Of a stretch of DNA of 64,000 nt, positions 1 through 64,000 are shown one piece after another; positions within the stretch are counted from its first letter, which is position 1; every line of letters begins with the position of its first letter. The notes beneath the pieces were generated by a model, which did no database searches, was not told the origin of the DNA, and saw only the letters and a list, made by a program, of their open reading frames with translations. A program made the translations under genes and the position numbers. The DNA is from Natrialba magadii ATCC 43099 (GTDB lineage: Archaea > Halobacteriota > Halobacteria > Halobacteriales > Natrialbaceae), in the NCBI RefSeq assembly GCF_000025625.1, contig NC_013922.1, positions 1,364,001-1,428,000 of the forward strand, written 5' to 3'.

Positions 1-243
1 TGAGAGCCACGGCCAGGTGTCGAACGTCTGGCCGGCATCTCCGAATTTCGGCCAGTACGTCGGAACGTCGCGCGCCCAGAGGCCGTCGAACCCGAGTGCC
101 TCGGCTCGCTGTGCGAGTTGTATCTCGGCTTCAGCGTCGGGCATCGACCGATTCGTACCCGTTATGGGGAAGCCGACACCGAACGTCAGCCCGTCGCCGT
201 CGAACAGCCGTCGATAGCCAGCGTTTTCGTGTCCAGTCGGCAT
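1..243 (-). CDS. Luciferase-like (LLM) flavin-dependent oxidoreductase, N-terminal part
   Basis: The reading frame opens at an ATG at 243 and runs off the left edge of the window, giving 81 residues. It contains LTFGVGFPITG followed by an EIQLAQRAEALGFDGLWARDVP stretch (shown here in fragments: EIQLAQRAE, ALGFDGLWARD). This is the first beta strand and helix of the TIM-barrel luciferase-like monooxygenase superfamily, which uses reduced flavin. The substrate cannot be inferred from the N-terminus alone. The gene stands alone, back-to-tail with the M42 peptidase. Only the family is claimed. Confidence 0.75.
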   Translation of the reverse strand, partial: MPTGHENAGYRRLFDGDGLTFGVGFPITGTNRSMPDAEAEIQLAQRAEALGFDGLWARDVPTYWPKFGDAGQTFDTWPWLS

Positions 244-325
244 TCGTCCGAGCTATCGGGGCGGAGCGGATGACGGTATCGGTCTGTACGCACGCCGAGG
301 CGAAATTTCACAATCGGCGGCCTGC

Positions 326-1396
326 TCAGAGATCGACTTCGAACGGCGCAAACTCGTCTGCACGGCTCGCGAACGCACCCAGCAGCGTCGCAATCTCCTC
401 GAGGTCGTCCGTATCGATCAGCTCAACCGGCGTGTGCATGTACCGGTTCGGCACGCTGACCACCTGCGAGGGGATCGCCCCCGCCGCAGTGAAGAAACTG
501 TCCGCGTCCGTCCCGGTTCCGCGACCGAGCGCTTCGACCTGTAACTCGAGTTCCCGTTCGTCTGCGATCGATCGCAGCGCGTCGAAGACGGCCGGATGAT
601 TCGTGCTGCCGCGGCCGAGGGCCGGGCCGCCGCCGAGTTCCATCTGGCTTGTCTTTGTGCTCGGCGCGGAGGGGTAGTCGACCGCGTGGCCAACGTCGAC
701 GACGAGGACGGCGTCAGGTTCGAGGTCGAAGCCGACCATCTGTGCGCCCTTCCGACCGACTTCCTCCTGAACCGTGGAGACGGCGTAGACGGTCGCGTCG
801 GTGCCGGTTTCGACGGCCTGTCGGAAGCCCTCGGCTGCCGCCCACGTCCCGACGCGGTTGTCGAGCCCGCGGCCGGCGAGGCGAGTTTCCGAGAGCCACG
901 ACACTGTCGAGGAGAACGTGATCGGATCGCCAATTTCGATGCGCTCGCGCGCCGCGTCCTCGCTTTCAGCGCCGATATCGATCCAGAGATCCTCGATGTC
1001 GGCTTCCGACTCGTCCTCACGAAGGTGGATCGCGTTCTGCCCGATCACACCCTCGACAGGGCCGTCGGAAGCGTAAATCGTGACGTGTTGGCCCTGCGAG
1101 ACCGTCGGATCAGTACCGCCGACACGACCCGGCCTGACGAAGCCGTTATCGTCGATCGACTTGACGAGGAAGCCGATTTCGTCGACGTGGCCGGTAAGCG
1201 CGATTTCGGGTGCGTCAGCGTCGTCGGCACTGGCCCCCTCGTGTACTGCAACCGCGTTTCCGTAGGCGTCCGTCCGAACCTCGTCTGCGAACTGGCTGAC
1301 GTAGTCGATCCAGACCCGCTGGCCGCGCGTTTCGTAGCCCGATGGCGAGGGCGTCTCGAGTAGGTTCGTGAGGAATTCACGCGAATCGTCGTTCAT
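326..1396 (-). CDS. M42 family metallo-aminopeptidase
   Basis: 356 residues from the ATG at 1396, which begins MNDDSREFLTNLLETPSPSG, the usual M42 N-terminus. An in-frame upstream ATG at 1501 adds 35 residues that do not look like the family. Dinuclear metal-site motifs are present: TGHVDEIGFLV, GRGLDNRVGTW, STVQEEVGRKGAQ with the catalytic Glu pair, VVDVGHAVDYP, and a C-terminal YMHTPVE. The family forms large cytoplasmic dodecameric (TET-type) aminopeptidases that trim peptides released by the proteasome. PAN, PepF and an M28 peptidase lie 30 kb away in the same window. Monocistronic by appearance. Confidence 0.92.
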   Translation of the reverse strand: MNDDSREFLTNLLETPSPSGYETRGQRVWIDYVSQFADEVRTDAYGNAVAVHEGASADDADAPEIALTGHVDEIGFLVKSIDDNGFVRPGRVGGTDPTVSQGQHVTIYASDGPVEGVIGQNAIHLREDESEADIEDLWIDIGAESEDAARERIEIGDPITFSSTVSWLSETRLAGRGLDNRVGTWAAAEGFRQAVETGTDATVYAVSTVQEEVGRKGAQMVGFDLEPDAVLVVDVGHAVDYPSAPSTKTSQMELGGGPALGRGSTNHPAVFDALRSIADERELELQVEALGRGTGTDADSFFTAAGAIPSQVVSVPNRYMHTPVELIDTDDLEEIATLLGAFASRADEFAPFEVDL

Positions 1397-1591
1397 GGCG
1401 TCCGATTGGTCGGGTTGTACTTTACGTCCGGTGATTTCCGTGTCGGTGCGACTGGGTAGTGTCGCCACTGGTGAGCGGGTTGCATAACGCTGTGGAGTCA
1501 CCGTTCACACGTCGTTGCCTAAAAATGGAACCTAGTCGTCGAGCGGGCGAGCCACGCGACTAATCGGTGACCAGCAGTTAGCGGTCAGCGA

Positions 1592-3562
1592 TCAGTCGTC
1601 TGCCGGCGTCGCGCCGCTTGCGCCCTCGGCCTGCTCGCGCGTCCAGGCGAGCTTGCCACCGGCGGCGAGGATGTCGCGCTCACGTTCGGAGGCGTCGAGG
1701 GTTGCGGTGAACTCGTCGTCGCCAACGCGGACGGTGAACTCTTCTTGACCGCTCGTGACGGCCTCGTAGACGTCGTCGACGATTTCGATCTCGTCGCCCT
1801 GATCGATCGACTCGTAGGTGTCCTCGTCGATCGTCAGCGGGACGATACCGAAGTTGAAGAGGTTCGCGCGGTGGATCCGGGCGAAGCTCTGTGCGAGGAC
1901 GGCCTCGATGCCGAGATACATCGGACAGAGGGCCGCGTGTTCACGCGAGGAGCCCTGTCCGTAGTTCTCGCCGGCGACGAGGAAGCCGCCATCGGCGTCG
2001 AGTGCGCGCTCGGCGAAGGTGTCGTCGACGCGCGAAAGGGTGAACTCGCTCAGTTTGGGGACGTTCGACCGGTACATCAGGATGTCTTGCGTTGCAGGGA
2101 TGATGTGGTCGGTCGTGATGTTGTCCTCCATCTTGAGGAGTGCCTCACCCTCGACATCGGCACTCAGCTGGTCGCGAATCGGCACGTCGCCGATGTTCGG
2201 ACCCTTGATGAGCTCGTCGTCGACGGCCTCGTCGGGTGCGATGAGGTCTGTCTTGGAGCCGTCGTACTCTTCGGGGAGTTCGACGCCTGGGGCCTCGAGA
2301 TCCTCTTCTTCCTCTTCGAGGTCGCGTGGGTCGATGATTTCGCCCTTGATCGCCGCGGCGGCGGCGACCTCCGGCGAACAGAGGTAGACGTTGTCGTCTT
2401 CGATGCCCGAGCGGCCCTCGAAGTTGCGGTTGAACGTCCGCAGCGAGACGGAGTCGCTCGCTGGCACGTGGCCGATACCGATACAGGCACCGCAGGTAGC
2501 CTCGGAGAAGTTGACGCCGGCGGCCATCATCTCCGCGACCCAGCCCTCACGGGCGAGCATCTCGGAGGCCTGCTTCGAACCGGGTGCAACGATCGTCTCG
2601 GTCTCCATCGAGGTCTCGCGACCCTCGAGCATCTTGGCGACGGGGAGGATGTCCTCGTAGCCGCCGTTCGTACAGGAGCCGACGATGACCTGTTCGACGT
2701 CCTCGCCAGCGACTTCGCTAACTGGGACGACGTTGTCGGGCATGGACGGCTGGGCGATGAGCGGTTCGAGGTCCGAGAGGTCGACGACGATCTCGTCGTC
2801 GTACTCGGCGTCCTCGTCCGGCTGGATCTCGACGTACTCGTCGCCGCGACCGACGCGCTCGAGGTAGTCCTCGGTCTGCTCGTCGGTTGGGAAGATCGAC
2901 GTCGTCGCGCCGAGTTCCGTCCCCATGTTCGTGATTGTCATCCGCTCTGGTGCGGTGAGCGTCTCGACACCTGGGCCGGTGTACTCGAGAATCTTGCCGA
3001 CACCACCCTTCACGGAGAGACGGCGGAGCATCTCGAGGATGACATCCTTCGCCGTGGCCCACTCGGGGAGTTCGCCTTCGAGGCGGACGTTGACGATTTC
3101 CGGCATCTCGATGTAGTACGGTGCGCCACCCATCGCGACGGTGACGTCGATCCCGCCGGCACCGATGGCGAGTTCGCCGAGGCCGCCGGGGGTTGGGGTG
3201 TGGCTGTCGGAGCCGAGCAGCGTCTTGCCGGGCGCTGCGAAGTTCTCGCGGTGAACGTTGTGACAGATACCGTTGCCGGGGCGAGAGAAGTGAGCGCCAT
3301 ATGTACCGGCTGCAGAACGGAGGAAACGGTGATCGTCAGTGTTCTTGAAGTCGAACTGATACGTCTGGTGATCGCAATACTGGGCAGCAATTTCGGTCTG
3401 GACTTCGTCCAGTCCCATCGCTTCGAACTGGAGCCAGACCATCGTCCCAGTGGTGTCCTGGGTAAGTACCTGGTCGATTTCGATCCCAATCTCCTCGCCG
3501 GTCTCGAGTTCGCCCTCGACGAGGTGGTCCTCAAGGATCTTTTCGGTGAGAGTCTGTCCCAT
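1592..3562 (-). CDS. acn: Aconitate hydratase
   Basis: 656 residues from the ATG at 3562 (MGQTLTEKILEDH). An upstream in-frame ATG at 3589 adds nine atypical residues. Converts citrate to isocitrate in the TCA cycle with a 4Fe-4S cluster. Cluster cysteines are visible in VGSCTNGGYED and in CGACIGIGHVPASDS. The substrate-binding GSDSHTPTPGGLG and the C-terminal swivel-domain motif AGENYGQGSSREHAAL are intact. Size and order match the single-chain aconitase of haloarchaea (mitochondrial-type). It contains no ACTCGAGT palindrome, as do other housekeeping genes here. Confidence 0.97.
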   Translation of the reverse strand: MGQTLTEKILEDHLVEGELETGEEIGIEIDQVLTQDTTGTMVWLQFEAMGLDEVQTEIAAQYCDHQTYQFDFKNTDDHRFLRSAAGTYGAHFSRPGNGICHNVHRENFAAPGKTLLGSDSHTPTPGGLGELAIGAGGIDVTVAMGGAPYYIEMPEIVNVRLEGELPEWATAKDVILEMLRRLSVKGGVGKILEYTGPGVETLTAPERMTITNMGTELGATTSIFPTDEQTEDYLERVGRGDEYVEIQPDEDAEYDDEIVVDLSDLEPLIAQPSMPDNVVPVSEVAGEDVEQVIVGSCTNGGYEDILPVAKMLEGRETSMETETIVAPGSKQASEMLAREGWVAEMMAAGVNFSEATCGACIGIGHVPASDSVSLRTFNRNFEGRSGIEDDNVYLCSPEVAAAAAIKGEIIDPRDLEEEEEDLEAPGVELPEEYDGSKTDLIAPDEAVDDELIKGPNIGDVPIRDQLSADVEGEALLKMEDNITTDHIIPATQDILMYRSNVPKLSEFTLSRVDDTFAERALDADGGFLVAGENYGQGSSREHAALCPMYLGIEAVLAQSFARIHRANLFNFGIVPLTIDEDTYESIDQGDEIEIVDDVYEAVTSGQEEFTVRVGDDEFTATLDASERERDILAAGGKLAWTREQAEGASGATPADD

Positions 3563-3714
3563 AGCACCCGAATCTCGGGTGGCCGGCATGATAAATCCAG
3601 CGTGTTTCTATCCAGATAGACCATGTTAATTGCGCCCATATACGTTGTTTTCACGCAACTTTTGCAATTCGAGGACGTTCGTCAAGGCGAGTGCACACGA
3701 GCGTGAGATACCGC

Positions 3715-3832
3715 CAGTCGCCAGTCGCCAGTCGCCAGTCGCCAATCGCCAGTTCCACGCCAGTCCCAGACCAGTCGCCAGTCCTACGCCAGTCCTACGC
3801 CAGTTCCACGCCAGTCCCAGACCAGTCGCCAG
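3715..3832. repeat. Tandem CGCCAGT heptamers and a 31-bp direct repeat
   Basis: About five CGCCAGT-like heptamers occupy 3715-3745. They are followed by two identical 31-base copies at 3751-3781 and 3802-3832, 51 bases apart, separated by CCTACGCCAGT units. The array lies between divergent promoters and is non-coding. The pattern fits replication slippage. There are no spacers of uniform length, so it is not CRISPR. Confidence 0.9.
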
Positions 3833-3944
3833 CCTCACGCCAGCCCCAATTCAGCCGCCGGTTTCAGTGACTGGGGCAGAATTGGAAACAATGGACAATG
3901 TGAACCTGGCTCGAGATTTCCTTCCCGAGTCGGCCCGAAAGGAT

Positions 3945-3954
3945 ACGCTTTTCT
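3945..3954 (+). promoter_or_regulatory. Putative TATA box of dut
   Basis: ACGCTTTTCT lies about 30-39 bases before the dut ATG at 3984. This is the spacing expected for a leaderless or nearly leaderless archaeal transcript. Confidence 0.45.
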
Positions 3955-3983
3955 CCATACCAGCATCTCTCCGGTATACGACC

Positions 3984-4466
3984 ATGTTCCGCTCCGGTGC
4001 CTTCGTCGCAGACCACGTTACACCAACCGCAGACAGTCAGGTCCAGCCAAACGGCGTCGACCTCACCCTCGATCTCGTCTTCGAACAACTCGAGCCCGGT
4101 CGCATCGGCCGCGACGGGAAACAGATCGGCGACCGCGTCGCGCGACCACTCGAGCAACTCGAGCAGCGCGACCCGGACACCTACTACCTCCCGAAGGGTG
4201 CGTACGTCGCGCGGTACAACGAGCGCATCGCGATTCCGGAGGGCCACATCGGCTTTGTCTACCCGCGCTCGTCCCTGATGCGCAACTCCTGTATGCTCAA
4301 TACAGCAGTTTGGGACGCCGGCTACGAGGGACGCGGTGAGGGGCTCTTGCAGGTCCACCACGACGTCGAGATCGAACGTGACGCTCGCATCGCCCAGCTG
4401 GTGTTCGCCGAGGCGAACCACGAAGACGTCTACGATGGCAGCTATCAGGGCGAGAACATAGAGTAA
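3984..4466 (+). CDS. dut: dUTP diphosphatase of the dCTP deaminase/dUTPase fold
   Basis: 160 residues from the ATG at 3984 (MFRSGAFVADH). The long in-frame extension upstream is repeat-encoded and is excluded. Contains the fold's signature VQPNGVDLTLD, the trimer-forming motif PRSSLMRNSCMLNTAVWDAGYEG, and a Gln/Ile-rich C-terminus. Hydrolyses dUTP to dUMP, preventing uracil misincorporation. The deaminase and the dUTPase are close relatives. I favour dUTPase because the sequence follows the short haloarchaeal enzyme closely, but a dCTP deaminase activity cannot be excluded by eye. Confidence 0.88.
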   Translation: MFRSGAFVADHVTPTADSQVQPNGVDLTLDLVFEQLEPGRIGRDGKQIGDRVARPLEQLEQRDPDTYYLPKGAYVARYNERIAIPEGHIGFVYPRSSLMRNSCMLNTAVWDAGYEGRGEGLLQVHHDVEIERDARIAQLVFAEANHEDVYDGSYQGENIE

Positions 4467-4613
4467 GGAGATTCACTCTCTGTCCGATGCACGGACGAGC
4501 GACGCTGGTGAACGATGACATCACCGCTGAAAACAACTACCTGTTATTGGACGGGCGCGACAGGATTGTGAATCACGCCCGAGAACCTGCGCGAAGCGCA
4601 GAACCGCGGCCAC

Positions 4614-4840
4614 ATTCAAATCCCGCGCGGTTCGCTATTCGTGTTCGCTGTTGCTCATACAGAATAGCGGGCGCGACGGGAGTGAGCGAACGCACCGCGT
4701 TCGTGAGGTGAGCGAAGCGAACCGAACGGGCGCGACGGGATTTGAACCACGGTCGGAGCAAAGCACCTCCCTGATTCAAATCCCGCACGGTTCGCTATTC
4801 GTGTTCGCTGTTGCTCACACAGAATAGCGGGCGCGACGGG
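4614..4840. repeat. 67-bp direct repeats containing tRNA-Arg 3'-end fragments
   Basis: Two copies, 4614-4680 and 4774-4840, differ at two positions (65/67 identical). Each ends with GGGCGCGACGGG, which is the complement of the 3' acceptor and T-stem of the adjacent tRNA gene. A further tRNA-end copy of 21 bases lies at 4728-4748. The copies also carry the T-loop sequence in the opposite direction (TTCAAATCCCG). Such stacked 3'-end fragments are what repeated integrase-mediated insertion and excision at a tRNA attachment site leave behind. No integrase gene is present nearby. Confidence 0.8.
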
Positions 4841-4900
4841 ATTTGAACCCGCGACATCTTGGTCCGGAACCAAGAACTCTGTCCACTGAGCTACGCGCCC
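4828..4900 (-). tRNA. tRNA-Arg (anticodon CCG)
   Basis: On the minus strand the gene begins GGGCGCG at 4900 and its partner CGCGCCC ends at 4829, with the discriminator G at 4828. The D arm is GCTC...GAGT. The anticodon stem CTTGG/CCAAG encloses TTCCGGA, so the anticodon is CCG and reads CGG arginine codons. The T arm is CGGG-TTCAAAT-CCCG. No intron is present and the 3' CCA is not encoded. Duplicated pieces of the 3' end lie immediately downstream. Confidence 0.96.
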
Positions 4901-5040
4901 TTCCCTGTTTGTAGGGCGACGGGAGCAAAGTAATTCCCGTTCCGAACAATCGTACATCGCAGATCGCAGGCAACAGGTCGTGAATGATCGACACAGCACC
5001 CGCTCACGGGTTTAACAGGCAGCAGACGCATATCCGCAAA

Positions 5041-5367
5041 TTAAATCGTTGGCTCAGTGTTGACCATCCCACCCGCACCGTCGACGGCGGCACTGCCCTC
5101 GCCGAGCGAAATCTCGACCGTCTCAGTCGCCGTGTCGTCCGTCGCTTCGACCGTCACTCGCTGTCCGTGATAGGCGAACTCGAGTCGATCGAGTCCAGGA
5201 CTCGACTCACAGAGTGAATCGAGTACGTCGGGATCGATCACGTTATAGAGCGGTTCGAGTTCGATCGGATCCGCACCCTCAACGCGGGCGACGAGGTCGA
5301 CGACGGCCATGCTCGGGCGTTGATCAGTGACTGCAACGGAGACTGACTGCGCGCTGTGCGAGTTCAT
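5041..5367 (-). CDS. HalOD1 output-domain protein
   Basis: 108 residues, ATG at 5367. The pattern of an N-terminal strand pair, PSMAVVDLVARVEGADPIELEPLYNVIDPDVLD (seen as VVDLVARVEG, ADPIELEPLY, NVIDPDVLD) and a C-terminal FAYHGQRVTVEA strand matches the haloarchaeal output domain 1, a small stand-alone or sensor-linked domain of unknown biochemical role in signal transduction. No sensor or receiver domain is fused. The nearest gene on the same strand is gnd, 327 bases upstream. Function beyond a regulatory role is unknown. Confidence 0.8.
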   Translation of the reverse strand: MNSHSAQSVSVAVTDQRPSMAVVDLVARVEGADPIELEPLYNVIDPDVLDSLCESSPGLDRLEFAYHGQRVTVEATDDTATETVEISLGEGSAAVDGAGGMVNTEPTI

Positions 5368-5694
5368 AACTAATGCTGTGGGGACCGGTGGTAAAGAAAA
5401 TGACTCAATATTCCAGTCGAAGCAATCACGAGAGAATGAGTGTCAGGTGTGGTATCCAGTTTGGATACGGAATTCCTGAGACTACGGTTATCAATAGGTA
5501 GCGGCGACGGTGGCATAATGGTTCCGGTATCTGACGATGGTACCACAGCCAGTTCGAGCAGGTGTAACGACTCGGTTTTGAGAATTACTGTCGGTACAAC
5601 GGTCTGACAGCCACTTTTTGAACAACGGTTATATAGGGCAGATACCCCGCTCAGGTGGCCGTTTATCAGGTCCAGAAAGGCGAACGAACGAGTC
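5368..5694. other. Intergenic region between HalOD1 gene and gnd
   Basis: 327 bases with no credible coding sequence on either strand. A pyrimidine-rich box near 5388-5398 (minus strand) could be the HalOD1 promoter. A good TATA-like box, GGTTATATAGGG at 5626-5637, faces no annotated gene at normal distance. It could drive a small RNA in either direction, but nothing more is visible. Confidence 0.5.
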
Positions 5695-6594
5695 TCAGTC
5701 GCGGCGCTGAACCTCGTGGCGACCGAAACCGTACCGCAGTCGGTTCGCAAGGCGGCGCGAGAAGCGGCCGTCATCGGCCCGCGAACCGAACCGCTCGGAG
5801 AGTGCCGTATAGATCAGCGGCAGCGGCACCTCCTGCTCGAGTGCTTCCTGAACTGTCCAGGTACCGGTGGAACCACCCTCGATGCGGTCAGCGACATCCC
5901 CGAGGTCGCTTCCCTCTTCTCGGAAGGCTTCCTCACAAAGTTCGAGGAGCCACGAGCGGATCACCGCGCCGTTGTTCCAGACCGAGGCGACGTTTTCGAG
6001 ATCGAGATCGTACCGGCCCTCGTGGAGCAGTTCGAACCCCTCGCCATAGGTCTGCATGAGCGCGTACTCGACGCCGTTGTGGATCATCTTCACGTAGTGG
6101 CCCGAGCCCGCAGGACCCATTCGCTCGTGGCCGTCGGGACCGGTCGCGACAGCATCGAAGACAGGCGTGAGTTCGCCGTAGGCCCAGGCCGGTCCGCCAA
6201 CCATGAGGGAGAAGCCGAGTTCTGCACCGGCGGGACCTCCGGACGTGCCACAGTCGAGGTACGCCGCGGAGCAGGCCTCCGCACGGCGAACGGAATCCTC
6301 GAAGTAGGAGTTGCCGCCGTCCACCACCACGTCGTCGTCTGAAAGATGAGGATCGAGGTCATCGAGCGTCGCGTCGACCGCCTCGCCGGCAGGAACCATC
6401 AGCCAGATGCGTTTCTCGTCGCCAAGTCGGTCCGCGAGGTCGGCGACGGAGTCCGCCGGTTCGGCACCGGCGTCGGCAGCCGTTGCGACCGCTTCCGGAT
6501 CGAGGTCGAAGGCGACGACATCGTGGCCTGCGTCGAGCACCCGCTCGACGACGATCTGTCCCATACGTCCGAGTCCGATAACGCCCAGTTGCAT
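5695..6594 (-). CDS. gnd: 6-phosphogluconate dehydrogenase (decarboxylating)
   Basis: 299 residues, the short single-domain-tail type of Gnd found in haloarchaea and some bacteria. The N-terminal Rossmann motif GLGRMG is followed by FDLD, where the Asp at the end of the second strand suggests NAD preference (inference). DGGNSYFEDS, the substrate motif CGTSGGPAGAELG and the catalytic KMIHNGVEYALM with Lys and Asn are present. It oxidatively decarboxylates 6-phosphogluconate to ribulose 5-phosphate, supplying pentoses for nucleotides. Monocistronic. Confidence 0.93.
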   Translation of the reverse strand: MQLGVIGLGRMGQIVVERVLDAGHDVVAFDLDPEAVATAADAGAEPADSVADLADRLGDEKRIWLMVPAGEAVDATLDDLDPHLSDDDVVVDGGNSYFEDSVRRAEACSAAYLDCGTSGGPAGAELGFSLMVGGPAWAYGELTPVFDAVATGPDGHERMGPAGSGHYVKMIHNGVEYALMQTYGEGFELLHEGRYDLDLENVASVWNNGAVIRSWLLELCEEAFREEGSDLGDVADRIEGGSTGTWTVQEALEQEVPLPLIYTALSERFGSRADDGRFSRRLANRLRYGFGRHEVQRRD

Positions 6595-6830
6595 GGCAGT
6601 CGGTCCGCGGCGGAGTGAGGTAGGGGTTGTGATTTTCCAGCCCGCTTCTCGTGTCGCAGTGCTGGTTGGCTGTCCTCAAGTGCAACAGAAGAGCGCGAAA
6701 AGCGGGCTCTGAGGTGTGGGGTCTGCGGGCGGGTACCGGTAGTGCCACTGCCACTGCCGGTGTCGTTGCCGATAGGGTCGCGCTAGCGAGTGTACTCGAG
6801 TCGAGTACCCCTGGAACTGGAAACTGGACC

Positions 6831-7268
6831 CTACTGCAGTGGTTCTTCGAGGCGAGCCCAGCCGATTGCATCGAGGACGACGATGCGGTCGTCGTACTGG
6901 ACATAGACACCGTTGTACTCGCTGCCGCTTCCCTGATAGTAGGGGAGCGATTCGCGGACGGCGTCGACGATGGACCAGGCACCGTCGCGCTCGAGAGTGA
7001 CGTGTTCCCACTCCTCGCGGGCGTCGTGGCGGACTGCGCGCGTGATTGCTCGCCGAGCGCCGGGAATATCGTCGAGTCGGCGTGAGGAGATATCGACGAC
7101 GGTCGCACCGGTCGGGACCGACGACGGGCGGACGATACGTGCGCCGAGATTTGCCCTGGATCGGGCAGCAGGTTCCTCAGAACGGGACGAACTGAGTACG
7201 TAACCGGCAACGGCAGCTGTTCCGACCGCGAGAACAGAGAGTGCCATACCTTTCCCCCTGAACATCAT
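6831..7268 (-). CDS. Hypothetical membrane-anchored protein
   Basis: 145 residues from 7268, with a possible alternative Met at codon 2. One hydrophobic segment at about residues 8-26 (MALSVLAVGTAAVAGYVLSS) acts as an N-terminal anchor. The rest is a soluble alpha/beta domain with no cysteine and no recognisable catalytic motif (EWEHVTLERDGAWSIVDAVRESL seen in pieces such as GAWSIVDAV and YNGVYVQYDDRIVVLD). I do not recognise the family. Convergent or divergent neighbours give no functional clue. Confidence 0.6.
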   Translation of the reverse strand: MMFRGKGMALSVLAVGTAAVAGYVLSSSRSEEPAARSRANLGARIVRPSSVPTGATVVDISSRRLDDIPGARRAITRAVRHDAREEWEHVTLERDGAWSIVDAVRESLPYYQGSGSEYNGVYVQYDDRIVVLDAIGWARLEEPLQ

Positions 7269-7398
7269 GGGAGTACCTTACAGTAACTGACTAAGTATCT
7301 TTCGCAAGAATGTTGCTTGCCTCCGCAGACATCCTTCAAAAAAGAACGGCTTGCACGTCCCGGGACGACACGCAATCGGAGTGAGAAACCAAACCGAC

Positions 7399-7869
7399 CT
7401 ACAGCGGCAGTGTCGCCGAGAGATTCGCCGTAATCGCACCGGCGACGACGAGCAGCGCAATGGCGACGACGGCAGCGAATCGGTATAGACCAAGGGCGTT
7501 TGCCGCCGGTTCGCGGAGTTTCTTTCCGTTGAGGCCGCTTTCGAGACGTTTCGAGCCGATCTCGACGAGCGCCGCGAGGACGAGCCAGAGGGCAACCATC
7601 GCGAGGACGAGCTGGCCGTCGATCGATCCGAACAGGCGCTCAGACGTGTATCGCTCGGCGGCAAGGTGACTGCCCGTAAGCAACAGGACAAGCGCGCTCA
7701 CGCGCGAAATCGTCGTCAGTTTACTCGAGATGACTTCGAGCGGTGCCGTCGAGTTGAACGCGCCGTCGCGGGCGAGGGGCAACACGACGAACGCCACGTA
7801 GAAGACGCTTCCAGCCCAGATCGCGGCGAAGATGAGATGCAGCGTCTGCGTAACGAACGTCTCGACCAT
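7399..7869 (-). CDS. CopD-like integral membrane protein
   Basis: 156 residues with four strong hydrophobic helices (about 7-30, 50-70, 85-103 and 128-150). The first carries HLIFAAIWAGSVFYVAFVVLPL (seen as HLIFAAIWAGS), the His-and-Trp pattern of the CopD/YcnJ-type copper-resistance membrane family. The substrate is not proven: CopD family members are linked to copper uptake, but many archaeal members are uncharacterised. No CopC partner is adjacent, while a metal P-type ATPase lies 6 kb away. Confidence 0.65.
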   Translation of the reverse strand: MVETFVTQTLHLIFAAIWAGSVFYVAFVVLPLARDGAFNSTAPLEVISSKLTTISRVSALVLLLTGSHLAAERYTSERLFGSIDGQLVLAMVALWLVLAALVEIGSKRLESGLNGKKLREPAANALGLYRFAAVVAIALLVVAGAITANLSATLPL

Positions 7870-8034
7870 GTCATACTCTTGGAGACTGATGGTATCAGCG
7901 TTCCGACTCGGAAGCGATTGTGTGAGTAGTCACACAAGTTATACCCTATCTGAAGCGGATCACGATCGTTTCGCCGGTGATGAACCGAGAGTGTGCCGGT
8001 GGTGAATTGCGGAAACTCAGGGAACGCAAGCCAG

Positions 8035-8595
8035 CTACTCGAGCCACTCCCACTCGGCGGTCCAGTGGATCAGCCGTCGCCGAAGAAGCGCGTAGGCGAG
8101 TGAGACGGTGAGGCCGCCGAGAATCGCGGCGACGATCCAGCCGTCGAAGACGAGCAGCGCTGGGACGGCGAGGACGGTGGCGAACACCGCGTCTTCGGGT
8201 GCGCCGTCGTAACGGATCCACCGCCGGGGACGAATCCATCGGCCGTGAACGTGGTCGTAGACGGCCCGTTCTGTACGGTTTTGCCAGGGATCCATCTCGG
8301 GGCCGCCGCCGAGTGCGTCGCTAGCGGCATGGAGCCAGGCTGCAGCGACGAAAGCGGCGAGACCGACGGTTACAGAAGCTGGAGAAAGCACTGCGAAGGC
8401 AACCACGCCGAGGGCGGGAGCAACGCCGGCGACCGGAAAGTGAAACGTCCGTCGATGGGTAAACGGCAGGTCGAGGTCCGGGGCGAGCCCGCCCGCAATC
8501 GCGCCGAGTGCGAGCGGCCCCGAGAACTCCGGGGCGAGATACGCGACCGGAGCGACGAGCGCGAGGCCAGCGAAGACGTGGGTCGTCGCCATCAT
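8035..8595 (-). CDS. YdjM/LexA-regulated type membrane metal-dependent hydrolase
   Basis: 186 residues, starting MMATTHVFAGLALVAPVAYL; the second Met at 8592 is an equally good start. The N-terminal THVFAGLAL and GGLAPDLDLPFTHRRTFHFP motifs, with His and Asp residues at the ends of membrane helices, are those of the YdjM (DUF457) family of putative membrane-embedded metal hydrolases. About four to five helices are visible. The physiological substrate is unknown for this family. Confidence 0.75.
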   Translation of the reverse strand: MMATTHVFAGLALVAPVAYLAPEFSGPLALGAIAGGLAPDLDLPFTHRRTFHFPVAGVAPALGVVAFAVLSPASVTVGLAAFVAAAWLHAASDALGGGPEMDPWQNRTERAVYDHVHGRWIRPRRWIRYDGAPEDAVFATVLAVPALLVFDGWIVAAILGGLTVSLAYALLRRRLIHWTAEWEWLE

Positions 8596-8730
8596 CGGAG
8601 GGGATCACCGGCCATACTCGACGTTCGGTGCAGAGATGCAAAAACACTCGTTCGCCGGCAGTTCGCCTGCAGGGTTGCTCGCGTAAACGTAACGTTGGAG
8701 GGAGAACAGAGTATTGCCGGAGTGTCGTCG

Positions 8731-9969
8731 TCAAACGGGGTTACAAAGCGCCCACACGTCCGCTGTCGGCTCGAGTCGGTGTGGTTCTGCACCCCGACTC
8801 GTCAGAATCCCCGTGTGGTACAGCATCGCCTTGAGCTGGAACACCGTCGGTGCATGGTAGACCTCGCCGTTCGTCAGTGCCTCACGCTGGAGAGATCCCT
8901 CCTCGGTCAGCACCCGCCGCCGCACGGCCTCGTCACCGCGAACGAACAGTTCGATGGTGAACGTCGGGTGCAACTCGTGACAGTGGGTGACCAGGTCGAC
9001 GAGCGACGGGTCCGTGTTCCAGTCGTCGTGCATCGTCTGCAACTCGCCGACGAGCAGTTCCGTCGCGGGGTACTGGAAGACGACCCGGCGCGCCAGCCGA
9101 CCCCACGCTGGCGCGAGGTCGACGAACCGTTTTCGCGAGCGGTACCACTCCTGGAACTCCGCGAGTGCCGCCTCGACCGACCCACAGTGGGCCTTCGCGA
9201 ATCGGATGACCTCCTCGCCGAGCGACGTGAGTGCGACGCGTTCGCGGTCCTCGATCAGACCGAGGAACGCTGCCCCGCGCCTGGCGTCGTCGACGGCCCC
9301 AACCACGTCGTATTCGTCGAGGAGCACCGCTGTATCGCCGTCCGCGTAGTGCGCCAGCGGATAGCCGAGGTAGTTCTTCGGATGGTTCAGGCCGAATGAC
9401 TTGTCCGCAACGCCCTGTGCGCTCGCCTGGAAACGCAGCGCAGAGGCTTCGGTCGTCGTTCGGTTACCCACCAGTCGGGGCCGCTCGAGTACCTCGACAT
9501 CGCCGCTGACCATCACGCCGAGAACGCCGACGTTCAGTTCCCGGGCGAGCGTCCGATCTGTGCTCGTAATCGCCGTTGCCGGTGCCGCGATATACGCCGC
9601 ATTGGCCTCGTGGAGCCGGTCGTAGGCCTGCATGATGGCGCGCTCGGTGTCGACACTGCCCGTGTTCGTGTGTCCCTTCGCCTCGACGGCGACCAGTGGT
9701 GGTTCCTCACCGAGTCGGTCGACCGCGAGCAGGTCGGACTCGAGTACCTGTACGCCGACGAGGTCGGGGAACCCACCGCCGATTTCGACGTGGTTGAACG
9801 GGGCCAGACAGTCACGGATTGCAGGATCGATGGGCTGGCCGGGAAGCCACTCATCGCGGGCGAACTGCGTGTCGGCGACGACGTAGGACCGGTCGGTCGC
9901 AGGGAAGAGTCGCCGCTTGGTATGGGCGAGGACCTGCGGTTCCGAGAGCGGTCGGGCCGCACTGCTCAT
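8731..9969 (-). CDS. Putative PD-(D/E)XK nuclease-like protein with C-terminal helical domain
   Basis: 412 residues from the ATG at 9969 (MSSAARPLSEPQVL). The in-frame extension up to 10134 overlaps the promoter of the divergent gene and is excluded. Around residues 60-105 the order FPDLVGV - about 17 residues - PLVAVEAKGHTNT gives the D...ExK arrangement of the PD-(D/E)XK nuclease core, followed by a helix with AIMQAYDRLHEANAAYIAAP. The C-terminal 200 residues are helical with possible winged-helix character (IEDRERVALTSLGEEVIRFA). Similar proteins in haloarchaea are annotated hypothetical. No methyltransferase or helicase partner is adjacent. Confidence 0.55.
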   Translation of the reverse strand: MSSAARPLSEPQVLAHTKRRLFPATDRSYVVADTQFARDEWLPGQPIDPAIRDCLAPFNHVEIGGGFPDLVGVQVLESDLLAVDRLGEEPPLVAVEAKGHTNTGSVDTERAIMQAYDRLHEANAAYIAAPATAITSTDRTLARELNVGVLGVMVSGDVEVLERPRLVGNRTTTEASALRFQASAQGVADKSFGLNHPKNYLGYPLAHYADGDTAVLLDEYDVVGAVDDARRGAAFLGLIEDRERVALTSLGEEVIRFAKAHCGSVEAALAEFQEWYRSRKRFVDLAPAWGRLARRVVFQYPATELLVGELQTMHDDWNTDPSLVDLVTHCHELHPTFTIELFVRGDEAVRRRVLTEEGSLQREALTNGEVYHAPTVFQLKAMLYHTGILTSRGAEPHRLEPTADVWALCNPV

Positions 9970-10118
9970 GGCGCTGCATTGGTGACGGGAAGCAATAATG
10001 TTCTGGCGACGGTCGCGGCGACGGTGGCAATGGCTAGCCACGTCCTGAGCGGAGAAGTACGGACACCAACGGCAACCCGACACAGTACTGGTTAGTGGCT
10101 GGCGGACAAGTAGTACGT

Positions 10119-10514
10119 ATGGAGACACCGACACTCGTCTACGACGACGATTGCGGTTTTTGCACCTGGTGGGCAGACTACCTCACGTCACGGTCGTCGA
10201 TCCAACTCGTCGGCTACAGTGATCTCGATCACACGTCCGAACTGCGAGCGGCGTTGCCGGAGCAGTACGACGACTGTTCGCACCTGGTCACCGAGGACGG
10301 CGTCCACTCCTGTGGTGCATCGATCGAGCAGGCGTTTCTACGCGCCGAGTTCGACGGACCGGTTCACGACCTCGTCCGGTTCGTCCACCACTTCGAGGAG
10401 TACCAGCGGCTGCGAGACCACGGCTACCAGTGGGTTGCGAACAATCGGGGTCTCCTCGGGAACTACTTCTCGAAGACGCCGCCGGCCCGGGTGGACGGAC
10501 AGGGTAGTGAGTGA
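10119..10514 (+). CDS. DCC-family thiol-disulfide oxidoreductase-like protein (DUF393)
   Basis: 131 residues from the ATG at 10119. The family signature is at the N-terminus: LVYDDDCGFCTWWADYL, with a CGFC redox pair in a thioredoxin-like fold. Family members are predicted oxidoreductases with no defined substrate. It is divergent from the nuclease-like gene, with about 150 bases between starts. It is followed by simple repeats. Confidence 0.85.
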   Translation: METPTLVYDDDCGFCTWWADYLTSRSSIQLVGYSDLDHTSELRAALPEQYDDCSHLVTEDGVHSCGASIEQAFLRAEFDGPVHDLVRFVHHFEEYQRLRDHGYQWVANNRGLLGNYFSKTPPARVDGQGSE

Positions 10515-10545
10515 CGAGTGACGAGCGACGAGCGACGAGTGACGG
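10507..10545. repeat. Tandem 7-bp repeat after the DCC gene stop
   Basis: About five units of the type GTGACGA/GCGACGA start inside the last codons of the DCC gene and continue past its stop. They are followed by a purine-rich AACGGACAACA-type run to about 10605. Non-coding; likely slippage-derived. Confidence 0.8.
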
Positions 10546-10706
10546 CAGGTAAAACACGACGAACAACGGACAACAAGCAACGGACAACAGACGACGACAA
10601 GGGCGACGGACAGCCTGAGAGTCAGGCAGCATCCGAGTGACAACCGGCCTCCCCCACCCCATCACTCAGCGAAGGATATTCGACGCCGTAGTGTCTGCAC
10701 TCACCT

Positions 10707-11456
10707 ATGACTGAGCCACTCTATCTCGAGGACTCCGGACAGACACAGTTCAGGGCGACTGTCGACCGCATCGCCGGCGACCGTCTCGTTCTCGACCAAA
10801 CGGCGTTCTATCCCGAAGGTGGCGGCCAGCCGGCCGATATCGGCAGCCTTAGACTCGAGGACGGTACCGAATCGTGGTCCGTCACCGACGTTCAAAAGAA
10901 AGACACGATCTACCACCACCTCGAACTCGAGAACGGTGCGGAAGCGCCCGCTCCAGGAACGACAGTCGTCGGCGAACTCGACGCCGACCGCCGCCGTGCA
11001 CACAACCGCTACCACACCGCCCAGCATTTGCTCTCGGCGGTGCTACTCGAGGAGTTCGACGCCCAGACGACGGGCAACCAGCTCTACGCCGACCGTGCGC
11101 GCCTCGATTGTGCGTACGAGCGATTCGAGGACGCCGACCTGGAGCGACTCGAACAGCGGCTGAACGATCTCGTCGACGACGAACTCCCAGTCACGTGGGA
11201 CACCCTCGACCGCGAGGACGCCGAAGCGCGCCTCGATCCGGACCGAACGCGACTCCACCTTCTCCCGGAGTCGATTACTGAGGTACGGATCGTCCAGATC
11301 GGTGCCGACGACGCCGTCATCGACCGTACTGCCTGCGCTGGTACGCACGTGGAGAACACGGGCGAGATCGGCCATATTGAGGTGACTGGGCGCGAAACGC
11401 GCGGTCCCGACGAGGAACGGGTTCGGTTCCAACTCCGTGCCGATCCGAGACAGTAA
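10707..11456 (+). CDS. alaX: Alanyl-tRNA editing protein AlaX
   Basis: 249 residues. The four zinc ligands of the AlaRS-type editing domain are present as HTAQH (about residues 104-108) and CAGTH (about 209-213). FYPEGGGQPADIG near residue 35 is the family's N-terminal signature. It hydrolyses Ser or Gly mischarged on tRNA-Ala in trans. The length fits AlaX-M, which has an extra N-terminal beta domain. Stands 33 bases before the cupin gene on the same strand, so the two may be cotranscribed. Confidence 0.93.
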   Translation: MTEPLYLEDSGQTQFRATVDRIAGDRLVLDQTAFYPEGGGQPADIGSLRLEDGTESWSVTDVQKKDTIYHHLELENGAEAPAPGTTVVGELDADRRRAHNRYHTAQHLLSAVLLEEFDAQTTGNQLYADRARLDCAYERFEDADLERLEQRLNDLVDDELPVTWDTLDREDAEARLDPDRTRLHLLPESITEVRIVQIGADDAVIDRTACAGTHVENTGEIGHIEVTGRETRGPDEERVRFQLRADPRQ

Positions 11457-11489
11457 CAATTTCTTGGCAGTCCGTCACGAACAGCGCGC

Positions 11490-12116
11490 ATGGAACACGT
11501 CTCGATCGACGATATCGAGTCAACACCGTACGACGACCTCCACACCGGTCGGCGCGACCTCGCGACCCCGCTCGGCACCGACCACCTCGCTATCACACAC
11601 TACGTACTCGAGTCCGGCGAGCGATTCAGCGGGTCGGTTCACGCGCACATGGATCAGGAAGAGGTGTTTGTCGTACTCGAGGGGGAGGTGACGTTCGAGG
11701 TTGCACGAGTGGGTGGAGAGCAGGACGAGCAGAACGGGTTGGACGAGCAGGACGAGCAGAACGGGTTGGACGAGCAGGACGAGCAGAACGGGTTGGACGA
11801 GCACGATGAATACGATAGGCAGGACGTGAAAGACGGACAGAACGGCGTGGAACTCACCGTTGCCGAACGGGAGGCAATTCGCTTTGCACCCGGTGCGTTC
11901 CAGTCCGGGCGAAACGATGGTGACGAGCGGGTCGTCGCGCTCGCGCTTGGCGCGCCGCGGGACAGCGACGACATTCGAATTACGCGGATTCCGGCGCTCG
12001 ATGATAGAGATGTTTCGTGTCCGGACTGTGGCCACGACCACCTGCAAATTGGACGCGAGGGTGAAGCCGAACTGGTCTGTCCGGAGTGTGGTGCGGAAGT
12101 CGAGATTGCGGAGTGA
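11490..12116 (+). CDS. Cupin-domain protein with acidic repeat insert and C-terminal zinc ribbon
   Basis: 208 residues. The N-terminal cupin is seen in FSGSVHAHMDQEEVFVVLEGEVTFEV (fragments: SGSVHAHMDQEE, VFVVLEGEV), with metal-binding His/Glu. A hydrophilic insert of three identical EQDEQNGLD units then interrupts the barrel before the second motif RFAPGAFQSGRNDGDE. The C-terminus holds CPDCGHDH...CPECGAEV, a two-CxxC zinc ribbon. Cupin plus ribbon suggests a small metalloprotein or regulator. The substrate is unknown. The repeat lies in a loop, so the fold should tolerate it. Confidence 0.82.
   Translation: MEHVSIDDIESTPYDDLHTGRRDLATPLGTDHLAITHYVLESGERFSGSVHAHMDQEEVFVVLEGEVTFEVARVGGEQDEQNGLDEQDEQNGLDEQDEQNGLDEHDEYDRQDVKDGQNGVELTVAEREAIRFAPGAFQSGRNDGDERVVALALGAPRDSDDIRITRIPALDDRDVSCPDCGHDHLQIGREGEAELVCPECGAEVEIAE
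11718..11798 (+). repeat. In-frame minisatellite, 3 x 27 bp, in cupin gene
   Basis: Three identical 27-base units at 11718-11744, 11745-11771 and 11772-11798 encode EQDEQNGLD three times. Identity at the nucleotide level, including wobble bases, shows recent expansion rather than old duplication. Confidence 0.95.
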
Positions 12117-12138
12117 GCTGTGCTGATCGACCCGCTCA

Positions 12139-12224
12139 CTATAGTAACAACTGCAACTAGTTACACACTGATCACCGAGCAGGCTGGCGATCAGGTGTGC
12201 AGTGACTTGCAGTGGCTACTATAG
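12139..12224. repeat. 86-bp imperfect palindrome between convergent genes
   Basis: The arms start CTATAGTA at 12139 and end TACTATAG at 12224, with further matching blocks ACTGCAA/TTGCAGT and CACAC-TGATC/GATCAGGTGTG towards a centre near 12181. Aligned as left arm against reverse complement of right arm, most positions match with one 1-base gap. It sits between two convergently transcribed genes (stop at 12116, stop at 12250), so it could be a bidirectional terminator or a MITE-like mobile remnant. Confidence 0.8.
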
Positions 12225-12249
12225 CCGTACCCACTCGAACAGCAACAGC

Positions 12250-13482
12250 CTACGGCCGCAACGCCCACCCCGCAAGCACGACGACCAGTCCGCCTGCCGC
12301 GAGCAGCCCGAACCCGGGGACGAACGAGCCGGTCGCATCCCGGAGCGCGCCGATCAGGACCGGCCCGAAGAAGCCGCCAATCTCGCCGACTGCGAAGATA
12401 AAGCCGACCGCGGTTCCGGTCAGTCTGGCACCGATGCCCTCGAGTTCAGGCGGGATTGCGCGGACCAGCGGCGAGACGCCACCGGTGCCGATACCAGCGA
12501 CGACGATACCGAGAACCGCCAGCGCGCCGGTAGTACCCGCGATGAGGAGTCCGACACCGACGAAGGCGACCGTTCCACACGTCATCAGCGCCTGTCGCCG
12601 CGCGTCGAACCGGTCTGCCAGTTCGGGAACCGCGAGGACGCCGCCGACGTAGGCGACGACGAACAGGCTCGTCGCCTGGCCCGCGCGGCCGGCCGACAGC
12701 CCGCGGGACTCCAGCAACGTCGGAAGCCAGCCCTGCATGCCGTGGTTGAGCAGGAGGTACATCGTGCCGAGCACGACGACAAGCTGCAGCTGGCGATGGG
12801 TGAGGACGAGCCGGAGATCAGTGCGGACGGACTCGAGTGAGAACGAGTCGTCGGAATCGTCGCTGTCGTCCTGAGTGGAGTTCGTGCGGTCGTCGAGCCG
12901 CGTACGGAGTGCGACGAGGAGCCAGAGGAGGCCGTAGGCGACCGTGACGATGCCACTCCAGAGGAACAGGGCGCGCCAGCCGCCGAGCGCGGGGCCGAGG
13001 ATGGGCCGGCCGACGGCGAAGACGAACGCAGAGCCGGCAGAGGCACCGACGAGGTAGATCGAGGAGGGGCGGCCGGTTTCGCCGGGCGGAAAGAGAACGC
13101 CGACGAGTTTCGGGAGGCCGAAGGTAATCGCGGTCGCGCCGACACCGAGCAGGAGCGTCCAGGCAAGCAGCGAGGGGAAGCCGGTGGCGACGCTGCGGCC
13201 GATCTGGGCGATGCCGTAGCAGAGGACGCCGGCCGCGAGACTGCGACCGGGGCCGATGCGGTCGACGGCGAGTCCCGAAAACAACGCGAGCGGGATGTAG
13301 GTAAGCGGGACGGCACCGGCGAGGAGACCGGCCTGCGTGCTCGTGAGGTCCAGTTCGCCGATGATCGTCGGGAGGTACGCCGGAAGGGAGAACCAGACGA
13401 ACATCAGACAGGTGTAGCTCCCGGTGGCGAGGAAAACGAGCCAGTAGGCGCGTCGCATGTCGACGGCGGTACTCGCCGTCAT
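12250..13482 (-). CDS. MFS transporter
   Basis: 410 residues from the ATG at 13482 (MTASTAVDMRRAYW); a start at 13458 is also possible, and the longer upstream frame is not hydrophobic. Twelve membrane helices can be traced, with the conserved loop motif AVDRIGPGRSL between helices 2 and 3 and a long acidic cytoplasmic loop (TQDDSDDSDD) in the middle. It resembles the CynX/NarK-like branch of the major facilitator superfamily. The substrate cannot be assigned from sequence. The gene starts 174 bases from the end of the P-type ATPase gene, on the same strand. Confidence 0.85.
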   Translation of the reverse strand: MTASTAVDMRRAYWLVFLATGSYTCLMFVWFSLPAYLPTIIGELDLTSTQAGLLAGAVPLTYIPLALFSGLAVDRIGPGRSLAAGVLCYGIAQIGRSVATGFPSLLAWTLLLGVGATAITFGLPKLVGVLFPPGETGRPSSIYLVGASAGSAFVFAVGRPILGPALGGWRALFLWSGIVTVAYGLLWLLVALRTRLDDRTNSTQDDSDDSDDSFSLESVRTDLRLVLTHRQLQLVVVLGTMYLLLNHGMQGWLPTLLESRGLSAGRAGQATSLFVVAYVGGVLAVPELADRFDARRQALMTCGTVAFVGVGLLIAGTTGALAVLGIVVAGIGTGGVSPLVRAIPPELEGIGARLTGTAVGFIFAVGEIGGFFGPVLIGALRDATGSFVPGFGLLAAGGLVVVLAGWALRP

Positions 13483-13656
13483 CGCGACCGGTCGCGCAGG
13501 TGGCGACACGCACAGTGTAGTGGCGACAACATCGACGCTGTTCCTCGACCGTGCGCGGGATGCGACCCGATGGGCCGAGTAGTTTGCCCTCGCGGTGGAA
13601 ACCACCGGCTCGCGGGACGACTCCCGAGTCGTTGTGTCCGTCAGTGTCGCCGAGTA

Positions 13657-16452
13657 CTACGGCGAGAGCAACGACCGCCACGAGTTCGCCGCGATGAGTC
13701 CCGCAGTCCCCACGACACCAATCGTCGTGAACAGGGGGTTCAACACACCCGCAACTGCGAGCGGGAGCACGAGCGCGTTGTAGCCGAACGCAAGTACCAG
13801 GTTCTGGTACACCCGACGACGGGCCGCCCGTGCGAGCGCGAACGCCCGCTCGACGCCCGCGAGGTCGTCGTCGACGATGGCGAGGTCGGCCGCGTCGGCG
13901 GCCAGCGCTGTCCCGCTACCAAGCGAGATGCCGAGGTCGCATGCGGCGAGTGCCGGCGCGTCGTTCGTCCCGTCGCCGACCATTGCGACGCGGTTTTCCT
14001 CACAGAGACGGCGAATCGCTGCGGTCTTGCCATCCGGCGATACGCCTGCAAAGACGTGGCTCACGTCCGCGTGGGCCGCGAACGACGAGGCTGCGTTCCC
14101 CTCGTCACCGGTGAGAACGACGACCTCGATACCGTTCGCTGCAAGCGCCGTAATCGTCTCCTCCCACTCCGTCCGCGCCTCGTCGCCAATGACGATAATA
14201 CCCTCCGCAGAACCATCCCGACCGACGAGCACCGGCAACCGTCCTGCTGATCGGGCCGACGCTGCGCGGTTTTCGAGTGACTCAGGACAGTCCCACCCGC
14301 GGGCTGCGAACAGATCCGGATGGCCGACGAGCACGCGGTTCCCGTCGACGAACCCGGAGACGCCGCGGTCGTGTGCGGTAAACTCGTCGATGTGCTCGAC
14401 GGCAGAATCGTCTGTGGTCGTCTCAGAACCCGTGGTCGCGCTGCCCTCGGCGTCGTCGGCGTTCGGTGATGCGGTGCCGCCGTCAGTGCGGACTGGCTCC
14501 GACCCCGCAAAGGCATCCGAAATCGCCTTCGCCGCCGGGTGTGCAGCGCGGTACTCGAGTTCCCCCGCCGCCTGCAACAGGTCGGCCGGCGCGTCGGCCT
14601 CGATGACGCTCATTTCGCCGGTGGTGAGGGTTCCGGTTTTGTCGAAGACGACGACGTCGATACTGCGGAGGCGTTCGAAGACGGTTTCGTCGAAGACGAT
14701 GATACCGTGGGTCATCGCCTCGCGAATGCTCGCGGCGACGGAGCAGGGAGTGGCAAAGCCGAGCGCCCACGGGCTGGCGACGAGAATTGCCAGGAACGTC
14801 GCCAGTGTGGCGGTCGTGTAGTCGCCGCCCTGTGCGATGGTGAAGACGGCGGCCGCTCCGGCGGCGACGAGGACGAGCGGGAGCGCGAGGGCTGCGAGGT
14901 CGTCCGCGCGGCGCTGGAGGCCGTGAGTCGCACTCTGGAGGTTCCAGACGACATGCGTGAGCCTGTCGATGCTGCTCGTCGGGTGCTCACCGACGGCAAC
15001 AACAGCGGCGTTGTCTAGCACGACGGAGCCGCCGACGACCACCTCGCCAGCTGTCTTCGTGACGGGCAGCGATTCGCCGGTAACGACTGCCTCGTCGACC
15101 CGACAGGTACCCGTCGTGAGCGTCCCGTCAACGGGGATGCGTTCACCCGCCCGGACGAGGACACGATCACCGGGTGAGAGGGCCTCGACGGGGACTGAAC
15201 GGGTGTCCGTCGCGTCGTCATCCTCGGGCGGTGCGCTCGTCTCGTGGCCCTGACCGACCTGACCGGGATCGTACAGTCGCGCGGTCGATACCTGCGATAT
15301 TGTAAGGTCTGTGAGTCGGCTCATCGCCTGTCGCTTGACCATCGCCTCGGCGAAGAACGCGGCCATGACCAGCGCAGCTACGAGCACCGTGAGATCGTAG
15401 TAGATGTCGTTTCGGCCGGCGAGGATGGTGAGCGTGCCGTAACAGAACGCGGCGCCGACGGTGAGCGTGGCGAGCAGGTGCGTGCTTGCCCGACGGCGTC
15501 GGAGACTGATGTAAGCCCCGCGTAACAGGGGCATTCCGGCGAGGTAGAGCACGGCACCGGTGACGGTGAAAAATAGCGGCAGGATCAACGTCCCGTCGAA
15601 CCGCTGGAACGCCTCCTCGTAGAGTGCGAGGAAACCCCAGTCGACGACGCCGGCGAGATACGTCGGATACAGCACCGCGACATACGGGACGAGCAGGAAC
15701 GACCCAAAGACGATGCCAACGATGTATCGAATCTCGAGCATGTCGTCCGCGCGGCGCTTTCGAATGCCCGTCATCTCGCGTGATCGCTGCGTGCCGCCGG
15801 TCGACTCGGCGGCAGCACTGGTAGCGGACTCTGCGTCTGGTGCTGACTGTGATCTCGTCGTTGCCGTTTCTTTGGTCCTCCCCGTCGCCTCCTCGCGCCG
15901 GTAGGCAGTGTAGCCGGTTCGCGTCAGGATCGACTCAAGTTCGGCTGCAGAAATCCGGTCGGGATCGTGATCGACGCGGACGGTTTCGGTGACGTAGCTC
16001 GCGGTGGCCTCGTGGACGCCGGGCGTGGATTCGGCGACGTACTCGAGATAGGATTCACAGAGGGCGGCGTGCATGCCGTCGATGCGGAAGAAATTGCGAG
16101 TGGAGGAGTCGGGTGTGGTTTCTGTCTCTGTCTGTGTTTGTGGGGGTGTGTCTGCGTCTACAGCTGCATCTGTGTTTAGCTTCGTCTCCGTATCTGACTC
16201 CACCGCCGACCCCGCAACATCGACCGGCGAACCGAGCGCGGCCGCGACATCCCGGCAGCCGCGAGAGCAAAACGACTCCTCGTTTTGGGAGGGGCGACCG
16301 GTGTCGCTGCCGCTACCGCTGTCGCTGTCGCTGTCGCTGCCGCTGTCGCTGTCGTTCACGGACCCGAAAACGGAGTCCTGTCCGTCCCCAAGCGCGGCTC
16401 CACACAGCGAGCAATGGTCGGTCCCCGATCGCGATCGCCGGTCAGGAGTCAC
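13657..16452 (-). CDS. P1B-type heavy-metal ATPase with aberrant metal motif
   Basis: 931 residues. N-terminus: CSLCG...FCSRGC, like the zinc-finger head of FixI/CcoI copper ATPases, split by a DSGSD-rich repeat. A degenerate HMA domain at about 120-185 reads GMHAALCESYLE instead of GMTCxxC. About eight helices follow. The catalytic core is intact: TGES actuator motif, DKTGTLTTGE near residue 603, AAHPAAKAI and GDGTNDAPAL. The transmembrane CPC motif is replaced: VASPWALGFATPC near residue 560, so SPW stands where CPC belongs, with one Cys a few residues later. ATP hydrolysis should work; the metal specificity is unclear. A long acidic insert interrupts the nucleotide-binding domain (DDAEGSATTGSETTTDD). 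Confidence 0.9.
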   Translation of the reverse strand: MTPDRRSRSGTDHCSLCGAALGDGQDSVFGSVNDSDSGSDSDSDSGSGSDTGRPSQNEESFCSRGCRDVAAALGSPVDVAGSAVESDTETKLNTDAAVDADTPPQTQTETETTPDSSTRNFFRIDGMHAALCESYLEYVAESTPGVHEATASYVTETVRVDHDPDRISAAELESILTRTGYTAYRREEATGRTKETATTRSQSAPDAESATSAAAESTGGTQRSREMTGIRKRRADDMLEIRYIVGIVFGSFLLVPYVAVLYPTYLAGVVDWGFLALYEEAFQRFDGTLILPLFFTVTGAVLYLAGMPLLRGAYISLRRRRASTHLLATLTVGAAFCYGTLTILAGRNDIYYDLTVLVAALVMAAFFAEAMVKRQAMSRLTDLTISQVSTARLYDPGQVGQGHETSAPPEDDDATDTRSVPVEALSPGDRVLVRAGERIPVDGTLTTGTCRVDEAVVTGESLPVTKTAGEVVVGGSVVLDNAAVVAVGEHPTSSIDRLTHVVWNLQSATHGLQRRADDLAALALPLVLVAAGAAAVFTIAQGGDYTTATLATFLAILVASPWALGFATPCSVAASIREAMTHGIIVFDETVFERLRSIDVVVFDKTGTLTTGEMSVIEADAPADLLQAAGELEYRAAHPAAKAISDAFAGSEPVRTDGGTASPNADDAEGSATTGSETTTDDSAVEHIDEFTAHDRGVSGFVDGNRVLVGHPDLFAARGWDCPESLENRAASARSAGRLPVLVGRDGSAEGIIVIGDEARTEWEETITALAANGIEVVVLTGDEGNAASSFAAHADVSHVFAGVSPDGKTAAIRRLCEENRVAMVGDGTNDAPALAACDLGISLGSGTALAADAADLAIVDDDLAGVERAFALARAARRRVYQNLVLAFGYNALVLPLAVAGVLNPLFTTIGVVGTAGLIAANSWRSLLSP
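16300..16360 (-). repeat. GCTGTC/CCGCTG hexamer repeat in ATPase gene
   Basis: Tandem six-base repeats encode the DSDSGSDSDSDSGSGSD linker between the two cysteine pairs of the N-terminal metal head. Confidence 0.85.
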
Positions 16453-16499
16453 AGGCGAGTGTGCTCCGCGGAGTCAAATAACGGTACGCACACGCTTGT

Positions 16500-16580
16500 T
16501 GTGTGATAGGTGTGATAGGTGAGATAGATGTGATAGATATGGTAGGTGTGATAGGTATGGCGGGTATGATAGATTCCGTG
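16500..16580. repeat. Degenerate GTGTGATAG repeat upstream of ATPase gene
   Basis: Degenerate 9-base units of the type TGATAGGTG run upstream of the ATPase start at 16452 and cover the expected promoter position. The region between the two same-strand genes (16453-16638) holds nothing else visible. Confidence 0.7.
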
Positions 16581-16638
16581 ATGGACAGTCAACGTTCTGC
16601 CACTGTAGTCGACCTGGCTCGCCAACGTCGTCCCAGAA

Positions 16639-18216
16639 CTACCGCAACGACTGCGCCGCGTTCAACAGATCCCGGGCGAACGGGCGTGGGTCGTTCCAGC
16701 TGAGGTAATCGAACCGTGGCTCCGCAGCGATCGATCGGCAAATGTCCCAGAGCGCCGTCGAAAACCGCGGCTTCTCCACCAGCGGTACGTCCGCCGTCAG
16801 GATCGAATGGAGGTGCAACAGCTCCCCCCGGAGGAGGTGGCCACCGATCCCCACCTCGTAGCTGTGGTCGATCCGTTCGCCCTCACCCGTCGCGAGCAGC
16901 CAGTAGTAGTACGGAAAGTCAGCTCCTGTCTGTACCGTAAACGGCAGCGACGACCAGAATCGTGGATTGATCTCCATCAGCTTGAACTCGCCCGTCTCCT
17001 CGTCGCGCAGGAACTCGACCATCGCCAGCCCGTGCCACTCGAGTGCATCGAGCAGATTCCGACCAGCCGTCTCGAGTGCGGGAATGCGAACCGACTCGCG
17101 GTAGGAACTCGGACCGCCAGCGTAGCTGTAACCCCGCCGTTGACGGTGCTGGAAGGTTGCGACTGGCTCGCCGTGGTCGTACAGTGCGAAGAAGGCATAC
17201 TCGTCGCTCGTCGGAACGTACTCCTGAACGATCGGGGTGTGACGCATTTCGGTGCGGAGGGACTCGAGTACTGATGCTGCGGTGTCGGTGGTGTTAGCGG
17301 TGTCGGCGGTGTCGGCGGTGTCGGCGGTGTCTGCGGTGTCGGCGATACTGGTGGTGTCACCAGCGCGCTCGCCGTCGCCACCTCCCGATGGCGAAGAAGA
17401 CGCTGCACTGGTCCCGCCGTCGGTATCGAGGGAGTCGTGCGAGTAGCCTGTCTTGCCGGTGGCCGTGCGTATCGGATTGGTCGCTATCGCGGTCAGCGTA
17501 TCACCACGAACGTCGCCACCCTCGTCGTCAGTGGCTGCAGCCGTCGAAGACCCAGTAGAGCTGTCGTCGCTCGCTGGCGGAGACCCGGTTGCACCGTTCT
17601 CAGGTGTGGGCGTTCCGCTTGCCGGTGCGACTTCGATTTGTTCAGAGTCGCCGCAATCGAACTCGAGATAGCGAGTCGACGGCGGTGCGAGACAGGTCTC
17701 AGGACCGTATTGGTCGACGTACTCGGCTGTAAGGATCGAATACCGCGGCTTGACGATCCACTCTCGGTTCGGGTCAGGGACCTCGGTACACAGCGTCGTC
17801 TCGGGAATCGCCACGCCCGCCTCTGACGCGGTATCGAAGAGTTCGATGCGATCCTGGACGCGCGCGAGCGTCTGCAGGTCGGGCCAGGGCGTCCCGATGT
17901 GGTCGGCGAACTCGTCCCGGTAGGCTGCAAGGGCGTAGACATCCGGCTCGCGCACAGGAACGATCGTTTGCACGTCGGGACGCTTCGCGAGCGATAGCAG
18001 CGCGTCCTTGTACGCGAGCAGGTTCTCGTGTGGCGACGGCACGACGATTGCCTCGTCACAGTAGCGCGACCGGAACGACGGGGTCTGCTCGTCGCTCGAA
18101 ACGACAATGGTCCGGATTCCCTGTCGCGCGAACGAGCGGAGGCACGCGAGCGAACTCGGCGCGGTAATCCCCGGCACGACGACTGACTTGCGCCCACCCC
18201 AGACGTTCGATTCCAT
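16639..18216 (-). CDS. ATP-grasp carboxylate-amine ligase family protein
   Basis: 525 residues. N-terminal Rossmann-like domain (VVVPGITAPSSLACLRSFAR, SSDEQTPSFRSRYCD), then ATP-grasp motifs: WIVKPRYS with the ATP-binding Lys, VQEYVP, and MEINPRFWSSLP with the metal ligands. Between about residues 190 and 305 an insertion of low complexity, including a run of TAD units, splits the ATP-grasp domain. Relatives form amide or peptide-like bonds, often in cell-surface or secondary metabolite pathways. The GNAT gene lies directly upstream (28 bases), so the pair is probably an operon; together with the sulfatase genes this suggests surface polymer modification (inference). Confidence 0.85.
   Translation of the reverse strand: MESNVWGGRKSVVVPGITAPSSLACLRSFARQGIRTIVVSSDEQTPSFRSRYCDEAIVVPSPHENLLAYKDALLSLAKRPDVQTIVPVREPDVYALAAYRDEFADHIGTPWPDLQTLARVQDRIELFDTASEAGVAIPETTLCTEVPDPNREWIVKPRYSILTAEYVDQYGPETCLAPPSTRYLEFDCGDSEQIEVAPASGTPTPENGATGSPPASDDSSTGSSTAAATDDEGGDVRGDTLTAIATNPIRTATGKTGYSHDSLDTDGGTSAASSSPSGGGDGERAGDTTSIADTADTADTADTADTANTTDTAASVLESLRTEMRHTPIVQEYVPTSDEYAFFALYDHGEPVATFQHRQRRGYSYAGGPSSYRESVRIPALETAGRNLLDALEWHGLAMVEFLRDEETGEFKLMEINPRFWSSLPFTVQTGADFPYYYWLLATGEGERIDHSYEVGIGGHLLRGELLHLHSILTADVPLVEKPRFSTALWDICRSIAAEPRFDYLSWNDPRPFARDLLNAAQSLR
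17279..17345 (-). repeat. 9-bp tandem repeat encoding TAD units in ATP-grasp gene
   Basis: About six to seven GGTGTCGGC-type units, nearly identical, encode IADTADTADTADTADTAN. In-frame slippage product within the non-conserved insertion. Confidence 0.9.
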
Positions 18217-18244
18217 AGCGAGCGGTCCACAGCGGGGAGAAATG

Positions 18245-19597
18245 TTATGTTGTGTCTAAATCGAGCCGCGAGAGACACCAGTCGGCTGCCGAACACGTTT
18301 CGAACCCGCCCGCTGTGTTCGCATCGGAACGAGACTCCTCACCCACGAGGTCCCGAACCAGCAACGTCCGACAGGCCGGCTGCAGGATCGTCGAGAGCGG
18401 AAATCGTGTATCCGGATAGAACCGGTACCGAAGCGGCTTCGGCAGCGTCTCCCCGAACGCCGTCACGAACGCCCGCTCGCGCGCATCGGCGAGCGCCCGA
18501 ACGAGGAGGGACTCGAGTGCATCGGCCTCAGCCTCGAGGTCGCGCGGCAACGTCTCGATGATCTCGATGGATTCACCGGCGGCGGTGCTGTTGGGAGCGG
18601 TAACGAGTGCGGCAACCGGTTCGTCATCGCGTGTGGCGACGTACGTTGGGTAGGTCTGGGTTGGTCTATCGAAGCGCCACCGGTAGAACGTCTCGCTCCG
18701 GTTGGTGTGGAAGCCATCGGGGATCGAACGCTGATAGGTGGCTGCGAGGACTGCAGCCGGTGGCCGGTCGTGTTGCTCGATGGTGAGGTCGGTATCGGTC
18801 GTCGCGAGCAGCCGATCGCCAGCCCGGTGGACGGTCGGTACTGCAGCCGTGACTGACTGGGCGACGCGGTCGGCCGCGCGAACGCCGCGGTCGTCGGCGA
18901 CCGAATCGGCCTCCGTGGCGTTGGCTGTCGTCGCCGTCGACGATGACGGGCCGACCGTAAGCGGTGATTCCGACGACTTCGCTGGGTGAGGTGACGAAAG
19001 TCGTGTCGAACTGCCGGCCACGTTCGACTCAGTCGACCCGGCTGTCGCAATCGACGCGGCCGAGTCCGTCGGCTCCGTCTGTGCTGTCTCGCCTGTAACC
19101 GCTCGCAACACAGTACTGGGGTCCTGGGGCCGGTAGTACATCGGCACCGACCCTACGTCCCGCCAGCCGTGGTTTATGTTCCCCTGTTTCGAGTGCTCGT
19201 TTGGAAAGTTAAAACAGAACGCCGGGTCCTGCGCCTGGCCAGCGTAGCGCTCGAGTGCCAGTTCGTTCATCCGACCGAACAGCCCTTGGCGTCGGTGGTC
19301 GGAATGGACCATCGTGTCGCAGGGCTGGAACGCCGGGAAGACGGTTTCCCCGTTGCGGACCGGTTGCGCGAAGAACGACCGCGCGCCGACGAGTTCGCCG
19401 CCCCGCTCCGCGACGATGATCGGCACGTGGTCGACGAAGGGATTCCGTTCGAACTTCCAGCGGAACCAGCCGGTTCCGCGCTTCCGGTCGAAGACCTCGT
19501 CGTAGAGGGAGAGGAAAGCGCTCCGGTCGCTCGGTCGAAACGGGCGAACCGTGTACGACGCCTGCGGACGCGGTCGAGTCGAGCGGAACTGGGTCAT
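18245..19597 (-). CDS. GNAT-family N-acetyltransferase with central low-complexity insert
   Basis: 450 residues from the ATG at 19597 (MTQFRSTRPRP). The first part, about residues 15-165, has the GNAT acetyl-CoA loop HSDHRRQGLFGRMNELAL and FNFPNEHSKQGNINHGW. A Ser/Thr/Ala-rich stretch of about 75 residues follows, then a second GNAT-like half (FYRWRFDRPTQTYPTYVA). This layout is common in haloarchaeal GNAT proteins of cell-surface polysaccharide loci. It is cotranscribed with the ATP-grasp gene 28 bases downstream. The acceptor is unknown. Confidence 0.8.
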   Translation of the reverse strand: MTQFRSTRPRPQASYTVRPFRPSDRSAFLSLYDEVFDRKRGTGWFRWKFERNPFVDHVPIIVAERGGELVGARSFFAQPVRNGETVFPAFQPCDTMVHSDHRRQGLFGRMNELALERYAGQAQDPAFCFNFPNEHSKQGNINHGWRDVGSVPMYYRPQDPSTVLRAVTGETAQTEPTDSAASIATAGSTESNVAGSSTRLSSPHPAKSSESPLTVGPSSSTATTANATEADSVADDRGVRAADRVAQSVTAAVPTVHRAGDRLLATTDTDLTIEQHDRPPAAVLAATYQRSIPDGFHTNRSETFYRWRFDRPTQTYPTYVATRDDEPVAALVTAPNSTAAGESIEIIETLPRDLEAEADALESLLVRALADARERAFVTAFGETLPKPLRYRFYPDTRFPLSTILQPACRTLLVRDLVGEESRSDANTAGGFETCSAADWCLSRLDLDTT

Positions 19598-19813
19598 GGG
19601 TGATGTCGATACCGACGGTGGACTGTTGCTTCGTCTCGTCTCGCCCCCGCGTTCACGCCGGTACGACAATAGTCCCTTCAGTCCCTTCGAAAAAAGCGGT
19701 TGAGCCTGAATACGCAGTGCTTACCAGCCAGCTAACCAGTTCGTTCGCTGCGCCCGGTTGCGATTTCGGCTATGAACGTCTGCGGGCGTGCTTGTCCGAA
19801 CGCGACTAGATTG

Positions 19814-21331
19814 TCATCCGTTACTAATTTTTGGGTTGTCATATGCGTCCTGTTGGACGATCATTCCACCAGTCCCCACTGCGAGACACCGACCGGAACC
19901 GATCGCAACGGCGTGTAGGGCGCCGATCTCGGCGGATTCCAGCGTTCCATCGGCGTCGACCGTCGACCACGATGCTGTCGACGCGCGCTCGAAAAGCGAG
20001 CCGTCATCGTCGCAGGCCACTGTCCGGTTCCCTTCGCGGGCGATTCCGGTCAGTGTTGTCGAGGACACTCGCTCTGGTGTCCAGTTCGTGCCGTCATAGC
20101 GGTGGACAACGCCATCGTCGGCGCTGAGAAGGACCGATGACTGTGATCCGGCGTCAGGGTTTTCATCATCTGCATCCATCACGGCTCGCACCGCAACGTC
20201 GGTCAGCGTTCCATCCGCACCCTCGATTCCGATCCGTTCGAACGATTGGCCGCCATCAGCTGTTTCGAAGACACCGTCGTTCGTATCGCAGCAATACCCC
20301 GTCGTGGGGTCGGCTAACGCCACACCGCTCAGACTCGAGCCGCTGCCGGGTGTGACCGGTTCGTTCCACGTCACGTCACCGTCGCGGTACTGCCCACGGA
20401 CGACGTTCCCCGACCCATTGACGAGCAGGACCGTCTCCTCGCCGGCCGAGCCGCCGACGGCGAGCCCGAGCCAGTTATTTGTGATATCCCGCGGTGCCGT
20501 GTGATCGGTGTGGCGACCCGTGTCCGTCTCGAGTCGCCCCACTGTGCCGCTGTCGCCAGCGACCCAGACCGCGTCGCCGTCGTCTGTTGCGTCGACACCG
20601 ACGAGATCGTTCCCGGCGGCACCAGGGCCGTCCTCGAGAACGGTCGTCCACTCGTCGGCCTCAGCGAGAACGACGCCGTCGTCACCGACTGCGTAGCCGC
20701 GACCAGTGTCAGTGACGACCACGTCGTGCAGTGTCGCTGCCGTCGGAACCGACGGGAGCACCCACTGTTCGGTCTCGTCCGGTCTGTCGTCGTCAGTACT
20801 TTCGACCCGCTTGTCAGCAGTTACAGTCCTGCTGTCAGCAGTCGCAGCGTCAGAGTCGGACATCGCAGTCGATCCAGCTTCCGTCTCAGCCGCAACTGCC
20901 CCGTCTCGCACTTCCACCGGTGTCTGCTCGGGTTCGTCGGATCGATCGTCGTCGAACTGGTCAGCAGGAGGCTGCCGACCATCGGGCGTCGTCGACGTTG
21001 ACGAGTCTTTCGCTGCCTGCGCGGTCGCCGCTTCGGGTTCAGTCTGCTCGCCCTCCGTTTTGGGCTCAGTCTGGGACGGACTCGAGTGCCCCGAGAAGAC
21101 GTCCAGGTCACCGGCCTGTCTGCGCCAGCGGATGTAGAGAACGATTGGAGGAAGGAGGTACGAGGCGAAGGCGAGGGCGGCGAACCAGCGGTGAACGAAC
21201 GTCAGCGTTCCGAAGGCGGTGAGACCGACTGTTGCGACGGTATGGATCCACGTCTTCGTGTAGTTTCGGAAGAAGGTTCCGAAGCCGCGTTCCCCCGCCT
21301 CCGTCTCGGTGCTGTGTTCGTTCGCAGCCAT
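19814..21331 (-). CDS. Membrane-anchored beta-propeller-like protein
   Basis: 505 residues. Two hydrophobic segments lie at about 30-46 and 50-66 (HTVATVGLTAFGTLTF, FASYLLPPIVLYIRW), followed by a 130-residue acidic low-complexity stalk. The remainder shows repeats of about 45 residues with GxGYAVGDDGVVL, DAVWVAGDSGTVGRLE, GYCCDTNDGVFETADGG and CLAVGTGGMIV, as in YCF48/sortilin-type propellers. Likely an extracytoplasmic binding scaffold; partner unknown. It ends 216 bases before the GNAT gene. Confidence 0.65.
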   Translation of the reverse strand: MAANEHSTETEAGERGFGTFFRNYTKTWIHTVATVGLTAFGTLTFVHRWFAALAFASYLLPPIVLYIRWRRQAGDLDVFSGHSSPSQTEPKTEGEQTEPEAATAQAAKDSSTSTTPDGRQPPADQFDDDRSDEPEQTPVEVRDGAVAAETEAGSTAMSDSDAATADSRTVTADKRVESTDDDRPDETEQWVLPSVPTAATLHDVVVTDTGRGYAVGDDGVVLAEADEWTTVLEDGPGAAGNDLVGVDATDDGDAVWVAGDSGTVGRLETDTGRHTDHTAPRDITNNWLGLAVGGSAGEETVLLVNGSGNVVRGQYRDGDVTWNEPVTPGSGSSLSGVALADPTTGYCCDTNDGVFETADGGQSFERIGIEGADGTLTDVAVRAVMDADDENPDAGSQSSVLLSADDGVVHRYDGTNWTPERVSSTTLTGIAREGNRTVACDDDGSLFERASTASWSTVDADGTLESAEIGALHAVAIGSGRCLAVGTGGMIVQQDAYDNPKISNG

Positions 21332-21642
21332 TTCACGAGTCGTGCGGTAACGGTGACGATCCAGTGGGGGTGCTCTGGGTGCGATTCAGTTGGGCGGGCG
21401 CGCAAACAGTCACAGCCCACGATTCTAGCGCGAGCGGCAAAACGGCGTTGCAGGCACAACGAGCGGACTCGAGTTTCCGGAGTCGAAAGTTGACAGCGCT
21501 AGTCGGGTCGAAACTGCACAGCGCTACTCAAGTCGGGATCGGTCCGCGTCCGCGTCCACATCCGCGTCCGCGTCCACATCCGCGTCCGCGTCCGCGGGAC
21601 GTGTGACGTGTCAGGAACAGCAGTCCAGCCCCAGCCACGCGC
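21332..21642. other. Intergenic region with an 18-bp tandem repeat
   Basis: 310 bases without a credible gene. It contains ACAGCGCTA direct repeats around 21490-21530, the promoter side of the propeller gene, and the CGCGTCC tandem repeat next to the sulfatase stop. Confidence 0.6.
21545..21596. repeat. 18-bp tandem repeat (CGCGTCCGCGTCCACATC)
   Basis: Two full units and a partial third (with CCGCG replacing CCACATC) lie 46 bases beyond the stop codon of the downstream sulfatase. Non-coding. Confidence 0.9.
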
Positions 21643-23289
21643 TTACAGATAACCGAGATCAGCCAGTCGCTCTTTCGTCCCCTCTCGCATCGCCACCTCG
21701 TCCGTCGAGTCGGGTTCCGACTCGGCCAGCGGATCGAAGCGCTCCTCGAGTTGCTCCTGGAGCGCGCTGACGGTGTCGGGTTCGGCCTGGACGAGGTTCG
21801 ACTGCTCGGCTGGATCGGTCGGGACGTGATGGAGCCGTTCGAAGCCGTCGTCGCCACGGACGTACTTGTACTCGTGTGTCCGAATCGCACGAAGTCGGCG
21901 GTCGAACTCGCGGACGCGGTCCGGAATATCGCCGAATCGGGCTTCGAGCCGGTCGATCGACGGCTGTGGGGCGACGTACTCGGCGAAGACAGCGTCTCTC
22001 GGATCGTCGTCCGACGCGGGGTGGAGTGAGCGCCCGCTTCCCTGTTCCCGCAGTTCGGGATCAGAAACACCGACGGCGTCGAGGAGTGTGAGCGGCAGGT
22101 CGAGCAGTTGGACGAGGTCGTCGCGGTGGGTACCCGTCACATCGTCAGTGGTGGTTCCGGATTCAGTTCCAGTTTCGGTTCCACTTCCGGACTCGAAATC
22201 GGCGTCAGTAAACGGCCCCCCGTGACAGACCAGCGGCACGTTGATCAACGTATCGTACAGGTTGTACTGGTGGCCGAAGAAATCGTGTTCGCCGATATGC
22301 TCGCCGTGGTCGCCACAGACCACGAAGAGGGTATCCTCCCATTCGCCGTGGGACTCGAGTGCCTCCCGGAGACGACCAACCTGGGCGTCGGCGTAGGCGA
22401 GTTCGGCGCGGTAGAGGCCACGGAGCAGTTCGAACTCACGCTCGGTGATTTCGTAGTCCTCGCAATCGTAGGCGCGGGGGTCCTGTCTGATCGCGGTCGC
22501 CTCCTCGTAGGTCGCGTCCTCGGGGAGGAAGCGTTCTGCGTACTCTTGCGGCGGGTCGTACTCGACGTGGGGTTCGATGAAGTTACAGAAGAGGAAGAAC
22601 GGCTTGTCGTCGTCGCGGTCGCCGAGCCAGCCGTCGACCCAGTCCGCAGAGCGGGCGGCACCGTCGTCACCCGATGGCTGCAGGACTTCGCTGTAGAGGA
22701 TGTTCGCCGCGTTGACGACGGGATTGCCGTCGAACAGTCGGTTCCGGGTCGCCTGGAGCTTTTCGCGCAGATCCTCACCCCGGACGACGGCCCCCATGTC
22801 GGCGTCGGACTGGATGTACTGCCATCCTTTCCGGAGGTCGTCGAAACCGCGGTCAAAGCCGAACTCCTCGGTTATCCAGGTGTTGTTCGAGATACCGACG
22901 GTCTCGTAGCCGGCGTCGGCGAACGCCTCGGGAAGCGTTCGAAGTTCCGGATCGAGGAACGTGTGCCCGCCGTGCGTGCCGTGTTCGGAGGCATACAGGC
23001 CGGTGAACATCGAGCCGTGGGAGGGAAGTGTCCACGGAGCCGTCGCAAACGCGTTCTCGAAAACGGTGCCAGTTTCGGCGAGCCGACACAGCGTCGGTGT
23101 TGGTTGGGTCGGATCGTGGCGCTCGTCTGGGTCGTCTTCGGCTGGATCGTTCGAACTTGCGTCCGTGGTCGGCCACTCGCCGACACTCCTCGCACGTGCC
23201 GTATCGAGTACGACGAGAACCACGTTCCTGGCTGTTGAATGTGACTCCGATTCACGTCCGTTAGACTCGGCTGCTGATTCCTCCGCCAT
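21643..23289 (-). CDS. Sulfatase-fold hydrolase lacking the formylglycine cysteine
   Basis: 548 residues from the ATG at 23289; the upstream in-frame extension is excluded. Alkaline phosphatase/sulfatase superfamily: NVVLVVLDTARA at the first metal site, FLFCNFIEPHVEYD, VVCGDHGEHIGEHDFFGHQ at the second metal site, and YKYVRGDDGFERLH near the C-terminus. The nucleophile region reads APWTLPSHGSMFTG, so Thr takes the place of the Cys or Ser of the C/S-x-P-x-R motif, and His replaces the Arg. A classical sulfatase mechanism is therefore doubtful; a Thr nucleophile, as in phosphotransfer relatives, is possible. Separated from the second sulfatase by the insertion sequence. Confidence 0.85.
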   Translation of the reverse strand: MAEESAAESNGRESESHSTARNVVLVVLDTARARSVGEWPTTDASSNDPAEDDPDERHDPTQPTPTLCRLAETGTVFENAFATAPWTLPSHGSMFTGLYASEHGTHGGHTFLDPELRTLPEAFADAGYETVGISNNTWITEEFGFDRGFDDLRKGWQYIQSDADMGAVVRGEDLREKLQATRNRLFDGNPVVNAANILYSEVLQPSGDDGAARSADWVDGWLGDRDDDKPFFLFCNFIEPHVEYDPPQEYAERFLPEDATYEEATAIRQDPRAYDCEDYEITEREFELLRGLYRAELAYADAQVGRLREALESHGEWEDTLFVVCGDHGEHIGEHDFFGHQYNLYDTLINVPLVCHGGPFTDADFESGSGTETGTESGTTTDDVTGTHRDDLVQLLDLPLTLLDAVGVSDPELREQGSGRSLHPASDDDPRDAVFAEYVAPQPSIDRLEARFGDIPDRVREFDRRLRAIRTHEYKYVRGDDGFERLHHVPTDPAEQSNLVQAEPDTVSALQEQLEERFDPLAESEPDSTDEVAMREGTKERLADLGYL

Positions 23290-23432
23290 GGTTGACAATG
23301 CTCCGCCACACGTGGGGAAGGCTACCAGCCCGGAACGTGCAGGTGATTCACGATATCGTGATGCCACACACGACGTATCGGATTCGGATACATTCAGCTG
23401 TAAGAAATACTTACGGAAGTGCAAGGAGAAAG

Positions 23433-23457
23433 CCCCGCCCTTCACAGTAGACGCCGA
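23433..23457 (+). repeat. Left terminal inverted repeat of the IS
   Basis: 25 bases beginning CCCCGCCCT; pairs with 24781-24805 with four mismatches (TC/GA and AC/TT relative to the right repeat). Confidence 0.85.
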
Positions 23458-23489
23458 ACCTAATTTTCGGCGTTGCTGGTAGGGTGGCT

Positions 23490-24602
23490 ATGGTCAAGAC
23501 AACCGAAGCAAAACAAGTCTGTCGCGCCGCATCTACCGTGGTTTATCCAGCACTCGATTTCGGAATCAAACCTTGTGGGAGCTATACGAGAGAGGACTTC
23601 GAGAAAGTCCTCTCTCGTGTCGCCTTTGAACAAGAGTTCGCTAACACTGCTGGAAAAACGTGCCAACTCGATCATGGCGAACCCGTCGACATTACGTCGA
23701 CGGCTCGCAACGGGCTCGCAAAATCACTGCTCTACCATCTTCGGAACTTGGAAGCGGACGCTATCGACGGTCAGTTCGATGGCGTCCGCGACGATCTCTT
23801 CGAGATTCTTCGGAAACAACGGCTCTTGCCTGACTGTGTTGATGTTGCGATCGATCTCCACGAATGGCGGTTTTACGGCGATGCAGACACTGACCACGTC
23901 CTGATCACCTATCCCGATCAAGGAACCAATCGAACGTACTGTTTTGCGACGATCTGTATCGTCGCACCGGGAACGCGATTCACGCTCGACGTGCTGGCGC
24001 TGGAGGCGAACGGTTTCCGCGAAAAGCGCGAAGCCGTTCGCTCGTTGCTGGAAACGGCACAAGAGTATGTCTCGATTAGACACGTCTACCTCGACAGAGG
24101 CTTCTACCAGGTCCACGTCGTTGCGGAACTCGAACAGCTCGACGTCGATTATATCGTCCGTGCACGCCCGAGTAAGGGGATGAAAGCCCGTCTCAGCGCC
24201 GGCGCTGAGACGGTCGTTGACGAGTATCTCGTGCAACGGAAACGTAAGCCAACCGCTTCAGTTGCAGTGACTGTGTTTGCTGTGCCACATCGGTCAACCG
24301 AGGACGAGCACGTCTGGTTCGTTACGAATCTCGACCTTGAGCCTGAGGCGGCGAGAGCGTACGCGGCGGCGTTTCGCCGCCGCTGGGGAATTGAGACTTC
24401 CTACCGCCAGATCGGAGACTTTCTCCCGAGAACGTCATCGCCGACGTTCTCGGTGCGACTGTTCTACTTCCTGTTCGCGGTTTCGATGTACAATCTGTGG
24501 ATCCTCGCAAATGTGCTTGTCTCAGCTGGTGCTGTCCCGGAGAAACCGCCAATCTCGACACGTGTCTTCAGAAAATTCGTCGATGTGACCGATTACGGCT
24601 AG
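23490..24602 (+). CDS. ISH3-like DDE transposase
   Basis: 370 residues from the ATG at 23490 (a GTG two codons earlier is also possible). The catalytic triad of an IS4-like DDE fold can be read: D122 in VAIDLHEWRFYGD, D202 in VYLDRGFY, E302 in RRWGIETSYRQI, the last with the Y..R..E-type spacing. The frame is intact, so the enzyme should be active. It resembles ISH3-family proteins in layout (YHLR, RFYGD, YLDRGFY, IETSYR). The coding sequence is unusually rich in perfect inverted repeats, annotated separately. It has no ACTCGAGT palindrome, unlike most neighbouring genes. Confidence 0.88.
   Translation: MVKTTEAKQVCRAASTVVYPALDFGIKPCGSYTREDFEKVLSRVAFEQEFANTAGKTCQLDHGEPVDITSTARNGLAKSLLYHLRNLEADAIDGQFDGVRDDLFEILRKQRLLPDCVDVAIDLHEWRFYGDADTDHVLITYPDQGTNRTYCFATICIVAPGTRFTLDVLALEANGFREKREAVRSLLETAQEYVSIRHVYLDRGFYQVHVVAELEQLDVDYIVRARPSKGMKARLSAGAETVVDEYLVQRKRKPTASVAVTVFAVPHRSTEDEHVWFVTNLDLEPEAARAYAAAFRRRWGIETSYRQIGDFLPRTSSPTFSVRLFYFLFAVSMYNLWILANVLVSAGAVPEKPPISTRVFRKFVDVTDYG
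23586..23618 (+). repeat. Perfect 14-bp inverted repeat, 5-base loop, in transposase gene
   Basis: ACGAGAGAGGACTT at 23586-23599, loop CGAGA, exact reverse complement at 23605-23618. Confidence 0.95.
23754..23789 (+). repeat. 14-bp inverted repeat with one G-U, 8-base loop
   Basis: Arms 23754-23767 and 23776-23789; the one non-Watson-Crick position is T opposite G, which would pair as G-U in the transcript. Confidence 0.9.
23945..23966 (+). repeat. Perfect 9-bp inverted repeat, 4-base loop
   Basis: TGCGACGAT, loop CTGT, ATCGTCGCA. Confidence 0.95.
24006..24041 (+). repeat. 12-bp inverted repeat with one G-U, extended inside
   Basis: Arms 24006-24017 and 24030-24041 pair except for one T opposite G. 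The interior CGCGAAAAGCGC can continue the stem after a bulged base. Confidence 0.9.
24188..24213 (+). repeat. Perfect 26-bp palindrome in transposase gene
   Basis: CCGTCTCAGCGCC at 24188-24200 is followed without a gap by its exact reverse complement at 24201-24213. Confidence 0.97.
24363..24383 (+). repeat. Perfect 9-bp inverted repeat, 3-base loop
   Basis: GCGGCGGCG, TTT, CGCCGCCGC, just before the codons for the catalytic Glu. Confidence 0.95.
24426..24453 (+). repeat. Perfect 11-bp inverted repeat, 6-base loop
   Basis: CCGAGAACGTC, loop ATCGCC, GACGTTCTCGG. Confidence 0.95.
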
Positions 24603-24661
24603 AGGAAGATCTGTCCGACCGAGATGATCGGTCAGAACGTCGTAACCGAGTGGCAACGCTC

Positions 24662-24688
24662 AGAAACGCCGCCGACAGCGGCGTTTCT
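24662..24688 (+). repeat. Perfect 11-bp inverted repeat after the transposase stop
   Basis: AGAAACGCCGC, loop CGACA, GCGGCGTTTCT followed by TCGTG. It lies 60 bases beyond the stop codon and could end transcription or shield the right end from outside transcription. Confidence 0.9.
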
Positions 24689-24867
24689 TCGTGCCCTTCC
24701 TCGCTGTGTCGCATAGATCGTTGGAGCGCTGCAATCCAAATCGGTTGATCAACCAGTTACGTTCGGCTGTCCGCGTTGAATCGGCAACTACTGTTCAGGG
24801 CGGGGAGGATGTCAAGGCCCGTGTCGCGACCAAACGCTTACTCAGTTGCTCACTGTATCTCATCCGC

Positions 24868-26556
24868 ATGACCAACGACCGGCCGAACATCGTTCTCGTC
24901 CACTGCCACGACCTCGGGACGTATCTGGGCTGTTACGGTGTCGACGTGGAGACACCCCACATCGACAGTCTTGCCACCGACGGCATCCGGTTCGACCGGC
25001 ACTTCGTCACCGCACCCCAGTGCTCGCCGAGCCGGGCGAGTCTGTTCACTGGCCGCCACCCCCACCAGAACGGTATGCTCGGCCTCGCGCACGCCGACTG
25101 GGAGCTCGGCCCCGACGAGCGCGTCCTCCCGGACCTGCTCTGCGATGCTGGCTACGAAACCCACCTCTTCGGCCTCCAGCACATCACCGAGTACCCCGAC
25201 CAGCTCGGCTACGACCACATTCACACCGAACAGCCCCTGACCGTCGAGGCGTCGCCGGCCGTCCACGAAACCGCCCGCGCGAACGCCGTCGCAGACGAGT
25301 TCGCATCCGTACTCGAGTCCGACGGTCTCGGCGACCCGTTCTTCGCCTCGGTCGGCTTCTTCGAACTCCACCGCGTCGAGGAAAACGGTGGCTTCGGCTT
25401 CGAGGGCGACCGGTACGACGCGCCGGCCCCCGAGGACGTGGCCCCACTCGAGTTCCTGCCGGACAGGCCCGGCATTCGGTCGGATATCGCCGAGATCAAC
25501 GGGATGTTGAACGCGTTAGACGAAGCGACGGGGACGGTACTCGAGGCGCTCGACGAGGCAGGTGTCGCAGACGAGACGCTGGTCGTCTTTACGACCGAGC
25601 ACGGGCTGGCGATGCCGCGTGCGAAGGGGTGTTGCTTCGATCCGGGGATCGAGGCGGCGTTGCTCATGCGCTATCCATCACGAATTGACGGTGGCCAGAC
25701 GGTTGACGATCTCATCAGCAACGTCGACGTGTTCGCGACACTCATCGCGGTTGCCGACGCACCGGTGCCGGAGACGCAGCTTGCCGGGGAACGGTTCACG
25801 CCGCTGTTGTTCGGTGACGCGGGCGACGAGGGCGACGAGGGCAACGCGGGTGACGCGGGTGACGCGGGCGACGAGGGCAACGCAGGTGACACGGATGACG
25901 CGGGCGACGAGGGCAACGCAGGTGACACGGATGACGCGGGCGACGAGGGCAACGCAGGTGACACGGATGACGCGGGCGACGAGGGCAACGCAGGTGACAC
26001 GGATGACGCGGGCGACGAGGGCAACGCAGGTGACGCGGATGACACGGATGACGCGGGCGACGAGGGTGACAAGCGCGAGAAGCGCGAGGAAAATAGCGAA
26101 GACAGTGACCGCGGCGACTACGAGCCCCGTGACCGCATCTTCGCCGGCATGACCTGGCACGACCGCTACAATCCGATGCGGGCGATCCGGACGGAGCGCT
26201 GGAAGTACGTCCGCAACTTCTGGCACCTCCCCCACGTCTACATGACGACGGATATCTACTGCAGCGCCGCCGGCCGGGAGATGCGCGAGGAGTTCACCGG
26301 CGATCAGCGCGCCTACGAGGAACTGTACGACCTCGAGGCCGACCCGCTCGAGCAGGAGAATCTTCTACTGGCGGACACGCCCGATACAGTGGACACTCCC
26401 GACCAGCATGGGAGCCGGGACGTTGACGATGTCCGTACCCGACTTCGGGACGACCTCGTCGACTGGATGACCGAGACGGACGATCCGCTACTCGACGGCC
26501 CGGTCGTCCCCAGCGACTGGGAACGCATTCATCCCGAAATGGGCGACGACCGCTAG
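24868..26556 (+). CDS. Type I sulfatase with formylglycine motif and acidic repeat insert
   Basis: 562 residues from the ATG at 24868 (MTNDRPNIVLVHCHDLGTYL). The active-site motif CSPSR is intact, with Cys at about residue 52, the residue converted to formylglycine. Metal ligands are seen in NIVLVHCHDLG and VVFTTEHGLAMP, and RAIRTERWKYVRNF near the C-terminus. Between about residues 317 and 405 an insertion of four identical GDEGNAGDTDDA units plus variants makes a long acidic loop. It needs a formylglycine-generating enzyme, which is not in this window. Likely substrate: a sulfated polysaccharide or glycan (family knowledge; not determined here). Confidence 0.9.
   Translation: MTNDRPNIVLVHCHDLGTYLGCYGVDVETPHIDSLATDGIRFDRHFVTAPQCSPSRASLFTGRHPHQNGMLGLAHADWELGPDERVLPDLLCDAGYETHLFGLQHITEYPDQLGYDHIHTEQPLTVEASPAVHETARANAVADEFASVLESDGLGDPFFASVGFFELHRVEENGGFGFEGDRYDAPAPEDVAPLEFLPDRPGIRSDIAEINGMLNALDEATGTVLEALDEAGVADETLVVFTTEHGLAMPRAKGCCFDPGIEAALLMRYPSRIDGGQTVDDLISNVDVFATLIAVADAPVPETQLAGERFTPLLFGDAGDEGDEGNAGDAGDAGDEGNAGDTDDAGDEGNAGDTDDAGDEGNAGDTDDAGDEGNAGDTDDAGDEGNAGDADDTDDAGDEGDKREKREENSEDSDRGDYEPRDRIFAGMTWHDRYNPMRAIRTERWKYVRNFWHLPHVYMTTDIYCSAAGREMREEFTGDQRAYEELYDLEADPLEQENLLLADTPDTVDTPDQHGSRDVDDVRTRLRDDLVDWMTETDDPLLDGPVVPSDWERIHPEMGDDR
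25864..26033 (+). repeat. In-frame minisatellite, 36-bp units, in sulfatase gene
   Basis: Four identical 36-base units begin at 25864, 25900, 25936 and 25972, with a variant fifth from 26008 and related shorter units on both sides (25816-26070). Encodes GDEGNAGDTDDA repeats. Confidence 0.96.
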
Positions 26557-26570
26557 CACGACGCCTCGAT

Positions 26571-26978
26571 TCACTCGCTGCCGGACTCTGGGTGCTGTCG
26601 TTCGTACTCGAGTCGCTGGCAGCCGACGACCAGCGAGTCGGGAACGTCTGACGCTGCCTCGTGGAGCGTGGTGAAGACGACTGCGACCTCGTCGAAGCGG
26701 TCTCCACGGACCGCACGCAGCGGGTCCGACTCCCACTCGACGAACCCGAGGTCGGCGAGCAACGGCAGGTGTTTGTGCACCAGTTGCTGTCGAAGCGTCG
26801 TCGGGTCGACGGGAACGTTCGGGTTAATCGCCGCCGCCGGTAACGCAACGGACTGGTCGGGCCCCTGATCTAATAAGGCGATAATGACCTGCCGTCTCGG
26901 TTCCGCTGCAACCGCTGTGAACACCTGGTCCCACCGCTTGACAACACGCTTCCCGTTGTCGAACCGTACCACCGTCAT
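26571..26978 (-). CDS. Winged-helix DNA-binding protein (DUF7344-like)
   Basis: 135 residues. The helix-turn-helix region FTAVAAEPRRQVIIALLDQG and LRQQLVHKHLPLLADLGFVEWE has the ArsR-like winged-helix pattern common in small haloarchaeal regulators. No sensor domain and no cysteine pair. It is convergent with the sulfatase gene (14 bases between stops). A TATA-like box at 27000-27011 gives a leaderless start. Target genes unknown. Confidence 0.75.
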   Translation of the reverse strand: MTVVRFDNGKRVVKRWDQVFTAVAAEPRRQVIIALLDQGPDQSVALPAAAINPNVPVDPTTLRQQLVHKHLPLLADLGFVEWESDPLRAVRGDRFDEVAVVFTTLHEAASDVPDSLVVGCQRLEYERQHPESGSE

Positions 26979-26999
26979 GGCACAGTATGGTAACTACAC

Positions 27000-27011
27000 C
27001 GATATAAATCG
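27000..27011 (-). promoter_or_regulatory. Putative TATA box of the HTH gene
   Basis: Minus strand reads CGATTTATATCG, about 22-33 bases upstream of the ATG at 26978. Confidence 0.6.
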
Positions 27012-27117
27012 TGTGCTCTTGGTAACAAATAGCAGCGGCCCTACCAGCCGCTTGTTACGAAACGAAATATAGATGCCGAGCTAATGTAACAGATATAACT
27101 ATTCTTGTCGGTGTGGA

Positions 27118-28053
27118 CTACTGCAACAGGAACTCGAGTCCCTCGCCGAGAACCGACCGAAACCGTGCGGTATCGACGGCGGTCGCGACGTAACCGTTCG
27201 GCGGGCGCTCGGTGACGCCGCGTGCATCACAAACGAGCGCGCCGCGTGCGAGGTCGTTGTCGGTTCCAACGCGCATAGCGCAGGGTTCGATCTCGAGAAT
27301 CCCATCGTCGAGCAGCCAGGCGACAACGAGCGCGTCGTGGATCGCAGCCGACTCGATGTCGTAGCGCGCCAGTTGCTCCTCGTCGTAGTAGGTGAGCCAC
27401 TGACGGATGGTCCACTCGAGTTGTCCGTCCCGCGAGAGCGCTGGGAGGCGGTCCGGCGGGAAGGTTGCACCTCTGGTGACATCCAGGCCAACGATGGTCG
27501 GCGAGAGGTCTCGCACGACGCGATGGGCCGCGTGGGGATCGGAGTGGAAATTCGCCTCCGCGAGCGGGGTGACGTTCCCCTGCCCGAAGGCGGCCCCGCC
27601 CATGACGACGAGCTCGTCGAGCAGCTCTGGCAGGTCGGGCTCCAGCGCGAGGGCGAGAGCGACGTTCGTCAGCGGTGCGATGGCGACGAGCGTGAGGTCG
27701 CCAGCGTGCTCGCGTGCCTGTTCGACGATGAACTGGGCGCCAGGGGCGTCGACGGGCTCGGTTGCAGCAGTTGGCTCCGGCAGGTCTCCAAGGATGCCGT
27801 CGGGGCCGTGGATGTGCTCGGCCGTCTCGAGGTCGACGGTCAACGGGCAGTCTGCGCCCCTCGCGACGGGAACGTCTGTCCGGTCGACGAGTTCGAGAAT
27901 TGATCGGGCGTTCGCAGTCGTGTTCTCGACCGTGGTGTTTCCGTGGGCCGTCGAGAGGCCAACGACCTCGAGGTCGTCGCTGGCGAGAGCTAGCGTAATC
28001 GCGACGGCGTCGTCACAGCCGGGGTCCGTATCGAACAACACTGGACGGCTCAT
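27118..28053 (-). CDS. Nucleoside hydrolase (IunH/CU family)
   Basis: 311 residues. N-terminal DTDPGCDDAVAI is the Ca-binding DxDxxxDD signature. VVGLSTAHGNTTVENTTANA, LVVMGGAAFGQGNVTPLAEANFHSDPHAAHRV and a C-terminal active-site region with DALVVAWLLD complete the family. It cleaves the N-glycosidic bond of ribonucleosides, salvaging bases. Monocistronic with a clear TATA box at 28074-28085. Confidence 0.94.
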   Translation of the reverse strand: MSRPVLFDTDPGCDDAVAITLALASDDLEVVGLSTAHGNTTVENTTANARSILELVDRTDVPVARGADCPLTVDLETAEHIHGPDGILGDLPEPTAATEPVDAPGAQFIVEQAREHAGDLTLVAIAPLTNVALALALEPDLPELLDELVVMGGAAFGQGNVTPLAEANFHSDPHAAHRVVRDLSPTIVGLDVTRGATFPPDRLPALSRDGQLEWTIRQWLTYYDEEQLARYDIESAAIHDALVVAWLLDDGILEIEPCAMRVGTDNDLARGALVCDARGVTERPPNGYVATAVDTARFRSVLGEGLEFLLQ

Positions 28054-28073
28054 ACCGAAACTGGCGCTTGCGG

Positions 28074-28085
28074 GCGTATAAAACG
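28074..28085 (-). promoter_or_regulatory. Putative TATA box of nucleoside hydrolase gene
   Basis: Minus strand reads GCGTTTTATACG, about 21-32 bases before the ATG at 28053, fitting a leaderless transcript. Confidence 0.65.
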
Positions 28086-28118
28086 CGGGTCGGCGTCGTC
28101 CAGGACCGACTCACGGGG

Positions 28119-29435
28119 TCAACTCCTGTCGCCGGTCAGGAGGTCGACCGCCTCGGGGATACGGTCGAGCATCCCTCTCGCGAGCATGTACCGGGCGTAG
28201 CCGTTGGCGAGGCTCCAACGTTGGTCCTCGTCCATCTCTCCTGCATCGATATCCTGATCCCGATCACCGACGGACACCAGCGTTCGCGCCTCCGAACAGA
28301 ACAACCGCGTTAGCGGTTCGGGATCGGTCACAAGCAGGTCCTCGAGTCGACTCACTGCGTCTCGCTTCGCCTCGTCGATCACGACGGCGTCGAGTTCGTC
28401 TGTCTCGTCGGTCTCGAACCGTTCCCATTCGTCACGCGCCGCCGTGAGTCGGAGCCACACATCTGCGAGCGTGACGGTCCCGTACACCTCGTATCCGTCG
28501 TTGAGGTATCGCGTGACACGCTGGAGGGCCGACTCACCACTGGCCGAGCGCGAGTACAACGCGCTGCGGACGTCGCGTCGTTCGCCCTCGAACTCGTCGG
28601 CGTCGAATCGGTCACCCCACTCCTCGCGGGTGGCAAGCAGATCATCGATCCGGCCCTCGAGTTCGTCCCGCCGCTCGGCGAGTGCGTTCCCGATCGGGTC
28701 GCTACCGGAATCACGCTCGCGGAGCGCCTCGCGGTAGGCCTTCGCGTCACGGACGCGCAATCGGCTTCGCTGGACGCCGCTGTACACCGCTGCGATCTGT
28801 TCAGCGCGATCCGAACGGTCCTCGCCGTCGATCTCGGCGTCTCTCCGTCTCGAAAGACCGGACTCCGCCTGGTGCAGGCTGTACTCGATCGACTTGCCAT
28901 AGGCGAGAAACGTTTCGGGCGCTGCGGTCTCGTACTCGAACTGGCTCGCCAGTTCCGTCACCGTCTCGAGTCCGTCGTCGACGCCCGCGGTTGGGTCGTC
29001 GTCGAACTCGTCCAGAACGGCACGGGTGTAGGCATCACCCTGTGCTGCCTGATGGAGGTGCAAACCCGAGGATTCGACAGTGCTGACCACGGGCGGTTTC
29101 GTCGGCGCTTCTGTGGCGAACTCGTCGGCCGATTCGATGTTGGCACTGGTGACTGGCGGCTGCTCGGACGGGTCGTCCAGTCGGTCCCAGGCAGCGAGGG
29201 CAGCGTCGGCATGTTCGGCGATCTGGTCGGCCGTCTCGCGGACGTGTACATCGGTCGTCTCGACGGCCGGCGGAACCTCGGGAATATCCCGCCGTCGGGT
29301 GCGAGCATAGACGATTCGGTCCGGAAGCACGTGGTACAGCGTGGTGCACCCAGCCAGAGCGGCCGTTCCAGCAACGGCCGTTCCGCTGAGGAACGCTCGT
29401 CTGGAACGTCGGGAGGGAAAGGACGGGCGGTGCAT
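28119..29435 (-). CDS. Tat-exported lipoprotein, helical, unknown function
   Basis: 438 residues. The N-terminus has a twin-arginine motif and lipobox: SRRAFLSGTAVAGTAALAGC, so the protein should be exported folded and lipidated at the Cys. The mature part is acidic and mostly helical (DAALAAWDRLDD, RRDELEGRIDDLLATREEW, AVSRLEDLLV), with no catalytic motif that I recognise. It starts 102 bases from truA, divergently. Function unknown. Confidence 0.75.
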   Translation of the reverse strand: MHRPSFPSRRSRRAFLSGTAVAGTAALAGCTTLYHVLPDRIVYARTRRRDIPEVPPAVETTDVHVRETADQIAEHADAALAAWDRLDDPSEQPPVTSANIESADEFATEAPTKPPVVSTVESSGLHLHQAAQGDAYTRAVLDEFDDDPTAGVDDGLETVTELASQFEYETAAPETFLAYGKSIEYSLHQAESGLSRRRDAEIDGEDRSDRAEQIAAVYSGVQRSRLRVRDAKAYREALRERDSGSDPIGNALAERRDELEGRIDDLLATREEWGDRFDADEFEGERRDVRSALYSRSASGESALQRVTRYLNDGYEVYGTVTLADVWLRLTAARDEWERFETDETDELDAVVIDEAKRDAVSRLEDLLVTDPEPLTRLFCSEARTLVSVGDRDQDIDAGEMDEDQRWSLANGYARYMLARGMLDRIPEAVDLLTGDRS

Positions 29436-29537
29436 GTCGAAATTATGTCCACAATGGTTGAAATAAATTCGGTTCGCTGGTCGCTCGCGTATTCGACGAC
29501 GCTAACACACTCGAGTGACTTTCTCGAGTCACCACCG

Positions 29538-30419
29538 ATGCGCGCGTTTCGACTCGCCTACGACGGCACCGGCTACTACGGCTTCCAGCGCCAGCCCGAC
29601 GTGCCGACCGTCGAGGACGCGATGTTCGACGCGCTGCGCGCGCTCGACGTTCTCGCACCCGACGCAGACAAACCCGCCGGCTACGCCGCCGCCGGCCGCA
29701 CCGACGCTGGCGTCTCTGCGCTCGCACAGACCGTCGCCTTCGAGGCCCCCGACTGGCTCACTCCGCGGGCGTTCAACGGCGAACTGCCGGCCGACATCCG
29801 CGCCTGGGCGGCCGCCGACGCGCCTGACGAGTTTCACGCAACACACCACGCACGCGAGCGCGAGTACACCTATTATCTGTACGCACCGCCCGCCAACGAC
29901 GACGCACCGCCCGCCAGCGACACCGATGAGGACCACGCTGGTACTCCCGTCACGGCCCACACCGTCGACGACGACCGCTTCCAGGCCGCCTGCGACGCCC
30001 TCTCCGGCCCCCACGACTTCCACAACCTCACACCCGACGACCACAACACCGAGCGCTCGCCGGTACTCGAGTCCACCCGCGATGGGCACTTCCGCATTCT
30101 GACCGTCACCGCGGGCGGCTTCTGTCGCGAACTCGTCCGCCGACTCGTCTCGCTCGCCCGGGACGTCGGAACCGGCGAGGCCAACCTGCAAACGATCGAG
30201 CGGGCACTCGAGTCCGACCCGCTGCCCGGCCACGAGGGAATTGCGCCCGCACCGCCCGAGCCGCTGGTGCTGACCGATGTCGAGTATGGTGTACTCGAGT
30301 TCGCCGTCGACGAGGAGGCAGCCGAGAGCGCGCGGGCGGTGTTCGAGCAGCGGCGACGGAAGCGGGTGACGGGGGCGCGTGTGGCGGAGCGAGTTGTAGA
30401 AGGTGTACGAGAGCGGTAG
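29538..30419 (+). CDS. truA: tRNA pseudouridine(38-40) synthase
   Basis: 293 residues from the ATG at 29538 (MRAFRLAYDGTGYYGFQRQP). The catalytic Asp is in AAGRTDAGVSA. Haloarchaeal features include an acidic loop with TDEDHAGTPV in the middle and GFCRELVRRLVSLARDVG near the end. It isomerises uridines in the anticodon arm of many tRNAs. The much longer upstream open frame is a shadow of the lipoprotein gene. Confidence 0.95.
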   Translation: MRAFRLAYDGTGYYGFQRQPDVPTVEDAMFDALRALDVLAPDADKPAGYAAAGRTDAGVSALAQTVAFEAPDWLTPRAFNGELPADIRAWAAADAPDEFHATHHAREREYTYYLYAPPANDDAPPASDTDEDHAGTPVTAHTVDDDRFQAACDALSGPHDFHNLTPDDHNTERSPVLESTRDGHFRILTVTAGGFCRELVRRLVSLARDVGTGEANLQTIERALESDPLPGHEGIAPAPPEPLVLTDVEYGVLEFAVDEEAAESARAVFEQRRRKRVTGARVAERVVEGVRER

Positions 30420-30520
30420 GGCTGCGCTGTGGTGTGCTGTGGTGTGCTGTGTGTGCCGATCCAGAACGACGACGGTGCCGGCGAATCGGTCAGCACCCGT
30501 GACGGTCACGATGACGAGAC

Positions 30521-30530
30521 GTTTTTATGG
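30521..30530 (+). promoter_or_regulatory. TATA box of the small membrane protein gene
   Basis: GTTTTTATGG is 21-30 bases before the ATG at 30551, giving a leaderless transcript and supporting this start over the one 24 bases upstream. Confidence 0.65.
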
Positions 30531-30550
30531 TCGGACTCTCACCACGGCGT

Positions 30551-30796
30551 ATGGAACTGTCCCCCGAGGAGTACGGTGCGTACTGGCAGGCGTCGATCCG
30601 CGTTGCGATGGGTATCGTGATCGTCTTCCTCGGCACGCAAGTTATCGTTTCACCGCTGCTCACCCATCCGAACCTGCCTGCGGTCGGACTCGGGATCTTT
30701 CTGTTCGTCGCGATCGTCTTCGTCGGGAGTTTTCTCGCGATGCTCGGGATCGCACGGGTCGTTCGCACCGCGATGGACGTTGAGCTTCGAGGGTGA
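30551..30796 (+). CDS. Small two-helix membrane protein
   Basis: 81 residues from the ATG at 30551 (MELSPEEYGAYW). Two hydrophobic helices, about residues 20-40 (GIVIVFLGTQVIVSPLL) and 46-70 (VGLGIFLFVAIVFVGSFLAML), with a short basic end. Convergent with the M28 peptidase gene (25 bases between stops). No family recognised. Confidence 0.7.
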   Translation: MELSPEEYGAYWQASIRVAMGIVIVFLGTQVIVSPLLTHPNLPAVGLGIFLFVAIVFVGSFLAMLGIARVVRTAMDVELRG

Positions 30797-30820
30797 TCGG
30801 CAACGGGTCGGTCTGCGATG

Positions 30821-32185
30821 CTACGTCCACCCAACCGGCCAAATTCCGGCTGCCCGCATCCCCGGCTCGTAATCCTGTTCGACCAGTCGCTCGCGCAGGT
30901 CGTCCACCGCGATCGACGCCACGTCCGTTCGCGTGAGTTCCCACACCAGCAGCGTCGTCAAGATTGCGTGCTCGCGGAGATTCCGCGGGTCAACCTTGTC
31001 TCGCGTATCGGCTGACGTGTGTCCCCAGCCGCGTCCCCGGTCGCTCCCCTTCGGCGGCTCGCTGTGGAGCTGTACCGAGGGAACGCCCGCCTGCAGGAAC
31101 GGCCAATGATCGCTGAACGGGTGCGGATCCGGCTCGTGAACGACCGGCTGGCCGGCCCCACCTGCGACCGACGCGGCGAGTTCCTCGAGTTCCTCCGACG
31201 CGTGCGAGTAGACTTGCACGTCACGGAATCGGCCCGCGCCGTCGACGTTGACCACTGCCCGAATCGAATCTGGGTCGAGGTCGTCGGCAAGCGCCTCGGC
31301 ACCGAGCAGGCCGATTTCCTCGCAGCCGACGCCCGCGATTCTGACCTGGGACTCGAGTACCCCCTCGACCGCAGCGAGAATCCTGGCCGCGCCGGCGACG
31401 GTGGCGATGCCACAGCCGTTGTCGAGTGCGCCTTCGCCGATATCGTGGGCGTCGTAGTGGGCGAGGACGAGGACGAAATCATCAGTGTCGGAGCCGAGGG
31501 TCGCGTGGACGTTCTGACTGGTGCCATCGGTGGTCCGGGCGTCGACGTGAAGATGGGCACGAACGTCTTCCGCACGGCTCGCATACTCGCTTAGCCAGTC
31601 GCCGCTCTCGGCACTGACGCCGACGGCTGGAATCTCGCCCTCCTCGTTGAATCGGAGCGAGCCCGTCGGCGGCAGCTGGCCTGGTACGTGATTGACGAAG
31701 ACGAACGCCGACGCGCCGGCCTCGACCGCGTGGCCGTACTTCTCCATCCGGTGGACGAACCGCCGGTCTGCGGGCGTCGTCGTGCTCGCGACGGCAATCG
31801 CGCCCTCGAGGTCGACCGCGTCGATCTCTGCGGGTGTACCGTAGCCCACGTCCACGAGCCGTCCCTCGACGTCGCCGGCGGGCGAGTACGGCAGTGCGAT
31901 CGTCTCGAACTGCCGCGAGAGCGAGTTCGTCTCGACGGTGAGTTCTGACGTTCCGCGCTCCCAGTACTGCATATCGAACTCGTCGATTCGGGCGTCGTCG
32001 AGACCTGCGTCGGTAAACGACTCGCGGACCAGTTCGGCCGCGCGGCGCTCGCCGGGCGAGCCGCCCATTCGGTTCGGCAGTTCGGTGAGATCGGTCAGGA
32101 GTTCCCAGGCGCTGTCGTCCGTCCAGGCGCGGCCGATTGCACGGGCGACGGCGTCGCCAGTCAGCTGTCGGTCAGCATCAGTCAT
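30821..32185 (-). CDS. M28 family zinc aminopeptidase
   Basis: 454 residues from the ATG at 32185 (MTDADRQLTGDAVA). Metal and catalytic motifs of M28: LVLAHYDAHDIGEGALDNGCGIA, GCEEIGLLGAEAL, NVDGAGRF and HPFSDHWPFLQAGVP. A PA (protease-associated) insertion sits at about 130-230. No signal peptide is visible, so it is likely cytoplasmic. Removes N-terminal amino acids from peptides. It is divergent from the oligopeptidase gene pepF, with 112 bases between the two starts. Confidence 0.9.
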   Translation of the reverse strand: MTDADRQLTGDAVARAIGRAWTDDSAWELLTDLTELPNRMGGSPGERRAAELVRESFTDAGLDDARIDEFDMQYWERGTSELTVETNSLSRQFETIALPYSPAGDVEGRLVDVGYGTPAEIDAVDLEGAIAVASTTTPADRRFVHRMEKYGHAVEAGASAFVFVNHVPGQLPPTGSLRFNEEGEIPAVGVSAESGDWLSEYASRAEDVRAHLHVDARTTDGTSQNVHATLGSDTDDFVLVLAHYDAHDIGEGALDNGCGIATVAGAARILAAVEGVLESQVRIAGVGCEEIGLLGAEALADDLDPDSIRAVVNVDGAGRFRDVQVYSHASEELEELAASVAGGAGQPVVHEPDPHPFSDHWPFLQAGVPSVQLHSEPPKGSDRGRGWGHTSADTRDKVDPRNLREHAILTTLLVWELTRTDVASIAVDDLRERLVEQDYEPGMRAAGIWPVGWT

Positions 32186-32260
32186 ACCCACATATTCGCT
32201 CGACGCGACAAAAACGCCGATGGGCCACACGGCCGGGTGGCACTCCCCGGTCACGTCGTT

Positions 32261-32272
32261 CGATACCCTTTA
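32261..32272 (+). promoter_or_regulatory. Putative TATA box of pepF
   Basis: CGATACCCTTTA lies 26-37 bases before the ATG at 32298. Confidence 0.5.
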
Positions 32273-32297
32273 CCACCTTCGTTCCGAAACCGGGTGT

Positions 32298-34139
32298 ATG
32301 AGTTCCGTTCCCGAACGGTCAGACATCGACGAGGAGTATACCTGGGATCTGGAGAGCGTCTACGCGACCGACGACGAGTGGCAGGACGCCTACGAAGACG
32401 TCGCCGAACGCGTCGAAGAGCTACAGGCGTACGAGGGACAGGTCACCGACGACGCCGAGACGCTCCACTCGGTACTCGAGTTGCGCGATTCGGTCATGCG
32501 TGACGTCTCGACGGTGGCAGCCTACGCGCGGATGCGCCGCGACGAGGATACGACGAATCAGGAGTACCAGGCGCTGACCGCTCGCGCGCAGTCGCTCGCA
32601 GCCGATGCGCAGTCCGCGGCGTCGTTCATCGACCCCGAACTGCAGGAGTTGACCCGCGAGGAGTTCGACGACCTGGTCGAGACAGAGCCGGCACTCGAGG
32701 TGTACGACCACTACGTCGACGACGTACTCCGGATGAAGCCCCACACGCGCTCCGCGGAGGTGGAGGAGTTACTCGCTGACCTGAGCGAGGTCACCGGGGC
32801 AACGGGCGAGGTGTACAACATGCTCTCGAACGCGGATATGTCGTTCCCGAGCGTTGAGGATCCCGATCCCGAGAGCGAGGGCGAGGGCGAGGGCGAGAGC
32901 GAGGCCATCGAAATCACCCAGAGCAACTTCACGAACCTGCTCAAGCGATCCGACCGGGAGTTCCGCCAGCAGGTCTACGAGGAATACTTCGACGAGTGGG
33001 AGTCGATGCGAAACACCGTCGCCTCGGCGTACAAGAACAGCGTCAAGGCAGACGTAAAGACTGCGCGGGCGCGAAACTACGACACCGCCCGCGAGGCGGC
33101 CCTCGACGGCCCGAACGTTCCCGTCGAGGTCTACGACACGCTCGTCGAGAGCGTCCACGACAACCTCGACAAACTCCACCACCACGCCGACCTCAAGCGC
33201 CAGGCGCTCGACGTCGACGAACTGCAGATGTGGGACCTCTACATGCCACTGACCGGCGACGAGGGCCCCGACGTCGAGTACGACCAGGCCGCCGAGTACG
33301 TCGTCGACGCACTCGAACCGCTCGGCGAGGAGTACCAGTCCCGCGTCGCCGAAGGACTCGAGTCGCGCTGGGTCGACGTCTACGAGAACGAGGGCAAACA
33401 GTCCGGGGCGTACTCGAGTGGCACCTACGACACGCAGCCGTTCATCCTGATGAACTACCAGGACGACATTGCCTCGATGTACACGCTGGCCCACGAACTC
33501 GGCCACTCGATGCACTCCCAACTGACGAAAGACGAACAGCCGTTCGTCTACTCGGGCTACGAAATCTTCGTTGCCGAGGTCGCCAGTACGGTCAACGAGG
33601 CGCTGCTGACGGCACACCTGCTCGAGACCGTCGACGATCCGGAGTTCAAGAAACATGTCCTGAACGAGTTCCTCGAGCGTGTGCGCTCGACGCTCTACCG
33701 CCAGACGCTGTTCGCCGAGTTCGAACACGAGGCCCACCGACTGGAGGAGGAAGGCGAACCCCTGACGGCCGACCGACTCGACGAACTCTACGGTGGGCTC
33801 AAGGAGACGTACTACGAACCGGCCGCGGTTGACGACCGCATCGCTCGTGAGTGGATGCGCATTCCCCACTTCTACCGCGCGTTCTACGTCTACCAGTACG
33901 CGACCGGCATCTCGGCCGCGCTCGCCATCGTCGAGGACGTGCTGCCCGACGGCGCGGGCGGCGAGCCAGACCGCGAGGCCGCAGACGACTATCTCGAGTT
34001 CCTCCAGCAGGGCTCCCGGGAGTACCCACTCGAACTCCTGCAGATTGCCGGCGTCGACATGAGCAGTTCCGAACCAATCGACCGCGCACTGGCGACCTAC
34101 GGCGAGCGACTGGACGAACTCGAAGAACTGCTCTCCTGA
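32298..34139 (+). CDS. pepF: Oligoendopeptidase F (M3B)
   Basis: 613 residues from the ATG at 32298 (MSSVPERSDIDEEYTWDLES). Zinc motif HELGHSMHS at about residues 399-407 with the third-ligand helix FVAEVASTVNEAL about 25 residues on. The N-terminal YTWDLESVYATDDEW is the family start. A short EGEGEGESE run around residue 195 is a local low-complexity loop. It degrades oligopeptides in the cytoplasm, downstream of the proteasome; PAN follows 102 bases later on the same strand with its own promoter. Confidence 0.95.
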   Translation: MSSVPERSDIDEEYTWDLESVYATDDEWQDAYEDVAERVEELQAYEGQVTDDAETLHSVLELRDSVMRDVSTVAAYARMRRDEDTTNQEYQALTARAQSLAADAQSAASFIDPELQELTREEFDDLVETEPALEVYDHYVDDVLRMKPHTRSAEVEELLADLSEVTGATGEVYNMLSNADMSFPSVEDPDPESEGEGEGESEAIEITQSNFTNLLKRSDREFRQQVYEEYFDEWESMRNTVASAYKNSVKADVKTARARNYDTAREAALDGPNVPVEVYDTLVESVHDNLDKLHHHADLKRQALDVDELQMWDLYMPLTGDEGPDVEYDQAAEYVVDALEPLGEEYQSRVAEGLESRWVDVYENEGKQSGAYSSGTYDTQPFILMNYQDDIASMYTLAHELGHSMHSQLTKDEQPFVYSGYEIFVAEVASTVNEALLTAHLLETVDDPEFKKHVLNEFLERVRSTLYRQTLFAEFEHEAHRLEEEGEPLTADRLDELYGGLKETYYEPAAVDDRIAREWMRIPHFYRAFYVYQYATGISAALAIVEDVLPDGAGGEPDREAADDYLEFLQQGSREYPLELLQIAGVDMSSSEPIDRALATYGERLDELEELLS

Positions 34140-34205
34140 GCGCTGATCAGCAATTGCAGGCCGATTCGGTCCTCCTGTTTCGAAATCCCTCCGGGACCCA
34201 AAGGC

Positions 34206-34214
34206 ACATTTATC
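34206..34214 (+). promoter_or_regulatory. TATA box of PAN gene
   Basis: ACATTTATC lies 28-36 bases before the ATG at 34242, so transcription would start near 34235-34240, leaving almost no leader. Confidence 0.6.
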
Positions 34215-34241
34215 GTCGGGGACTTATCCGTGCACGTCAAG

Positions 34242-35474
<1,233 letters not shown>

Positions 35475-35543
35475 GCGTTCTGTCCCGTCTTTCCCGCGGA
35501 TCGCAAGTCCTTACGCTGTTCGTCCCCGAACCCGACTACAGCA

Positions 35544-36023
35544 ATGAGTACGATCCGAATCGTTCAGGGCTCCGCATCAGCCCCGACCAAGATGGCCTCC
35601 TACGACGCCGCTCTCGCCGACGCCGGCGTCGAAAACTACAACCTCGTCGCCGTCTCCTCCGTGATTCCAGCCGATGTCGACGTCGAAGCCGTCGGCACGG
35701 CACCCAACCTCGGTCCCGCCGGCGAACGACTGACCGTCGTCGAAGCGCGGGCGACCACTGCCGGCCCCGGCCAGGTGAGCGCCGCCCTCGCCTGGTCACG
35801 ATCCGCCGACCGCGGACCTGGTCTCTTCTACGAAGTCGCAGACGAAACCGACTCCGACGACGTCGAACACCGCGTTCTCGAGGGGCTCGCCGCTGGACAG
35901 GACCTGCGCGACTGGGAGTTCGGGGACTCGAGTGTCGCTGTCGAGCACAGCCAGGCTGAGGCGGGCGTCTACACCACATCGCTCGTGCTCGCGGTCTACG
36001 GCGAGAGCGAGCCGATCTGCTGA
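35544..36023 (+). CDS. pdaD: Pyruvoyl-dependent arginine decarboxylase
   Basis: 159 residues. The proenzyme self-cleaves between two serines in NLVAVSSVIPADV (about residues 36-40 of this motif), making the N-terminal pyruvoyl group. SASAPTKMASYDAAL and the C-terminal YTTSLVLAVYG match the archaeal enzyme. It produces agmatine, which archaea need for polyamines and for agmatidine in tRNA-Ile2 (family knowledge). 69 bases after pan, same strand. Confidence 0.93.
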   Translation: MSTIRIVQGSASAPTKMASYDAALADAGVENYNLVAVSSVIPADVDVEAVGTAPNLGPAGERLTVVEARATTAGPGQVSAALAWSRSADRGPGLFYEVADETDSDDVEHRVLEGLAAGQDLRDWEFGDSSVAVEHSQAEAGVYTTSLVLAVYGESEPIC

Positions 36024-36113
36024 GACGAGTTCGGACACAATCGGCGTTCTCACCGACTGTGTGAAGGCGAACCCTTTTCACCTGCCGGCCCATTGCTACC
36101 CAATACGCTTCTC

Positions 36114-36506
36114 ATGAACGGAAATACGCCGTACGCAGGGTTACCAGGGGAGACTGCTGCTGGCCAGCGTGCCGCAGCCGACGTCCCCGACCTCTCGAGT
36201 TCCCAGAAACGGCTGTTACACCGCGATGTTTCGCGGATCGCCGCTCGAACTCGTGAGTTCCTGCCCAACGAGTACGCGGTCGACGCCGACGTTTCGACGG
36301 GCGCAACTGGCCCGCAGGTGACCGTCGCCGTTCGCCCGCCGGTCGGCCACGCCGTCAGCGCTGGGTTCACGCCTGATCTCGAGGACGTCTCCGAAGAGAT
36401 CATCACGTCTGACGAACGCGACGAGGTCGCCCGTGGTCTCGCAGCGAGTGCAGCGCTGCAGGTGAAACAGGCGGTTAGCGATGCGATGACGCCGACGGCG
36501 AAGTAG
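36114..36506 (+). CDS. DUF5811-type small conserved haloarchaeal protein
   Basis: 130 residues from the ATG at 36114 (MNGNTPYAGLPGETA). A soluble, acidic protein with SSSQKRLLHRDVSRIAARTREFLPNEY (seen as LLHRDVSRIAARTREF) and VTVAVRPPVGHAVSAGF. I recognise it as the haloarchaea-specific DUF5811 family with fair confidence. Function unknown. It follows pdaD on the same strand, with its own promoter-like box CCCTTTTCACC near 36072-36082. Confidence 0.75.
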   Translation: MNGNTPYAGLPGETAAGQRAAADVPDLSSSQKRLLHRDVSRIAARTREFLPNEYAVDADVSTGATGPQVTVAVRPPVGHAVSAGFTPDLEDVSEEIITSDERDEVARGLAASAALQVKQAVSDAMTPTAK

Positions 36507-36624
36507 CCAGCCAGAGGCGGTTGCGTTTGCAGTTGCACGCTACTTTGTTCGTCGTCGCTACAATACGTTACAGTACAGTACACAGCGCAACAGCAATCGC
36601 TACAGCGCTACAGCGCTACAACCC

Positions 36625-37080
36625 TCAGTAGAGCACCTGTTCGAACTGATGCTGTCGCCTCTCCAGATCGATCGCCGGCTCGACCGACGGATCACGCTGG
36701 AGTCGGTCCAGCACCAGCAGGGGGTCAGCCCCAGCGCGCTCGACATCCCGGAGGAACGTTTCGATCGCCGACCGATTCATCGCCAGCGACTCGGCGAGTC
36801 CGATCGCAAGCGCCAGCGGAACGGCCTGTTCAGGAGTCGTCGGAAACGCGTCGCTGACGCGCGAGAAATCGGGGGCAGTGGACCCGTCCGTCGTCGGGCT
36901 AGCTGCTTCAGCATCGTCGTCGAACTCGAGTACCAGACAGTGCGTACAGAACGTACAGGAGTCGAGGGTGTGCGTGTGGTCGTCCGCGACGGAGACGGAA
37001 CCGGCAGTAGAGAGAACGCTACGGGAGTCAGCCGGTACTGCGAAGTGAACAGTTGGAGAGCCACACGCCGAACAGGTCAT
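36625..37080 (-). CDS. Zinc-ribbon DUF6276-like protein
   Basis: 151 residues from the ATG at 37080 (MTCSACGSPTVHFAVP). Two cysteine pairs, CSAC near residue 3 and CTFC near residue 40, could bind zinc; the remainder is helical (VPLALAIGLAESLAMNR, IETFLRDVERAGADPLLVLDRLQRD). Recognised as a haloarchaeal family of unknown function (probably DUF6276). An in-frame upstream extension encodes Arg-Pro repeats and is excluded. Confidence 0.7.
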   Translation of the reverse strand: MTCSACGSPTVHFAVPADSRSVLSTAGSVSVADDHTHTLDSCTFCTHCLVLEFDDDAEAASPTTDGSTAPDFSRVSDAFPTTPEQAVPLALAIGLAESLAMNRSAIETFLRDVERAGADPLLVLDRLQRDPSVEPAIDLERRQHQFEQVLY

Positions 37081-37089
37081 CGTCTCGTG

Positions 37090-37142
37090 TAGTTGTGGTT
37101 GTAGCCGTGGTTGTAGCCGTGGTCGTGGTCGTGGTCGTAGCC
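37090..37142. repeat. GTAGTTGTGGTT / GTGGTC tandem repeat
   Basis: Repeats of GTAGCCGTGGTT and GTGGTC upstream of the zinc-ribbon gene, filling its promoter region between the ATG at 37080 and the end of atpD at 37159. Confidence 0.85.
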
Positions 37143-37158
37143 GCAATTACAGCCCCAC

Positions 37159-37878
37159 TCAGTTCCCCGGCACACCGCCCGCCGCCGGTGGTTCCATATC
37201 CTCTTCTTCAATTTCGTCTTCGTCCGCCTCAGCCTCACGTGCTTCCTTCTCTTCCTGTTCTTTCTTCTCCTTGATCTTCTTCAGGCGGAAGGTCTCCTCA
37301 CGCTCTTGCTCCTCGAGTTTCTGCTCGATGTACTCCTGGCTGTTGTACAGATCTGGGAGGAGTTTGAACTCGAGTGCGTTGACGCGGCGCTTGGTCGTCT
37401 CGATTTCGCGGAGCATCTTCTTCATCGCCGTCTCGACCTCTGCGGCGAGGATAATGCTCTCGAGCAGGTCTTCGTAGGCTTCGGCGGCCTCGTCGATGCG
37501 CGCGGAGGTCCCCATAATCCCGTAGCCGCGCTCGCTGAGGTTTTTTGAGACGCGCGAAGATTCGATCTGTGGGACGACGACGCCCATAATGTTCTTCGAT
37601 TCGGTGGTGATCTCGGGGTGTTCCTGCAGTGCGGCAGCAGCACCGCGGACGGCGACGTCACCCTCCATGGCGCGTGCCATGTTGATCTTGCGCTGGGCCT
37701 GATCGTAGTCGTCGGCCAGATCCCCGCGGACGTCCTGGGCCTTGTCCAGGATGTCCATGAATTCCATGATCAGCCCGTCCCGTTTCTTCTCGAGTGTCCC
37801 GTGCCCGCGTTCGGAGAGTTCGATCCGATCCTCGATCTCCATCAGGTTCTTGCGGGTGGGCTTGACGTCCTTGGCCAT
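37159..37878 (-). CDS. atpD: A-type ATP synthase subunit D
   Basis: 239 residues. The start [19 protein letters not shown] and the long helical coiled coil ([24 protein letters not shown]) are those of subunit D, the central rotor shaft inside the A3B3 head. A C-terminal acidic tail ([11 protein letters not shown]) is typical of halophiles. In this window it is separated from atpB by about 2.7 kb holding an acyl-CoA ligase and two small genes, so it is probably transcribed on its own. Confidence 0.95.
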
Positions 37879-38000
37879 GTTGTGGGGAGATTGCGCCCCC
37901 AGTCGGATAACTGTTTACAGTTGTGTTCGCTCGTCCTGACAGTGGTGTTCGCGAATGCGAGCCAGAGTGTGGTCCGATTCGCCAAAACAGAGAGTGGCAA

Positions 38001-38270
38001 TTACCCCAGAAAGAGGTCGGTTAGATCGTTGGTCTTGCCGCCCTTGTAGAGTTCGGCGTAGCCGCAGTTGGTACAGGAGACGACCCGGAAGCGCCGATTC
38101 TGAATGTCGAAGAACTTCGAGAAGCCGGTGCCGGTCGTCGAGATGTCGTCGACCGCCGTTTCCGTGTGGCCACACTTGAGACAGCCCTTCTGCTCGCTGC
38201 CAGTTCCGTGGCTGCCGCCGGTAGTCGCGGCGTTGTCTGCCGCGGATGCAGTCTCGTGATCGTCGAACAT
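38001..38270 (-). CDS. Zinc-ribbon nucleic-acid-binding-type protein
   Basis: 89 residues from the ATG at 38270 (MFDDHETAS). A C4 zinc ribbon: CLKCGHTET ... VVSCTNCGYAELY, about 35 residues apart, followed by KGGKTNDLTDLFLG. It matches a small family of archaeal zinc ribbons found near informational or energy genes. Lies 122 bases upstream of atpD on the same strand. Function unknown. Confidence 0.8.
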   Translation of the reverse strand: MFDDHETASAADNAATTGGSHGTGSEQKGCLKCGHTETAVDDISTTGTGFSKFFDIQNRRFRVVSCTNCGYAELYKGGKTNDLTDLFLG

Positions 38271-38335
38271 GTACCGGACTGCGGAGACCGTCAGTAAATA
38301 TTTTGTGCTCCACACGACGAGCTAGAATCAAACCC

Positions 38336-38629
38336 ATGGCCGCTGGATTTGCGTTCATACTCATACTGTTCGTCGGGCTCGCGTTCACGGTCGGACTCTA
38401 CCTCCTGATCGCGGACGAAACGTCGAACCCGACAGTGATGGACCGCGAACAGGCCGAAGCAGAAGCAAAACGGCGAGGCGGACTGAACGGTGAGCAACAC
38501 CGAACCCAACCGCGAGAACGGATCCAGTCGCCGCACAGCGAACGCGCTGAGCGAAACGACGATCGAAACAATCCGCGAACGGGAACAGACGAACCACGAA
38601 ACGGCTGGGAGTTCGAGCGCGATCCGTAG
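38336..38629 (+). CDS. Small single-helix membrane protein
   Basis: 97 residues from the ATG at 38336 (MAAGFAFILILFVGLAFTV). One transmembrane helix at about 3-24, then a charged tail (EQAEAEAKRRGG) rich in Arg, Asn and Glu. Divergent from the zinc-ribbon gene by 65 bases. No family recognised; the C-terminal half may not be conserved. Confidence 0.6.
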   Translation: MAAGFAFILILFVGLAFTVGLYLLIADETSNPTVMDREQAEAEAKRRGGLNGEQHRTQPRERIQSPHSERAERNDDRNNPRTGTDEPRNGWEFERDP

Positions 38630-38701
38630 CCCCGATCAGTGTCGACTCGAGTCGGGTCCGGGTCGGAGTCACCAGAGGTGATCGGTTCAGCCCTGGCGGA
38701 C

Positions 38702-38762
38702 CCTGGTCGGTCTGGTCGGTCTGGTCGGTCTGGTCGGTCTGGTCGGTCTGGTCGGTCTGGTC
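38702..38762. repeat. 9-bp tandem repeat GGTCGGTCT
   Basis: About six and a half nearly perfect units lie directly beyond the stop codon of the acyl-CoA ligase gene (stop at 38766), between two convergent genes. Confidence 0.95.
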
Positions 38763-38765
38763 AGC

Positions 38766-40391
38766 CTACCCTTGCCCGACCATCTGCTCTTCGTCCTCCC
38801 ACTCCTGCTCGCGCAGTTCGTACTTCTGGACCTTCCCTGTCGCCGTCGTCGGCAACTGCTTGACGAACTCGATCCGGTGAACTGTCTTGTACCCCGCGAG
38901 GTTCTCACGGGTGAACTCCACTAGCTCGTCCGTCGAAACGCCGGGTTCGTTCGGATCGCCACTGTTCGGGACGACGAACGCCTTCGGCGTCTCGCCCCAC
39001 TGCTCGCTCGGTGCCGGAATCACCGCCACGTCCGAAACCCCGGGATGATCAAACAGGGTGTCCTCGAGTTCGATACTCGAGATGTTCTCCCCACCGGAGA
39101 TGATGATGTCTTTCTTGCGGTCCTGGATCGCGACCAATCCGTTTTCGTCGACGGTTCCGAGGTCGCCCGTGTGGAAGTAGCCCTCGATCCGGTCGGAGAA
39201 CGCCTCCTCGGTTGCGTCGGGTTTGTTCCAGTACCGTTCCATGACCTGGTTGCCGCGGACGACGACCTCGCCGATGGTCGTACTGTCCCGTGGCACGTCC
39301 GCCCCGTCCTCGTCGACGACGCGGACCTCGGTGCCGAGGAAGCCAAGTCCCTGTCGCTTCTTGATTGCGAACCGCTCGTCGCTGTCGGCATCGAAGTGAC
39401 GTCGTGCGTCGGAGGTCGTGATCAGCGGCCCGGTTTCGGTCGCGCCGTAGACGTGTTTGAGTCGCCAGTCGAATTCGTCTTCGACGGTGCGGATAGTCGC
39501 CTCCGGCGGCGAACTCCCTGCGGTTGCGATGCGAACGTCGGTCCCACCGCGCATCTCGGGTTCGTCGGCGGCGTCCTCGTAATAGTCGATTAGCAGATTT
39601 AGCACCGTTGGCGCACCGCAGAGGTACGAGACGTCTTCTTCCTGGATCGTCTCGATGATCGACTCGGCGTCGACACCGCGCGTACAGACGTGTGTCGCGC
39701 CCATTCCAGTGATAGCGTAGATGTGTCCCCAGCCGTTGACGTGGAACATCGGCAACGTCCAGAGATAGACATCGTCGTCCCGGATCTCCTGATGAATCGA
39801 GATGAGGTAGGCATGAAGCGTCTCGTTCCGGTGGGTCCGACAGACGCCTTTTGGATCACCGGTCGTCCCGGAGGTATAGTTGATCGTGATGAGTTCGTCT
39901 TCGGTCATCTCGGGGCGGTCGTACTCGGGGGTCGCCTCGGCGAGCAGGTCGTCGAACGACTCCCAGTCACTGCCTGCCTCGACCGCGTCGACATCGTTCG
40001 TGATGAACGTCTCCGTCGGCACCTCCTCGCGGATTGCCTCGATCTTCTCCGCGTACTCGTAGTCCGCGTAAATCACATCGACACCAGCGTCATTGAGAAT
40101 ATAGGCGTAGTCCTCGGGCGTCAGGCGATAGTTGAGCGGCGTGTGGATCGCGCCAAGTTGCATCGTCCCGTAGGCCGCCTCGAGCTGATAGTGCGTGTTC
40201 GGGTCGAGCACCGCAACCCGGTCGCCCTTCTCGATGCCCCGGCCCTGGAGCACTGCCGAGAAACGGTCCGCACGATCACCGAATTTGGCGTACGTATAGC
40301 GCTCCCCAGTGGTCGAAACAACTGCCTCCTCGTCACTGTAGTGACGTCGTGCTCGATCGAGAAAATCTGTCACGAGCAGTGGCTTGTGCAT
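38766..40391 (-). CDS. Acyl-CoA synthetase (AMP-forming)
   Basis: 541 residues from the ATG at 40391 (MHKPLLVTDFLDRAR). ANL-superfamily motifs: the P-loop-like INYTSGTTGDPKGV, YGATETGPL, YFHTGDLGTVDENG and the C-terminal DRKKDIIISGGENISS and Lys in TATGKVQKYEL. The chain length is typical of medium- or long-chain fatty-acid CoA ligases. Activates a carboxylic acid through an adenylate to its CoA thioester. EtfBA, an electron acceptor for acyl-CoA dehydrogenases, lies 21 kb away. The gene splits the ATP synthase cluster between atpB and atpD. Confidence 0.9.
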   Translation of the reverse strand: MHKPLLVTDFLDRARRHYSDEEAVVSTTGERYTYAKFGDRADRFSAVLQGRGIEKGDRVAVLDPNTHYQLEAAYGTMQLGAIHTPLNYRLTPEDYAYILNDAGVDVIYADYEYAEKIEAIREEVPTETFITNDVDAVEAGSDWESFDDLLAEATPEYDRPEMTEDELITINYTSGTTGDPKGVCRTHRNETLHAYLISIHQEIRDDDVYLWTLPMFHVNGWGHIYAITGMGATHVCTRGVDAESIIETIQEEDVSYLCGAPTVLNLLIDYYEDAADEPEMRGGTDVRIATAGSSPPEATIRTVEDEFDWRLKHVYGATETGPLITTSDARRHFDADSDERFAIKKRQGLGFLGTEVRVVDEDGADVPRDSTTIGEVVVRGNQVMERYWNKPDATEEAFSDRIEGYFHTGDLGTVDENGLVAIQDRKKDIIISGGENISSIELEDTLFDHPGVSDVAVIPAPSEQWGETPKAFVVPNSGDPNEPGVSTDELVEFTRENLAGYKTVHRIEFVKQLPTTATGKVQKYELREQEWEDEEQMVGQG

Positions 40392-40523
40392 ACATCTTAT
40401 TCTCAATCAACAATGACCAAGGTTGTTGCGATGGAGGCAGTTCTTTTCGTCACGATACTCGATACGTATCTTGAGACGCATCTCGAGACAGATCGAGACG
40501 GAGCACGAGCGACTGGGCCAAAA

Positions 40524-40546
40524 CACGACCACGACCACGACCACGA
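40524..40546. repeat. CACGAC hexamer repeat
   Basis: Four near-identical CACGAC units in the 223-base gap between the acyl-CoA ligase start and the atpB stop; TCTCGAGAC and GATCGAGAC direct repeats also occur there. No gene is visible in the gap. Confidence 0.8.
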
Positions 40547-40614
40547 CACCAAAGAACGAATCGAGGAGTAGAAACTGCAAGAAAGAAACCGGCTACCGGC
40601 TGAATCGAGCCGCG

Positions 40615-42033
40615 TTAGGCTTCGACTTCGGCGGCTTCCGGCTCGTCTTCGCGGTAGTGCTCTTCGATGAGGTCCTCGTCGATCCGGTTGAGTGCCTCCT
40701 TCGGGAGATCCGAGAGGAGGTCCCAGCCGAGTTCGAGCGTCTCCTCAATGGAGCGGTTGTTGTCGTAGCCCTGCTGGACGAACTCCGTCTCGAAGCGGTC
40801 GGCGAAGTCGAGGAACTTGTTGTCCCGCTCGCTGAGCGCTTCGCGGCCGACAATGTTCACGAGGTCGCGCAGGTCTTCACCCTCTGCGTAGGCGGCGTAC
40901 ATCTGGTCGGAGACGTCGCCGTGGTCTTCGCGGGTCAGACCCTCACCGATCCCGTCGTCCATCAGTCGCGAGAGCGATGGCAGGACGTTGACCGGCGGCT
41001 CGATACCCTGGCTGTTCAGGTTCCGGTCCATCACAATCTGGCCTTCCGTAATGTAGCCAGTCAGGTCCGGAATCGGGTGGGTGTCGTCGTCGCCCGGCAT
41101 TGTCAGGATCGGGATCTGCGTTACAGACCCTTCCTGGCCCTCGATTCGACCGGCACGCTCGTAGAGCTGTGCCAGGTCGGTGTACATGTATCCGGGATAG
41201 CCACGCCGGCCCGGAACCTCCTCACGTGCAGCACCGATCTCACGAAGCGCTTCACAGTAGTTCGTGATGTCGGTGAGGATAACGAGAACGTGGTAGTCCT
41301 TCTCGAAGGCCAGATACTCGGCCGTCGTCAGAGCGAGACGCGGAGTGACTGTCCGCTCGACTGCGGGGTCGTCCGCGAGGTTCATGAAGACGACGGAGCG
41401 CTCGAGTGCACCGGTGCGCTCGAAGTCGTCCATGAACTCGTTTGCCTCTTCCTGGGTAATCCCCATGGCACCGAAGATAACTGCGAACTCGGAGCCCTCC
41501 TCGTCGTCGCCAGCTTCCTCCTCTTCAGGCACCGTCGCCTGTCGAGCGATCTGGAGTGCGAGTTCGTTGTGAGGCAGTCCGGAACCCGAGAAGATCGGCA
41601 GCTTCTGGCCGCGGACCAGGGTGTTCATCCCGTCGATACCGGAGACACCGGTCTGGATGAACTCCTCTGGATACTCTCGGGAGAAGGGGTTGATCGCTTC
41701 GCCGACGATGTCTTCACGGGACTCGGGAACGATTTCCGGCCCGCCATCGATCGGTTCGCCGGAACCGTCGAGGACGCGACCGAGCAGATCCTCCGTCACG
41801 GGCATCTTCATCGTTTCACCCAGGAATCGAACGGAGGCGTTGCGGTCGATACCGCCCGTTCCTTCGAACACCTGGATCGAGACGAGTCCGTCGCTCGATT
41901 CTAGTACCTGACCGCGCAGCGTTCGTCCATCGTCGGTTTCGATCTCGACAATTTCGTCGTAGCCGACGGGTTCGTCAACTTCGGCGAACACCAGCGGGCC
42001 GCTGATTTCAGTGATTGTCTGGTACTCTTTCAT
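40615..42033 (-). CDS. atpB: A-type ATP synthase subunit B
   Basis: 472 residues from the ATG at 42033 ([20 protein letters not shown]); the atpA stop is 2 bases before, so the genes are translationally tight. Non-catalytic nucleotide-binding subunit of the head: [18 protein letters not shown] and the P-loop-like region without Walker Lys, [32 protein letters not shown]. Last gene of the main operon. Acidic C-terminus. Confidence 0.97.
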
Positions 42034-42035
42034 GA

Positions 42036-43799
42036 TTAGTACAGGCTCCGAATCTGTTCTTCGAGCTCCGATTCGAGTTCGTCGATGAACTCGTTCCACT
42101 CATCGGACGTATTCATCCGGTTCAGGCGCGGGGTCGCATCGACATCCGTGATCTCTTCGACAGGGACACCCGCTTCGAGTGCATCGAATGCCTCGTCGTT
42201 GAACGTCTTGATCGCGAGCAGCATTCGGTAGGTCTTTTTCGGATCACAGTAGGTGTCGACGTCGTGGAACGCATTCTGCTGTAGCCACGCCTCACGCAGA
42301 TAGCGTGCGACTTCCAGCGTCAGCTGCTGGTCTTCAGGCAGTGCGTCCTTGCCGACGAGTTGGACGATCTCCTGGAGTTCGTCCTCTTCGTCCAGCACGT
42401 CGACGGCCCACTGACGGACCTCCGGCCAGTCATCCGCGACGTTGTCGCGGAACCACGGGTCGAGCTGCTGGCGGTACAGCGAGTAGGACTCGTTCCAGTT
42501 AATCGATGGGAAGTGCCGACGCTCTGCAAGGTCGGCGTCCAGCGCCCAGAACGTCTTGACGATACGCAGGGTGTTCTGGGTGACCGGCTCGGAGAAGTCA
42601 CCACCAGGGGGCGAGACGGCACCGATCGCCGTCACCGATCCCTCGGTGTCGTTGATGTTCTGGAACTTGCCAGCACGCTCGTAGAACTCCGAGAGCGATG
42701 CGGCCAGATATGCGGGATACCCCTCTTCGCCGGGCATCTCCTCGAGTCGGCTCGAAATCTCACGCATAGCCTCTGCCCACCGGGAGGTGGAGTCGGCCAT
42801 CAGCGCGACGTCGTAGCCCATGTCGCGGAAGTACTCCGCGATCGTAATCCCAGTGTAAATACAGGATTCACGGGCTGCGACGGGCATGTTGGACGTGTTC
42901 GCGATGAGACACGTCCGAGACATGAGCGGCTTGCCGGTCTTCGGGTCTTCCAGTTCGGGGAAGTCCTCGATAACCTCGGTCATCTCGTTGCCACGCTCAC
43001 CACAGCCGACGTAGACAACGATGTCCGCGTCAGCCCACTTGGCGAGCTGGTGCTGAGTGACCGTCTTGCCCGATCCGAACGGACCGGGAATCGCCGCAGT
43101 CCCACCCTTCGCGATTGGGAAGAGGCCGTCGAGAATCCGCTGTCCGCTGACCAGTGGGACCGTCGGCGTTTCCTTCGTGTCAGCAGGGCGGGCCTGTCGA
43201 ACGGGCCACTCCTGGTGCATCGTGATCTCCTCGCCGGAGGAGAGCTCCGCGATGACTTCGTCGACCGTGAACGCGCCGCTCTCGATCGATTCGATCTCGC
43301 CACCCTCGTAATCCGGCGGGACCATCACCTTGTGGGTGATGCTCTCCGTTTCGGGGACTTCACCGACGATATCGCCGGCTTCGACGGTGTCGCCGACATC
43401 GACAGTCGGCGTAAACTCCCACTCCGTCTCGAAGTCAATCCCGGGGGCGTCGACCCCACGGTCCAAAAAGGCCGTTCCCATCTTCTCCTCGAGGACGTCA
43501 AGTGGACGCTGCACGCCGTCGTAGATGGCGTCCAGTACACCCGGTCCGAGGTCGACGCTGAGCGGTTCGCCCGTGTTCTGGACGGGTTCGCCCGGGCCGA
43601 CGCCGGAGGTTTCCTCGTACACCTGAATCGTGGTCAGGTTCCCTTCGATTTCGATAACCTCTCCCATCAGCCCTTCGTCGCCGACGTAGACGACGTCGTT
43701 CATCCGGGCGTCGAGGTCCGTGGCGGTCACGACAGGACCACTCACGCTTTCGATTACACCGTCTTGATCGACGGATTCGATGTCTTCTGCCTGGCTCAT
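42036..43799 (-). CDS. atpA: A-type ATP synthase catalytic subunit A
   Basis: 587 residues. Walker A GPFGSGKT, the non-homologous region of the A-type (about 120-210), [15 protein letters not shown] and the conserved [19 protein letters not shown]. Catalyses ATP synthesis driven by the ion gradient through the membrane part. No intein interrupts the P-loop region, where some archaea have one. It begins 4 bases after atpF ends. Confidence 0.98.
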
Positions 43800-43803
43800 A
43801 GTG

Positions 43804-44151
43804 TTACTCGCTGTCGCTGTCTTCTTCCTCGTCCTCTTCCATCAGGTCGATACCGATCGCGCGTTTGATCTGGTCGCGCAGTCCGCCGCCACCGGTGCCG
43901 CTACCGATCGTCACGACGACCGGCTCGACGCTGGTCTCGACGTTCTGGCGAACGTTTCGCGAGAGGTGATCGAGGTCGTCGTCGTGCATCACGACGATAC
44001 CGACATCCTCGTCGTCTAACGCCGTCGTGACGGCATCGTCTAGCTCCGACTCCTTCTCGTCGTCCGGGACGTTCTCGAATCGGCGAACGCCCGCGAGTCG
44101 GAACCCAGTGGTGAACTCCGGACTGCCGACGACTGCAATTTCCTGGCTCAT
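43804..44151 (-). CDS. atpF: A-type ATP synthase subunit F
   Basis: 115 residues beginning [21 protein letters not shown], the family signature. A small Rossmann-like central-stalk subunit, with an acidic tail ([11 protein letters not shown]). Its start overlaps the atpC stop by four bases (ATGA type overlap). Confidence 0.95.
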
Positions 44152-45218
44152 AGGATCACCAACTCCTCTTCGATCTCGCTCTCCGACAGGCCGACTTCTC
44201 GGCCCCGTGCGATCGCGCGAATGTTCTCGACCTCGCGCTCCTTGGCGAGAATGTACGACAGCACGGCCGACACGGAGGCCGGGTAGATACTCGAGAGCGT
44301 ATCAGCGTACTGGAGCAACGCAGCGTCTAGTGCGTGCTCGAACTGGATAAGGCTGTCAGCCTCACGCAGTCGACCCAGTGCGCCCGAGAGTCGGTCGCCG
44401 TAGCGCTTGTTCTCGGCGATGTGATCGACGAGCGCGTCATAGTCGCCGACGAGTCGGTTCAGATCCGACGCATCGAACAGCACGCCGCCCTCGATGTAGT
44501 AGGCTGCCGGATCCAGATCCGCGCCACTGCGTGCGAGCCGCAGCGCGTTCCGGGCGTTCCGGAAGTCGATCTCGGCCTGCAAGAACTCGATGTACCGTGC
44601 TTCCGGCCCCTCATGGGGCTGGGTTCGCCCCGGCGAGCGACTCACGTCCTCGAGTAGGTGCTCGTAGAACTCACGATCCAGCGCGTTCTCGAGTGGCACG
44701 AGTGCGCCAGTCTCTTCGTACTCCTCGTGGGCGGCCGAGAGCGATTCGTAGAAAATCGTTCCCGACACCACTTCGATCGCGTCCTCGATCGTATCGACCT
44801 CGAGCAGTCGATCGATCGTCCGGTCGTCGAGTTCACCGGCGCGGATGAGGTCGGTCTGGACCTCCTCGGGGTCGGTCTCGGTGTAGATCCCGCGGATGAT
44901 CGTCTTCAGGTTCATGACGTCGAACTTCCGCAGGTACCGAGAGACGAGGTCGTACAGTCGCCCCTCGGACCAGTCGAGGAGGTCCTCGAAGTGCTTTGCG
45001 AGGTTGCGGTTCAAGGCGTACTCGATCAGGTCGACACCCGAAAAGCGCGTTCCGAGCGCGTTAACCTCCCGTTCGTACTCCGTTTCCTCCATGAACCGCG
45101 CGATTTCACTCGGCCCCATCCGGATCAGCTTCCGATAATCTTCGTCCGCGAACAGCGAGGCTCGGCGCGACCGAACGCGAGCGTTCACGTATTCCGGATT
45201 CGAGGCACCTAGACTCAT
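44148..45218 (-). CDS. atpC: A-type ATP synthase subunit C
   Basis: 356 residues from the ATG at 45218 (MSLGASNPEYVNARVRSRRA). Three-fold repeated helical subunit linking the rotor shaft to the proteolipid ring; NLKTIIRGIYTE and FEDLLDWSEGRLYD are typical. The start overlaps atpE by four bases. The longer in-frame extension lies inside atpE and is excluded. Confidence 0.95.
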   Translation of the reverse strand: MSLGASNPEYVNARVRSRRASLFADEDYRKLIRMGPSEIARFMEETEYEREVNALGTRFSGVDLIEYALNRNLAKHFEDLLDWSEGRLYDLVSRYLRKFDVMNLKTIIRGIYTETDPEEVQTDLIRAGELDDRTIDRLLEVDTIEDAIEVVSGTIFYESLSAAHEEYEETGALVPLENALDREFYEHLLEDVSRSPGRTQPHEGPEARYIEFLQAEIDFRNARNALRLARSGADLDPAAYYIEGGVLFDASDLNRLVGDYDALVDHIAENKRYGDRLSGALGRLREADSLIQFEHALDAALLQYADTLSSIYPASVSAVLSYILAKEREVENIRAIARGREVGLSESEIEEELVIL

Positions 45219-45796
45219 TGCTCGAAGAGTTGGTTGCTGATCTCCCGGAGGTTGTCTTCCCACACGTCCTCGAGTACCGAGTCGAACGTGTTGTTGACGC
45301 GAACACGGGACTGTTCGCTCTCGACGACGACGCCGCCGAGACAGTCGTATTCGCCGGCGAACTCGTAGCCATCGTAGTCGTCGAGGATCGACTCGATCAG
45401 GTCCTGGTCGTCTGCACGACCGTAGACGCTGACGTCGTTATCCTCATCGAACTCCGTGCTCGCAGCGTCGAGGAGTGCACGGGTGAGCTCTTCACGCGTG
45501 TCGCCCTCGAGTGCGGTGAGTTCGCCCTCGACTTCCTCGCGGACGTCACCGAGGACGTCGCGGCGGGCCTCCAGGCGCTTTTGTTTCGCCTCCAGCTTGG
45601 CGCTGGAGAGTCGCTGTTCGCGCAACTGCTCGATCTCACGGTCGGCCTCCGTCTCGGCCGACTCGCGGATCTCCTCGGCATCAGCCTCGGCTGCCGATTC
45701 GATCTCCTCGGCGCGAGCCTCACCCTCGTCGCGGATGTCCTCCGCACGCGCGTGGGCCTCATCTCGAATGTCTTCTACGACTGTGTCCAAACTCAT
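45215..45796 (-). CDS. atpE: A-type ATP synthase subunit E
   Basis: 193 residues. The N-terminal half is a long alternating coiled coil of Glu/Ala/Arg (RDEAHARAEDIRDEGEARAE), the peripheral stalk helix; the C-terminal half is the globular head that contacts subunit B. It forms the stator with subunit H. Confidence 0.95.
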   Translation of the reverse strand: MSLDTVVEDIRDEAHARAEDIRDEGEARAEEIESAAEADAEEIRESAETEADREIEQLREQRLSSAKLEAKQKRLEARRDVLGDVREEVEGELTALEGDTREELTRALLDAASTEFDEDNDVSVYGRADDQDLIESILDDYDGYEFAGEYDCLGGVVVESEQSRVRVNNTFDSVLEDVWEDNLREISNQLFEQ

Positions 45797-45817
45797 TGTA
45801 AGAGAAGGGGGACGGGG

Positions 45818-46090
45818 TTATCCGACGATGAAGACGACGACCAGTGCCAGAATCACGAGCGTCTCAGGAAGAACGGTCATGATCAGGCCCGGGACGAACA
45901 TGTCGTCGTCCTCGGCGATCGCGCCGACTGCAGCAGCGCCGATACCGCGCTCTGCGTAGCCAGCTGCGAGTGCTGCCAGACCGACTGCGATTGCTGCTGC
46001 GGCCTCGGCGTAGCCGACCGAGAGATTCTCTGCTGCTTCTGGACTCATTGCCTCTCCGTTCTGCAGTACGATGTCAAGTGCTTCGATCAT
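45818..46090 (-). CDS. atpK: A-type ATP synthase proteolipid subunit K
   Basis: 90 residues, two-helix hairpin. Glycine/alanine-rich first helix (AAAAIAVGLAALAAGYAERG) and the ion-binding Glu in VLPETLVILALVVVFIV. The start at 46090 (MIEALDIVLQ) is used; a later Met at MSPEAAENLSVG is an alternative. Forms the rotating ring of the membrane domain. It starts 6 bases after atpI. Confidence 0.93.
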   Translation of the reverse strand: MIEALDIVLQNGEAMSPEAAENLSVGYAEAAAAIAVGLAALAAGYAERGIGAAAVGAIAEDDDMFVPGLIMTVLPETLVILALVVVFIVG

Positions 46091-46096
46091 TTTTAC

Positions 46097-48370
46097 TTAG
46101 TCCTCACTGCGGGTTCGATCGTCTCCGAACGGTTCGTAGTTCTTTCCACCGCCATCATAAAACTTCCCAAAGAACTCGACGTACTCGAGCCTGATACCCT
46201 GTAATCCGGCACTTGTGATACCAAGTAACAAGACCAGAATGTGGCCAAGGATCAGGACGACTACACCGAATGCGAAGGCGGCAATTGCAACCGCGCCGTC
46301 GCCCATGTGGAAGAGTCCGGGGAACATCTCGACGGATCCCTCAGGGATCTCGTTCCACGGTGCGGCGAACGGGCGGCTTCCGTCTGTCGTCTCGTAGGCA
46401 CCGAAGGTCAGCAGGTTGACGACGAACGCCATCCCACCCTTTGCGAGCAGGACGGCCGTCATCCGGGCGTACGAGACGACGTGTGCGAACGGCATCGCGA
46501 ACTCTGCGAGTTCGACCGGGTCACCGATGGCGAGCAGGACGATCCCTGCAATAACCATCAGGAACGGGAAGGTGGCTTCGAAACCGCCGAGATAGGCGAT
46601 ATCGGCCGGGACGGTGAATACCGTCATCATATCGAAGCCGCTGAAGCCGAAGTCGAACGGCTGGCCGTCGAAGGCCGTGAAGATGAACTCCGGCTTGACG
46701 CCGGCAGCCTGCGGCGTAAACACCCAGATCCAGATCCCGTTCAGCATCAGGAGCCACGAGCCACTGTGGGTAATCGCACCCCAGAGACCGTGGCCGTGCT
46801 GGATGTTCTCGATGAAGTCGAGAATCCAGGCGATGTTCAGGTGCATCACACCGAGTGCAACGGCGACGATCAGCCACGCGTAGACGAAGTCAGCCGTCGC
46901 TGGTGAGAGTCCCTTATCGCCCATCGGCGCGCCGCCCTCGCCGAAGATCATGTAGCCGAGTTCGTGTAGGCCGAAGAACTCGCCGAACAGGATCCCGAAG
47001 AGGATCGTGAACGCGCCAGCCCAGATCGCAACGCCACCGAGACTCGAGATTCCTGGGCTATCGAATCCCTTGTACATGTAGAACCCGATCAGGACGTACA
47101 GCAGCCCGTACCCGACGTCACTGATCATGAATCCGAAGAACAGTGGGAACGTCAGGAACAGGAAAATCGTCGGATCGAGTTCGTTGTACTTCGGCCGATT
47201 GACTGCCTGGACCAGCATTTCGAACGGCTTCGCCGCCGACGGATTATCCTGAATCGTCGGCGGTTCGTCGCCCATCGTCACCGCAGAGCCGCCATCCGTG
47301 ACGGCCTTCTGTTGTTGCTGGTCGTCTTCGTCTGCATCAGCCGACGGTTCGTCGCCTTCTTTCGCATCCTGCGTTCCCTGGTGGACGCCATCCGTATGGG
47401 TCCGACCGTGGCGGTCGTAGCTCGCGCGCTCGAGTTCTTCGATCTCGAGGCTGTCGCCGACCGCATTTCGCAGGGCTGTTTTGAGCCGCTCGAGTTCGTC
47501 GGACGGAACCCAGCCCTCGGCGATGAAGGCCCGGTCGCTCGTCGCGAACTGCAGCGGCGCTTCCGCACGCTGAACCTCGATGGTCAGCTCCGCCTCGAGC
47601 TGGAGCAGGAACGAACCCTCCTCGCGCTCGATACGTTCGAGTTCGTCGTCGATCTCGTCGATCCGGGACTCGAGTTCGTACTTGCGATCCTCGAGTTCGG
47701 AGACGTACGCCGACGGACTCTGTTCGGTGTCCGGCACGTCGTATCGCGTGAACTCGATGCCGACGAGCGCGTCGTCGATGACGTTGTCGGCGTCGCCAGC
47801 GTCTTCGACCGGATCGATCTCACCGGTCGGTGCAGCGACGATTGCGACGACGTCACCACTGGTGAACGTCTCGTAGGCGCGGATGTCCTCGGCTGCCTCG
47901 AGTGCAGCCTGAACCTCTGCCTCCGAGCCCTCACCGACGAGCACGTCGACCGTGTCGTACCCCGACAGCAGGTCGAGATCGATACCGAGTTCCGCGAAGG
48001 GCGCGACGCGGTCGATCCGTTCGTCGACCTGTCGGAGCTCCTCACGAACCTCAGTTTGCTGGTCGTCGAGTTCGTTGATCCGCGTGCGAACCTCCTCCAG
48101 TCGCTGCTCCCAGTTCTCCGCGAGTGTCCCCTGGCCCGATGCCTCCGCTTCGGACAGCCCGAGGGTACTCTCGAGTGCCCGGACGGTGACGAGTTTCTCG
48201 GAGGCGTCGTCGGCACCCTCGATCGGGTTGCCGTTATCGAACCCCTCCCAGGAGCCGTCGTAGTCCGAGAGATGCACCAGATTCAGCTCGTGGATCGTCT
48301 CGATGACCGTGGGCATAACGCCCTTGGAGCCGGTCACCGAGACCTTGCTCATCCGTTCAGGTCTGAGCAT
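46097..48370 (-). CDS. atpI: A-type ATP synthase subunit I (a subunit)
   Basis: 757 residues. The N-terminal cytoplasmic arm is rich in coiled coil (about 1-360, with an acidic His/Gln-rich linker EDDQQQQKAV). The C-terminal half has about eight helices with FPLFFGFMISDVGYGLLY and YARMTAVLLAKGGMAF, which holds the conserved Arg of the ion channel. Overlaps atpH by 14 bases. Confidence 0.96.
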   Translation of the reverse strand: MLRPERMSKVSVTGSKGVMPTVIETIHELNLVHLSDYDGSWEGFDNGNPIEGADDASEKLVTVRALESTLGLSEAEASGQGTLAENWEQRLEEVRTRINELDDQQTEVREELRQVDERIDRVAPFAELGIDLDLLSGYDTVDVLVGEGSEAEVQAALEAAEDIRAYETFTSGDVVAIVAAPTGEIDPVEDAGDADNVIDDALVGIEFTRYDVPDTEQSPSAYVSELEDRKYELESRIDEIDDELERIEREEGSFLLQLEAELTIEVQRAEAPLQFATSDRAFIAEGWVPSDELERLKTALRNAVGDSLEIEELERASYDRHGRTHTDGVHQGTQDAKEGDEPSADADEDDQQQQKAVTDGGSAVTMGDEPPTIQDNPSAAKPFEMLVQAVNRPKYNELDPTIFLFLTFPLFFGFMISDVGYGLLYVLIGFYMYKGFDSPGISSLGGVAIWAGAFTILFGILFGEFFGLHELGYMIFGEGGAPMGDKGLSPATADFVYAWLIVAVALGVMHLNIAWILDFIENIQHGHGLWGAITHSGSWLLMLNGIWIWVFTPQAAGVKPEFIFTAFDGQPFDFGFSGFDMMTVFTVPADIAYLGGFEATFPFLMVIAGIVLLAIGDPVELAEFAMPFAHVVSYARMTAVLLAKGGMAFVVNLLTFGAYETTDGSRPFAAPWNEIPEGSVEMFPGLFHMGDGAVAIAAFAFGVVVLILGHILVLLLGITSAGLQGIRLEYVEFFGKFYDGGGKNYEPFGDDRTRSED

Positions 48371-48689
48371 GGACGTCCTCCTGGAACAGGGAGACGACGT
48401 GGTCCGTCACCTCGTCGACTCGGTTCTGGGCACGCTCGGCTAGCGCCTCGCGCTCCTGTTCACCCTCCTCGAGGACGCGTTCGCACTCCTGGTCGATCTC
48501 GTCACGCGCCTCCTCCAGGCGACGTTCTTTGAGATCTCGCGCCTCTTGTTCCGCTTCCGTGCGAATCTCCTCGGCACGTTCCCGGGCCTCGGCTATCCGC
48601 TCGTCGCGGTCGTTGTCTGCCAATGCGACGATCTCGTCGGCCTCTTCCTCCGCCGACTTAATTCGTTCGAGAACCTGTGGCCTCGGCAT
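48357..48689 (-). CDS. atpH: A-type ATP synthase subunit H
   Basis: 110 residues, nearly all a charged heptad-like helix (ERIKSAEEEADEIVALADND and on), the peripheral-stalk partner of subunit E. First gene of the operon. A TATA box sits 32 bases upstream. Confidence 0.93.
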   Translation of the reverse strand: MPRPQVLERIKSAEEEADEIVALADNDRDERIAEARERAEEIRTEAEQEARDLKERRLEEARDEIDQECERVLEEGEQEREALAERAQNRVDEVTDHVVSLFQEDVHAQT

Positions 48690-48720
48690 ACTCTAAGCAA
48701 GGGAACGTTTGCGACAGCGC

Positions 48721-48730
48721 GTATATGGTA
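48721..48730 (-). promoter_or_regulatory. TATA box of the ATP synthase operon
   Basis: On the minus strand TACCATATAC is 32-41 bases before the atpH ATG at 48689, leaving a leader of only a few bases. It lies back-to-back with the methyltransferase promoter in a 158-base divergent region. Confidence 0.65.
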
Positions 48731-48811
48731 GTTGCGAAAGTACCTCAGCTCGAGCCGCCTCGAACCACTGCCTCGGTGGCGTTCGCGCCGGCGCGCTCCG
48801 GCGCGGAACAG

Positions 48812-48822
48812 CAGACATATCC
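48812..48822 (+). promoter_or_regulatory. TATA box of the methyltransferase gene
   Basis: CAGACATATCC ends 26 bases before the ATG at 48848; fits a leaderless transcript and supports this start. Confidence 0.6.
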
Positions 48823-48847
48823 CGGTCCGCCGAAAACCCCTTCGACA

Positions 48848-49471
48848 ATGGGAATTCTCGAGAACAAAGCCCGTGCACGGCTGTTCTACAAGTACCTCTC
48901 GAAGGTCTACGATCAGGTGAACCCCTTCATCTGGAACGAGGACATGCGTGCGGACGCGCTGTCATTGCTCGACCTCGAGGAGGACATGACCGTGCTCGAC
49001 GTGGGCTGTGGCACCGGCTTTGCGACTGAGGGGCTCCTCGAGCACGTCGAGGAAGTGTACGCACTCGACCAGAGCGAACACCAACTCGAGCAGGCCTACG
49101 CGAAGTTCGGCAAGCACGCCCCGCCAGTGCACTTTCACCGTGGCGACGCCGAACGGCTCCCGTTCGCGACCGATACGTTCGACGTCGTCTGGTCCTCTGG
49201 TTCGATCGAGTACTGGCCGAACCCCATTCTCGCGCTCCGCGAGTTCCGCCGCGTTCTGAAGCCCGGCGGGCAAGTGCTGGTCGTCGGCCCCAACTATCCG
49301 GACAACGTCGTCGCCCAGCACCTCGCCGACTCAATCATGCTGTTCTATGACGAGTACGAGGCCGACGAGATGTTCAAACGCGCCGGTTTCGAGGACGTCA
49401 AACACGCGTTCATCGGGCCGTCCTACGATCCCGACGTTGCGATTACGACGATTGGCCGCGCACCGCAGTGA
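48848..49471 (+). CDS. SAM methyltransferase resembling plant MPBQ/MSBQ methyltransferase (VTE3)
   Basis: 207 residues from the ATG at 48848 (MGILENKARARLFYKYLSK). Class I motif VLDVGCGTGFATEGLL, then LDQSEHQLEQA, GDAERLPFATDTFDVVWSSGSIEYWP and VLKPGGQVLVVGP. From memory, the runs YDQVNP...W.EDMR.DAL, LDQS.HQLE.A and GSIEYWP.P are shared with plastid VTE3, which methylates the quinone ring in plastoquinone and tocopherol synthesis. A menaquinone-ring methylation role is plausible for a haloarchaeon but not shown. Divergent from the ATP synthase operon. Confidence 0.85.
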   Translation: MGILENKARARLFYKYLSKVYDQVNPFIWNEDMRADALSLLDLEEDMTVLDVGCGTGFATEGLLEHVEEVYALDQSEHQLEQAYAKFGKHAPPVHFHRGDAERLPFATDTFDVVWSSGSIEYWPNPILALREFRRVLKPGGQVLVVGPNYPDNVVAQHLADSIMLFYDEYEADEMFKRAGFEDVKHAFIGPSYDPDVAITTIGRAPQ

Positions 49472-49768
49472 ACTGGCCGCGTCCGAGACTCGAACCAGTC
49501 GTTCCACTCGACTGCCGCTACTTCTCGCTGTCCCCCTCGCCTACTCGCTTCGCGCTTCCGACCAGTCGGAAGCCCTCGCTCTCCCCTCACGGCCGAAGGC
49601 CCGTTCGGATGGTCAGCGAGATCTCCGATCCCTCACGACTTGAGACCGAGGCTCCACCTCGAACGTGCTGACACTGCCACCACTTCCGACGTTGCTCGCC
49701 CGCAAGACACGCCAGCATACGAGGCGTCTCAAACAACACTCACACCGCACGCCGAAACTACCCCATAC

Positions 49769-50281
49769 TCACTCCGCAACCGACTCGAGTTCCCCAATCT
49801 GTGTCCCTTCTACAACGACCACCACCCGAACTGTCGACCCCGACTCGAGTACTGGATCGTTCGTTTCCGCAATCGTAACGCTCGCCTGCTCGCCCACTCC
49901 CCAGAGGGACTCACTCTTCGCATTGAACGGCCCCTCCGGACTCCCGTTAAATCCCTCCGCACCGACGAACGGAACTGGCGGCTGGTACTCGAGTTCGGTG
50001 CCATCGACGGTCACGTGTAGCGATAGGTCTTCCACGTCAAGTGGATCGCCAGCCGTGTGTTCGAAGGAGAGTGTGCCAGTTTCGGCGTCAGCCGAGAGAT
50101 CGAACGTTGCGACAGGGGCGGGCCCACCGAGGCTCCACCCGGAAACGATGACGGCGAGAACGGCGACGAGGAGACAAGTAAGCGCAAGCAGCGCAATGGT
50201 ACCGATGACAGGATTGACTGCTCGCGACGGATCGCATAGTGCACTCGACCGGCGCGACGGACGACGACGAACCGCACACAC
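49769..50281 (-). CDS. Type IV pilin-like protein
   Basis: 170 residues. The N-terminal region SRAVNPVIGTIALLALTCLLV has the archaeal pilin class III signal (RAVxPVIG) with a hydrophobic helix after it; prepilin peptidase would cut before the hydrophobic stretch. The mature domain is beta-rich with GTLSFEHTAGDPLDVEDL and WGVGEQASVTIAE, as in haloarchaeal pilins. No pilus ATPase or membrane core is in the window, so it must be assembled by machinery elsewhere. Confidence 0.82.
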   Translation of the reverse strand: MCAVRRRPSRRSSALCDPSRAVNPVIGTIALLALTCLLVAVLAVIVSGWSLGGPAPVATFDLSADAETGTLSFEHTAGDPLDVEDLSLHVTVDGTELEYQPPVPFVGAEGFNGSPEGPFNAKSESLWGVGEQASVTIAETNDPVLESGSTVRVVVVVEGTQIGELESVAE

Positions 50282-50418
50282 GGACGGAGTTGGGTCTGTC
50301 TTCCGGTATAAACCGTCGGCCAGGGAGGACGGTGAGACGACAGGAGCAAGCCGCAGTCAGTAGCTGGTTGGGAAGGGTGAACCAGAGCCTGAGTCAGAAT
50401 CTGCGCCGGGATATGGGG

Positions 50419-51660
50419 TTAACCGTTCGAGACCGGTGCCGAAACGCTCTCTGTCTCACCGTCGATGGTAATATTGTACGAATCAGCGGGTGGGAGATAC
50501 GTTATCGAACCGTTCTCGTCCGTTGCACCAATTTCTCGTCCATCGACTCTGATAGTCGCCTGAAGTGGCTCGTCGCTGCCATCTTCGGTGACAGTCAGTA
50601 CCGTGGGACCGATTGATGGTGTTTTGTCGAACGTTCGTTCGATTCGTCCCGTCGATTTTGTCTCCGTCTCTACTGTCGGTAGTGACTCGACTGAGACCTC
50701 CTGTGCCTCTCGATAGACATCACCTGTTCCGGCATCGACGTAGATATCTAGCTGCCCGTTATCGTGGGGGAGATCGACCCAGTAGAGGTTCTCGAGGCTA
50801 TTGTCCTGATAGTGTGGTGAACCGTGATCGTGAGCCCACGGATATTGCGCCGTAATGTCTTCGATCATCTGATCAATCGATTCATACCGGTTTGGTGCGT
50901 CTGCATCACGGTTGTCGAACCGAACCGTCTCTGTACTGTACGTGTCGCCGTCGAGTGCCGAGAGTCGGTATCCGCTCTCTGAAGTCTGAATGCGGAATTC
51001 ATACGACGTGTTGGGATTCCCAGCCTCGTTGGCTTCGGCGAGAGTTTCACGAATTGCTGTCGTCTGGAATTCGAGAAGCGTTCTGTCTGCACGGAATTGT
51101 TGTCGCTGCGAAGGAACCACATCGATATCGTCGTCGTTCTGGAGGGCAAACAGTGTTTCTTCGAGCGCAGACGCTTCATAGTAGTTCTCTACCAAGACCT
51201 GTACCAGTTCCCCATCGGAAAGATCTCCATTTTGATGGGCGAGGACTGCCTCGCGTTCACGTGTTTCGAGTGCGTCAATCTGGTCTTTCGTATTTTCGTA
51301 TGCTGTCTGAATCCGTTGCTCACGATCTTCACCGTCTAGCTCGTCTAGATCTCGCTCTGTGAGTACGTACTGCTGCTGGTCGACTTGCAGCTGTGTCGTG
51401 GTCTTCGCAAACGAGGTGCCGAGATTCGATTCAGAAACCGTGTGTGAACCCCGAATGTCACCAGTAAGCGGTAACTGATTCGACGTGTTTTCGATCTCGA
51501 CTGGCGAGGAGGGTTCCTGTGCGGTTGTACTCTGCTGGAGGGACTGCTGCTCGTCAACGTCGCCGGAGGCTCCATGCGATGGAGATGCCGCGACAATCGA
51601 AATCGCGGGTAGCGAACAGACGAGAAGCAACGCGAGGAGGACAGGGGTCGCGTTGTTCAT
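50419..51660 (-). CDS. Secreted DUF7096-like protein
   Basis: 413 residues from the ATG at 51660 (MNNATPVLLALLLVCSLPA). Signal peptide at 1-26, then an acidic coiled-coil region (REREAVLAHQNGDLSDGELVQ) at about 110-200, and a beta-rich C-terminus ending in an Ig-like strand set (PLQATIRVDGREIGATDENG). Probably the haloarchaeal DUF7096 family (recalled, not confirmed). Divergent from the wHTH membrane protein gene, which suggests a functional link. Confidence 0.7.
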   Translation of the reverse strand: MNNATPVLLALLLVCSLPAISIVAASPSHGASGDVDEQQSLQQSTTAQEPSSPVEIENTSNQLPLTGDIRGSHTVSESNLGTSFAKTTTQLQVDQQQYVLTERDLDELDGEDREQRIQTAYENTKDQIDALETREREAVLAHQNGDLSDGELVQVLVENYYEASALEETLFALQNDDDIDVVPSQRQQFRADRTLLEFQTTAIRETLAEANEAGNPNTSYEFRIQTSESGYRLSALDGDTYSTETVRFDNRDADAPNRYESIDQMIEDITAQYPWAHDHGSPHYQDNSLENLYWVDLPHDNGQLDIYVDAGTGDVYREAQEVSVESLPTVETETKSTGRIERTFDKTPSIGPTVLTVTEDGSDEPLQATIRVDGREIGATDENGSITYLPPADSYNITIDGETESVSAPVSNG

Positions 51661-52042
51661 TGTGCCGCTGTAGGAACTCCTGATACAAAAACTGGTCGCA
51701 CTTACGAACTCACCGATTCGCAACACTACACAGTCCTGTTACTGTTCAGTTTGTAATGTATTACCTTTTCCGTGAATACTGAAAGGGACTGTTACCGACT
51801 ATCGACCGCCTATTCGAGGTGTGCTGACTGAAACACGCCGCAGACGATCGGGTTTTACACTGATTTCAACTCAGTTTACGGTGACTGTCGTGCGAGACGA
51901 AATTATTTGTGGGAGATTTTGACGAGTTACCTACTGCAGTAAGACGCTGTTATCTACCCTGATGACGTTTTAGGAGCGCTAATAACGTTTTATTTGTCGA
52001 TGGAAAGGGTTTTTTCCCCCGGGAAACCACCAGTTGATAGGT
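51661..52042. other. Divergent intergenic region with AT-rich promoter
   Basis: 382 bases, the most AT-rich stretch here. AACGTTTTATTTG at 51983-51995 is a TATA candidate for the gene at 52043, with a shorter GACGTTTTAGG copy 20 bases earlier (51963-51973). The other half holds the promoter of the DUF7096-like gene. No reading frame of interest. Confidence 0.6.
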
Positions 52043-53347
52043 ATGCGGTTGTCCACCGCCGTTACACTCACCCTCGTTGCCCTCCTCGTCACAGCCGCCT
52101 TCGGTCCGGTGGCCGCGACGCCGACTGCAGCCGCTGGCAATCCAGCTTCTGCACCTAGTGCCGAATATGAGACAGCACTCGAACAGCCTGCGGCCTTCTC
52201 ACAGAGTTCGGTTGATCCATCCTACGGTCAGCCCGCCGAAATTGAACACATCACCCGGATCACCGTCAATGACAACGGCGACGCCCACTGGAGTCTAGAA
52301 TACCGTTTCGTTCTCGACGATGCGGATGAGATCGACGCGTTCAACGACTACGCAGCGGCCGTCGTTGCTAACGAACGTGGTGTCGAGACACCGATACAGG
52401 ACGTTCGCCAGCAAGTAACATACGCTGACGCCAATACCGATCGAGAGATGTCGATCGTCGGCGCTGGCTGGGACAGCTACGAGACCCGATCGTACGACGA
52501 CGATATCGAAACAGAAAATGATCCCGAAGGAACCCACGACGGAACTGAAATTGGCGTCATTACATACACGTTCACCTGGACGAACTTCGCCGACACGGAC
52601 GGCGACCGGATCTACCTCGGTGATGCACTCCAGGTGGACGGCAGTGACCGCCCAGCCATTTCCGTGCTCCACGACGGACAGCGTCTCGTCATCGAGTCGC
52701 CCAGTAATTACGGTCTCCAGACGCCAACGCAACTGACCTGGAATGGGTATCACGAGTTCAGCGATGACGAGTTCGAGATCGTCTTCCTGCGCGGTGCCGA
52801 GCCGCCCAGTGACTTCTCGTGGCTCTCACTCCCACTGACACTCGGTGCCGTTGCACTCACTCTCGCCCTCGCATTCGTCGGTCTCGCCGCCTATCGGTAC
52901 AGCAGGGACGACCCACTCCCAGGAGAGCCACAGATCGCTGCGCTTCTCGGTACCGACGCAGCGGAGAACGCAAGCGCAGACGCAACCGAGCAATCCAAAC
53001 CGACGCCGTCCTCTCAGGGCAGGCCGGCCACTCACTCCCCAGAACCGGAATCCGTACCGGCAACATCAAACGCCGGTGACGACGGCACACAACTCGAGTT
53101 CACCGAGCCTGCGGACGAGGATATTGACCCCGAGTTGTTGAGCGACGAAGAGCGTGTCCAGCGGATGCTCGCGGGCAACGGTGGTCGAATGAAGCAGGCG
53201 GCGATCGTCTCGGAGACGGGCTGGTCGAACGCGAAGGTGTCGCAGTTGCTGTCGCAGATGGATGAGGATGGCCAGATCGAGAAGTTGCGGATCGGCCGTG
53301 AGAATCTGATTACGTTGCCGGAAGTCGATCCGACGGAGATCGACTGA
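52043..53347 (+). CDS. Secreted/membrane sensor with C-terminal winged-helix (DUF7345/7343-like)
   Basis: 434 residues from the ATG at 52043 (MRLSTAVTLTLVALLV). Signal peptide, then a beta-rich outside domain of about 200 residues (HITRITVNDNGDAHWSLEYRF, GVITYTFTWTNFADTDGDRIYLGDAL), a transmembrane helix near 265-290 (LGAVALTLALAFVGLAAYRY), an unstructured acidic linker and an inside winged helix (AAIVSETGWSNAKVSQLLSQM) with IEKLRIGRENLI. The plan is a one-component membrane sensor that binds DNA. The partner is likely the adjacent divergent gene. Confidence 0.8.
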   Translation: MRLSTAVTLTLVALLVTAAFGPVAATPTAAAGNPASAPSAEYETALEQPAAFSQSSVDPSYGQPAEIEHITRITVNDNGDAHWSLEYRFVLDDADEIDAFNDYAAAVVANERGVETPIQDVRQQVTYADANTDREMSIVGAGWDSYETRSYDDDIETENDPEGTHDGTEIGVITYTFTWTNFADTDGDRIYLGDALQVDGSDRPAISVLHDGQRLVIESPSNYGLQTPTQLTWNGYHEFSDDEFEIVFLRGAEPPSDFSWLSLPLTLGAVALTLALAFVGLAAYRYSRDDPLPGEPQIAALLGTDAAENASADATEQSKPTPSSQGRPATHSPEPESVPATSNAGDDGTQLEFTEPADEDIDPELLSDEERVQRMLAGNGGRMKQAAIVSETGWSNAKVSQLLSQMDEDGQIEKLRIGRENLITLPEVDPTEID

Positions 53348-53550
53348 ACTTCGGGTTGTATGTGAAACGTTCGGTACGCGGTCTCGAGAACACGATGATC
53401 GAGTAGTAGCTGGACACGACAATCGATTATCGGCGGACGATGGCTCTGGAATGTGCGTGGTCAGGATCGGTGATGCGCTAGCGACCAGTGGTGTGACGTC
53501 TGGAAACCCATTCTCAATAGGTAGTTCGTTCGCGGCACACAGTTGTTCGT

Positions 53551-53655
53551 ATGGAAATGCTCGGCATCGTTGCAACCGGTCTCTTCGTGTTCGGGTGTGT
53601 GTACTCGCTGCTTCGCGGATACTGGGACGACGATGCAGTCAACCGGCTTGGATAG
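53551..53655 (+). CDS. Putative 34-residue single-helix membrane protein
   Basis: Reads MEMLGIVATGLFVFGCVYSL then LRGYWDDDAVNRLG and a stop. A helix of about 18 hydrophobic residues with a charged C-terminus. The frame opens directly after an ACAGTTGTTCGT stretch; no clear TATA box. Position between two longer genes and consistent amino-acid composition favour a real small gene, but the support is thin. Confidence 0.4.
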   Translation: MEMLGIVATGLFVFGCVYSLLRGYWDDDAVNRLG

Positions 53656-53718
53656 CGGAAAGAAATGGGTCCGGACGTGGTTACGCTACCGGTGTCCGCT
53701 TACGCTACCGGTGTCCGC

Positions 53719-54714
53719 TTACGCTAACGGCGTTCGCTCGACGACCTGCCCGTCGTAGCTCGGATACTGCTCGACGATTTCGCCGTCATCGAGGTCGCCC
53801 TCTTCGATCATCTCCTCTAAGAGCCACCAGGCGACTTCGACGTGCTCGGACTTGACGGTGTAGAACTCTTTGGGAACGCCGAGTTCAGCGAACCGTTCCG
53901 GTTCGGTGTAGGTCTTCCCGTAGACCAGCGTGCCGTCGTCGGTCACGTCGTCGAACTCGCGGCGGACGTTGCGGGCCATGCGTTTCAGTCGACGGCGGTG
54001 CTGGGCGGCGTCCTTGAACACGGAGGTACAGAAGTAGACGCGCTCGTGGTCGCCCATCACGTCGAGAATGTCGTCTCGAGAACCGTCGACGGCGCTCATG
54101 TGGCCTTCTTTGAGTTCGTAGCCCTCTTCCTGCATCCGGCGGTAGTTCCCCTGGGACATTTCGAACTCGTTGACGTTGCAGAAGTCCGCTGCGCCCTCAT
54201 CGAGGAACTCGAGGAACTCTTCTTCCGCGCGGATGCCGGGAATCTCGAACGCGGGGGTGAGTCCCTCCTCACGAGCGATGTAGAGGATGTCCTCCCACTC
54301 GGTGCCGTGGAGGTCACCCCAGAGTTCGTACGGCGGGTGGAACCGAATTTCGTCGAGGCCGGCCTCCGAGAGTTTGCGCATGTTCTCGCGGCCACCCGTG
54401 ATACCCGTATAGAGATGGGTGTGGTGGTCCTCGCCGAACTCGTCCTTCAGAAGTTCGAGATAGTGGCAGGTGCGCTCGAGTGCCTCCTGTGGTTCGCCGC
54501 CCGTGATCGAGGTGCCGAGAGCGTCCATTCGGTAGGCCTGCTCAAGGACGTCCTCGTCGGACTCGACGCGGCGTTCGTTCGCGTAGACGTCGGTGACGTT
54601 CTTGCGATTCTCGCCAAGTGGGCAGTAAAAGCAGTCGCGCTGATCGCAGTAGCCGTAGACGAACAGCACCATCTTGCCACCCTTCGCGCACTGCTCACAG
54701 CCCTTCGAGATCAT
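53719..54714 (-). CDS. Radical SAM protein
   Basis: 331 residues. CDQRDCFYC near residues 23-31 is the cysteine cluster, spaced C-x4-C-x2-C instead of the standard C-x3-C-x2-C, with a GGEPQEAL SAM motif later and FCTSVFKDAAQHRRRLKRMAR near the C-terminus. The chain starts MISKGCEQCAKGGKMVLFVYG, with an extra CxxC pair. The reaction is not assigned; such proteins are widespread in haloarchaea and methanogens. 3' end neighbours a small membrane protein gene. Confidence 0.85.
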   Translation of the reverse strand: MISKGCEQCAKGGKMVLFVYGYCDQRDCFYCPLGENRKNVTDVYANERRVESDEDVLEQAYRMDALGTSITGGEPQEALERTCHYLELLKDEFGEDHHTHLYTGITGGRENMRKLSEAGLDEIRFHPPYELWGDLHGTEWEDILYIAREEGLTPAFEIPGIRAEEEFLEFLDEGAADFCNVNEFEMSQGNYRRMQEEGYELKEGHMSAVDGSRDDILDVMGDHERVYFCTSVFKDAAQHRRRLKRMARNVRREFDDVTDDGTLVYGKTYTEPERFAELGVPKEFYTVKSEHVEVAWWLLEEMIEEGDLDDGEIVEQYPSYDGQVVERTPLA

Positions 54715-54859
54715 TCAGTACACTGGGTTATCGGCGCGCGTTCAAAAACCGCACGGATCCAGACTGCTGTGACGGTCGATTCGAGCAGTGTTGGTGGTTC
54801 ACACGGATCTTCGGAGTCTGGCAGGACAGTTGCAACGGCCAGAACGCGGACAGCCCAGA

Positions 54860-54870
54860 AAAGGCATATA
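54860..54870 (+). promoter_or_regulatory. TATA box of the DUF373 gene
   Basis: AAAGGCATATA ends 24 bases before the ATG at 54894, giving a leaderless transcript and selecting this start over the long upstream frame. Confidence 0.65.
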
Positions 54871-54893
54871 CCGCCCCGACGAACATTCGGGCG

Positions 54894-56027
54894 ATGCTGC
54901 TGGTCCTCTGTGTCGACCTCGACGACGACCTCGGCCGCAAGACCGGGTTCTCGACGCCGGTTATCGGCCGTGATTCCGTCGAAGAGGCAGGCGTCGCGCT
55001 CGCGACCGCGGACCCGGAGGATTCGGACGTCAACGTCATCTTCCAGGGGTTGCACATCTACGACGACCTGGACGCACGCGACGAGAGCGTCGAAGTCGCC
55101 GTCGTCACTGGCAACGACGAGGGCGACGTCAACGCTAACCGCGAAGTCGGCGACGAGGTTGACACCGTCCTCGCGAGTCTCTCCACCTCGGAGGACGTCA
55201 CCACCCTCGTCGTCACCGACGGCGCACAGGACGAATCCGTCATCCCGATCATCCGCTCACGCGTGCCGATCGACGGCGTCAGACGCGTCGTCGTCAGACA
55301 GGCCCAGGACCTCGAGTCGATGTACTACACGATCAAGCAGGTGCTCGACGACCCCGAAACGCGGGGAACGATCCTGATCCCGCTCGGCATCCTGTTGCTT
55401 ATCTACCCGCTCGCGCTGATCGGCAGCGCACTCGAGATGCCCGGCTTCGTACTCGGGACGACGTCGGCGCTGCTCGGCTTTTATCTCATCTCCCGCGGCC
55501 TCGGACTCGGCGAGCGACTCGACACAGCCGTCGAGCGCGCTCGGCGGTCGCTGTACGCCGGGCGGACGACTCTGCTCGCGTACGTCGTCGCGGCGGCACT
55601 GTTCGTCCTCGGTGGCGTGAGCGGGGTGAATACGCTTGAGTCAGTCCAGGCGGAAACGACCGGTGACGTCGGCGTTCCCGTCATGATTTCGGCGCTGGTC
55701 TACGGCTCGGTCCAGTGGCTCGCCGCCGCGGGCGTGACCACCAGCCTCGGCCAGATCACCGACGAGTACATCGCGGGGACACTCGAGTGGCGCTATCTCA
55801 ACGCGCCGTTCTACGTGCTGTCGATCGCGGTCGTCCTCTATGCGGTGAGTGCGTTCTTCCTCGATGAGGCGGGGATTGGGTTTCTCGCGGCGGCGCTGAC
55901 GGCGGGGACGCTGCTGGGGATCGTGAGTACGCTGGCGTTTGCGATCGTCGAGTCACGGTTGTCGGAGTCGACGGGAGACGCGGAAACAGAGCAAGAAGAG
56001 CGGGCGAAGGCGGACGGAGCACACTGA
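54894..56027 (+). CDS. DUF373 family membrane protein
   Basis: 377 residues from the ATG at 54894 (MLLVLCVDLDDDLGRKTGF). An N-terminal cytoplasmic Rossmann-like domain of about 155 residues (VDLDDDLGRKTG, GRDSVEEAGVALATADPEDSD, VVTDGAQDESVIPIIRSR) then about six helices and an acidic tail. It belongs to the archaea-wide DUF373 family, whose function is unknown. Divergent from the radical SAM gene, and convergent with the prenyl synthase gene. Confidence 0.85.
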   Translation: MLLVLCVDLDDDLGRKTGFSTPVIGRDSVEEAGVALATADPEDSDVNVIFQGLHIYDDLDARDESVEVAVVTGNDEGDVNANREVGDEVDTVLASLSTSEDVTTLVVTDGAQDESVIPIIRSRVPIDGVRRVVVRQAQDLESMYYTIKQVLDDPETRGTILIPLGILLLIYPLALIGSALEMPGFVLGTTSALLGFYLISRGLGLGERLDTAVERARRSLYAGRTTLLAYVVAAALFVLGGVSGVNTLESVQAETTGDVGVPVMISALVYGSVQWLAAAGVTTSLGQITDEYIAGTLEWRYLNAPFYVLSIAVVLYAVSAFFLDEAGIGFLAAALTAGTLLGIVSTLAFAIVESRLSESTGDAETEQEERAKADGAH

Positions 56028-56081
56028 CGGCGACCGTCGCCGTCGATTCGTAGATTTTTCGGGGACGTGGATGTGAGGGCG

Positions 56082-56924
56082 CTATCGCTCGCGTTCGACG
56101 ACGAACTCCGCAAGTTCTCGGAGATATCCTTCAGCAGTTGGGTCGGCAACGTCGACACGGTCGAGCGCCTCGAGTGCGCGGTCGGCCTCCGCTCGGGCGC
56201 GTGCGTTGGCTTCCTCGGGTGTGAGATCGGTCACCTGCACGACCGAGGGGCGGTCCATCTCGGCGTCGTGGCCGGTCGGTTTGCCGAGTTCCTCGGCGTC
56301 GGCGACCGCGTCCAGCACGTCGTCTCTGATCTGGAAGGCGATGCCGACGCGTTCTGCGTACTCGCCGAGGGCTTCGACCGTGACGGCATCAGAGTCGGCC
56401 GCGATCGCACCGAGTTCGGCCGCGGCGCGAAAGAGCGCGCCGGTCTTGCGGCGTGCGAGTGTCATGTACTCCTCCTCGTTCGACGGCATGGCGGAGAGTT
56501 CGGTCGCCTCGCCGACGCCGAGTTCGACCATCGACTCGGTGACGACGCGCATCGCGTCGGGGTCGGACGCGAAGAGATCGAAGGCTTCCCCGAGAAGGCC
56601 GTCACTGGTGATGATCGCCGGTCCGTAGCCGAACTCGGCCCAGGCGCTTTCGGTGCCACGGCGCAGCTCCGAGCGGTCGATGATATCGTCGATGACGAGC
56701 GAGGCGTTGTGAACGAGTTCGATGCCGACGCCGAACTCGACAGCGTCCTCTGCGGTCCCGCCCACGGTCTCGCAGGCGAGAATCGTGACCATGGGTCGGA
56801 CGCGCTTGCCTCCGGAGAGCGTGACGTGGCGAACCTCATCGCTGAGCGTCTCCGGGTCGACGCCGTCGACGACCTCGTGGAGTCGCTCCTCGATCAGCGC
56901 CCGCCGGCGCTCCAGCAGTTCCAT
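56082..56924 (-). CDS. Polyprenyl (geranylgeranyl-type) diphosphate synthase
   Basis: 280 residues, shorter than most family members. The first aspartate-rich motif is DDIID in SLVIDDIIDRSELRRG, the second is DDVLD in FQIRDDVLDAV. LSGGKRVRPMV supplies the diphosphate-binding residues. It builds isoprenoid chains for archaeal lipids and quinone tails; product length is set by residues before the first motif and cannot be fixed by eye. Monocistronic. Confidence 0.87.
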   Translation of the reverse strand: MELLERRRALIEERLHEVVDGVDPETLSDEVRHVTLSGGKRVRPMVTILACETVGGTAEDAVEFGVGIELVHNASLVIDDIIDRSELRRGTESAWAEFGYGPAIITSDGLLGEAFDLFASDPDAMRVVTESMVELGVGEATELSAMPSNEEEYMTLARRKTGALFRAAAELGAIAADSDAVTVEALGEYAERVGIAFQIRDDVLDAVADAEELGKPTGHDAEMDRPSVVQVTDLTPEEANARARAEADRALEALDRVDVADPTAEGYLRELAEFVVERER

Positions 56925-57020
56925 TGCCAGCGTTTAGGCAGGTGGTAAAAAGTACGTGACGGTTCGGAAGACGGCGCGTGAGTCCGTGTCGCGTCCCACG
57001 GTGCGGACAGTTCGTTTTTG

Positions 57021-57070
57021 TTACTCTTCCATCATTCTTCCATCATTCTTCTATCACTCTTCTGCCACTC
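57021..57070. repeat. 11-bp tandem repeat ATTCTTCCATC
   Basis: About four units, progressively diverged, in the 253-base gap between the prenyl synthase start and the transducer stop. No gene is visible in that gap. Confidence 0.85.
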
Positions 57071-57177
57071 TCCTGTCGCGTGAGACGATAGCGGTGGGAC
57101 GCCGATACAGAGCGGCGGCTGGGGACGATGATGAGAAAAACGGACAACGGAACCCAAGAAGAGACGTGACAGCGAAC

Positions 57178-59781
57178 TCAGTTACTGCCGTCGCTGACCT
57201 CGTCGTAGGTGAACGGATCGTCGACCGGTTCGTCGTCCCCGTCACCATCGTCTGCAGCGTCGCTACCACGTCCGCTCACAGCGTCACCATCGTCTGCAGC
57301 GTCGCTACCACGTCCGCTCACAGCGTCACCATCGTCTGCAGCGTCGCTACCACGTCCGCTCACAGCGTCGCCCTCCTCGCCAGCACCCACATCATCCGCG
57401 TTGGACGACGAAACCACGTTCTCATCGAACTCGAGTGTGGCCCCCTCGTCAGCTGTATCGTCAGTGCCAGTGGCATCGTCGTACTCACCGCCGAGGACGT
57501 CACCGGTCTCGCGTGTGTCGAGATCCTCGAGGTCGTCGACCGCCGCGTCGCTGGCAGCGTCGGTGTCGAAACGGTCGAGCATCTCGTTGAGCTGCGAGGC
57601 CTGATTGGCGAGCGAGCCGGCGCTCTTCGTGACTTCGGAGAGCGCAGAGGTCTGTTCCTCCGCAGCAGCGGCAACGCGCTGGGATTCGGTCGCCGTCGCG
57701 TCGGAGATTTCGGTCGCGGTCGAGACCATCGCGACGACTTCCTGGGTCGAGGCCGCCTGCTGTTCGGTGGTCGCCGAAATCTCCTGGACGCCGTCGTTGG
57801 TCTCCTGTGCGTAGTCTGCAATCTCGTCGAGTGCCTCCGCGGCGTTCTCGACGGCGTCGACGTGCGAGGAGATCTTGTCCGCGGTCTTCTGGACCTCCGT
57901 CGCGGTCCGCTCGGTGCGGTCGTTAATCCGTTCTAAGCGCTCCTCGATGTCTTCGGCCGTCTCCTTCGTGTCTGCGGCCAGTTCCTTGACCTCGGCGGCG
58001 ACGACCGCGAAGCCGTCACCCTGGGAGTCCCCGTCACCGCTGCGGGAGGCCTCGATGTTCGCGTTCAGCGCGAGCATGTTGGTCTCGCGGGCGACCTCGG
58101 TGATGAACTCGATCAGTTCGTCGATCTGTTCCATCTCCGCGGTCAGTTCTTCGATCGCTTCGACGGTCTCGGTCGATTCGGCCTCAATCTCGTGCATTCC
58201 CTCGATTGCGTCACGCGCGGCTTCGCGGCCGTAGCGGCCGGTCTCTGCCGTCTGCTCTGCGATATCTGCGACCTGGTTCGAGGACGCAGCGATCTGCTCG
58301 GTCGTCGCCGAGAGCCCGCTCATCTCGTCGGAGACCGCCTGCAGCTTCTCGTTCTGTCGGTCTGCACCGTCGGAAATCTCCTGAATAGAGTTGCTGACCT
58401 GTCCGGAGGCAGAGCGCACTTCCTCGGCGCTGGCCGTGACCTCCTCGCTGGCGACGGCCACCTCGTTCGCGAAGGACGTGACGTGAGCCGTCGTCGCCTC
58501 GAGTTCTTCGACCATCTCGTTGAACGCGTGAGCGATGTCGGTCATCGCCTCGTTCTCACTCTCGGGGTCGAGCCGCCGGGTAAGATCACCCTCGGCACAG
58601 ACCTCCATCACGTCGCGGTACTCGTCGGCCTTCGACTCGAGATGCTGGTTCATCGCCTCGGTCTCTGCGCGGGCCTCCTCGGCGTCCGCGCGAGCGGATT
58701 CGGCCTCCTCAATCTGGGTTCGCAGCGACGTTCGCATGCTGTCGAACCCATCGTAGAGGCGACCGATTTCGTCGATGCGCGACGTCTGTAAGTCGACGTT
58801 TAGATCGCCGTTCTCCATCGACTCCGTCCGATCGCGCAGTTCTGCAAGCGGCACGACCGTCTGGCGACCGAGTACGACGCCGACGAGGCCGAGCGCAACC
58901 AGACTCACGAGCACCATCGCGATGACGTTCGTTCCAACGTCGCTCGCGACACCGTAGGCCTGGTCGGTCGGCACAGTCGTCACCGCGACCCACTGCGTGT
59001 CGCCGACCGGCACGTACGCCTGCACCACGTCGTCGTCTTCAACCCGGTCCGGTCGACCACCGAGTGCCGCCTCGATGGCATCCTCGTCGGTCGTCGCGGT
59101 GAGTTCGCTCTGCCCGGTCTGGAAGATCGGCTCACCGCGGTCGTTAACAATCGCCGTCGATCCCGCCGCACCGTCCTGCTGGAGCTGGTCCACGCGGTAC
59201 TCGAGTGTCCCGATGACGACGACGACGCGGTCGTCCTGGTCGGGGACGGGGCTCGCGAAGGCCATCACCTGGTCGTCGAGGGCAGCGGACTCGTAGGCCT
59301 GTTCGGAGTGCCAGACGTCCTCGTCGAAGGAGAGTTCGCCGGCAAAGTCCGTCTCGGCCCACGGATCGTCGACGGCGGCGAGTTCGGTGTCGCGGATCTC
59401 GGCGTCGGTACTCGTGAGGACGGTTTCCTCGCTCGTATCGACGTAGTGTATCGCTCGCACGTCGACACCCATTCGGGCCTGTTCTTCGACGATCGCAGCC
59501 TGGACAGCCTGCACGTCGTCGCTCTGAGTCCCCGGTGACGTAGACGCTGTTCGGGTCTGGACGTGCATCGACTCGATCCAGTCACCGATGCCATCGGCCT
59601 GAAGTTCGGCGGTCGACTCGAGTTGCTCGTTCGAGTCGGCTCGCACGGTATCGTTGATCTCGGCGTAACTGACGGCACCGACAGCACCGATCACGAGCAC
59701 GACAGCGAGGATGGAGATGACGAATTTGAGCAGGTATCGCCGTCGGATGAACGACGGGACGAGTTTGGCAAGCAGCGACAT
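57178..59781 (-). CDS. Methyl-accepting chemotaxis transducer (BasT/Htr-like)
   Basis: 867 residues. Transmembrane helix at about 18-40, an extracellular double-Cache-like sensor to about 285, second helix at about 288-310, HAMP after it, then a long coiled coil with the conserved signalling tip [22 protein letters not shown] and a C-terminal methylation region with [13 protein letters not shown]. An acidic tail of three identical [14 protein letters not shown] units follows. It senses a ligand through the binding protein encoded directly upstream, or directly, and signals to CheA. Its ATG overlaps the binding-protein stop by one base, so the two are translationally coupled. Confidence 0.93.
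57241..57366 (-). repeat. In-frame minisatellite, 3 x 42 bp, in the transducer tail
   Basis: Three identical 42-base units at 57241-57282, 57283-57324 and 57325-57366, encoding [14 protein letters not shown] three times in the C-terminal tail, beyond the methylation helices. Confidence 0.97.
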
Positions 59782-61055
59782 CAGGCGCTCACCCGGTCGA
59801 GTTCGGTAATACCACCAGCTTCCGATTCGTCGAACTCCCAGTAGGAGAAGCTCGCACCGCGGACGTCCCCGTGCTGGTCGAACGTGACCGAACTCGAGGC
59901 GCCCTCGTAGGCGACGTTTTCACCCTGGGCGGCGAGTTCGAGGCCTTCGTCGAGGTTTTCGGGCGTGATGGTTGTCCCCGGGCTGTAGGTGACAGCCTGC
60001 ATGGCGTTTCTGATTGCCGTCCCCTCGTTCTGGCCGGCGTAGGCGTTCGCGAGCAACAGCGCCGCCGTCGCGTCGTAGGCGTGGGCAGTAAAGAGTCCCG
60101 GGCTCTCGCCGTAGGCGCTCTCGTACTGTTCGCTGAACGTCTCGTAGCCCGGTCCGTTGGCGATTGGCGCGGTGCCGCGGATGCCGTCGAGCGAGGAATC
60201 GGTTGACTCGTGAAGGTCACCATCTTGCATCCCCTCGGTGACGAGCACGTCGACGTCGTCCCGTGCGCCGGTTGCGGCCAGGTCGTCGAACAGCTGTCTG
60301 CCGGTATCAGGGTAGCCGATGACGACCAGGAGCTCCGGGTCTTCAGCCATTGCCGTCTCGATGGCGTCGTCGTAGGAGTCTGCACCCTCGGTGACCGGGA
60401 CTTCGGCCGTCACGGTCGCGCCGTGGTCGGTCTCGAACGTCTGCGAGAACGCCTGCGTAAGCTGCCAGCCGTAGTCGTTGTCGACGTACAGCACCGCTGC
60501 ACGCTCCGTGTCGAGGTCCGTGACGGCCTGTTCAGCGAGGACAAGTGCCTGCAACGAGTCAGAGAGTGCCGTCCGGAAGATGAGACCGGCATCGTTCACC
60601 GACGTAATCGTCGGCGACGTTGCGCCCGCAGAACAGTTGACTACCCGGTATGGGATCAACACCTGCTGGGTCGCCTGCAGCGTCACGTCGGATGCAAGCG
60701 GGCCGTTGACCATCGGATACCCATCATCGACGAGTTCGGCGGCACTCTGGACGCCTGCCGACGGAGAGGTTTCCGTATCGACGACCGTATAGTCGATATC
60801 GAGGTTGATCTCGTCCTCGAACTGTTCGATCGGTAACAGTGCGGCGTCTCGCGTTGTCTCCCCAAAGTTCGCGAGTCCCCCGCTCAGCGGAGACATGATC
60901 CCAAGTCTGAGTGTTCGATCCGTCCCACCGACCGAGTCGGTGGACGCTACCTCCGATTCGAGCCCGGGAACGTCAGAAAGACACCCGGCCAGGCCGCCAA
61001 GTGACACAGCACCAGCCCCCATCAGGAGTTCCCGTCGCTTCGGTCGAAACGTCAT
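59781..61055 (-). CDS. Tat lipoprotein, Leu/Ile/Val-type substrate-binding protein (BasB-like)
   Basis: 424 residues. Twin-arginine lipoprotein start: [20 protein letters not shown]. The mature part is a type I periplasmic binding protein ([30 protein letters not shown]-like [33 protein letters not shown]). No ABC permease or ATPase genes follow, but a transducer does, as in the BasB-BasT and CosB-CosT chemotaxis pairs of Halobacterium salinarum, so a chemotaxis role is inferred rather than transport. Ligand unknown; branched-chain amino acids are one option. Confidence 0.9.
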
Positions 61056-61075
61056 ATCCGTGGTATCAAATTACT

Positions 61076-61084
61076 GGTTTATAA
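61076..61084 (-). promoter_or_regulatory. TATA box of the binding-protein/transducer operon
   Basis: On the minus strand TTATAAACC lies 21-29 bases before the ATG at 61055. Leaderless start for the two-gene operon. Confidence 0.7.
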
Positions 61085-61279
61085 TTCTGCTGTACAGTCA
61101 CTCGAACAATCATGGGTCAGACTGTCATGACTCACTAGCAAAAGAGAGACGCTCTCCAACGGCATAATTACGATTGCCGGTGGCTATCGATAGACCGCCA
61201 GCCAGACATGTATGATGCGTAACATACTGTCGAGAGACGCACGATCACGGCGGACAAAAAAGACCGCGGGAAGCGTCGG

Positions 61280-62233
61280 TTACTGGAACTGGTCGGTCAG
61301 CGCCGGCACGACATCGAAGAGGTCGTCGTGGATCGCGTAGTCCGCGATGTCCATGATCGGCGCGTTGGGGTCCGTGTTGATCGCGACGATCGTGTCGGAG
61401 CCTTTCATGCCAGCAACGTGCTGGACGGCACCGGAGATACCGATCGCGATGTAGACGTCAGGCGTAACGACCTTCCCGGACTGGCCAACCTGGCGGTTCT
61501 TCGGCAGCCAGCCGTTGTCGACGATCGGACGCGAGGACGAAACCGTCGCGTCGAGTGCGTCTGCGAGGTCGTGGATGAGTTCGAGGTTATCCTCTTCTTC
61601 GATTCCACGACCGACGGAGACGAGCACGTCCGCTTCGCTGATGTCGACGTCACCGCCGCCGACCTCTTCGAAGCCGTTGACGGTGGAGCCGATCGCGTCC
61701 TCGTCGATATCTGCATCGAACGCCTCGACAGCGGCGTCGCCGGTGCCTTCGGCGGTTGGCCACTCGGCTCCGCGGATCGTGACGACGGCGTCGCCCTCGA
61801 GTTCGTTCGTGGTTTCGACCTTACCACCGTACATCTCGCGGGTCGCGGTCAGCGTCTCGCCGTTTGCCGACAGATCGATCGTGTCGGTGACGACCGGGAG
61901 GTCGAGTTCGTTGGCGACAGCAGGCGCGTAGTCGAGGCCATTGACGCTGTTCGGCGTAAGGATGTACTGCGGTGCGAGCTCGTCGTAGAGCTGCGTGATC
62001 GTCTGCGTGTAGACGTCGTGGTTGAACTCCTCACCGTGGGAGACGGTGTGGATCGCGTCGACGCCCTCGCGGTTGAGCTTCTCCGCGAAATTGTCGACGG
62101 GGCCGCTGATGACAGCGAGATGGAGGTCGCCGCCGGTGTCGTCTGCAAGCTGGCGGCCTGCGGTGATGATTTCGTAGCTCACGTCGCGCAGGTCGCCACG
62201 GCGGTGGTCCGTGACTGCGAGGACGTCGCTCAT
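61280..62233 (-). CDS. etfA: Electron transfer flavoprotein alpha subunit
   Basis: 317 residues. C-terminal FAD-binding signature: [24 protein letters not shown], then [12 protein letters not shown] and [10 protein letters not shown]. Partner of EtfB, with an ATGA overlap (62230-62233). Carries electrons from acyl-CoA dehydrogenases to the respiratory quinone. The acyl-CoA ligase 21 kb away could feed the same pathway. Confidence 0.96.
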
Positions 62234-63021
62234 TGTGCCACCCCCTTGTCGCGGAGCAGTTCACCCAGCTCTGCAGCCGTCTCGTCGGCGCTGCCTTCCC
62301 AGACGGTGACGTCGCTCTCGCTTTCTGGTTCGTACATGTCGGTGAGTTCCAGGTCGGAATCGACGGCGCTCTCGTCGACACCGAGGTCGGCGAGGCTCTT
62401 CACGTCGAGTTCCTTGCGCTGGGCCTGACGGATGCCGCGCAGGCTCGCGTAGCGTGGTTCGTTGATACCGGTCTGGATCGTGAGTGCGGCCGGCAGCTCG
62501 ATGTCCGTGAGCTCCTCGACACCGCCCTCGAGTTCGCGTCGAACCGAGGCGGTGTCGCCGTCGAACTCGTGCTCGAGGTGGTTGACGACGGCACCCCACT
62601 GATAGCCGATCTCTTCAGCGAGGGCAACGCCCGTCGCGCCAAAGCTGTCGTCGCCGGCCTGAACGCCGGTCAGGACGAGGTCTGGGTCCTCTTCTTCGAC
62701 GACGGCACTGAGGATTTCCGTCTTCGCGTTGACGTCGAGCAGGTCGACGCCTTCGAGGGAGTCGTCCCAGACGCGAACCGCGCGGTCTGCGCCCTTCGCA
62801 AGGGCCTGACGGATGGTCTGTTCACAGTCTTCGGGGCCGATTGTAACCGTGACAACTTCGTCGGCGACGCCAGCTTCCTGGAGCTGAACGGCCTCTTCGA
62901 CGGCGTAATCGTCCCACTCGTTGAGATCTGCACCGAGGTACTGATCTGCGATTTCAGTACCGTCGATTTCGAACTCGTCTTCGACGGTCGCAACTTCTTT
63001 GACCGTAACGAGGATTTTCAT
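62230..63021 (-). CDS. etfB: Electron transfer flavoprotein beta subunit
   Basis: 263 residues starting MKILVTVKEVATVEDEFEID. AMP-binding family motif region LTGVQAGDDSFGATGVALAE and PRYASLRGIRQAQRKE, the ETF-beta signature. First gene of the pair. A TATA-like ACGTTTACGG box on the minus strand near 63045-63056 precedes it. Confidence 0.96.
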   Translation of the reverse strand: MKILVTVKEVATVEDEFEIDGTEIADQYLGADLNEWDDYAVEEAVQLQEAGVADEVVTVTIGPEDCEQTIRQALAKGADRAVRVWDDSLEGVDLLDVNAKTEILSAVVEEEDPDLVLTGVQAGDDSFGATGVALAEEIGYQWGAVVNHLEHEFDGDTASVRRELEGGVEELTDIELPAALTIQTGINEPRYASLRGIRQAQRKELDVKSLADLGVDESAVDSDLELTDMYEPESESDVTVWEGSADETAAELGELLRDKGVAQ

Positions 63022-63278
63022 CGTTCGTCACTCGTACGTCACACCCGTAAACGTTTTCGAAACGCACAGTATTGGACTCTCCGTTCAACTGATAGTTCGG
63101 GTGGTGTCGGTTTTGCACTGAACCTGGAGATAGTGGGAGCAATCGATCAAAGACGGGGTGTGAAGGCGGAGAAAACGCACAGTGACTGGTCAGCAAGAGT
63201 GGCGAAGAACGGCCGTTTGTACCGGTTTCGCGCGTACAAGACGGAAACGGTTTAACGACACCGCCGGTAGTACACCGT

Positions 63279-63794
63279 ATGGCAGACTGTCCACTGGCCG
63301 ACGATTGTCCGAGCTATTCAGCGCGAATCTCGGGGATGGGGTGTCAACACTACGGCGACCGCGGCGGCAAGGAGTGGTGTCAACACTACAACCAGCCGAT
63401 CGAGGACCTGAAAACGCAGCCGGTCAAGTCCGGCGAGGAGGTTGTTATCGACGTCGTCGACATGCACGAAAGCGGCGCTGGCGTCGGGCGAACCGAAGAC
63501 GGGTTCATCGTGATGGTCGACGGCGTACTCCCCGAAGCACGGGCGCGCGTCGAAATCACCCGCGTCCACAGCAATCACGCGCGTGCAAAAGAACTCGAAT
63601 TACTCCCGATGGACGAGGACGAAGGCGAAGCGGAAGACGACACGGCGGACGCCGATGCCGATGCCGATGCCGCTGCGGACGAGAGCGACAGCGACGATGC
63701 GGACGCTGACGCCGAAACGGACGACGAATCCAACACCGGTCGGGCATCGAGACGCGAACGCCTCGGAAGTCGCGAGAACTTCTGGGGGAACTGA
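63279..63794 (+). CDS. TRAM-domain protein with Cys/His-rich N-terminus
   Basis: 171 residues. Residues 4-37 contain four cysteines and two histidines (CPLADDCPSYS, GCQHYGD, WCQHYN), possibly a metal site. A TRAM domain of about 60 residues follows (VVIDVVDMHESGAGVGRTEDG, ARVEITRVHSNHARAKEL), which in archaea binds RNA. The last 60 residues are an acidic low-complexity tail (DADADADAAADE) ending in GRASRRERLGSRENFWGN. A box CGGTTTAACG at 63248-63257 is 21 bases before the ATG. Confidence 0.88.
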   Translation: MADCPLADDCPSYSARISGMGCQHYGDRGGKEWCQHYNQPIEDLKTQPVKSGEEVVIDVVDMHESGAGVGRTEDGFIVMVDGVLPEARARVEITRVHSNHARAKELELLPMDEDEGEAEDDTADADADADAAADESDSDDADADAETDDESNTGRASRRERLGSRENFWGN

Positions 63795-64000
63795 TCGACA
63801 CGATCACTCGAGACCCCCAACGTCTCGAGGGATCGGCCGTCGGTACCTGGACAGTCGTGCGGCCGTCGATTTGCTTTTTCCTGTTCTGATCGGTGTCTGC
63901 TGTTGTGCCCGTTTGATCCCCTTCGAACACACTCGTAGCCGCTCGCACACAGCGCTTGCAGCACGAGCGACCGGGAGAGCTTTCATCCTTCCCCCCGCTA
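63795..64000. other. End of window, no gene recognised
   Basis: 206 bases with no reading frame I would defend on either strand. Confidence 0.5.

What the first reader, a model, noticed from the sequence alone, without database searches (positions are those of the whole stretch)
544..59623. ACTCGAGT: a highly iterated 8-bp palindrome, about 60-fold over expectation
Scanning by eye I found 40 copies of ACTCGAGT, starting at 544, 5178, 6794, 9738, 11606, 12831, 14553, 17037, 17262, 18511, 21080, 21467, 22353, 25311, 25446, 26606, 27132, 27414, 29509, 30065, 30206, 30293, 31351, 32474, 33356, 33412, 35431, 35926, 36924, 37368, 38645, 47668, 49783, 49843, 49987, 53092, 55791, 57429, 59199 and 59616. 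At 65% GC, one is roughly what chance predicts. It appears as Leu-Glu (A CTC GAG T) and as Ser-Ser (TCG AGT). It uses codons this organism otherwise avoids (GTA, GCA, CCA, ACA before CTC; AGT for Ser), so protein sequence does not explain it. The CTCGAG core also occurs dozens of times with other flanks, but the A/T flank pair is far too frequent. Density is about one per 1.6 kb, like HIP1 in cyanobacteria or DNA-uptake sequences. It could be tied to a methyltransferase, mismatch repair, uptake or chromosome organisation.
Basis: partly seen in the sequence, partly recalled or inferred. Interest (0 to 1): 0.88.

Follow-up and report, generated by a model that had tools for sequence, protein, structure and literature searches.

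The report
Archaeal genome saturated with one octamer
One branch of the salt-loving archaeon Natrialba has filled its genome, and even altered its proteins, with about 2,600 copies of the 8-letter palindrome ACTCGAGT, probably because it carries a stand-alone DNA-methylating enzyme related to those that protect the CTCGAG cutting site.

Summary
In detail: 40 ACTCGAGT in the window (39 of 40 coordinates exact), 2,621 in the genome (Natrialba magadii). Codon and codon-pair usage do not explain it. Within the genus it is bimodal: four species carry 2,364-2,756 copies, three 384-411; the other 118 family genomes searched carry 32-1,047. Essentially only the full 8 bp respond. It is raised in two reading frames and in noncoding DNA, is Poisson-spaced and nearly saturating: 92-94% of "CTC GAG T" are preceded by A where the code permits, against 44% in a sister. 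It has changed proteins: x-Leu-Glu-[FLSYCW] has odds 1.6-1.8 times higher. The resident virus phiCh1 lacks the excess. A 330-aa orphan N4-cytosine-type methyltransferase sits at one syntenic locus in the four high species and in none of the three low ones. Three relatives (74-81% identical) adjoin XhoI-family endonucleases, so its core specificity is probably CTCGAG. Best reading: a HIP1-like palindrome in Archaea, tied to an orphan XhoI-type methylase and built site by site (biased repair or selection, unresolved). Methylation is not shown; Natrialba gives one origin only; homologs elsewhere lack the octamer; the Thermus parallel is suggestive.

The parts
544..551 (.). ACTCGAGT site
   Evidence: same in G001 and G006
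5178..5185 (.). ACTCGAGT site
   Evidence: same in G001, G006; ACTCGAGG in low G002, G005
6794..6801 (.). ACTCGAGT site
   Evidence: same in G001
9738..9745 (.). ACTCGAGT site
   Evidence: same in G001, G006
11606..11613 (.). ACTCGAGT site
   Evidence: same in G001, G006
12831..12838 (.). ACTCGAGT site
   Evidence: same in G001
14553..14560 (.). ACTCGAGT site
   Evidence: same in G001, G006; GTTCGAGT in all three low species
17037..17044 (.). ACTCGAGT site
   Evidence: same in G001, G006; ACTCGAGG in all three low species
17262..17269 (.). ACTCGAGT site
   Evidence: same in G001, G006
18511..18518 (.). ACTCGAGT site
   Evidence: same in G001, G006
21080..21087 (.). ACTCGAGT site
   Evidence: same in G006, not in G001
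21467..21474 (.). ACTCGAGT site
   Evidence: same in G001
22353..22360 (.). ACTCGAGT site
   Evidence: same in G001, G006; TCTCGAGC in low species
25311..25318 (.). ACTCGAGT site
   Evidence: same in G001; ACTCGAGA in G006
25446..25453 (.). ACTCGAGT site
   Evidence: same in G001, G006
26606..26613 (.). ACTCGAGT site
   Evidence: same in G001, G006
27132..27139 (.). ACTCGAGT site
   Evidence: same in G001, G006
27414..27421 (.). ACTCGAGT site
   Evidence: same in G006; CCTCGAGT in G001
29509..29516 (.). ACTCGAGT site
   Evidence: same in G006, not in G001; GCTCGAGC in low species
30065..30072 (.). ACTCGAGT site
   Evidence: same in G001, G006
30206..30213 (.). ACTCGAGT site
   Evidence: same in G006; ACTTGAGT in G001
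30293..30300 (.). ACTCGAGT site
   Evidence: same in G001, G006; ACTCGAAT in low species
31351..31358 (.). ACTCGAGT site
   Evidence: same in G001, G006; AGTCGAGT in low species
32474..32481 (.). ACTCGAGT site
   Evidence: same in G001, G006; CCTCGAGC/CCTCGAAC in low species
33356..33363 (.). ACTCGAGT site
   Evidence: not in G001 or G006
33412..33419 (.). ACTCGAGT site
   Evidence: same in G001, not in G006
35431..35438 (.). ACTCGAGT site
   Evidence: same in G001, G003, G006; ATTCGAGC in low species
35926..35933 (.). ACTCGAGT site
   Evidence: same in G001, G003, G006; unlike sequence in low species
36924..36931 (.). ACTCGAGT site
   Evidence: same in G001, G003, G006 and in low G004, G005
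37368..37375 (.). ACTCGAGT site
   Evidence: same in all six relatives
38645..38652 (.). ACTCGAGT site
   Evidence: no aligned ortholog
47668..47675 (.). ACTCGAGT site
   Evidence: same in G001, G003, G006; ACTCGAGG in low species
49783..49790 (.). ACTCGAGT site
   Evidence: not in G001 or G003
49843..49850 (.). ACTCGAGT site
   Evidence: same in G001, G003
49987..49994 (.). ACTCGAGT site
   Evidence: same in G001, G003
53092..53099 (.). ACTCGAGT site
   Evidence: same in G001, G003, G006
55781..55788 (.).
   Evidence: same in G001, G003, G006; CTTCGAGT/CTTCGAAT in low species
57429..57436 (.). ACTCGAGT site
   Evidence: same in G001, G006, not in G003
59199..59206 (.). ACTCGAGT site
   Evidence: same in G001, G003, G006; ACTCGAGC in low species
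59616..59623 (.). ACTCGAGT site
   Evidence: same in G001, G003, G006; ACTGGAGC/A in low species

Best explanation
ACTCGAGT is a HIP1-like highly iterated palindrome of one Natrialba clade, tied to an orphan N4-cytosine-type DNA methyltransferase of the XhoI kind (core CTCGAG). The ancestor of N. magadii, N. chahannaoensis, N. hulunbeirensis and Natrialba sp. SSL1 most likely took up the methylase without its restriction partner, or lost the partner. Since then near-miss sequences have been turned into the full octamer one site at a time, and full sites have been protected from change. Shown: the enrichment, its 8-bp specificity, its clade limits, the conservation of sites, its near saturation, its effect on proteins, and the matching presence or absence of the methylase in seven genomes. 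Inferred: the CTCGAG specificity (from restriction enzymes beside close relatives), m4C chemistry (from the TSPPY motif), and causation. Least certain is how sites are made: I favour a methylation-guided bias in mismatch correction or gene conversion (about 35%) over direct selection for a protein-binding site.
For: Bimodal counts in the genus (2,621/2,756/2,753/2,364 vs 384/407/411). A PF01555 methyltransferase of 330 aa occurs in 4 of 4 high and 0 of 3 low genomes at one locus beside sucD; the low species have 77-118 bp there instead of about 1.3 kb. It is under purifying selection (dN/dS 0.067-0.080). No PF02384 or PF00145 methylase follows the clade. Relatives of 74, 81 and 80% identity adjoin XhoI-family endonucleases (PF04555) in G032, G416 and G357, and one of 76% has an XhoI endonuclease two genes on in G333; PF04555 is found in none of the 7 Natrialba. 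The octamer rises about 6-fold in raw density while most other CTCGAG flank pairs stay level or fall. Noncoding density is 0.40-0.47 vs 0.05 per kb. Of N. magadii sites aligned in the window's orthologs, 33 of 39 (G001), 30 of 33 (G006) and 11 of 13 (G003) are kept, against 0.52, 0.50 and 0.55 of all 8-mers.
Against: There is only one phylogenetic origin in Natrialba, so any other gene of that clade is confounded with the methylase, and gene content was not compared genome-wide. Relatives in G016 (70%) and G032 (74%) go without the octamer (40 and 27 per Mb), as do samples of 14 further genomes; 13 of these 16 have a restriction or restriction-like gene nearby, 3 do not, so the gene alone is not sufficient. 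CTCGAG with other flanks is not enriched, so a methylase reading only 6 bp cannot by itself explain an 8-bp effect. Low-clade orthologs often lack the CTCGAG core (15 of 21 non-identical ones by majority, my count). No methylation data exist here. In Thermus the matching octamer is explained mostly by codon usage plus avoidance of TCGA, and phage Lalka8, not annotated with the related methylase, carries it densely.
Confidence: 0.55

Rival explanations
1. The octamer is the binding site of a DNA-binding protein (nucleoid, replication or repair) of this clade and is kept by direct selection; the methylase is a bystander or only modulates binding.
For: All 8 bp matter and most other flanks do not respond; sites are conserved at synonymous positions.
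Against: No spacing preference: gaps in the sample have mean 1,444 and s.d. 1,582, with 7 gaps under 50 bp against 7.4 expected. Saturation of nearly every place where only the preceding third base must change is more than a spaced binding function needs.
Confidence: 0.25
2. DNA-uptake or transfer signal: DNA carrying the octamer is taken up or recombined preferentially, so sites accumulate by molecular drive.
For: Density (about 1 per 1.6 kb), neutrality to mutation type, deficit in phiCh1 (3 in 50 kb) and lower density on plasmids (30 in 80 kb).
Against: Known uptake signals are mostly not palindromic (recalled). I did not look for an uptake system. Presence on the plasmids does not discriminate.
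Confidence: 0.1
3. Codon or codon-pair bias, or general haloarchaeal CTCGAG richness, produces the count.
For: CTC GAG is a common codon pair. Twelve other Natrialbaceae loci pooled have CTCGAG at 2.65 times the order-2 expectation, and low species also exceed codon shuffling at ACTCGAGT (34 vs 7.7 in asiatica; 10 vs 3.4 in the low set).
Against: 200 observed vs 41.9 by codon pairs in N. magadii; 10 vs 12.9 in the low set. A similar rise in the Ser-Ser frame and a larger one in noncoding DNA. Six-fold difference between sister species of like codon usage.
Confidence: 0.03
4. A remnant of restriction avoidance: a past or present endonuclease destroyed near-miss forms, leaving the protected octamer.
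For: In Thermus plasmids CTCGAG survives mostly as CCTCGAGG while TCGA is avoided (148 vs 598 expected in HB8).
Against: In Natrialba the total number of CTCGAG rises and other flanks are at most mildly lower than in asiatica. No XhoI endonuclease found in 7 genomes. phiCh1 keeps 109 CTCGAG in 50 kb.
Confidence: 0.05

Closest known systems
HIP1 (GCGATCGC) and alternate HIPs of cyanobacteria (Elhai 2015, PMC4390886; abstract, section 2.3 and section 3.4 part 1 read)
   Same: Palindromic octamer, density in the range 500-2,500 per Mb given there (here 590-665), low in close relatives, present where a methylase of an inner sequence is present, origin unexplained.
   Different: Archaeon, not cyanobacterium; core CTCGAG with A..T flanks; N4-cytosine-type methylase of XhoI kind; limited to one clade of a genus; shown here to be near saturation and to alter protein composition.
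XhoI/PaeR7I type II restriction-modification (CTCGAG; recalled)
   Same: The methylase is close kin of methylases that sit beside PF04555 XhoI endonucleases in other haloarchaea.
   Different: No XhoI endonuclease found in any of 7 Natrialba genomes and no endonuclease recognised beside the gene: orphan.
TTHA0409 of Thermus thermophilus HB8 (PDB 2zie)
   Same: Best solved relative, E 3.6e-96. A phage gene, Lalka27a DNMTa, is said to have >90% ANI to an orphan methyltransferase of many T. thermophilus (PMC11437467, passages); that this host gene is TTHA0409 is my inference. Thermus plasmids keep CTCGAG mostly as CCTCGAGG.
   Different: Flanks C..G instead of A..T; excess over codon usage only 1.35- to 2.23-fold in Thermus plasmids; specificity listed as unknown (PMC10073500, passage).
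DNA-uptake sequences (DUS/USS; recalled)
   Same: Dense short repeats spread over the whole genome.
   Different: Palindromic; no uptake machinery or preference examined.

Membership tests
HIP-type highly iterated palindrome | Palindromic octamer far above Markov and codon expectation, about 1 per 1-2 kb genome-wide | tested here: met
HIP-type highly iterated palindrome | A methylase specific for the palindrome or its core is present when the palindrome is frequent and absent when not | tested here: inconclusive
   Presence 4/4 vs 0/3 in the genus, but one origin only, specificity inferred, and homologs elsewhere without enrichment
HIP-type highly iterated palindrome | One-off variants biased to the first and last base (Elhai 2015) | tested here: inconclusive
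   Outer variants 77-191 per Mb, inner 0-30 in N. magadii, but the low species show a similar shape, 95-150 and 0-55
HIP-type highly iterated palindrome | HIP1 proper: GCGATCGC in cyanobacteria | tested here: not met
   Host is an archaeon; GCGATCGC 22 in 464 kb, below expectation of Markov orders 1 to 6, 27-48
Orphan CTCGAG (XhoI-type) methyltransferase | Beta-class N6/N4 methylase fold with TSPPY motif | tested here: met
   PF01555 E 2e-36, 2zie E 3.6e-96, motif in P0001; that TSPPY means N4-cytosine is recalled
Orphan CTCGAG (XhoI-type) methyltransferase | No cognate endonuclease in the genome | tested here: inconclusive
   PF04555 in 0 of 7 Natrialba, found in 2 of 125 family genomes by the same search; five partner proteins sought in the 20-kb stretches around the gene, no hit better than E 0.87; the unnamed partner family was not searched genome-wide, and an unrelated endonuclease cannot be excluded
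Orphan CTCGAG (XhoI-type) methyltransferase | Methylates CTCGAG or ACTCGAGT | not testable with these tools
   Inferred from XhoI neighbours of 74-81% identical methylases
DNA-uptake sequence | Preferential uptake by a competence system | not testable with these tools
   -

The most novel reading that the evidence does not exclude
An orphan methylase, freed of its restriction partner, has started a self-reinforcing directional process that reads all 8 bp, has converted most reachable places in four archaeal species into its site within the life of one clade, and is strong enough to rewrite proteins. Related orphans in Thermus may favour the same core with another flank pair, so that the flank is set by a second, host-specific factor.
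Probability: 0.35. Interest if true: 0.9.

Novelty: new variant of a known kind. Interest (0 to 1): 0.75.

Why it matters
Why genomes fill up with HIP-like palindromes has stayed open. Here a genus splits into species with and without both the palindrome and a candidate methylase, with an empty site for the gene, so cause can be tested by deletion or addition. The protein-level effect (extra x-Leu-Glu-[FLSYCW]) shows that a DNA-level process can shape amino-acid sequence, which matters for codon-usage and phylogenetic models. It also offers a candidate core specificity for the TTHA0409-type methylases, listed as unknown in a 2023 review (PMC10073500, passage).

Tried and rejected
Rejected: codon or codon-pair bias as the cause; an active XhoI restriction system in Natrialba; C5 (PF00145) or PF02384 methylases as the correlate (PF00145 in N. 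magadii only on the phiCh1 replicon, PF02384 not found in it). Corrected: I first took Thermus CCTCGAGG (147 of 163 CTCGAG in 150 kb of pTT27) for an equal HIP. The codon shuffle showed 125 vs 92.7 expected in HB8, with the other flanks at 0-0.16 of expectation, so in Thermus it is chiefly sparing from TCGA avoidance plus a 1.35- to 2.23-fold excess. The idea that genomes with the methylase plus an endonuclease avoid CTCGAG was not upheld: O/E 0.62 in samples of 14 genomes with the gene, 0.50 in six non-Natrialbales loci not chosen for it. The amino-acid test was first made on orthologous, non-independent regions and then repeated on spread samples; the latter is relied on. Paraburkholderia pPT65 (54% homolog) and the XH8 plasmid (75%) showed no octamer excess.

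Led nowhere: paper searches for the octamer. ACTCGAGT with Natrialba: 0 papers. ACTCGAGT alone: 65 papers, 20 listed, none of whose listed titles concerns archaeal genomes. Thermus with CCTCGAGG: 0. A recalled paper on selection on HIP1 is not held. The partner family 'nb' has no match in Pfam (the members tried), PADLOC (one member) or PDB (alignment A1).
Full report
What was checked. All 40 octamers exist; one coordinate was mistyped (55791 for 55781). The fourth contig of the genome (58,487 bp) matches Natrialba phage PhiCh1, of the same length and with host N. magadii ATCC 43099, at 100% over the 8 kb compared. That named high species are haloalkaliphiles is recalled.

Is it beyond chance? 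In 464 kb of this genome the octamer has the highest z-score of 8-mers with at least 20 copies under Markov orders 1 to 5: 265 seen, 98 expected at order 5. Under shuffling of synonymous codons within genes the chromosomal sample gives 15.3 expected and 199 seen in coding DNA; a codon-pair model gives 41.9 expected and 200 seen (slightly different gene calls). Genes were called by my own simple scripts, so 'noncoding' includes missed genes.

Who has it? Of 125 family genomes, four of genus g1 hold 2,364-2,756 copies; the other 121 hold 32-1,047, among them the three remaining Natrialba with 384, 407 and 411. In 24 genomes of other families of the order the counts were 4-76. The change is thus specific to one branch of one genus. 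Its plasmids carry it less densely (30 in 80 kb) and phiCh1 hardly at all (3 in 50 kb, with 109 CTCGAG).

What exactly is enriched? Essentially only the full octamer. With codon-shuffle expectation, A..T flanks score 12.96 (N. magadii) and 13.70 (SSL1) against 4.42 (asiatica); of the other nine flank classes seven are level or lower (for example A.G 2.56/2.38 vs 2.63, C.C 0.63/0.61 vs 1.00) and two are higher, A.A (4.63/4.69 vs 3.26) and C.G (0.69/0.83 vs 0.37). Of nine one-off variants inside the core, six are rarer in N. magadii than in the low set and three commoner on small rates (ACACGAGT 17.9 vs 15.0, ACTGGAGT 12.4 vs 7.5, ACTTGAGT 2.7 vs 0 per Mb). The effect appears as Leu-Glu (172 of 260 permitted places filled in N. 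magadii, 193 of 261 in SSL1, 28 of 161 in asiatica), as Ser-Ser (22/53, 27/67 vs 4/45), not clearly as Thr-Arg-Val (3/30, 2/33 vs 2/28), and in noncoding DNA (0.40 and 0.47 vs 0.05 per kb). That speaks against a purely translational cause.

How is it placed and kept? Gaps between sites are close to exponential (n=217, mean 1,444, s.d. 1,582; 7 under 50 bp vs 7.4 expected), so there is no spacing rule. Before CTC GAG T, where the preceding amino acid allows A, the base is A in 172 of 187 (N. magadii), 193 of 205 (SSL1) and 28 of 64 (asiatica) cases. Of N. magadii sites aligned in the window, 33 of 39 (G001), 30 of 33 (G006) and 11 of 13 (G003) are kept, while 0.52, 0.50 and 0.55 of all aligned 8-mers are identical. 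Counted as shared over the union of both genomes the octamer scores 0.80, 0.88 and 0.85, and eleven other 8-mers 0.15 to 0.83, the best of these being 5 of 6. Leu-Glu CTCGAG with other flanks are 0.67 (G001) and 0.61 (G006) identical against 0.90 and 0.93 for the octamer (n 82 and 82, 29 and 28). Of the 40 window sites, 23 have an aligned low-clade ortholog: 2 identical, 6 one change away, 9 two, 6 three to five. The 49 changes are 29 transitions and 20 transversions, of 11 of the 12 possible kinds, so no single mutation type made them. The low species are sisters, not ancestors.

Effect on proteins. x-Leu-Glu-[FLSYCW], where x can end in A, stands at 2.76 (N. magadii) and 2.47 (SSL1) per 1,000 residues against 1.52 in asiatica (odds ratios 1.79, p 2.7e-7, and 1.62, p 1.9e-5, against Leu-Glu followed by other residues). 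Where x cannot end in A there is no rise (0.90, 0.89). Of six control dipeptides none rises significantly; Leu-Gln falls (0.64, 0.63; p 0.06, 0.04). Only three species are compared, and counts within related genomes are not independent. At 16 Leu-Glu sites aligned with asiatica 18 of 48 residues differ, rate 0.375, against 0.182 in general (small numbers, and sites gained by amino-acid change are expected to differ).

The candidate gene. A PF01555 search in the seven Natrialba found one methylase, 330 aa, in all four high and none of the three low genomes; two other groups (365-370 aa and 374-471 aa) are in all seven, and further matches are patchy. It lies at G000:C1:729616-730605 (outside the window, which is C1:1364001-1428000), next to sucD/sucC, with no Pfam-recognised endonuclease among ten ORFs scanned at the locus; the low species have the same flanking sequence 77, 77 and 118 bp apart. 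dN/dS is 0.067-0.080. It carries VVTSPPY; that such a motif marks N4-cytosine enzymes is recalled. Methylase families beyond PF01555, PF02384 and PF00145 were not screened, nor were non-methylase genes.

Its specificity. In 391 genomes drawn from the class, 19 carry the gene at E <= 1e-100, including the four Natrialba. Among the other 15 plus G032, an XhoI-family endonuclease (PF04555) adjoins the methylase in G032 (74% identical), G416 (81%) and G357 (80%), and stands two genes on in G333 (76%). A conserved unnamed protein ('nb', alignment A1, invariant D87 and DAK at 118-120; my reading: a possible endonuclease) adjoins or lies near it in G016, G198, G393, G333, G207, G335, G323, G272, G192 and G233. 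G374, G205 and G370 have only ParB-like or other neighbours. In the tree the four Natrialba proteins form one clade, joined to G416 and G357 (98/93, bootstrap not fully settled, outgroup branches long). XhoI cuts CTCGAG (recalled). So the Natrialba enzyme most likely stems from a CTCGAG system and has lost, or never had, its endonuclease: PF04555 is found in 2 of 125 family genomes and in no Natrialba (the 14 control genomes held no match, so G032 and G036 are the only positive controls).

Results against. Homologs in G016 and G032 go without the octamer. The 14 further genomes with the gene (18-40 kb sampled each, mostly around the gene itself) show no octamer excess: 6 ACTCGAGT in 398 kb, 13.9 expected by order 2. 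So presence of the gene is not enough. All but three of these 16 have a restriction or restriction-like partner nearby, which fits 'orphan only' but was not predicted beforehand, and the three are exceptions to explain.

Thermus. The closest solved structure is TTHA0409 of T. thermophilus. A phage gene, DNMTa of Lalka27a (56% to ours), is said to have >90% ANI to an orphan methyltransferase of many T. thermophilus isolates (PMC11437467, passages). In pTT27 and plasmids of T. oshimai and T. brockianus CTCGAG occurs mostly as CCTCGAGG (HB8 147/163, HB27 51/59, 29/40, 32/35), against 1 of 8 in D. radiodurans MP1, but codon usage accounts for much of this. Against codon shuffling C..G is 1.35-2.23 and the other flanks 0-0.43, with TCGA itself at 0.23-0.37 of expectation. 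Phage P23-45 has 0 CCTCGAGG in 50 kb; a 16.8-kb part of Lalka27a has 35. Lalka8, in which no DNMTa is annotated in the 50 kb read, has 107, so in phages the octamer does not follow the gene. Thus CCTCGAGG is a favoured or spared octamer with the same core, and the parallel is suggestive, not proof.

Reading. A process that acts on each site separately, reads 8 bp, uses nearly every mutation type, ignores spacing and runs nearly to saturation looks more like a directional drive (biased mismatch correction or conversion) than selection for a spaced function. Elhai's model for HIP1 (PMC4390886, section 3.4 part 1) proposes methylation-guided repair and expects saturation near one site per kb; the Poisson gaps here do not show such self-limitation. 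Direct selection for a bound octamer remains possible. I rate the methylase link at about 0.55 and any specific mechanism lower.

Noticed in passing
L024-L028, L031, L033, L034, L036, L038, L040, L046 (12 other Natrialbaceae loci pooled): CTCGAG is about 2-fold over codon shuffling (775 vs 375), every flank class being raised, and 2.65 times order-2 expectation, in genera of a family where only 2 of 118 genomes outside Natrialba carry a close homolog of the 330-aa methylase; cause unknown, and different from the octamer effect.
   Followed up: partly
L146:584-1366(-), L225:2553-3506(+), L228:2564-3517(+), L229:483-1427(-), L231:2542-3516(+), L232:487-1434(-), L227:2596-3369(+): Conserved 257-324 aa protein beside XhoI-type methylases in haloarchaea, with no Pfam, PADLOC or PDB match for the members tried; invariant D...DAK suggests an undescribed restriction endonuclease.
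   Followed up: partly
L210-L215 (Thermus plasmids), L237 (phage Lalka8): Most surviving TCGA in the T. thermophilus HB8 plasmid lie in CCTCGAGG (147 of 172 in 150 kb), while TCGA is otherwise strongly avoided; Lalka8 carries 107 CCTCGAGG in 50 kb, P23-45 none in 50 kb.
   Followed up: partly
L111-L120 (low Natrialba) vs N. magadii and high samples: GGATCC is about 2.5-fold and GAGCTC about 2.8-fold rarer in the low species than in the high ones, as if under clade-specific restriction avoidance.
   Followed up: no
L001, L002 (G000:C1:20001-40000 and 220001-240000): Only 7 and 3 octamers per 20 kb against a mean of 12.9 over the 15 chromosomal 20-kb samples: possible recently acquired islands.
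   Followed up: no
L171 around 8887-8936 (query 2887-2936): A short stretch upstream of the methylase matches dozens of places in all seven Natrialba genomes at about 75-97% over roughly 30-90 bp, i.e. a dispersed short repeat.
   Followed up: no

Follow-up and report, generated by a model that had tools for sequence, protein, structure and literature searches.

Perfect inverted repeats in conserved coding genes are known from the mitochondria of nematomorphs, where both arms encode conserved amino acids and, lying in host respiratory genes of animal mitochondria, measure up to 142 bp each (PMC6649704). In coding genes of yeast, template switching homogenises the arms of inverted repeats and inverts the spacers between them, as scattered events in host genes (PMC8604942). 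Structures in transposase mRNA are known from the 5'-leader control of bacterial insertion sequences (IS), such as IS10, IS50, IS200 and ISPpu9, in which one structure over the start region limits translation (e.g. PMC8450116). For haloarchaea, PMC10134880 reports a control of ISH3 and IS4 transposase mRNAs by SmAP1, asRNA and RNases, with translation apparently repressed and SmAP1 needed for normal transposition. In addition, the SMR-A elements of Haloquadratum use palindromes near the ends of IS605-type transposons and PATEs as insertion sites (PMC3119063).

The window, i.e., the whole 64-kb stretch of DNA that was analysed, carries an IS with hairpins all along its transposase gene. As in nematomorphs, these are perfect inverted repeats in conserved coding sequence with conserved amino acids encoded by both arms, but they are mostly 9–14 bp, form one size class with many per gene, and among the tested genes are confined to mobile-element genes of one archaeal class, across unrelated IS families. 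Arm homogenisation and spacer inversion in coding sequence are shared with the yeast events, whereas the haloarchaeal hairpins form a family-wide conserved array; and, compared with the single start-region structure of the bacterial IS, they are many and extend over the whole gene. The SmAP1 system belongs to the same organism class and concerns the same IS families (ISH3, IS4); the accessible part of its report (PMC10134880) holds no description of coding-sequence hairpins, and the hairpins observed here are a candidate cis element of that control. A search of open-access papers yielded no account of hairpins within the coding sequences of haloarchaeal transposases; a closed paper may have mentioned them before. 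The features of the element are as follows.

23445..24793, plus strand: whole insertion sequence, 1349 bp, imperfect terminal inverted repeats CAGTAGacGCCGA.. / ..TCGGCAActACTG
23490..24602, plus strand: transposase ORF, 370 aa, ISH3-like, DDE_Tnp_1 (PF01609)
23586..23618: hairpin S1, 14 bp, loop of 5 (CGAGA; TCTCG is the inverted form in relatives)
23683..23703: hairpin S2, 8 bp, loop of 5; not conserved
23754..23789: hairpin S3, 14 pairs including one T.G, loop of 8
23945..23966: hairpin S4, 9 bp, loop of 4; not conserved
24006..24041: hairpin S5, 12 pairs including one T.G, loop of 12
24188..24213: hairpin S6, perfect 13-bp palindrome, loop of 0; 4-fold synonymous divergence 0.028
24363..24383: hairpin S7, 9 bp, loop of 3 (TTT/TTC; GAA in relative L014)
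24426..24453: hairpin S8, 11 bp, loop of 6; 4-fold synonymous divergence 0.043
24662..24688: hairpin S9, 11 bp, loop of 5; in the 3' untranslated part of the element, conserved in the clade

The ends of the IS were deduced from copy pairs within one genome (L063/L109, L050/L051) together with the conserved CAGTAG/CTACTG ends. The PF01609 match of the transposase (48 bits against a cut-off of 23, Pfam E 1.7e-12) identifies a DDE transposase with the IS4-related DDE_Tnp_1 fold. By far the best family model is NF033541 (ISH3, NCBIfam), with 152 bits and an E-value of 1.5e-44, which lies below the curated 225-bit cut-off, and the element is therefore classed as ISH3-like in a clade of its own, with about 27% identity to the Halobacterium ISH3-type elements. 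Terminal inverted repeats CAGTAG...CTACTG with a 4-bp target duplication, as in the ISH3 family, were observed in the window copy and in many relatives. No relative of the element was found in viral contigs.

All nine hairpins were found where the sequence-only reading had placed them. Nine perfect stems in the 64-kb window reach 9 bp or more with a loop no larger than 6, and six of them fall within the 1.1 kb occupied by these hairpins. The transposase ORF contains five such stems, against a mean of 0.09 in its codon-shuffled versions; among 2000 synonymous-codon shuffles, the count was zero in 1829, one in 168 and two, the maximum, in 3. These shuffles keep protein, codons and composition, and they assume that codons are exchangeable. 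The other ORFs of the window carry one stem, with 2.4 expected. The stems had further been described as lying in frame in conserved coding sequence, which is accurate for S1–S8, whereas S9 (24662–24688) lies 3' of the stop codon TAG (24600–24602) and is thus non-coding. As stems, S1, S3 and S5–S9 are conserved in relatives, and S2 and S4 are not.

Whole genomes of haloarchaea, contigs from GTDB and plasmids were the sources of the relatives. Nearly all intact relatives with 46–94% protein identity carry 1–5 stems, compared with 0–0.2 in their own codon shuffles, the sole exception being L094 with zero stems. The stem positions are homologous, with S1 present both in the near group and in the group of about 50% identity, S6–S8 in most members of the near group, and a stem 3' of the stop codon in both groups. 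The distant relatives L026 and L105 (33–35% identity) have no stems and fold like their own shuffles (z of -1.1 and 0.1). Two of the checks proposed with the sequence-only reading, on folding energy and on compensatory changes, both came out as expected for a real feature. The mRNAs of ten clade members fold more stably than codon-shuffled controls, with z from -4.3 to -7.5, and paired changes were found in S1 and S3. Over 16 distinct sequences, 92.9% of the cells of S1 pair, against 85.4% when shuffled; five pairs are changed on both sides, one pair being seen as A-T, C-G and T-A, and the covariation score of 0.229 (vs 0.097) was reached by none of 500 shuffles. S3 is 96.2% paired, with six pairs changed on both sides and a covariation score of 0.259 against 0.114 (0 of 500 shuffles). 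When the structures of S1 and S3 were slid along the alignment as a control, 17–49% paired (30–49% for S1 alone), compared with 93–96% at the true position.

The hairpins are conserved in position and in pairing, and they constrain synonymous sites. In the near group, the difference at 4-fold sites of amino-acid-conserved codons is 0.14 in stems and 0.51 outside (p = 6e-9), amino-acid differences amount to 0.072 in stems and 0.196 outside, and parsimony gives 0.77 changes per 4-fold site in S1, S3 and S5–S8, on only 22 stem sites, compared with 4.70 outside. As in described coding palindromes, perfect inverted repeats in a conserved reading frame are found together with concerted evolution of the arms, visible in the paired changes of S1 and S3 and in loop inversion. 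Pairing was similar in broken copies (0.884 vs 0.888 paired, p = 0.95), which look recent.

Loop inversions were observed at several hairpins. The S1 loop, in otherwise matching hairpins, reads CGAGA or its reverse complement TCTCG, and also CCAAG and CTTGG, and the tree of the near group requires at least seven flips of its orientation. In L099, 12 nt of S3 are inverted (8 mismatches direct, 0 inverted); S7 is inverted in L014, and possibly also S8 in L068, where the two differences might instead be two point mutations. Matches that were reversed only (0) or complemented only (1) are almost absent. The inversions show that, at least now and then, strand fold-back takes place in the DNA itself, and they are the marks of template switching between inverted-repeat arms known from the yeast genes. 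Such an event can alter neighbouring amino acids at one stroke, e.g. FEK to FLE at S1, and the frequent inversions change amino acids in place and serve as naturally kept traces of archaeal template switching.

The G-U pairs in two of the stems had been taken as pointing to selection on RNA, and this argument fails because G.T and A.C departures are equally common. Over the distinct hairpins of about 150 haloarchaeal transposase genes of many families, they number 36 and 39 in total, with 9:10 at interior positions, 11:14 at the outer flanking pair and 16:15 at the loop-closing pair; a smaller set showed the same balance, and the counts per stem lean either way. The sense-strand RNA hairpins also lack an advantage, with 55 more stable in the sense and 49 in the antisense orientation. 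Covariation, as in RNA regulatory structures, is thus accompanied by no preference for wobble pairs on the transcribed strand in this set, and from the earlier interpretation the real constraint stands while the G-U pairs are dropped as a sign of RNA. Correction by template switching could mask a wobble bias, which is an argument rather than a test. No common sequence motif in stems or loops was seen on inspection.

Among the genes tested, it is the DDE transposases of haloarchaea in which the hairpins are concentrated; most of the haloarchaeal DDE-type IS have them, and the families that bear them are ISH3, ISH8/IS4, IS66, IS630, ISH6, IS701 and IS5. The samples comprise tens to about 150 genes picked by similarity search, and the bacterial controls are few and mostly from Alphaproteobacteria. 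Among annotated genes on plasmids of Halococcus, Halobacterium and Halobiforma, 51 stems lie in 18 transposase genes (1.2 expected), 3 in 68 neighbouring host genes (3.0 expected) and none in three TnpB genes. The PF01609 (IS4/IS5-type) transposases from relatives of the host contain 30 stems with 1.45 expected and haloarchaeal IS66 transposases 29 with 0.75 expected; IS6 transposases contain 7 with 0.45 expected and zero in 21 of 26 genes, and 24 TnpB genes 7 with 0.75 expected, most of them having none. In Halobacterium salinarum, hairpins were counted for ISH3B (8), ISH27 (5–6), ISH32 (6), ISH8 (2–4), ISH10 (5), ISH11 (3) and ISH28 (2), and none were found in TnpB, IS200 TnpA, ISH29 and ISH7. 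An unbiased scan of 800 kb for stem clusters located them in one Natribaculum plasmid, where nine of the ten classified ORFs with clusters are transposases (ISH3, IS66, IS4, IS630 and IS1182/IS5 type). Bacterial IS4/IS66 homologues of equal or higher GC carry 1 stem (0.75 expected), a mixed bacterial set carries 8 (0.8 expected), five of the eight in one Deinococcus Tn3 gene, and the few genes from other classes of the same phylum carry 4 (0.5 expected), three of the four in one gene. The signal, at 20–40 times expectation, singles out the transposase genes of one archaeal class and does not extend to the genes next to them. Stems of 9–14 bp are evenly represented by length and longer ones drop off sharply, loops are mostly 3–7 nt with a peak at 5–7, and the whole hairpins measure about 22–36 nt; their positions are even along the genes with no concentration near the start, and the codon phase of hairpin centres shows a preference similar to that in shuffles.

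The Natribaculum plasmid (G136:C2; L138, L154, L147, L136, L153, L155) is crowded with transposase genes tiled with hairpins, from at least five IS families, and has 0.31 stems per kb over 400 kb, compared with 0.05 in parts of the genome that contains the window. The Tn3 transposase of a Deinococcus radiodurans plasmid (L192, 24883–27855), with five perfect stems against 0.1 expected, is the only clear bacterial case in a small sample.

The window IS itself is inserted exactly in the tetraloop of another hairpin, CCCCGCCC-TTCA-GGGCGGGG, and the loop TTCA is duplicated, as given by the following features.

23433..23440: left arm CCCCGCCC of the target hairpin
23441..23444: left TTCA copy of the target-site duplication
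24794..24797: right TTCA copy of the target-site duplication
24798..24805: right arm GGGCGGGG of the target hairpin

Relatives such as L051, L052, L053, L020, L093, L069 and others are located in similar GC-rich hairpin sites with TTCA, TTTA, TAAA or TGAA, and matching hairpins occur about 20–35 nt 3' of TnpB stop codons, so that the end hairpin of TnpB/IS605-type elements is the apparent target of the IS clade. Insertion would split this end hairpin, possibly the guide-RNA scaffold. SMR-A (PMC3119063) likewise prefers a hairpin at IS605/TnpB ends; it measures about 110 bp and has neither transposase nor target duplication, whereas the window IS is autonomous and its 4-bp duplication is the hairpin tetraloop. 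The target hairpin is separate from the internal hairpins. At the stop region of one TnpB gene (L253), six hairpins of 8–10 bp are spaced by about 24–25 nt and continue beyond the gene, forming a regular array where other TnpB genes have one end hairpin.

Judged from sequence patterns, we assign a probability of roughly 0.4 to the reading that the hairpins are selected, mainly as a brake on expression in the transposase mRNA, and that their perfection is owed in part to template switching in DNA. Under such a brake, selection would favour a low and releasable transposase expression; a row of hairpins in the mRNA would slow or stop ribosomes and invite mRNA processing, so that an abundant transposase mRNA would yield little protein until an RNA chaperone, e.g. 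SmAP1, melts the hairpins, and template switching at DNA fold-backs would tend to keep the arms matched. The majority of haloarchaeal mRNAs are leaderless, and the hiding of a ribosome-binding site in a 5' leader is thereby largely unavailable, which would explain a brake inside the gene and the lack of one in bacterial relatives. According to PMC10134880, 4 of 33 mobilome proteins were detected in H. salinarum despite abundant mobilome mRNA, three of the four being TnpB; ribosomes pile up at the 5' end of an ISH3-family mRNA; deletion of SmAP1 lowers IS4- and ISH3-family transposition; and the authors mention a hairpin-melting potential of SmAP1. Given this gap between protein and mRNA, the pile-up and the SmAP1 effect, a brake would explain the concentration of hairpins in haloarchaeal DDE genes, and TnpB, prominent among the detected proteins, has no hairpins in the H. 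salinarum genes tested here. Against an expression brake stand the missing wobble signature and sense-strand advantage, as selection on mRNA only should tolerate G-U, and the even placement of hairpins along the gene; furthermore, protein levels and SmAP1 are tied to the hairpins by correlation only and in another species, TnpB and DDE transposases differ beyond hairpins, and most IS6 transposases are without hairpins though control should be needed there too. Tentatively, unrelated haloarchaeal DDE families might have convergently evolved coding arrays of hairpins of about 30 nt as a lineage-specific control, probably a translation brake released by SmAP1, which, where mRNAs are leaderless, would stand in for the 5'-leader control known from bacterial IS.

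A purely mutational origin, in which fold-back template switching homogenises arms and inverts loops so that the hairpins perpetuate themselves without use, as a parasitic coding palindrome, is considered somewhat less probable. IS would be more exposed to it than host genes, since repair synthesis follows transposition; it fits the loop inversions in S1, in S3 of L099, in S7 of L014 and possibly in S8 of L068, the strand symmetry of the mismatches, and the scarcity of hairpins in IS6 and TnpB, which move by other routes. Arm homogenising with spacer inversion is known from the yeast genes (PMC8604942), and repeat conversion has been proposed for the nematomorph palindromes (PMC6649704). However, the stem amino acids are more conserved than those outside and not less, host genes of the same genomes show no excess, and stems rarely exceed 14 bp, though conversion should let them grow. 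Flips at S6–S8 are also rare (0–1) while about 4.7 substitutions per 4-fold site accrued outside, and such a slow correction seems insufficient for the near-zero synonymous change there, unless non-inverting correction is far commoner. Mutational conversion accounts for strand symmetry and DNA fold-back but not for the concentration in haloarchaeal DDE genes. Polyploidy with gap repair as the cause was set aside as weak, with no support from the few genes of other classes of the phylum, a cyanobacterial IS66 and a Thermus IS630, and with little in the other lineages sampled, though the Deinococcus Tn3 gene has its five stems. Less probable still is a function of the hairpins or cruciforms in DNA, selected, for example, for binding host or transposase proteins, for blocking replication or transcription, or for serving as landing sites; the strand symmetry, the direct evidence of DNA fold-back, the preferred loop of 3–7 nt with a stem ceiling near 14 bp, and the insertion of the window IS into hairpin loops, by which target structure matters to the IS, speak in its favour. 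On the other hand, the feature is common to families with different transposases, so that one transposase-binding role is insufficient, stems and loops share no sequence motif on inspection, and an unsystematic look at transposase genes turned up none with an insertion in an internal hairpin. Chance, or an artefact of composition or codon usage, is practically negligible, being rejected by the codon-shuffled controls and ruled out as well by the conservation, the covariation and the host neighbours at expectation.

Of the three other readings, the expression brake, the mutational drive and the DNA-level role, an mRNA brake with template-switch upkeep covers most of the data. If an expression brake is at work, the hairpins would be the missing cis element of the reported haloarchaeal transposition control, and the role of SmAP1 is directly testable; if the cause is mutational, an IS-specific DNA process would be rewriting coding sequence. 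The hairpins point to an undescribed restraint of transposons or an undescribed DNA-level process acting on them.

Downstream of the transposase gene, a sulfatase-like ORF (24691–26556) contains acidic-peptide GDTDDAGDEGNA repeats, with a long run at 25670–26150 that represents an in-frame tandem expansion.
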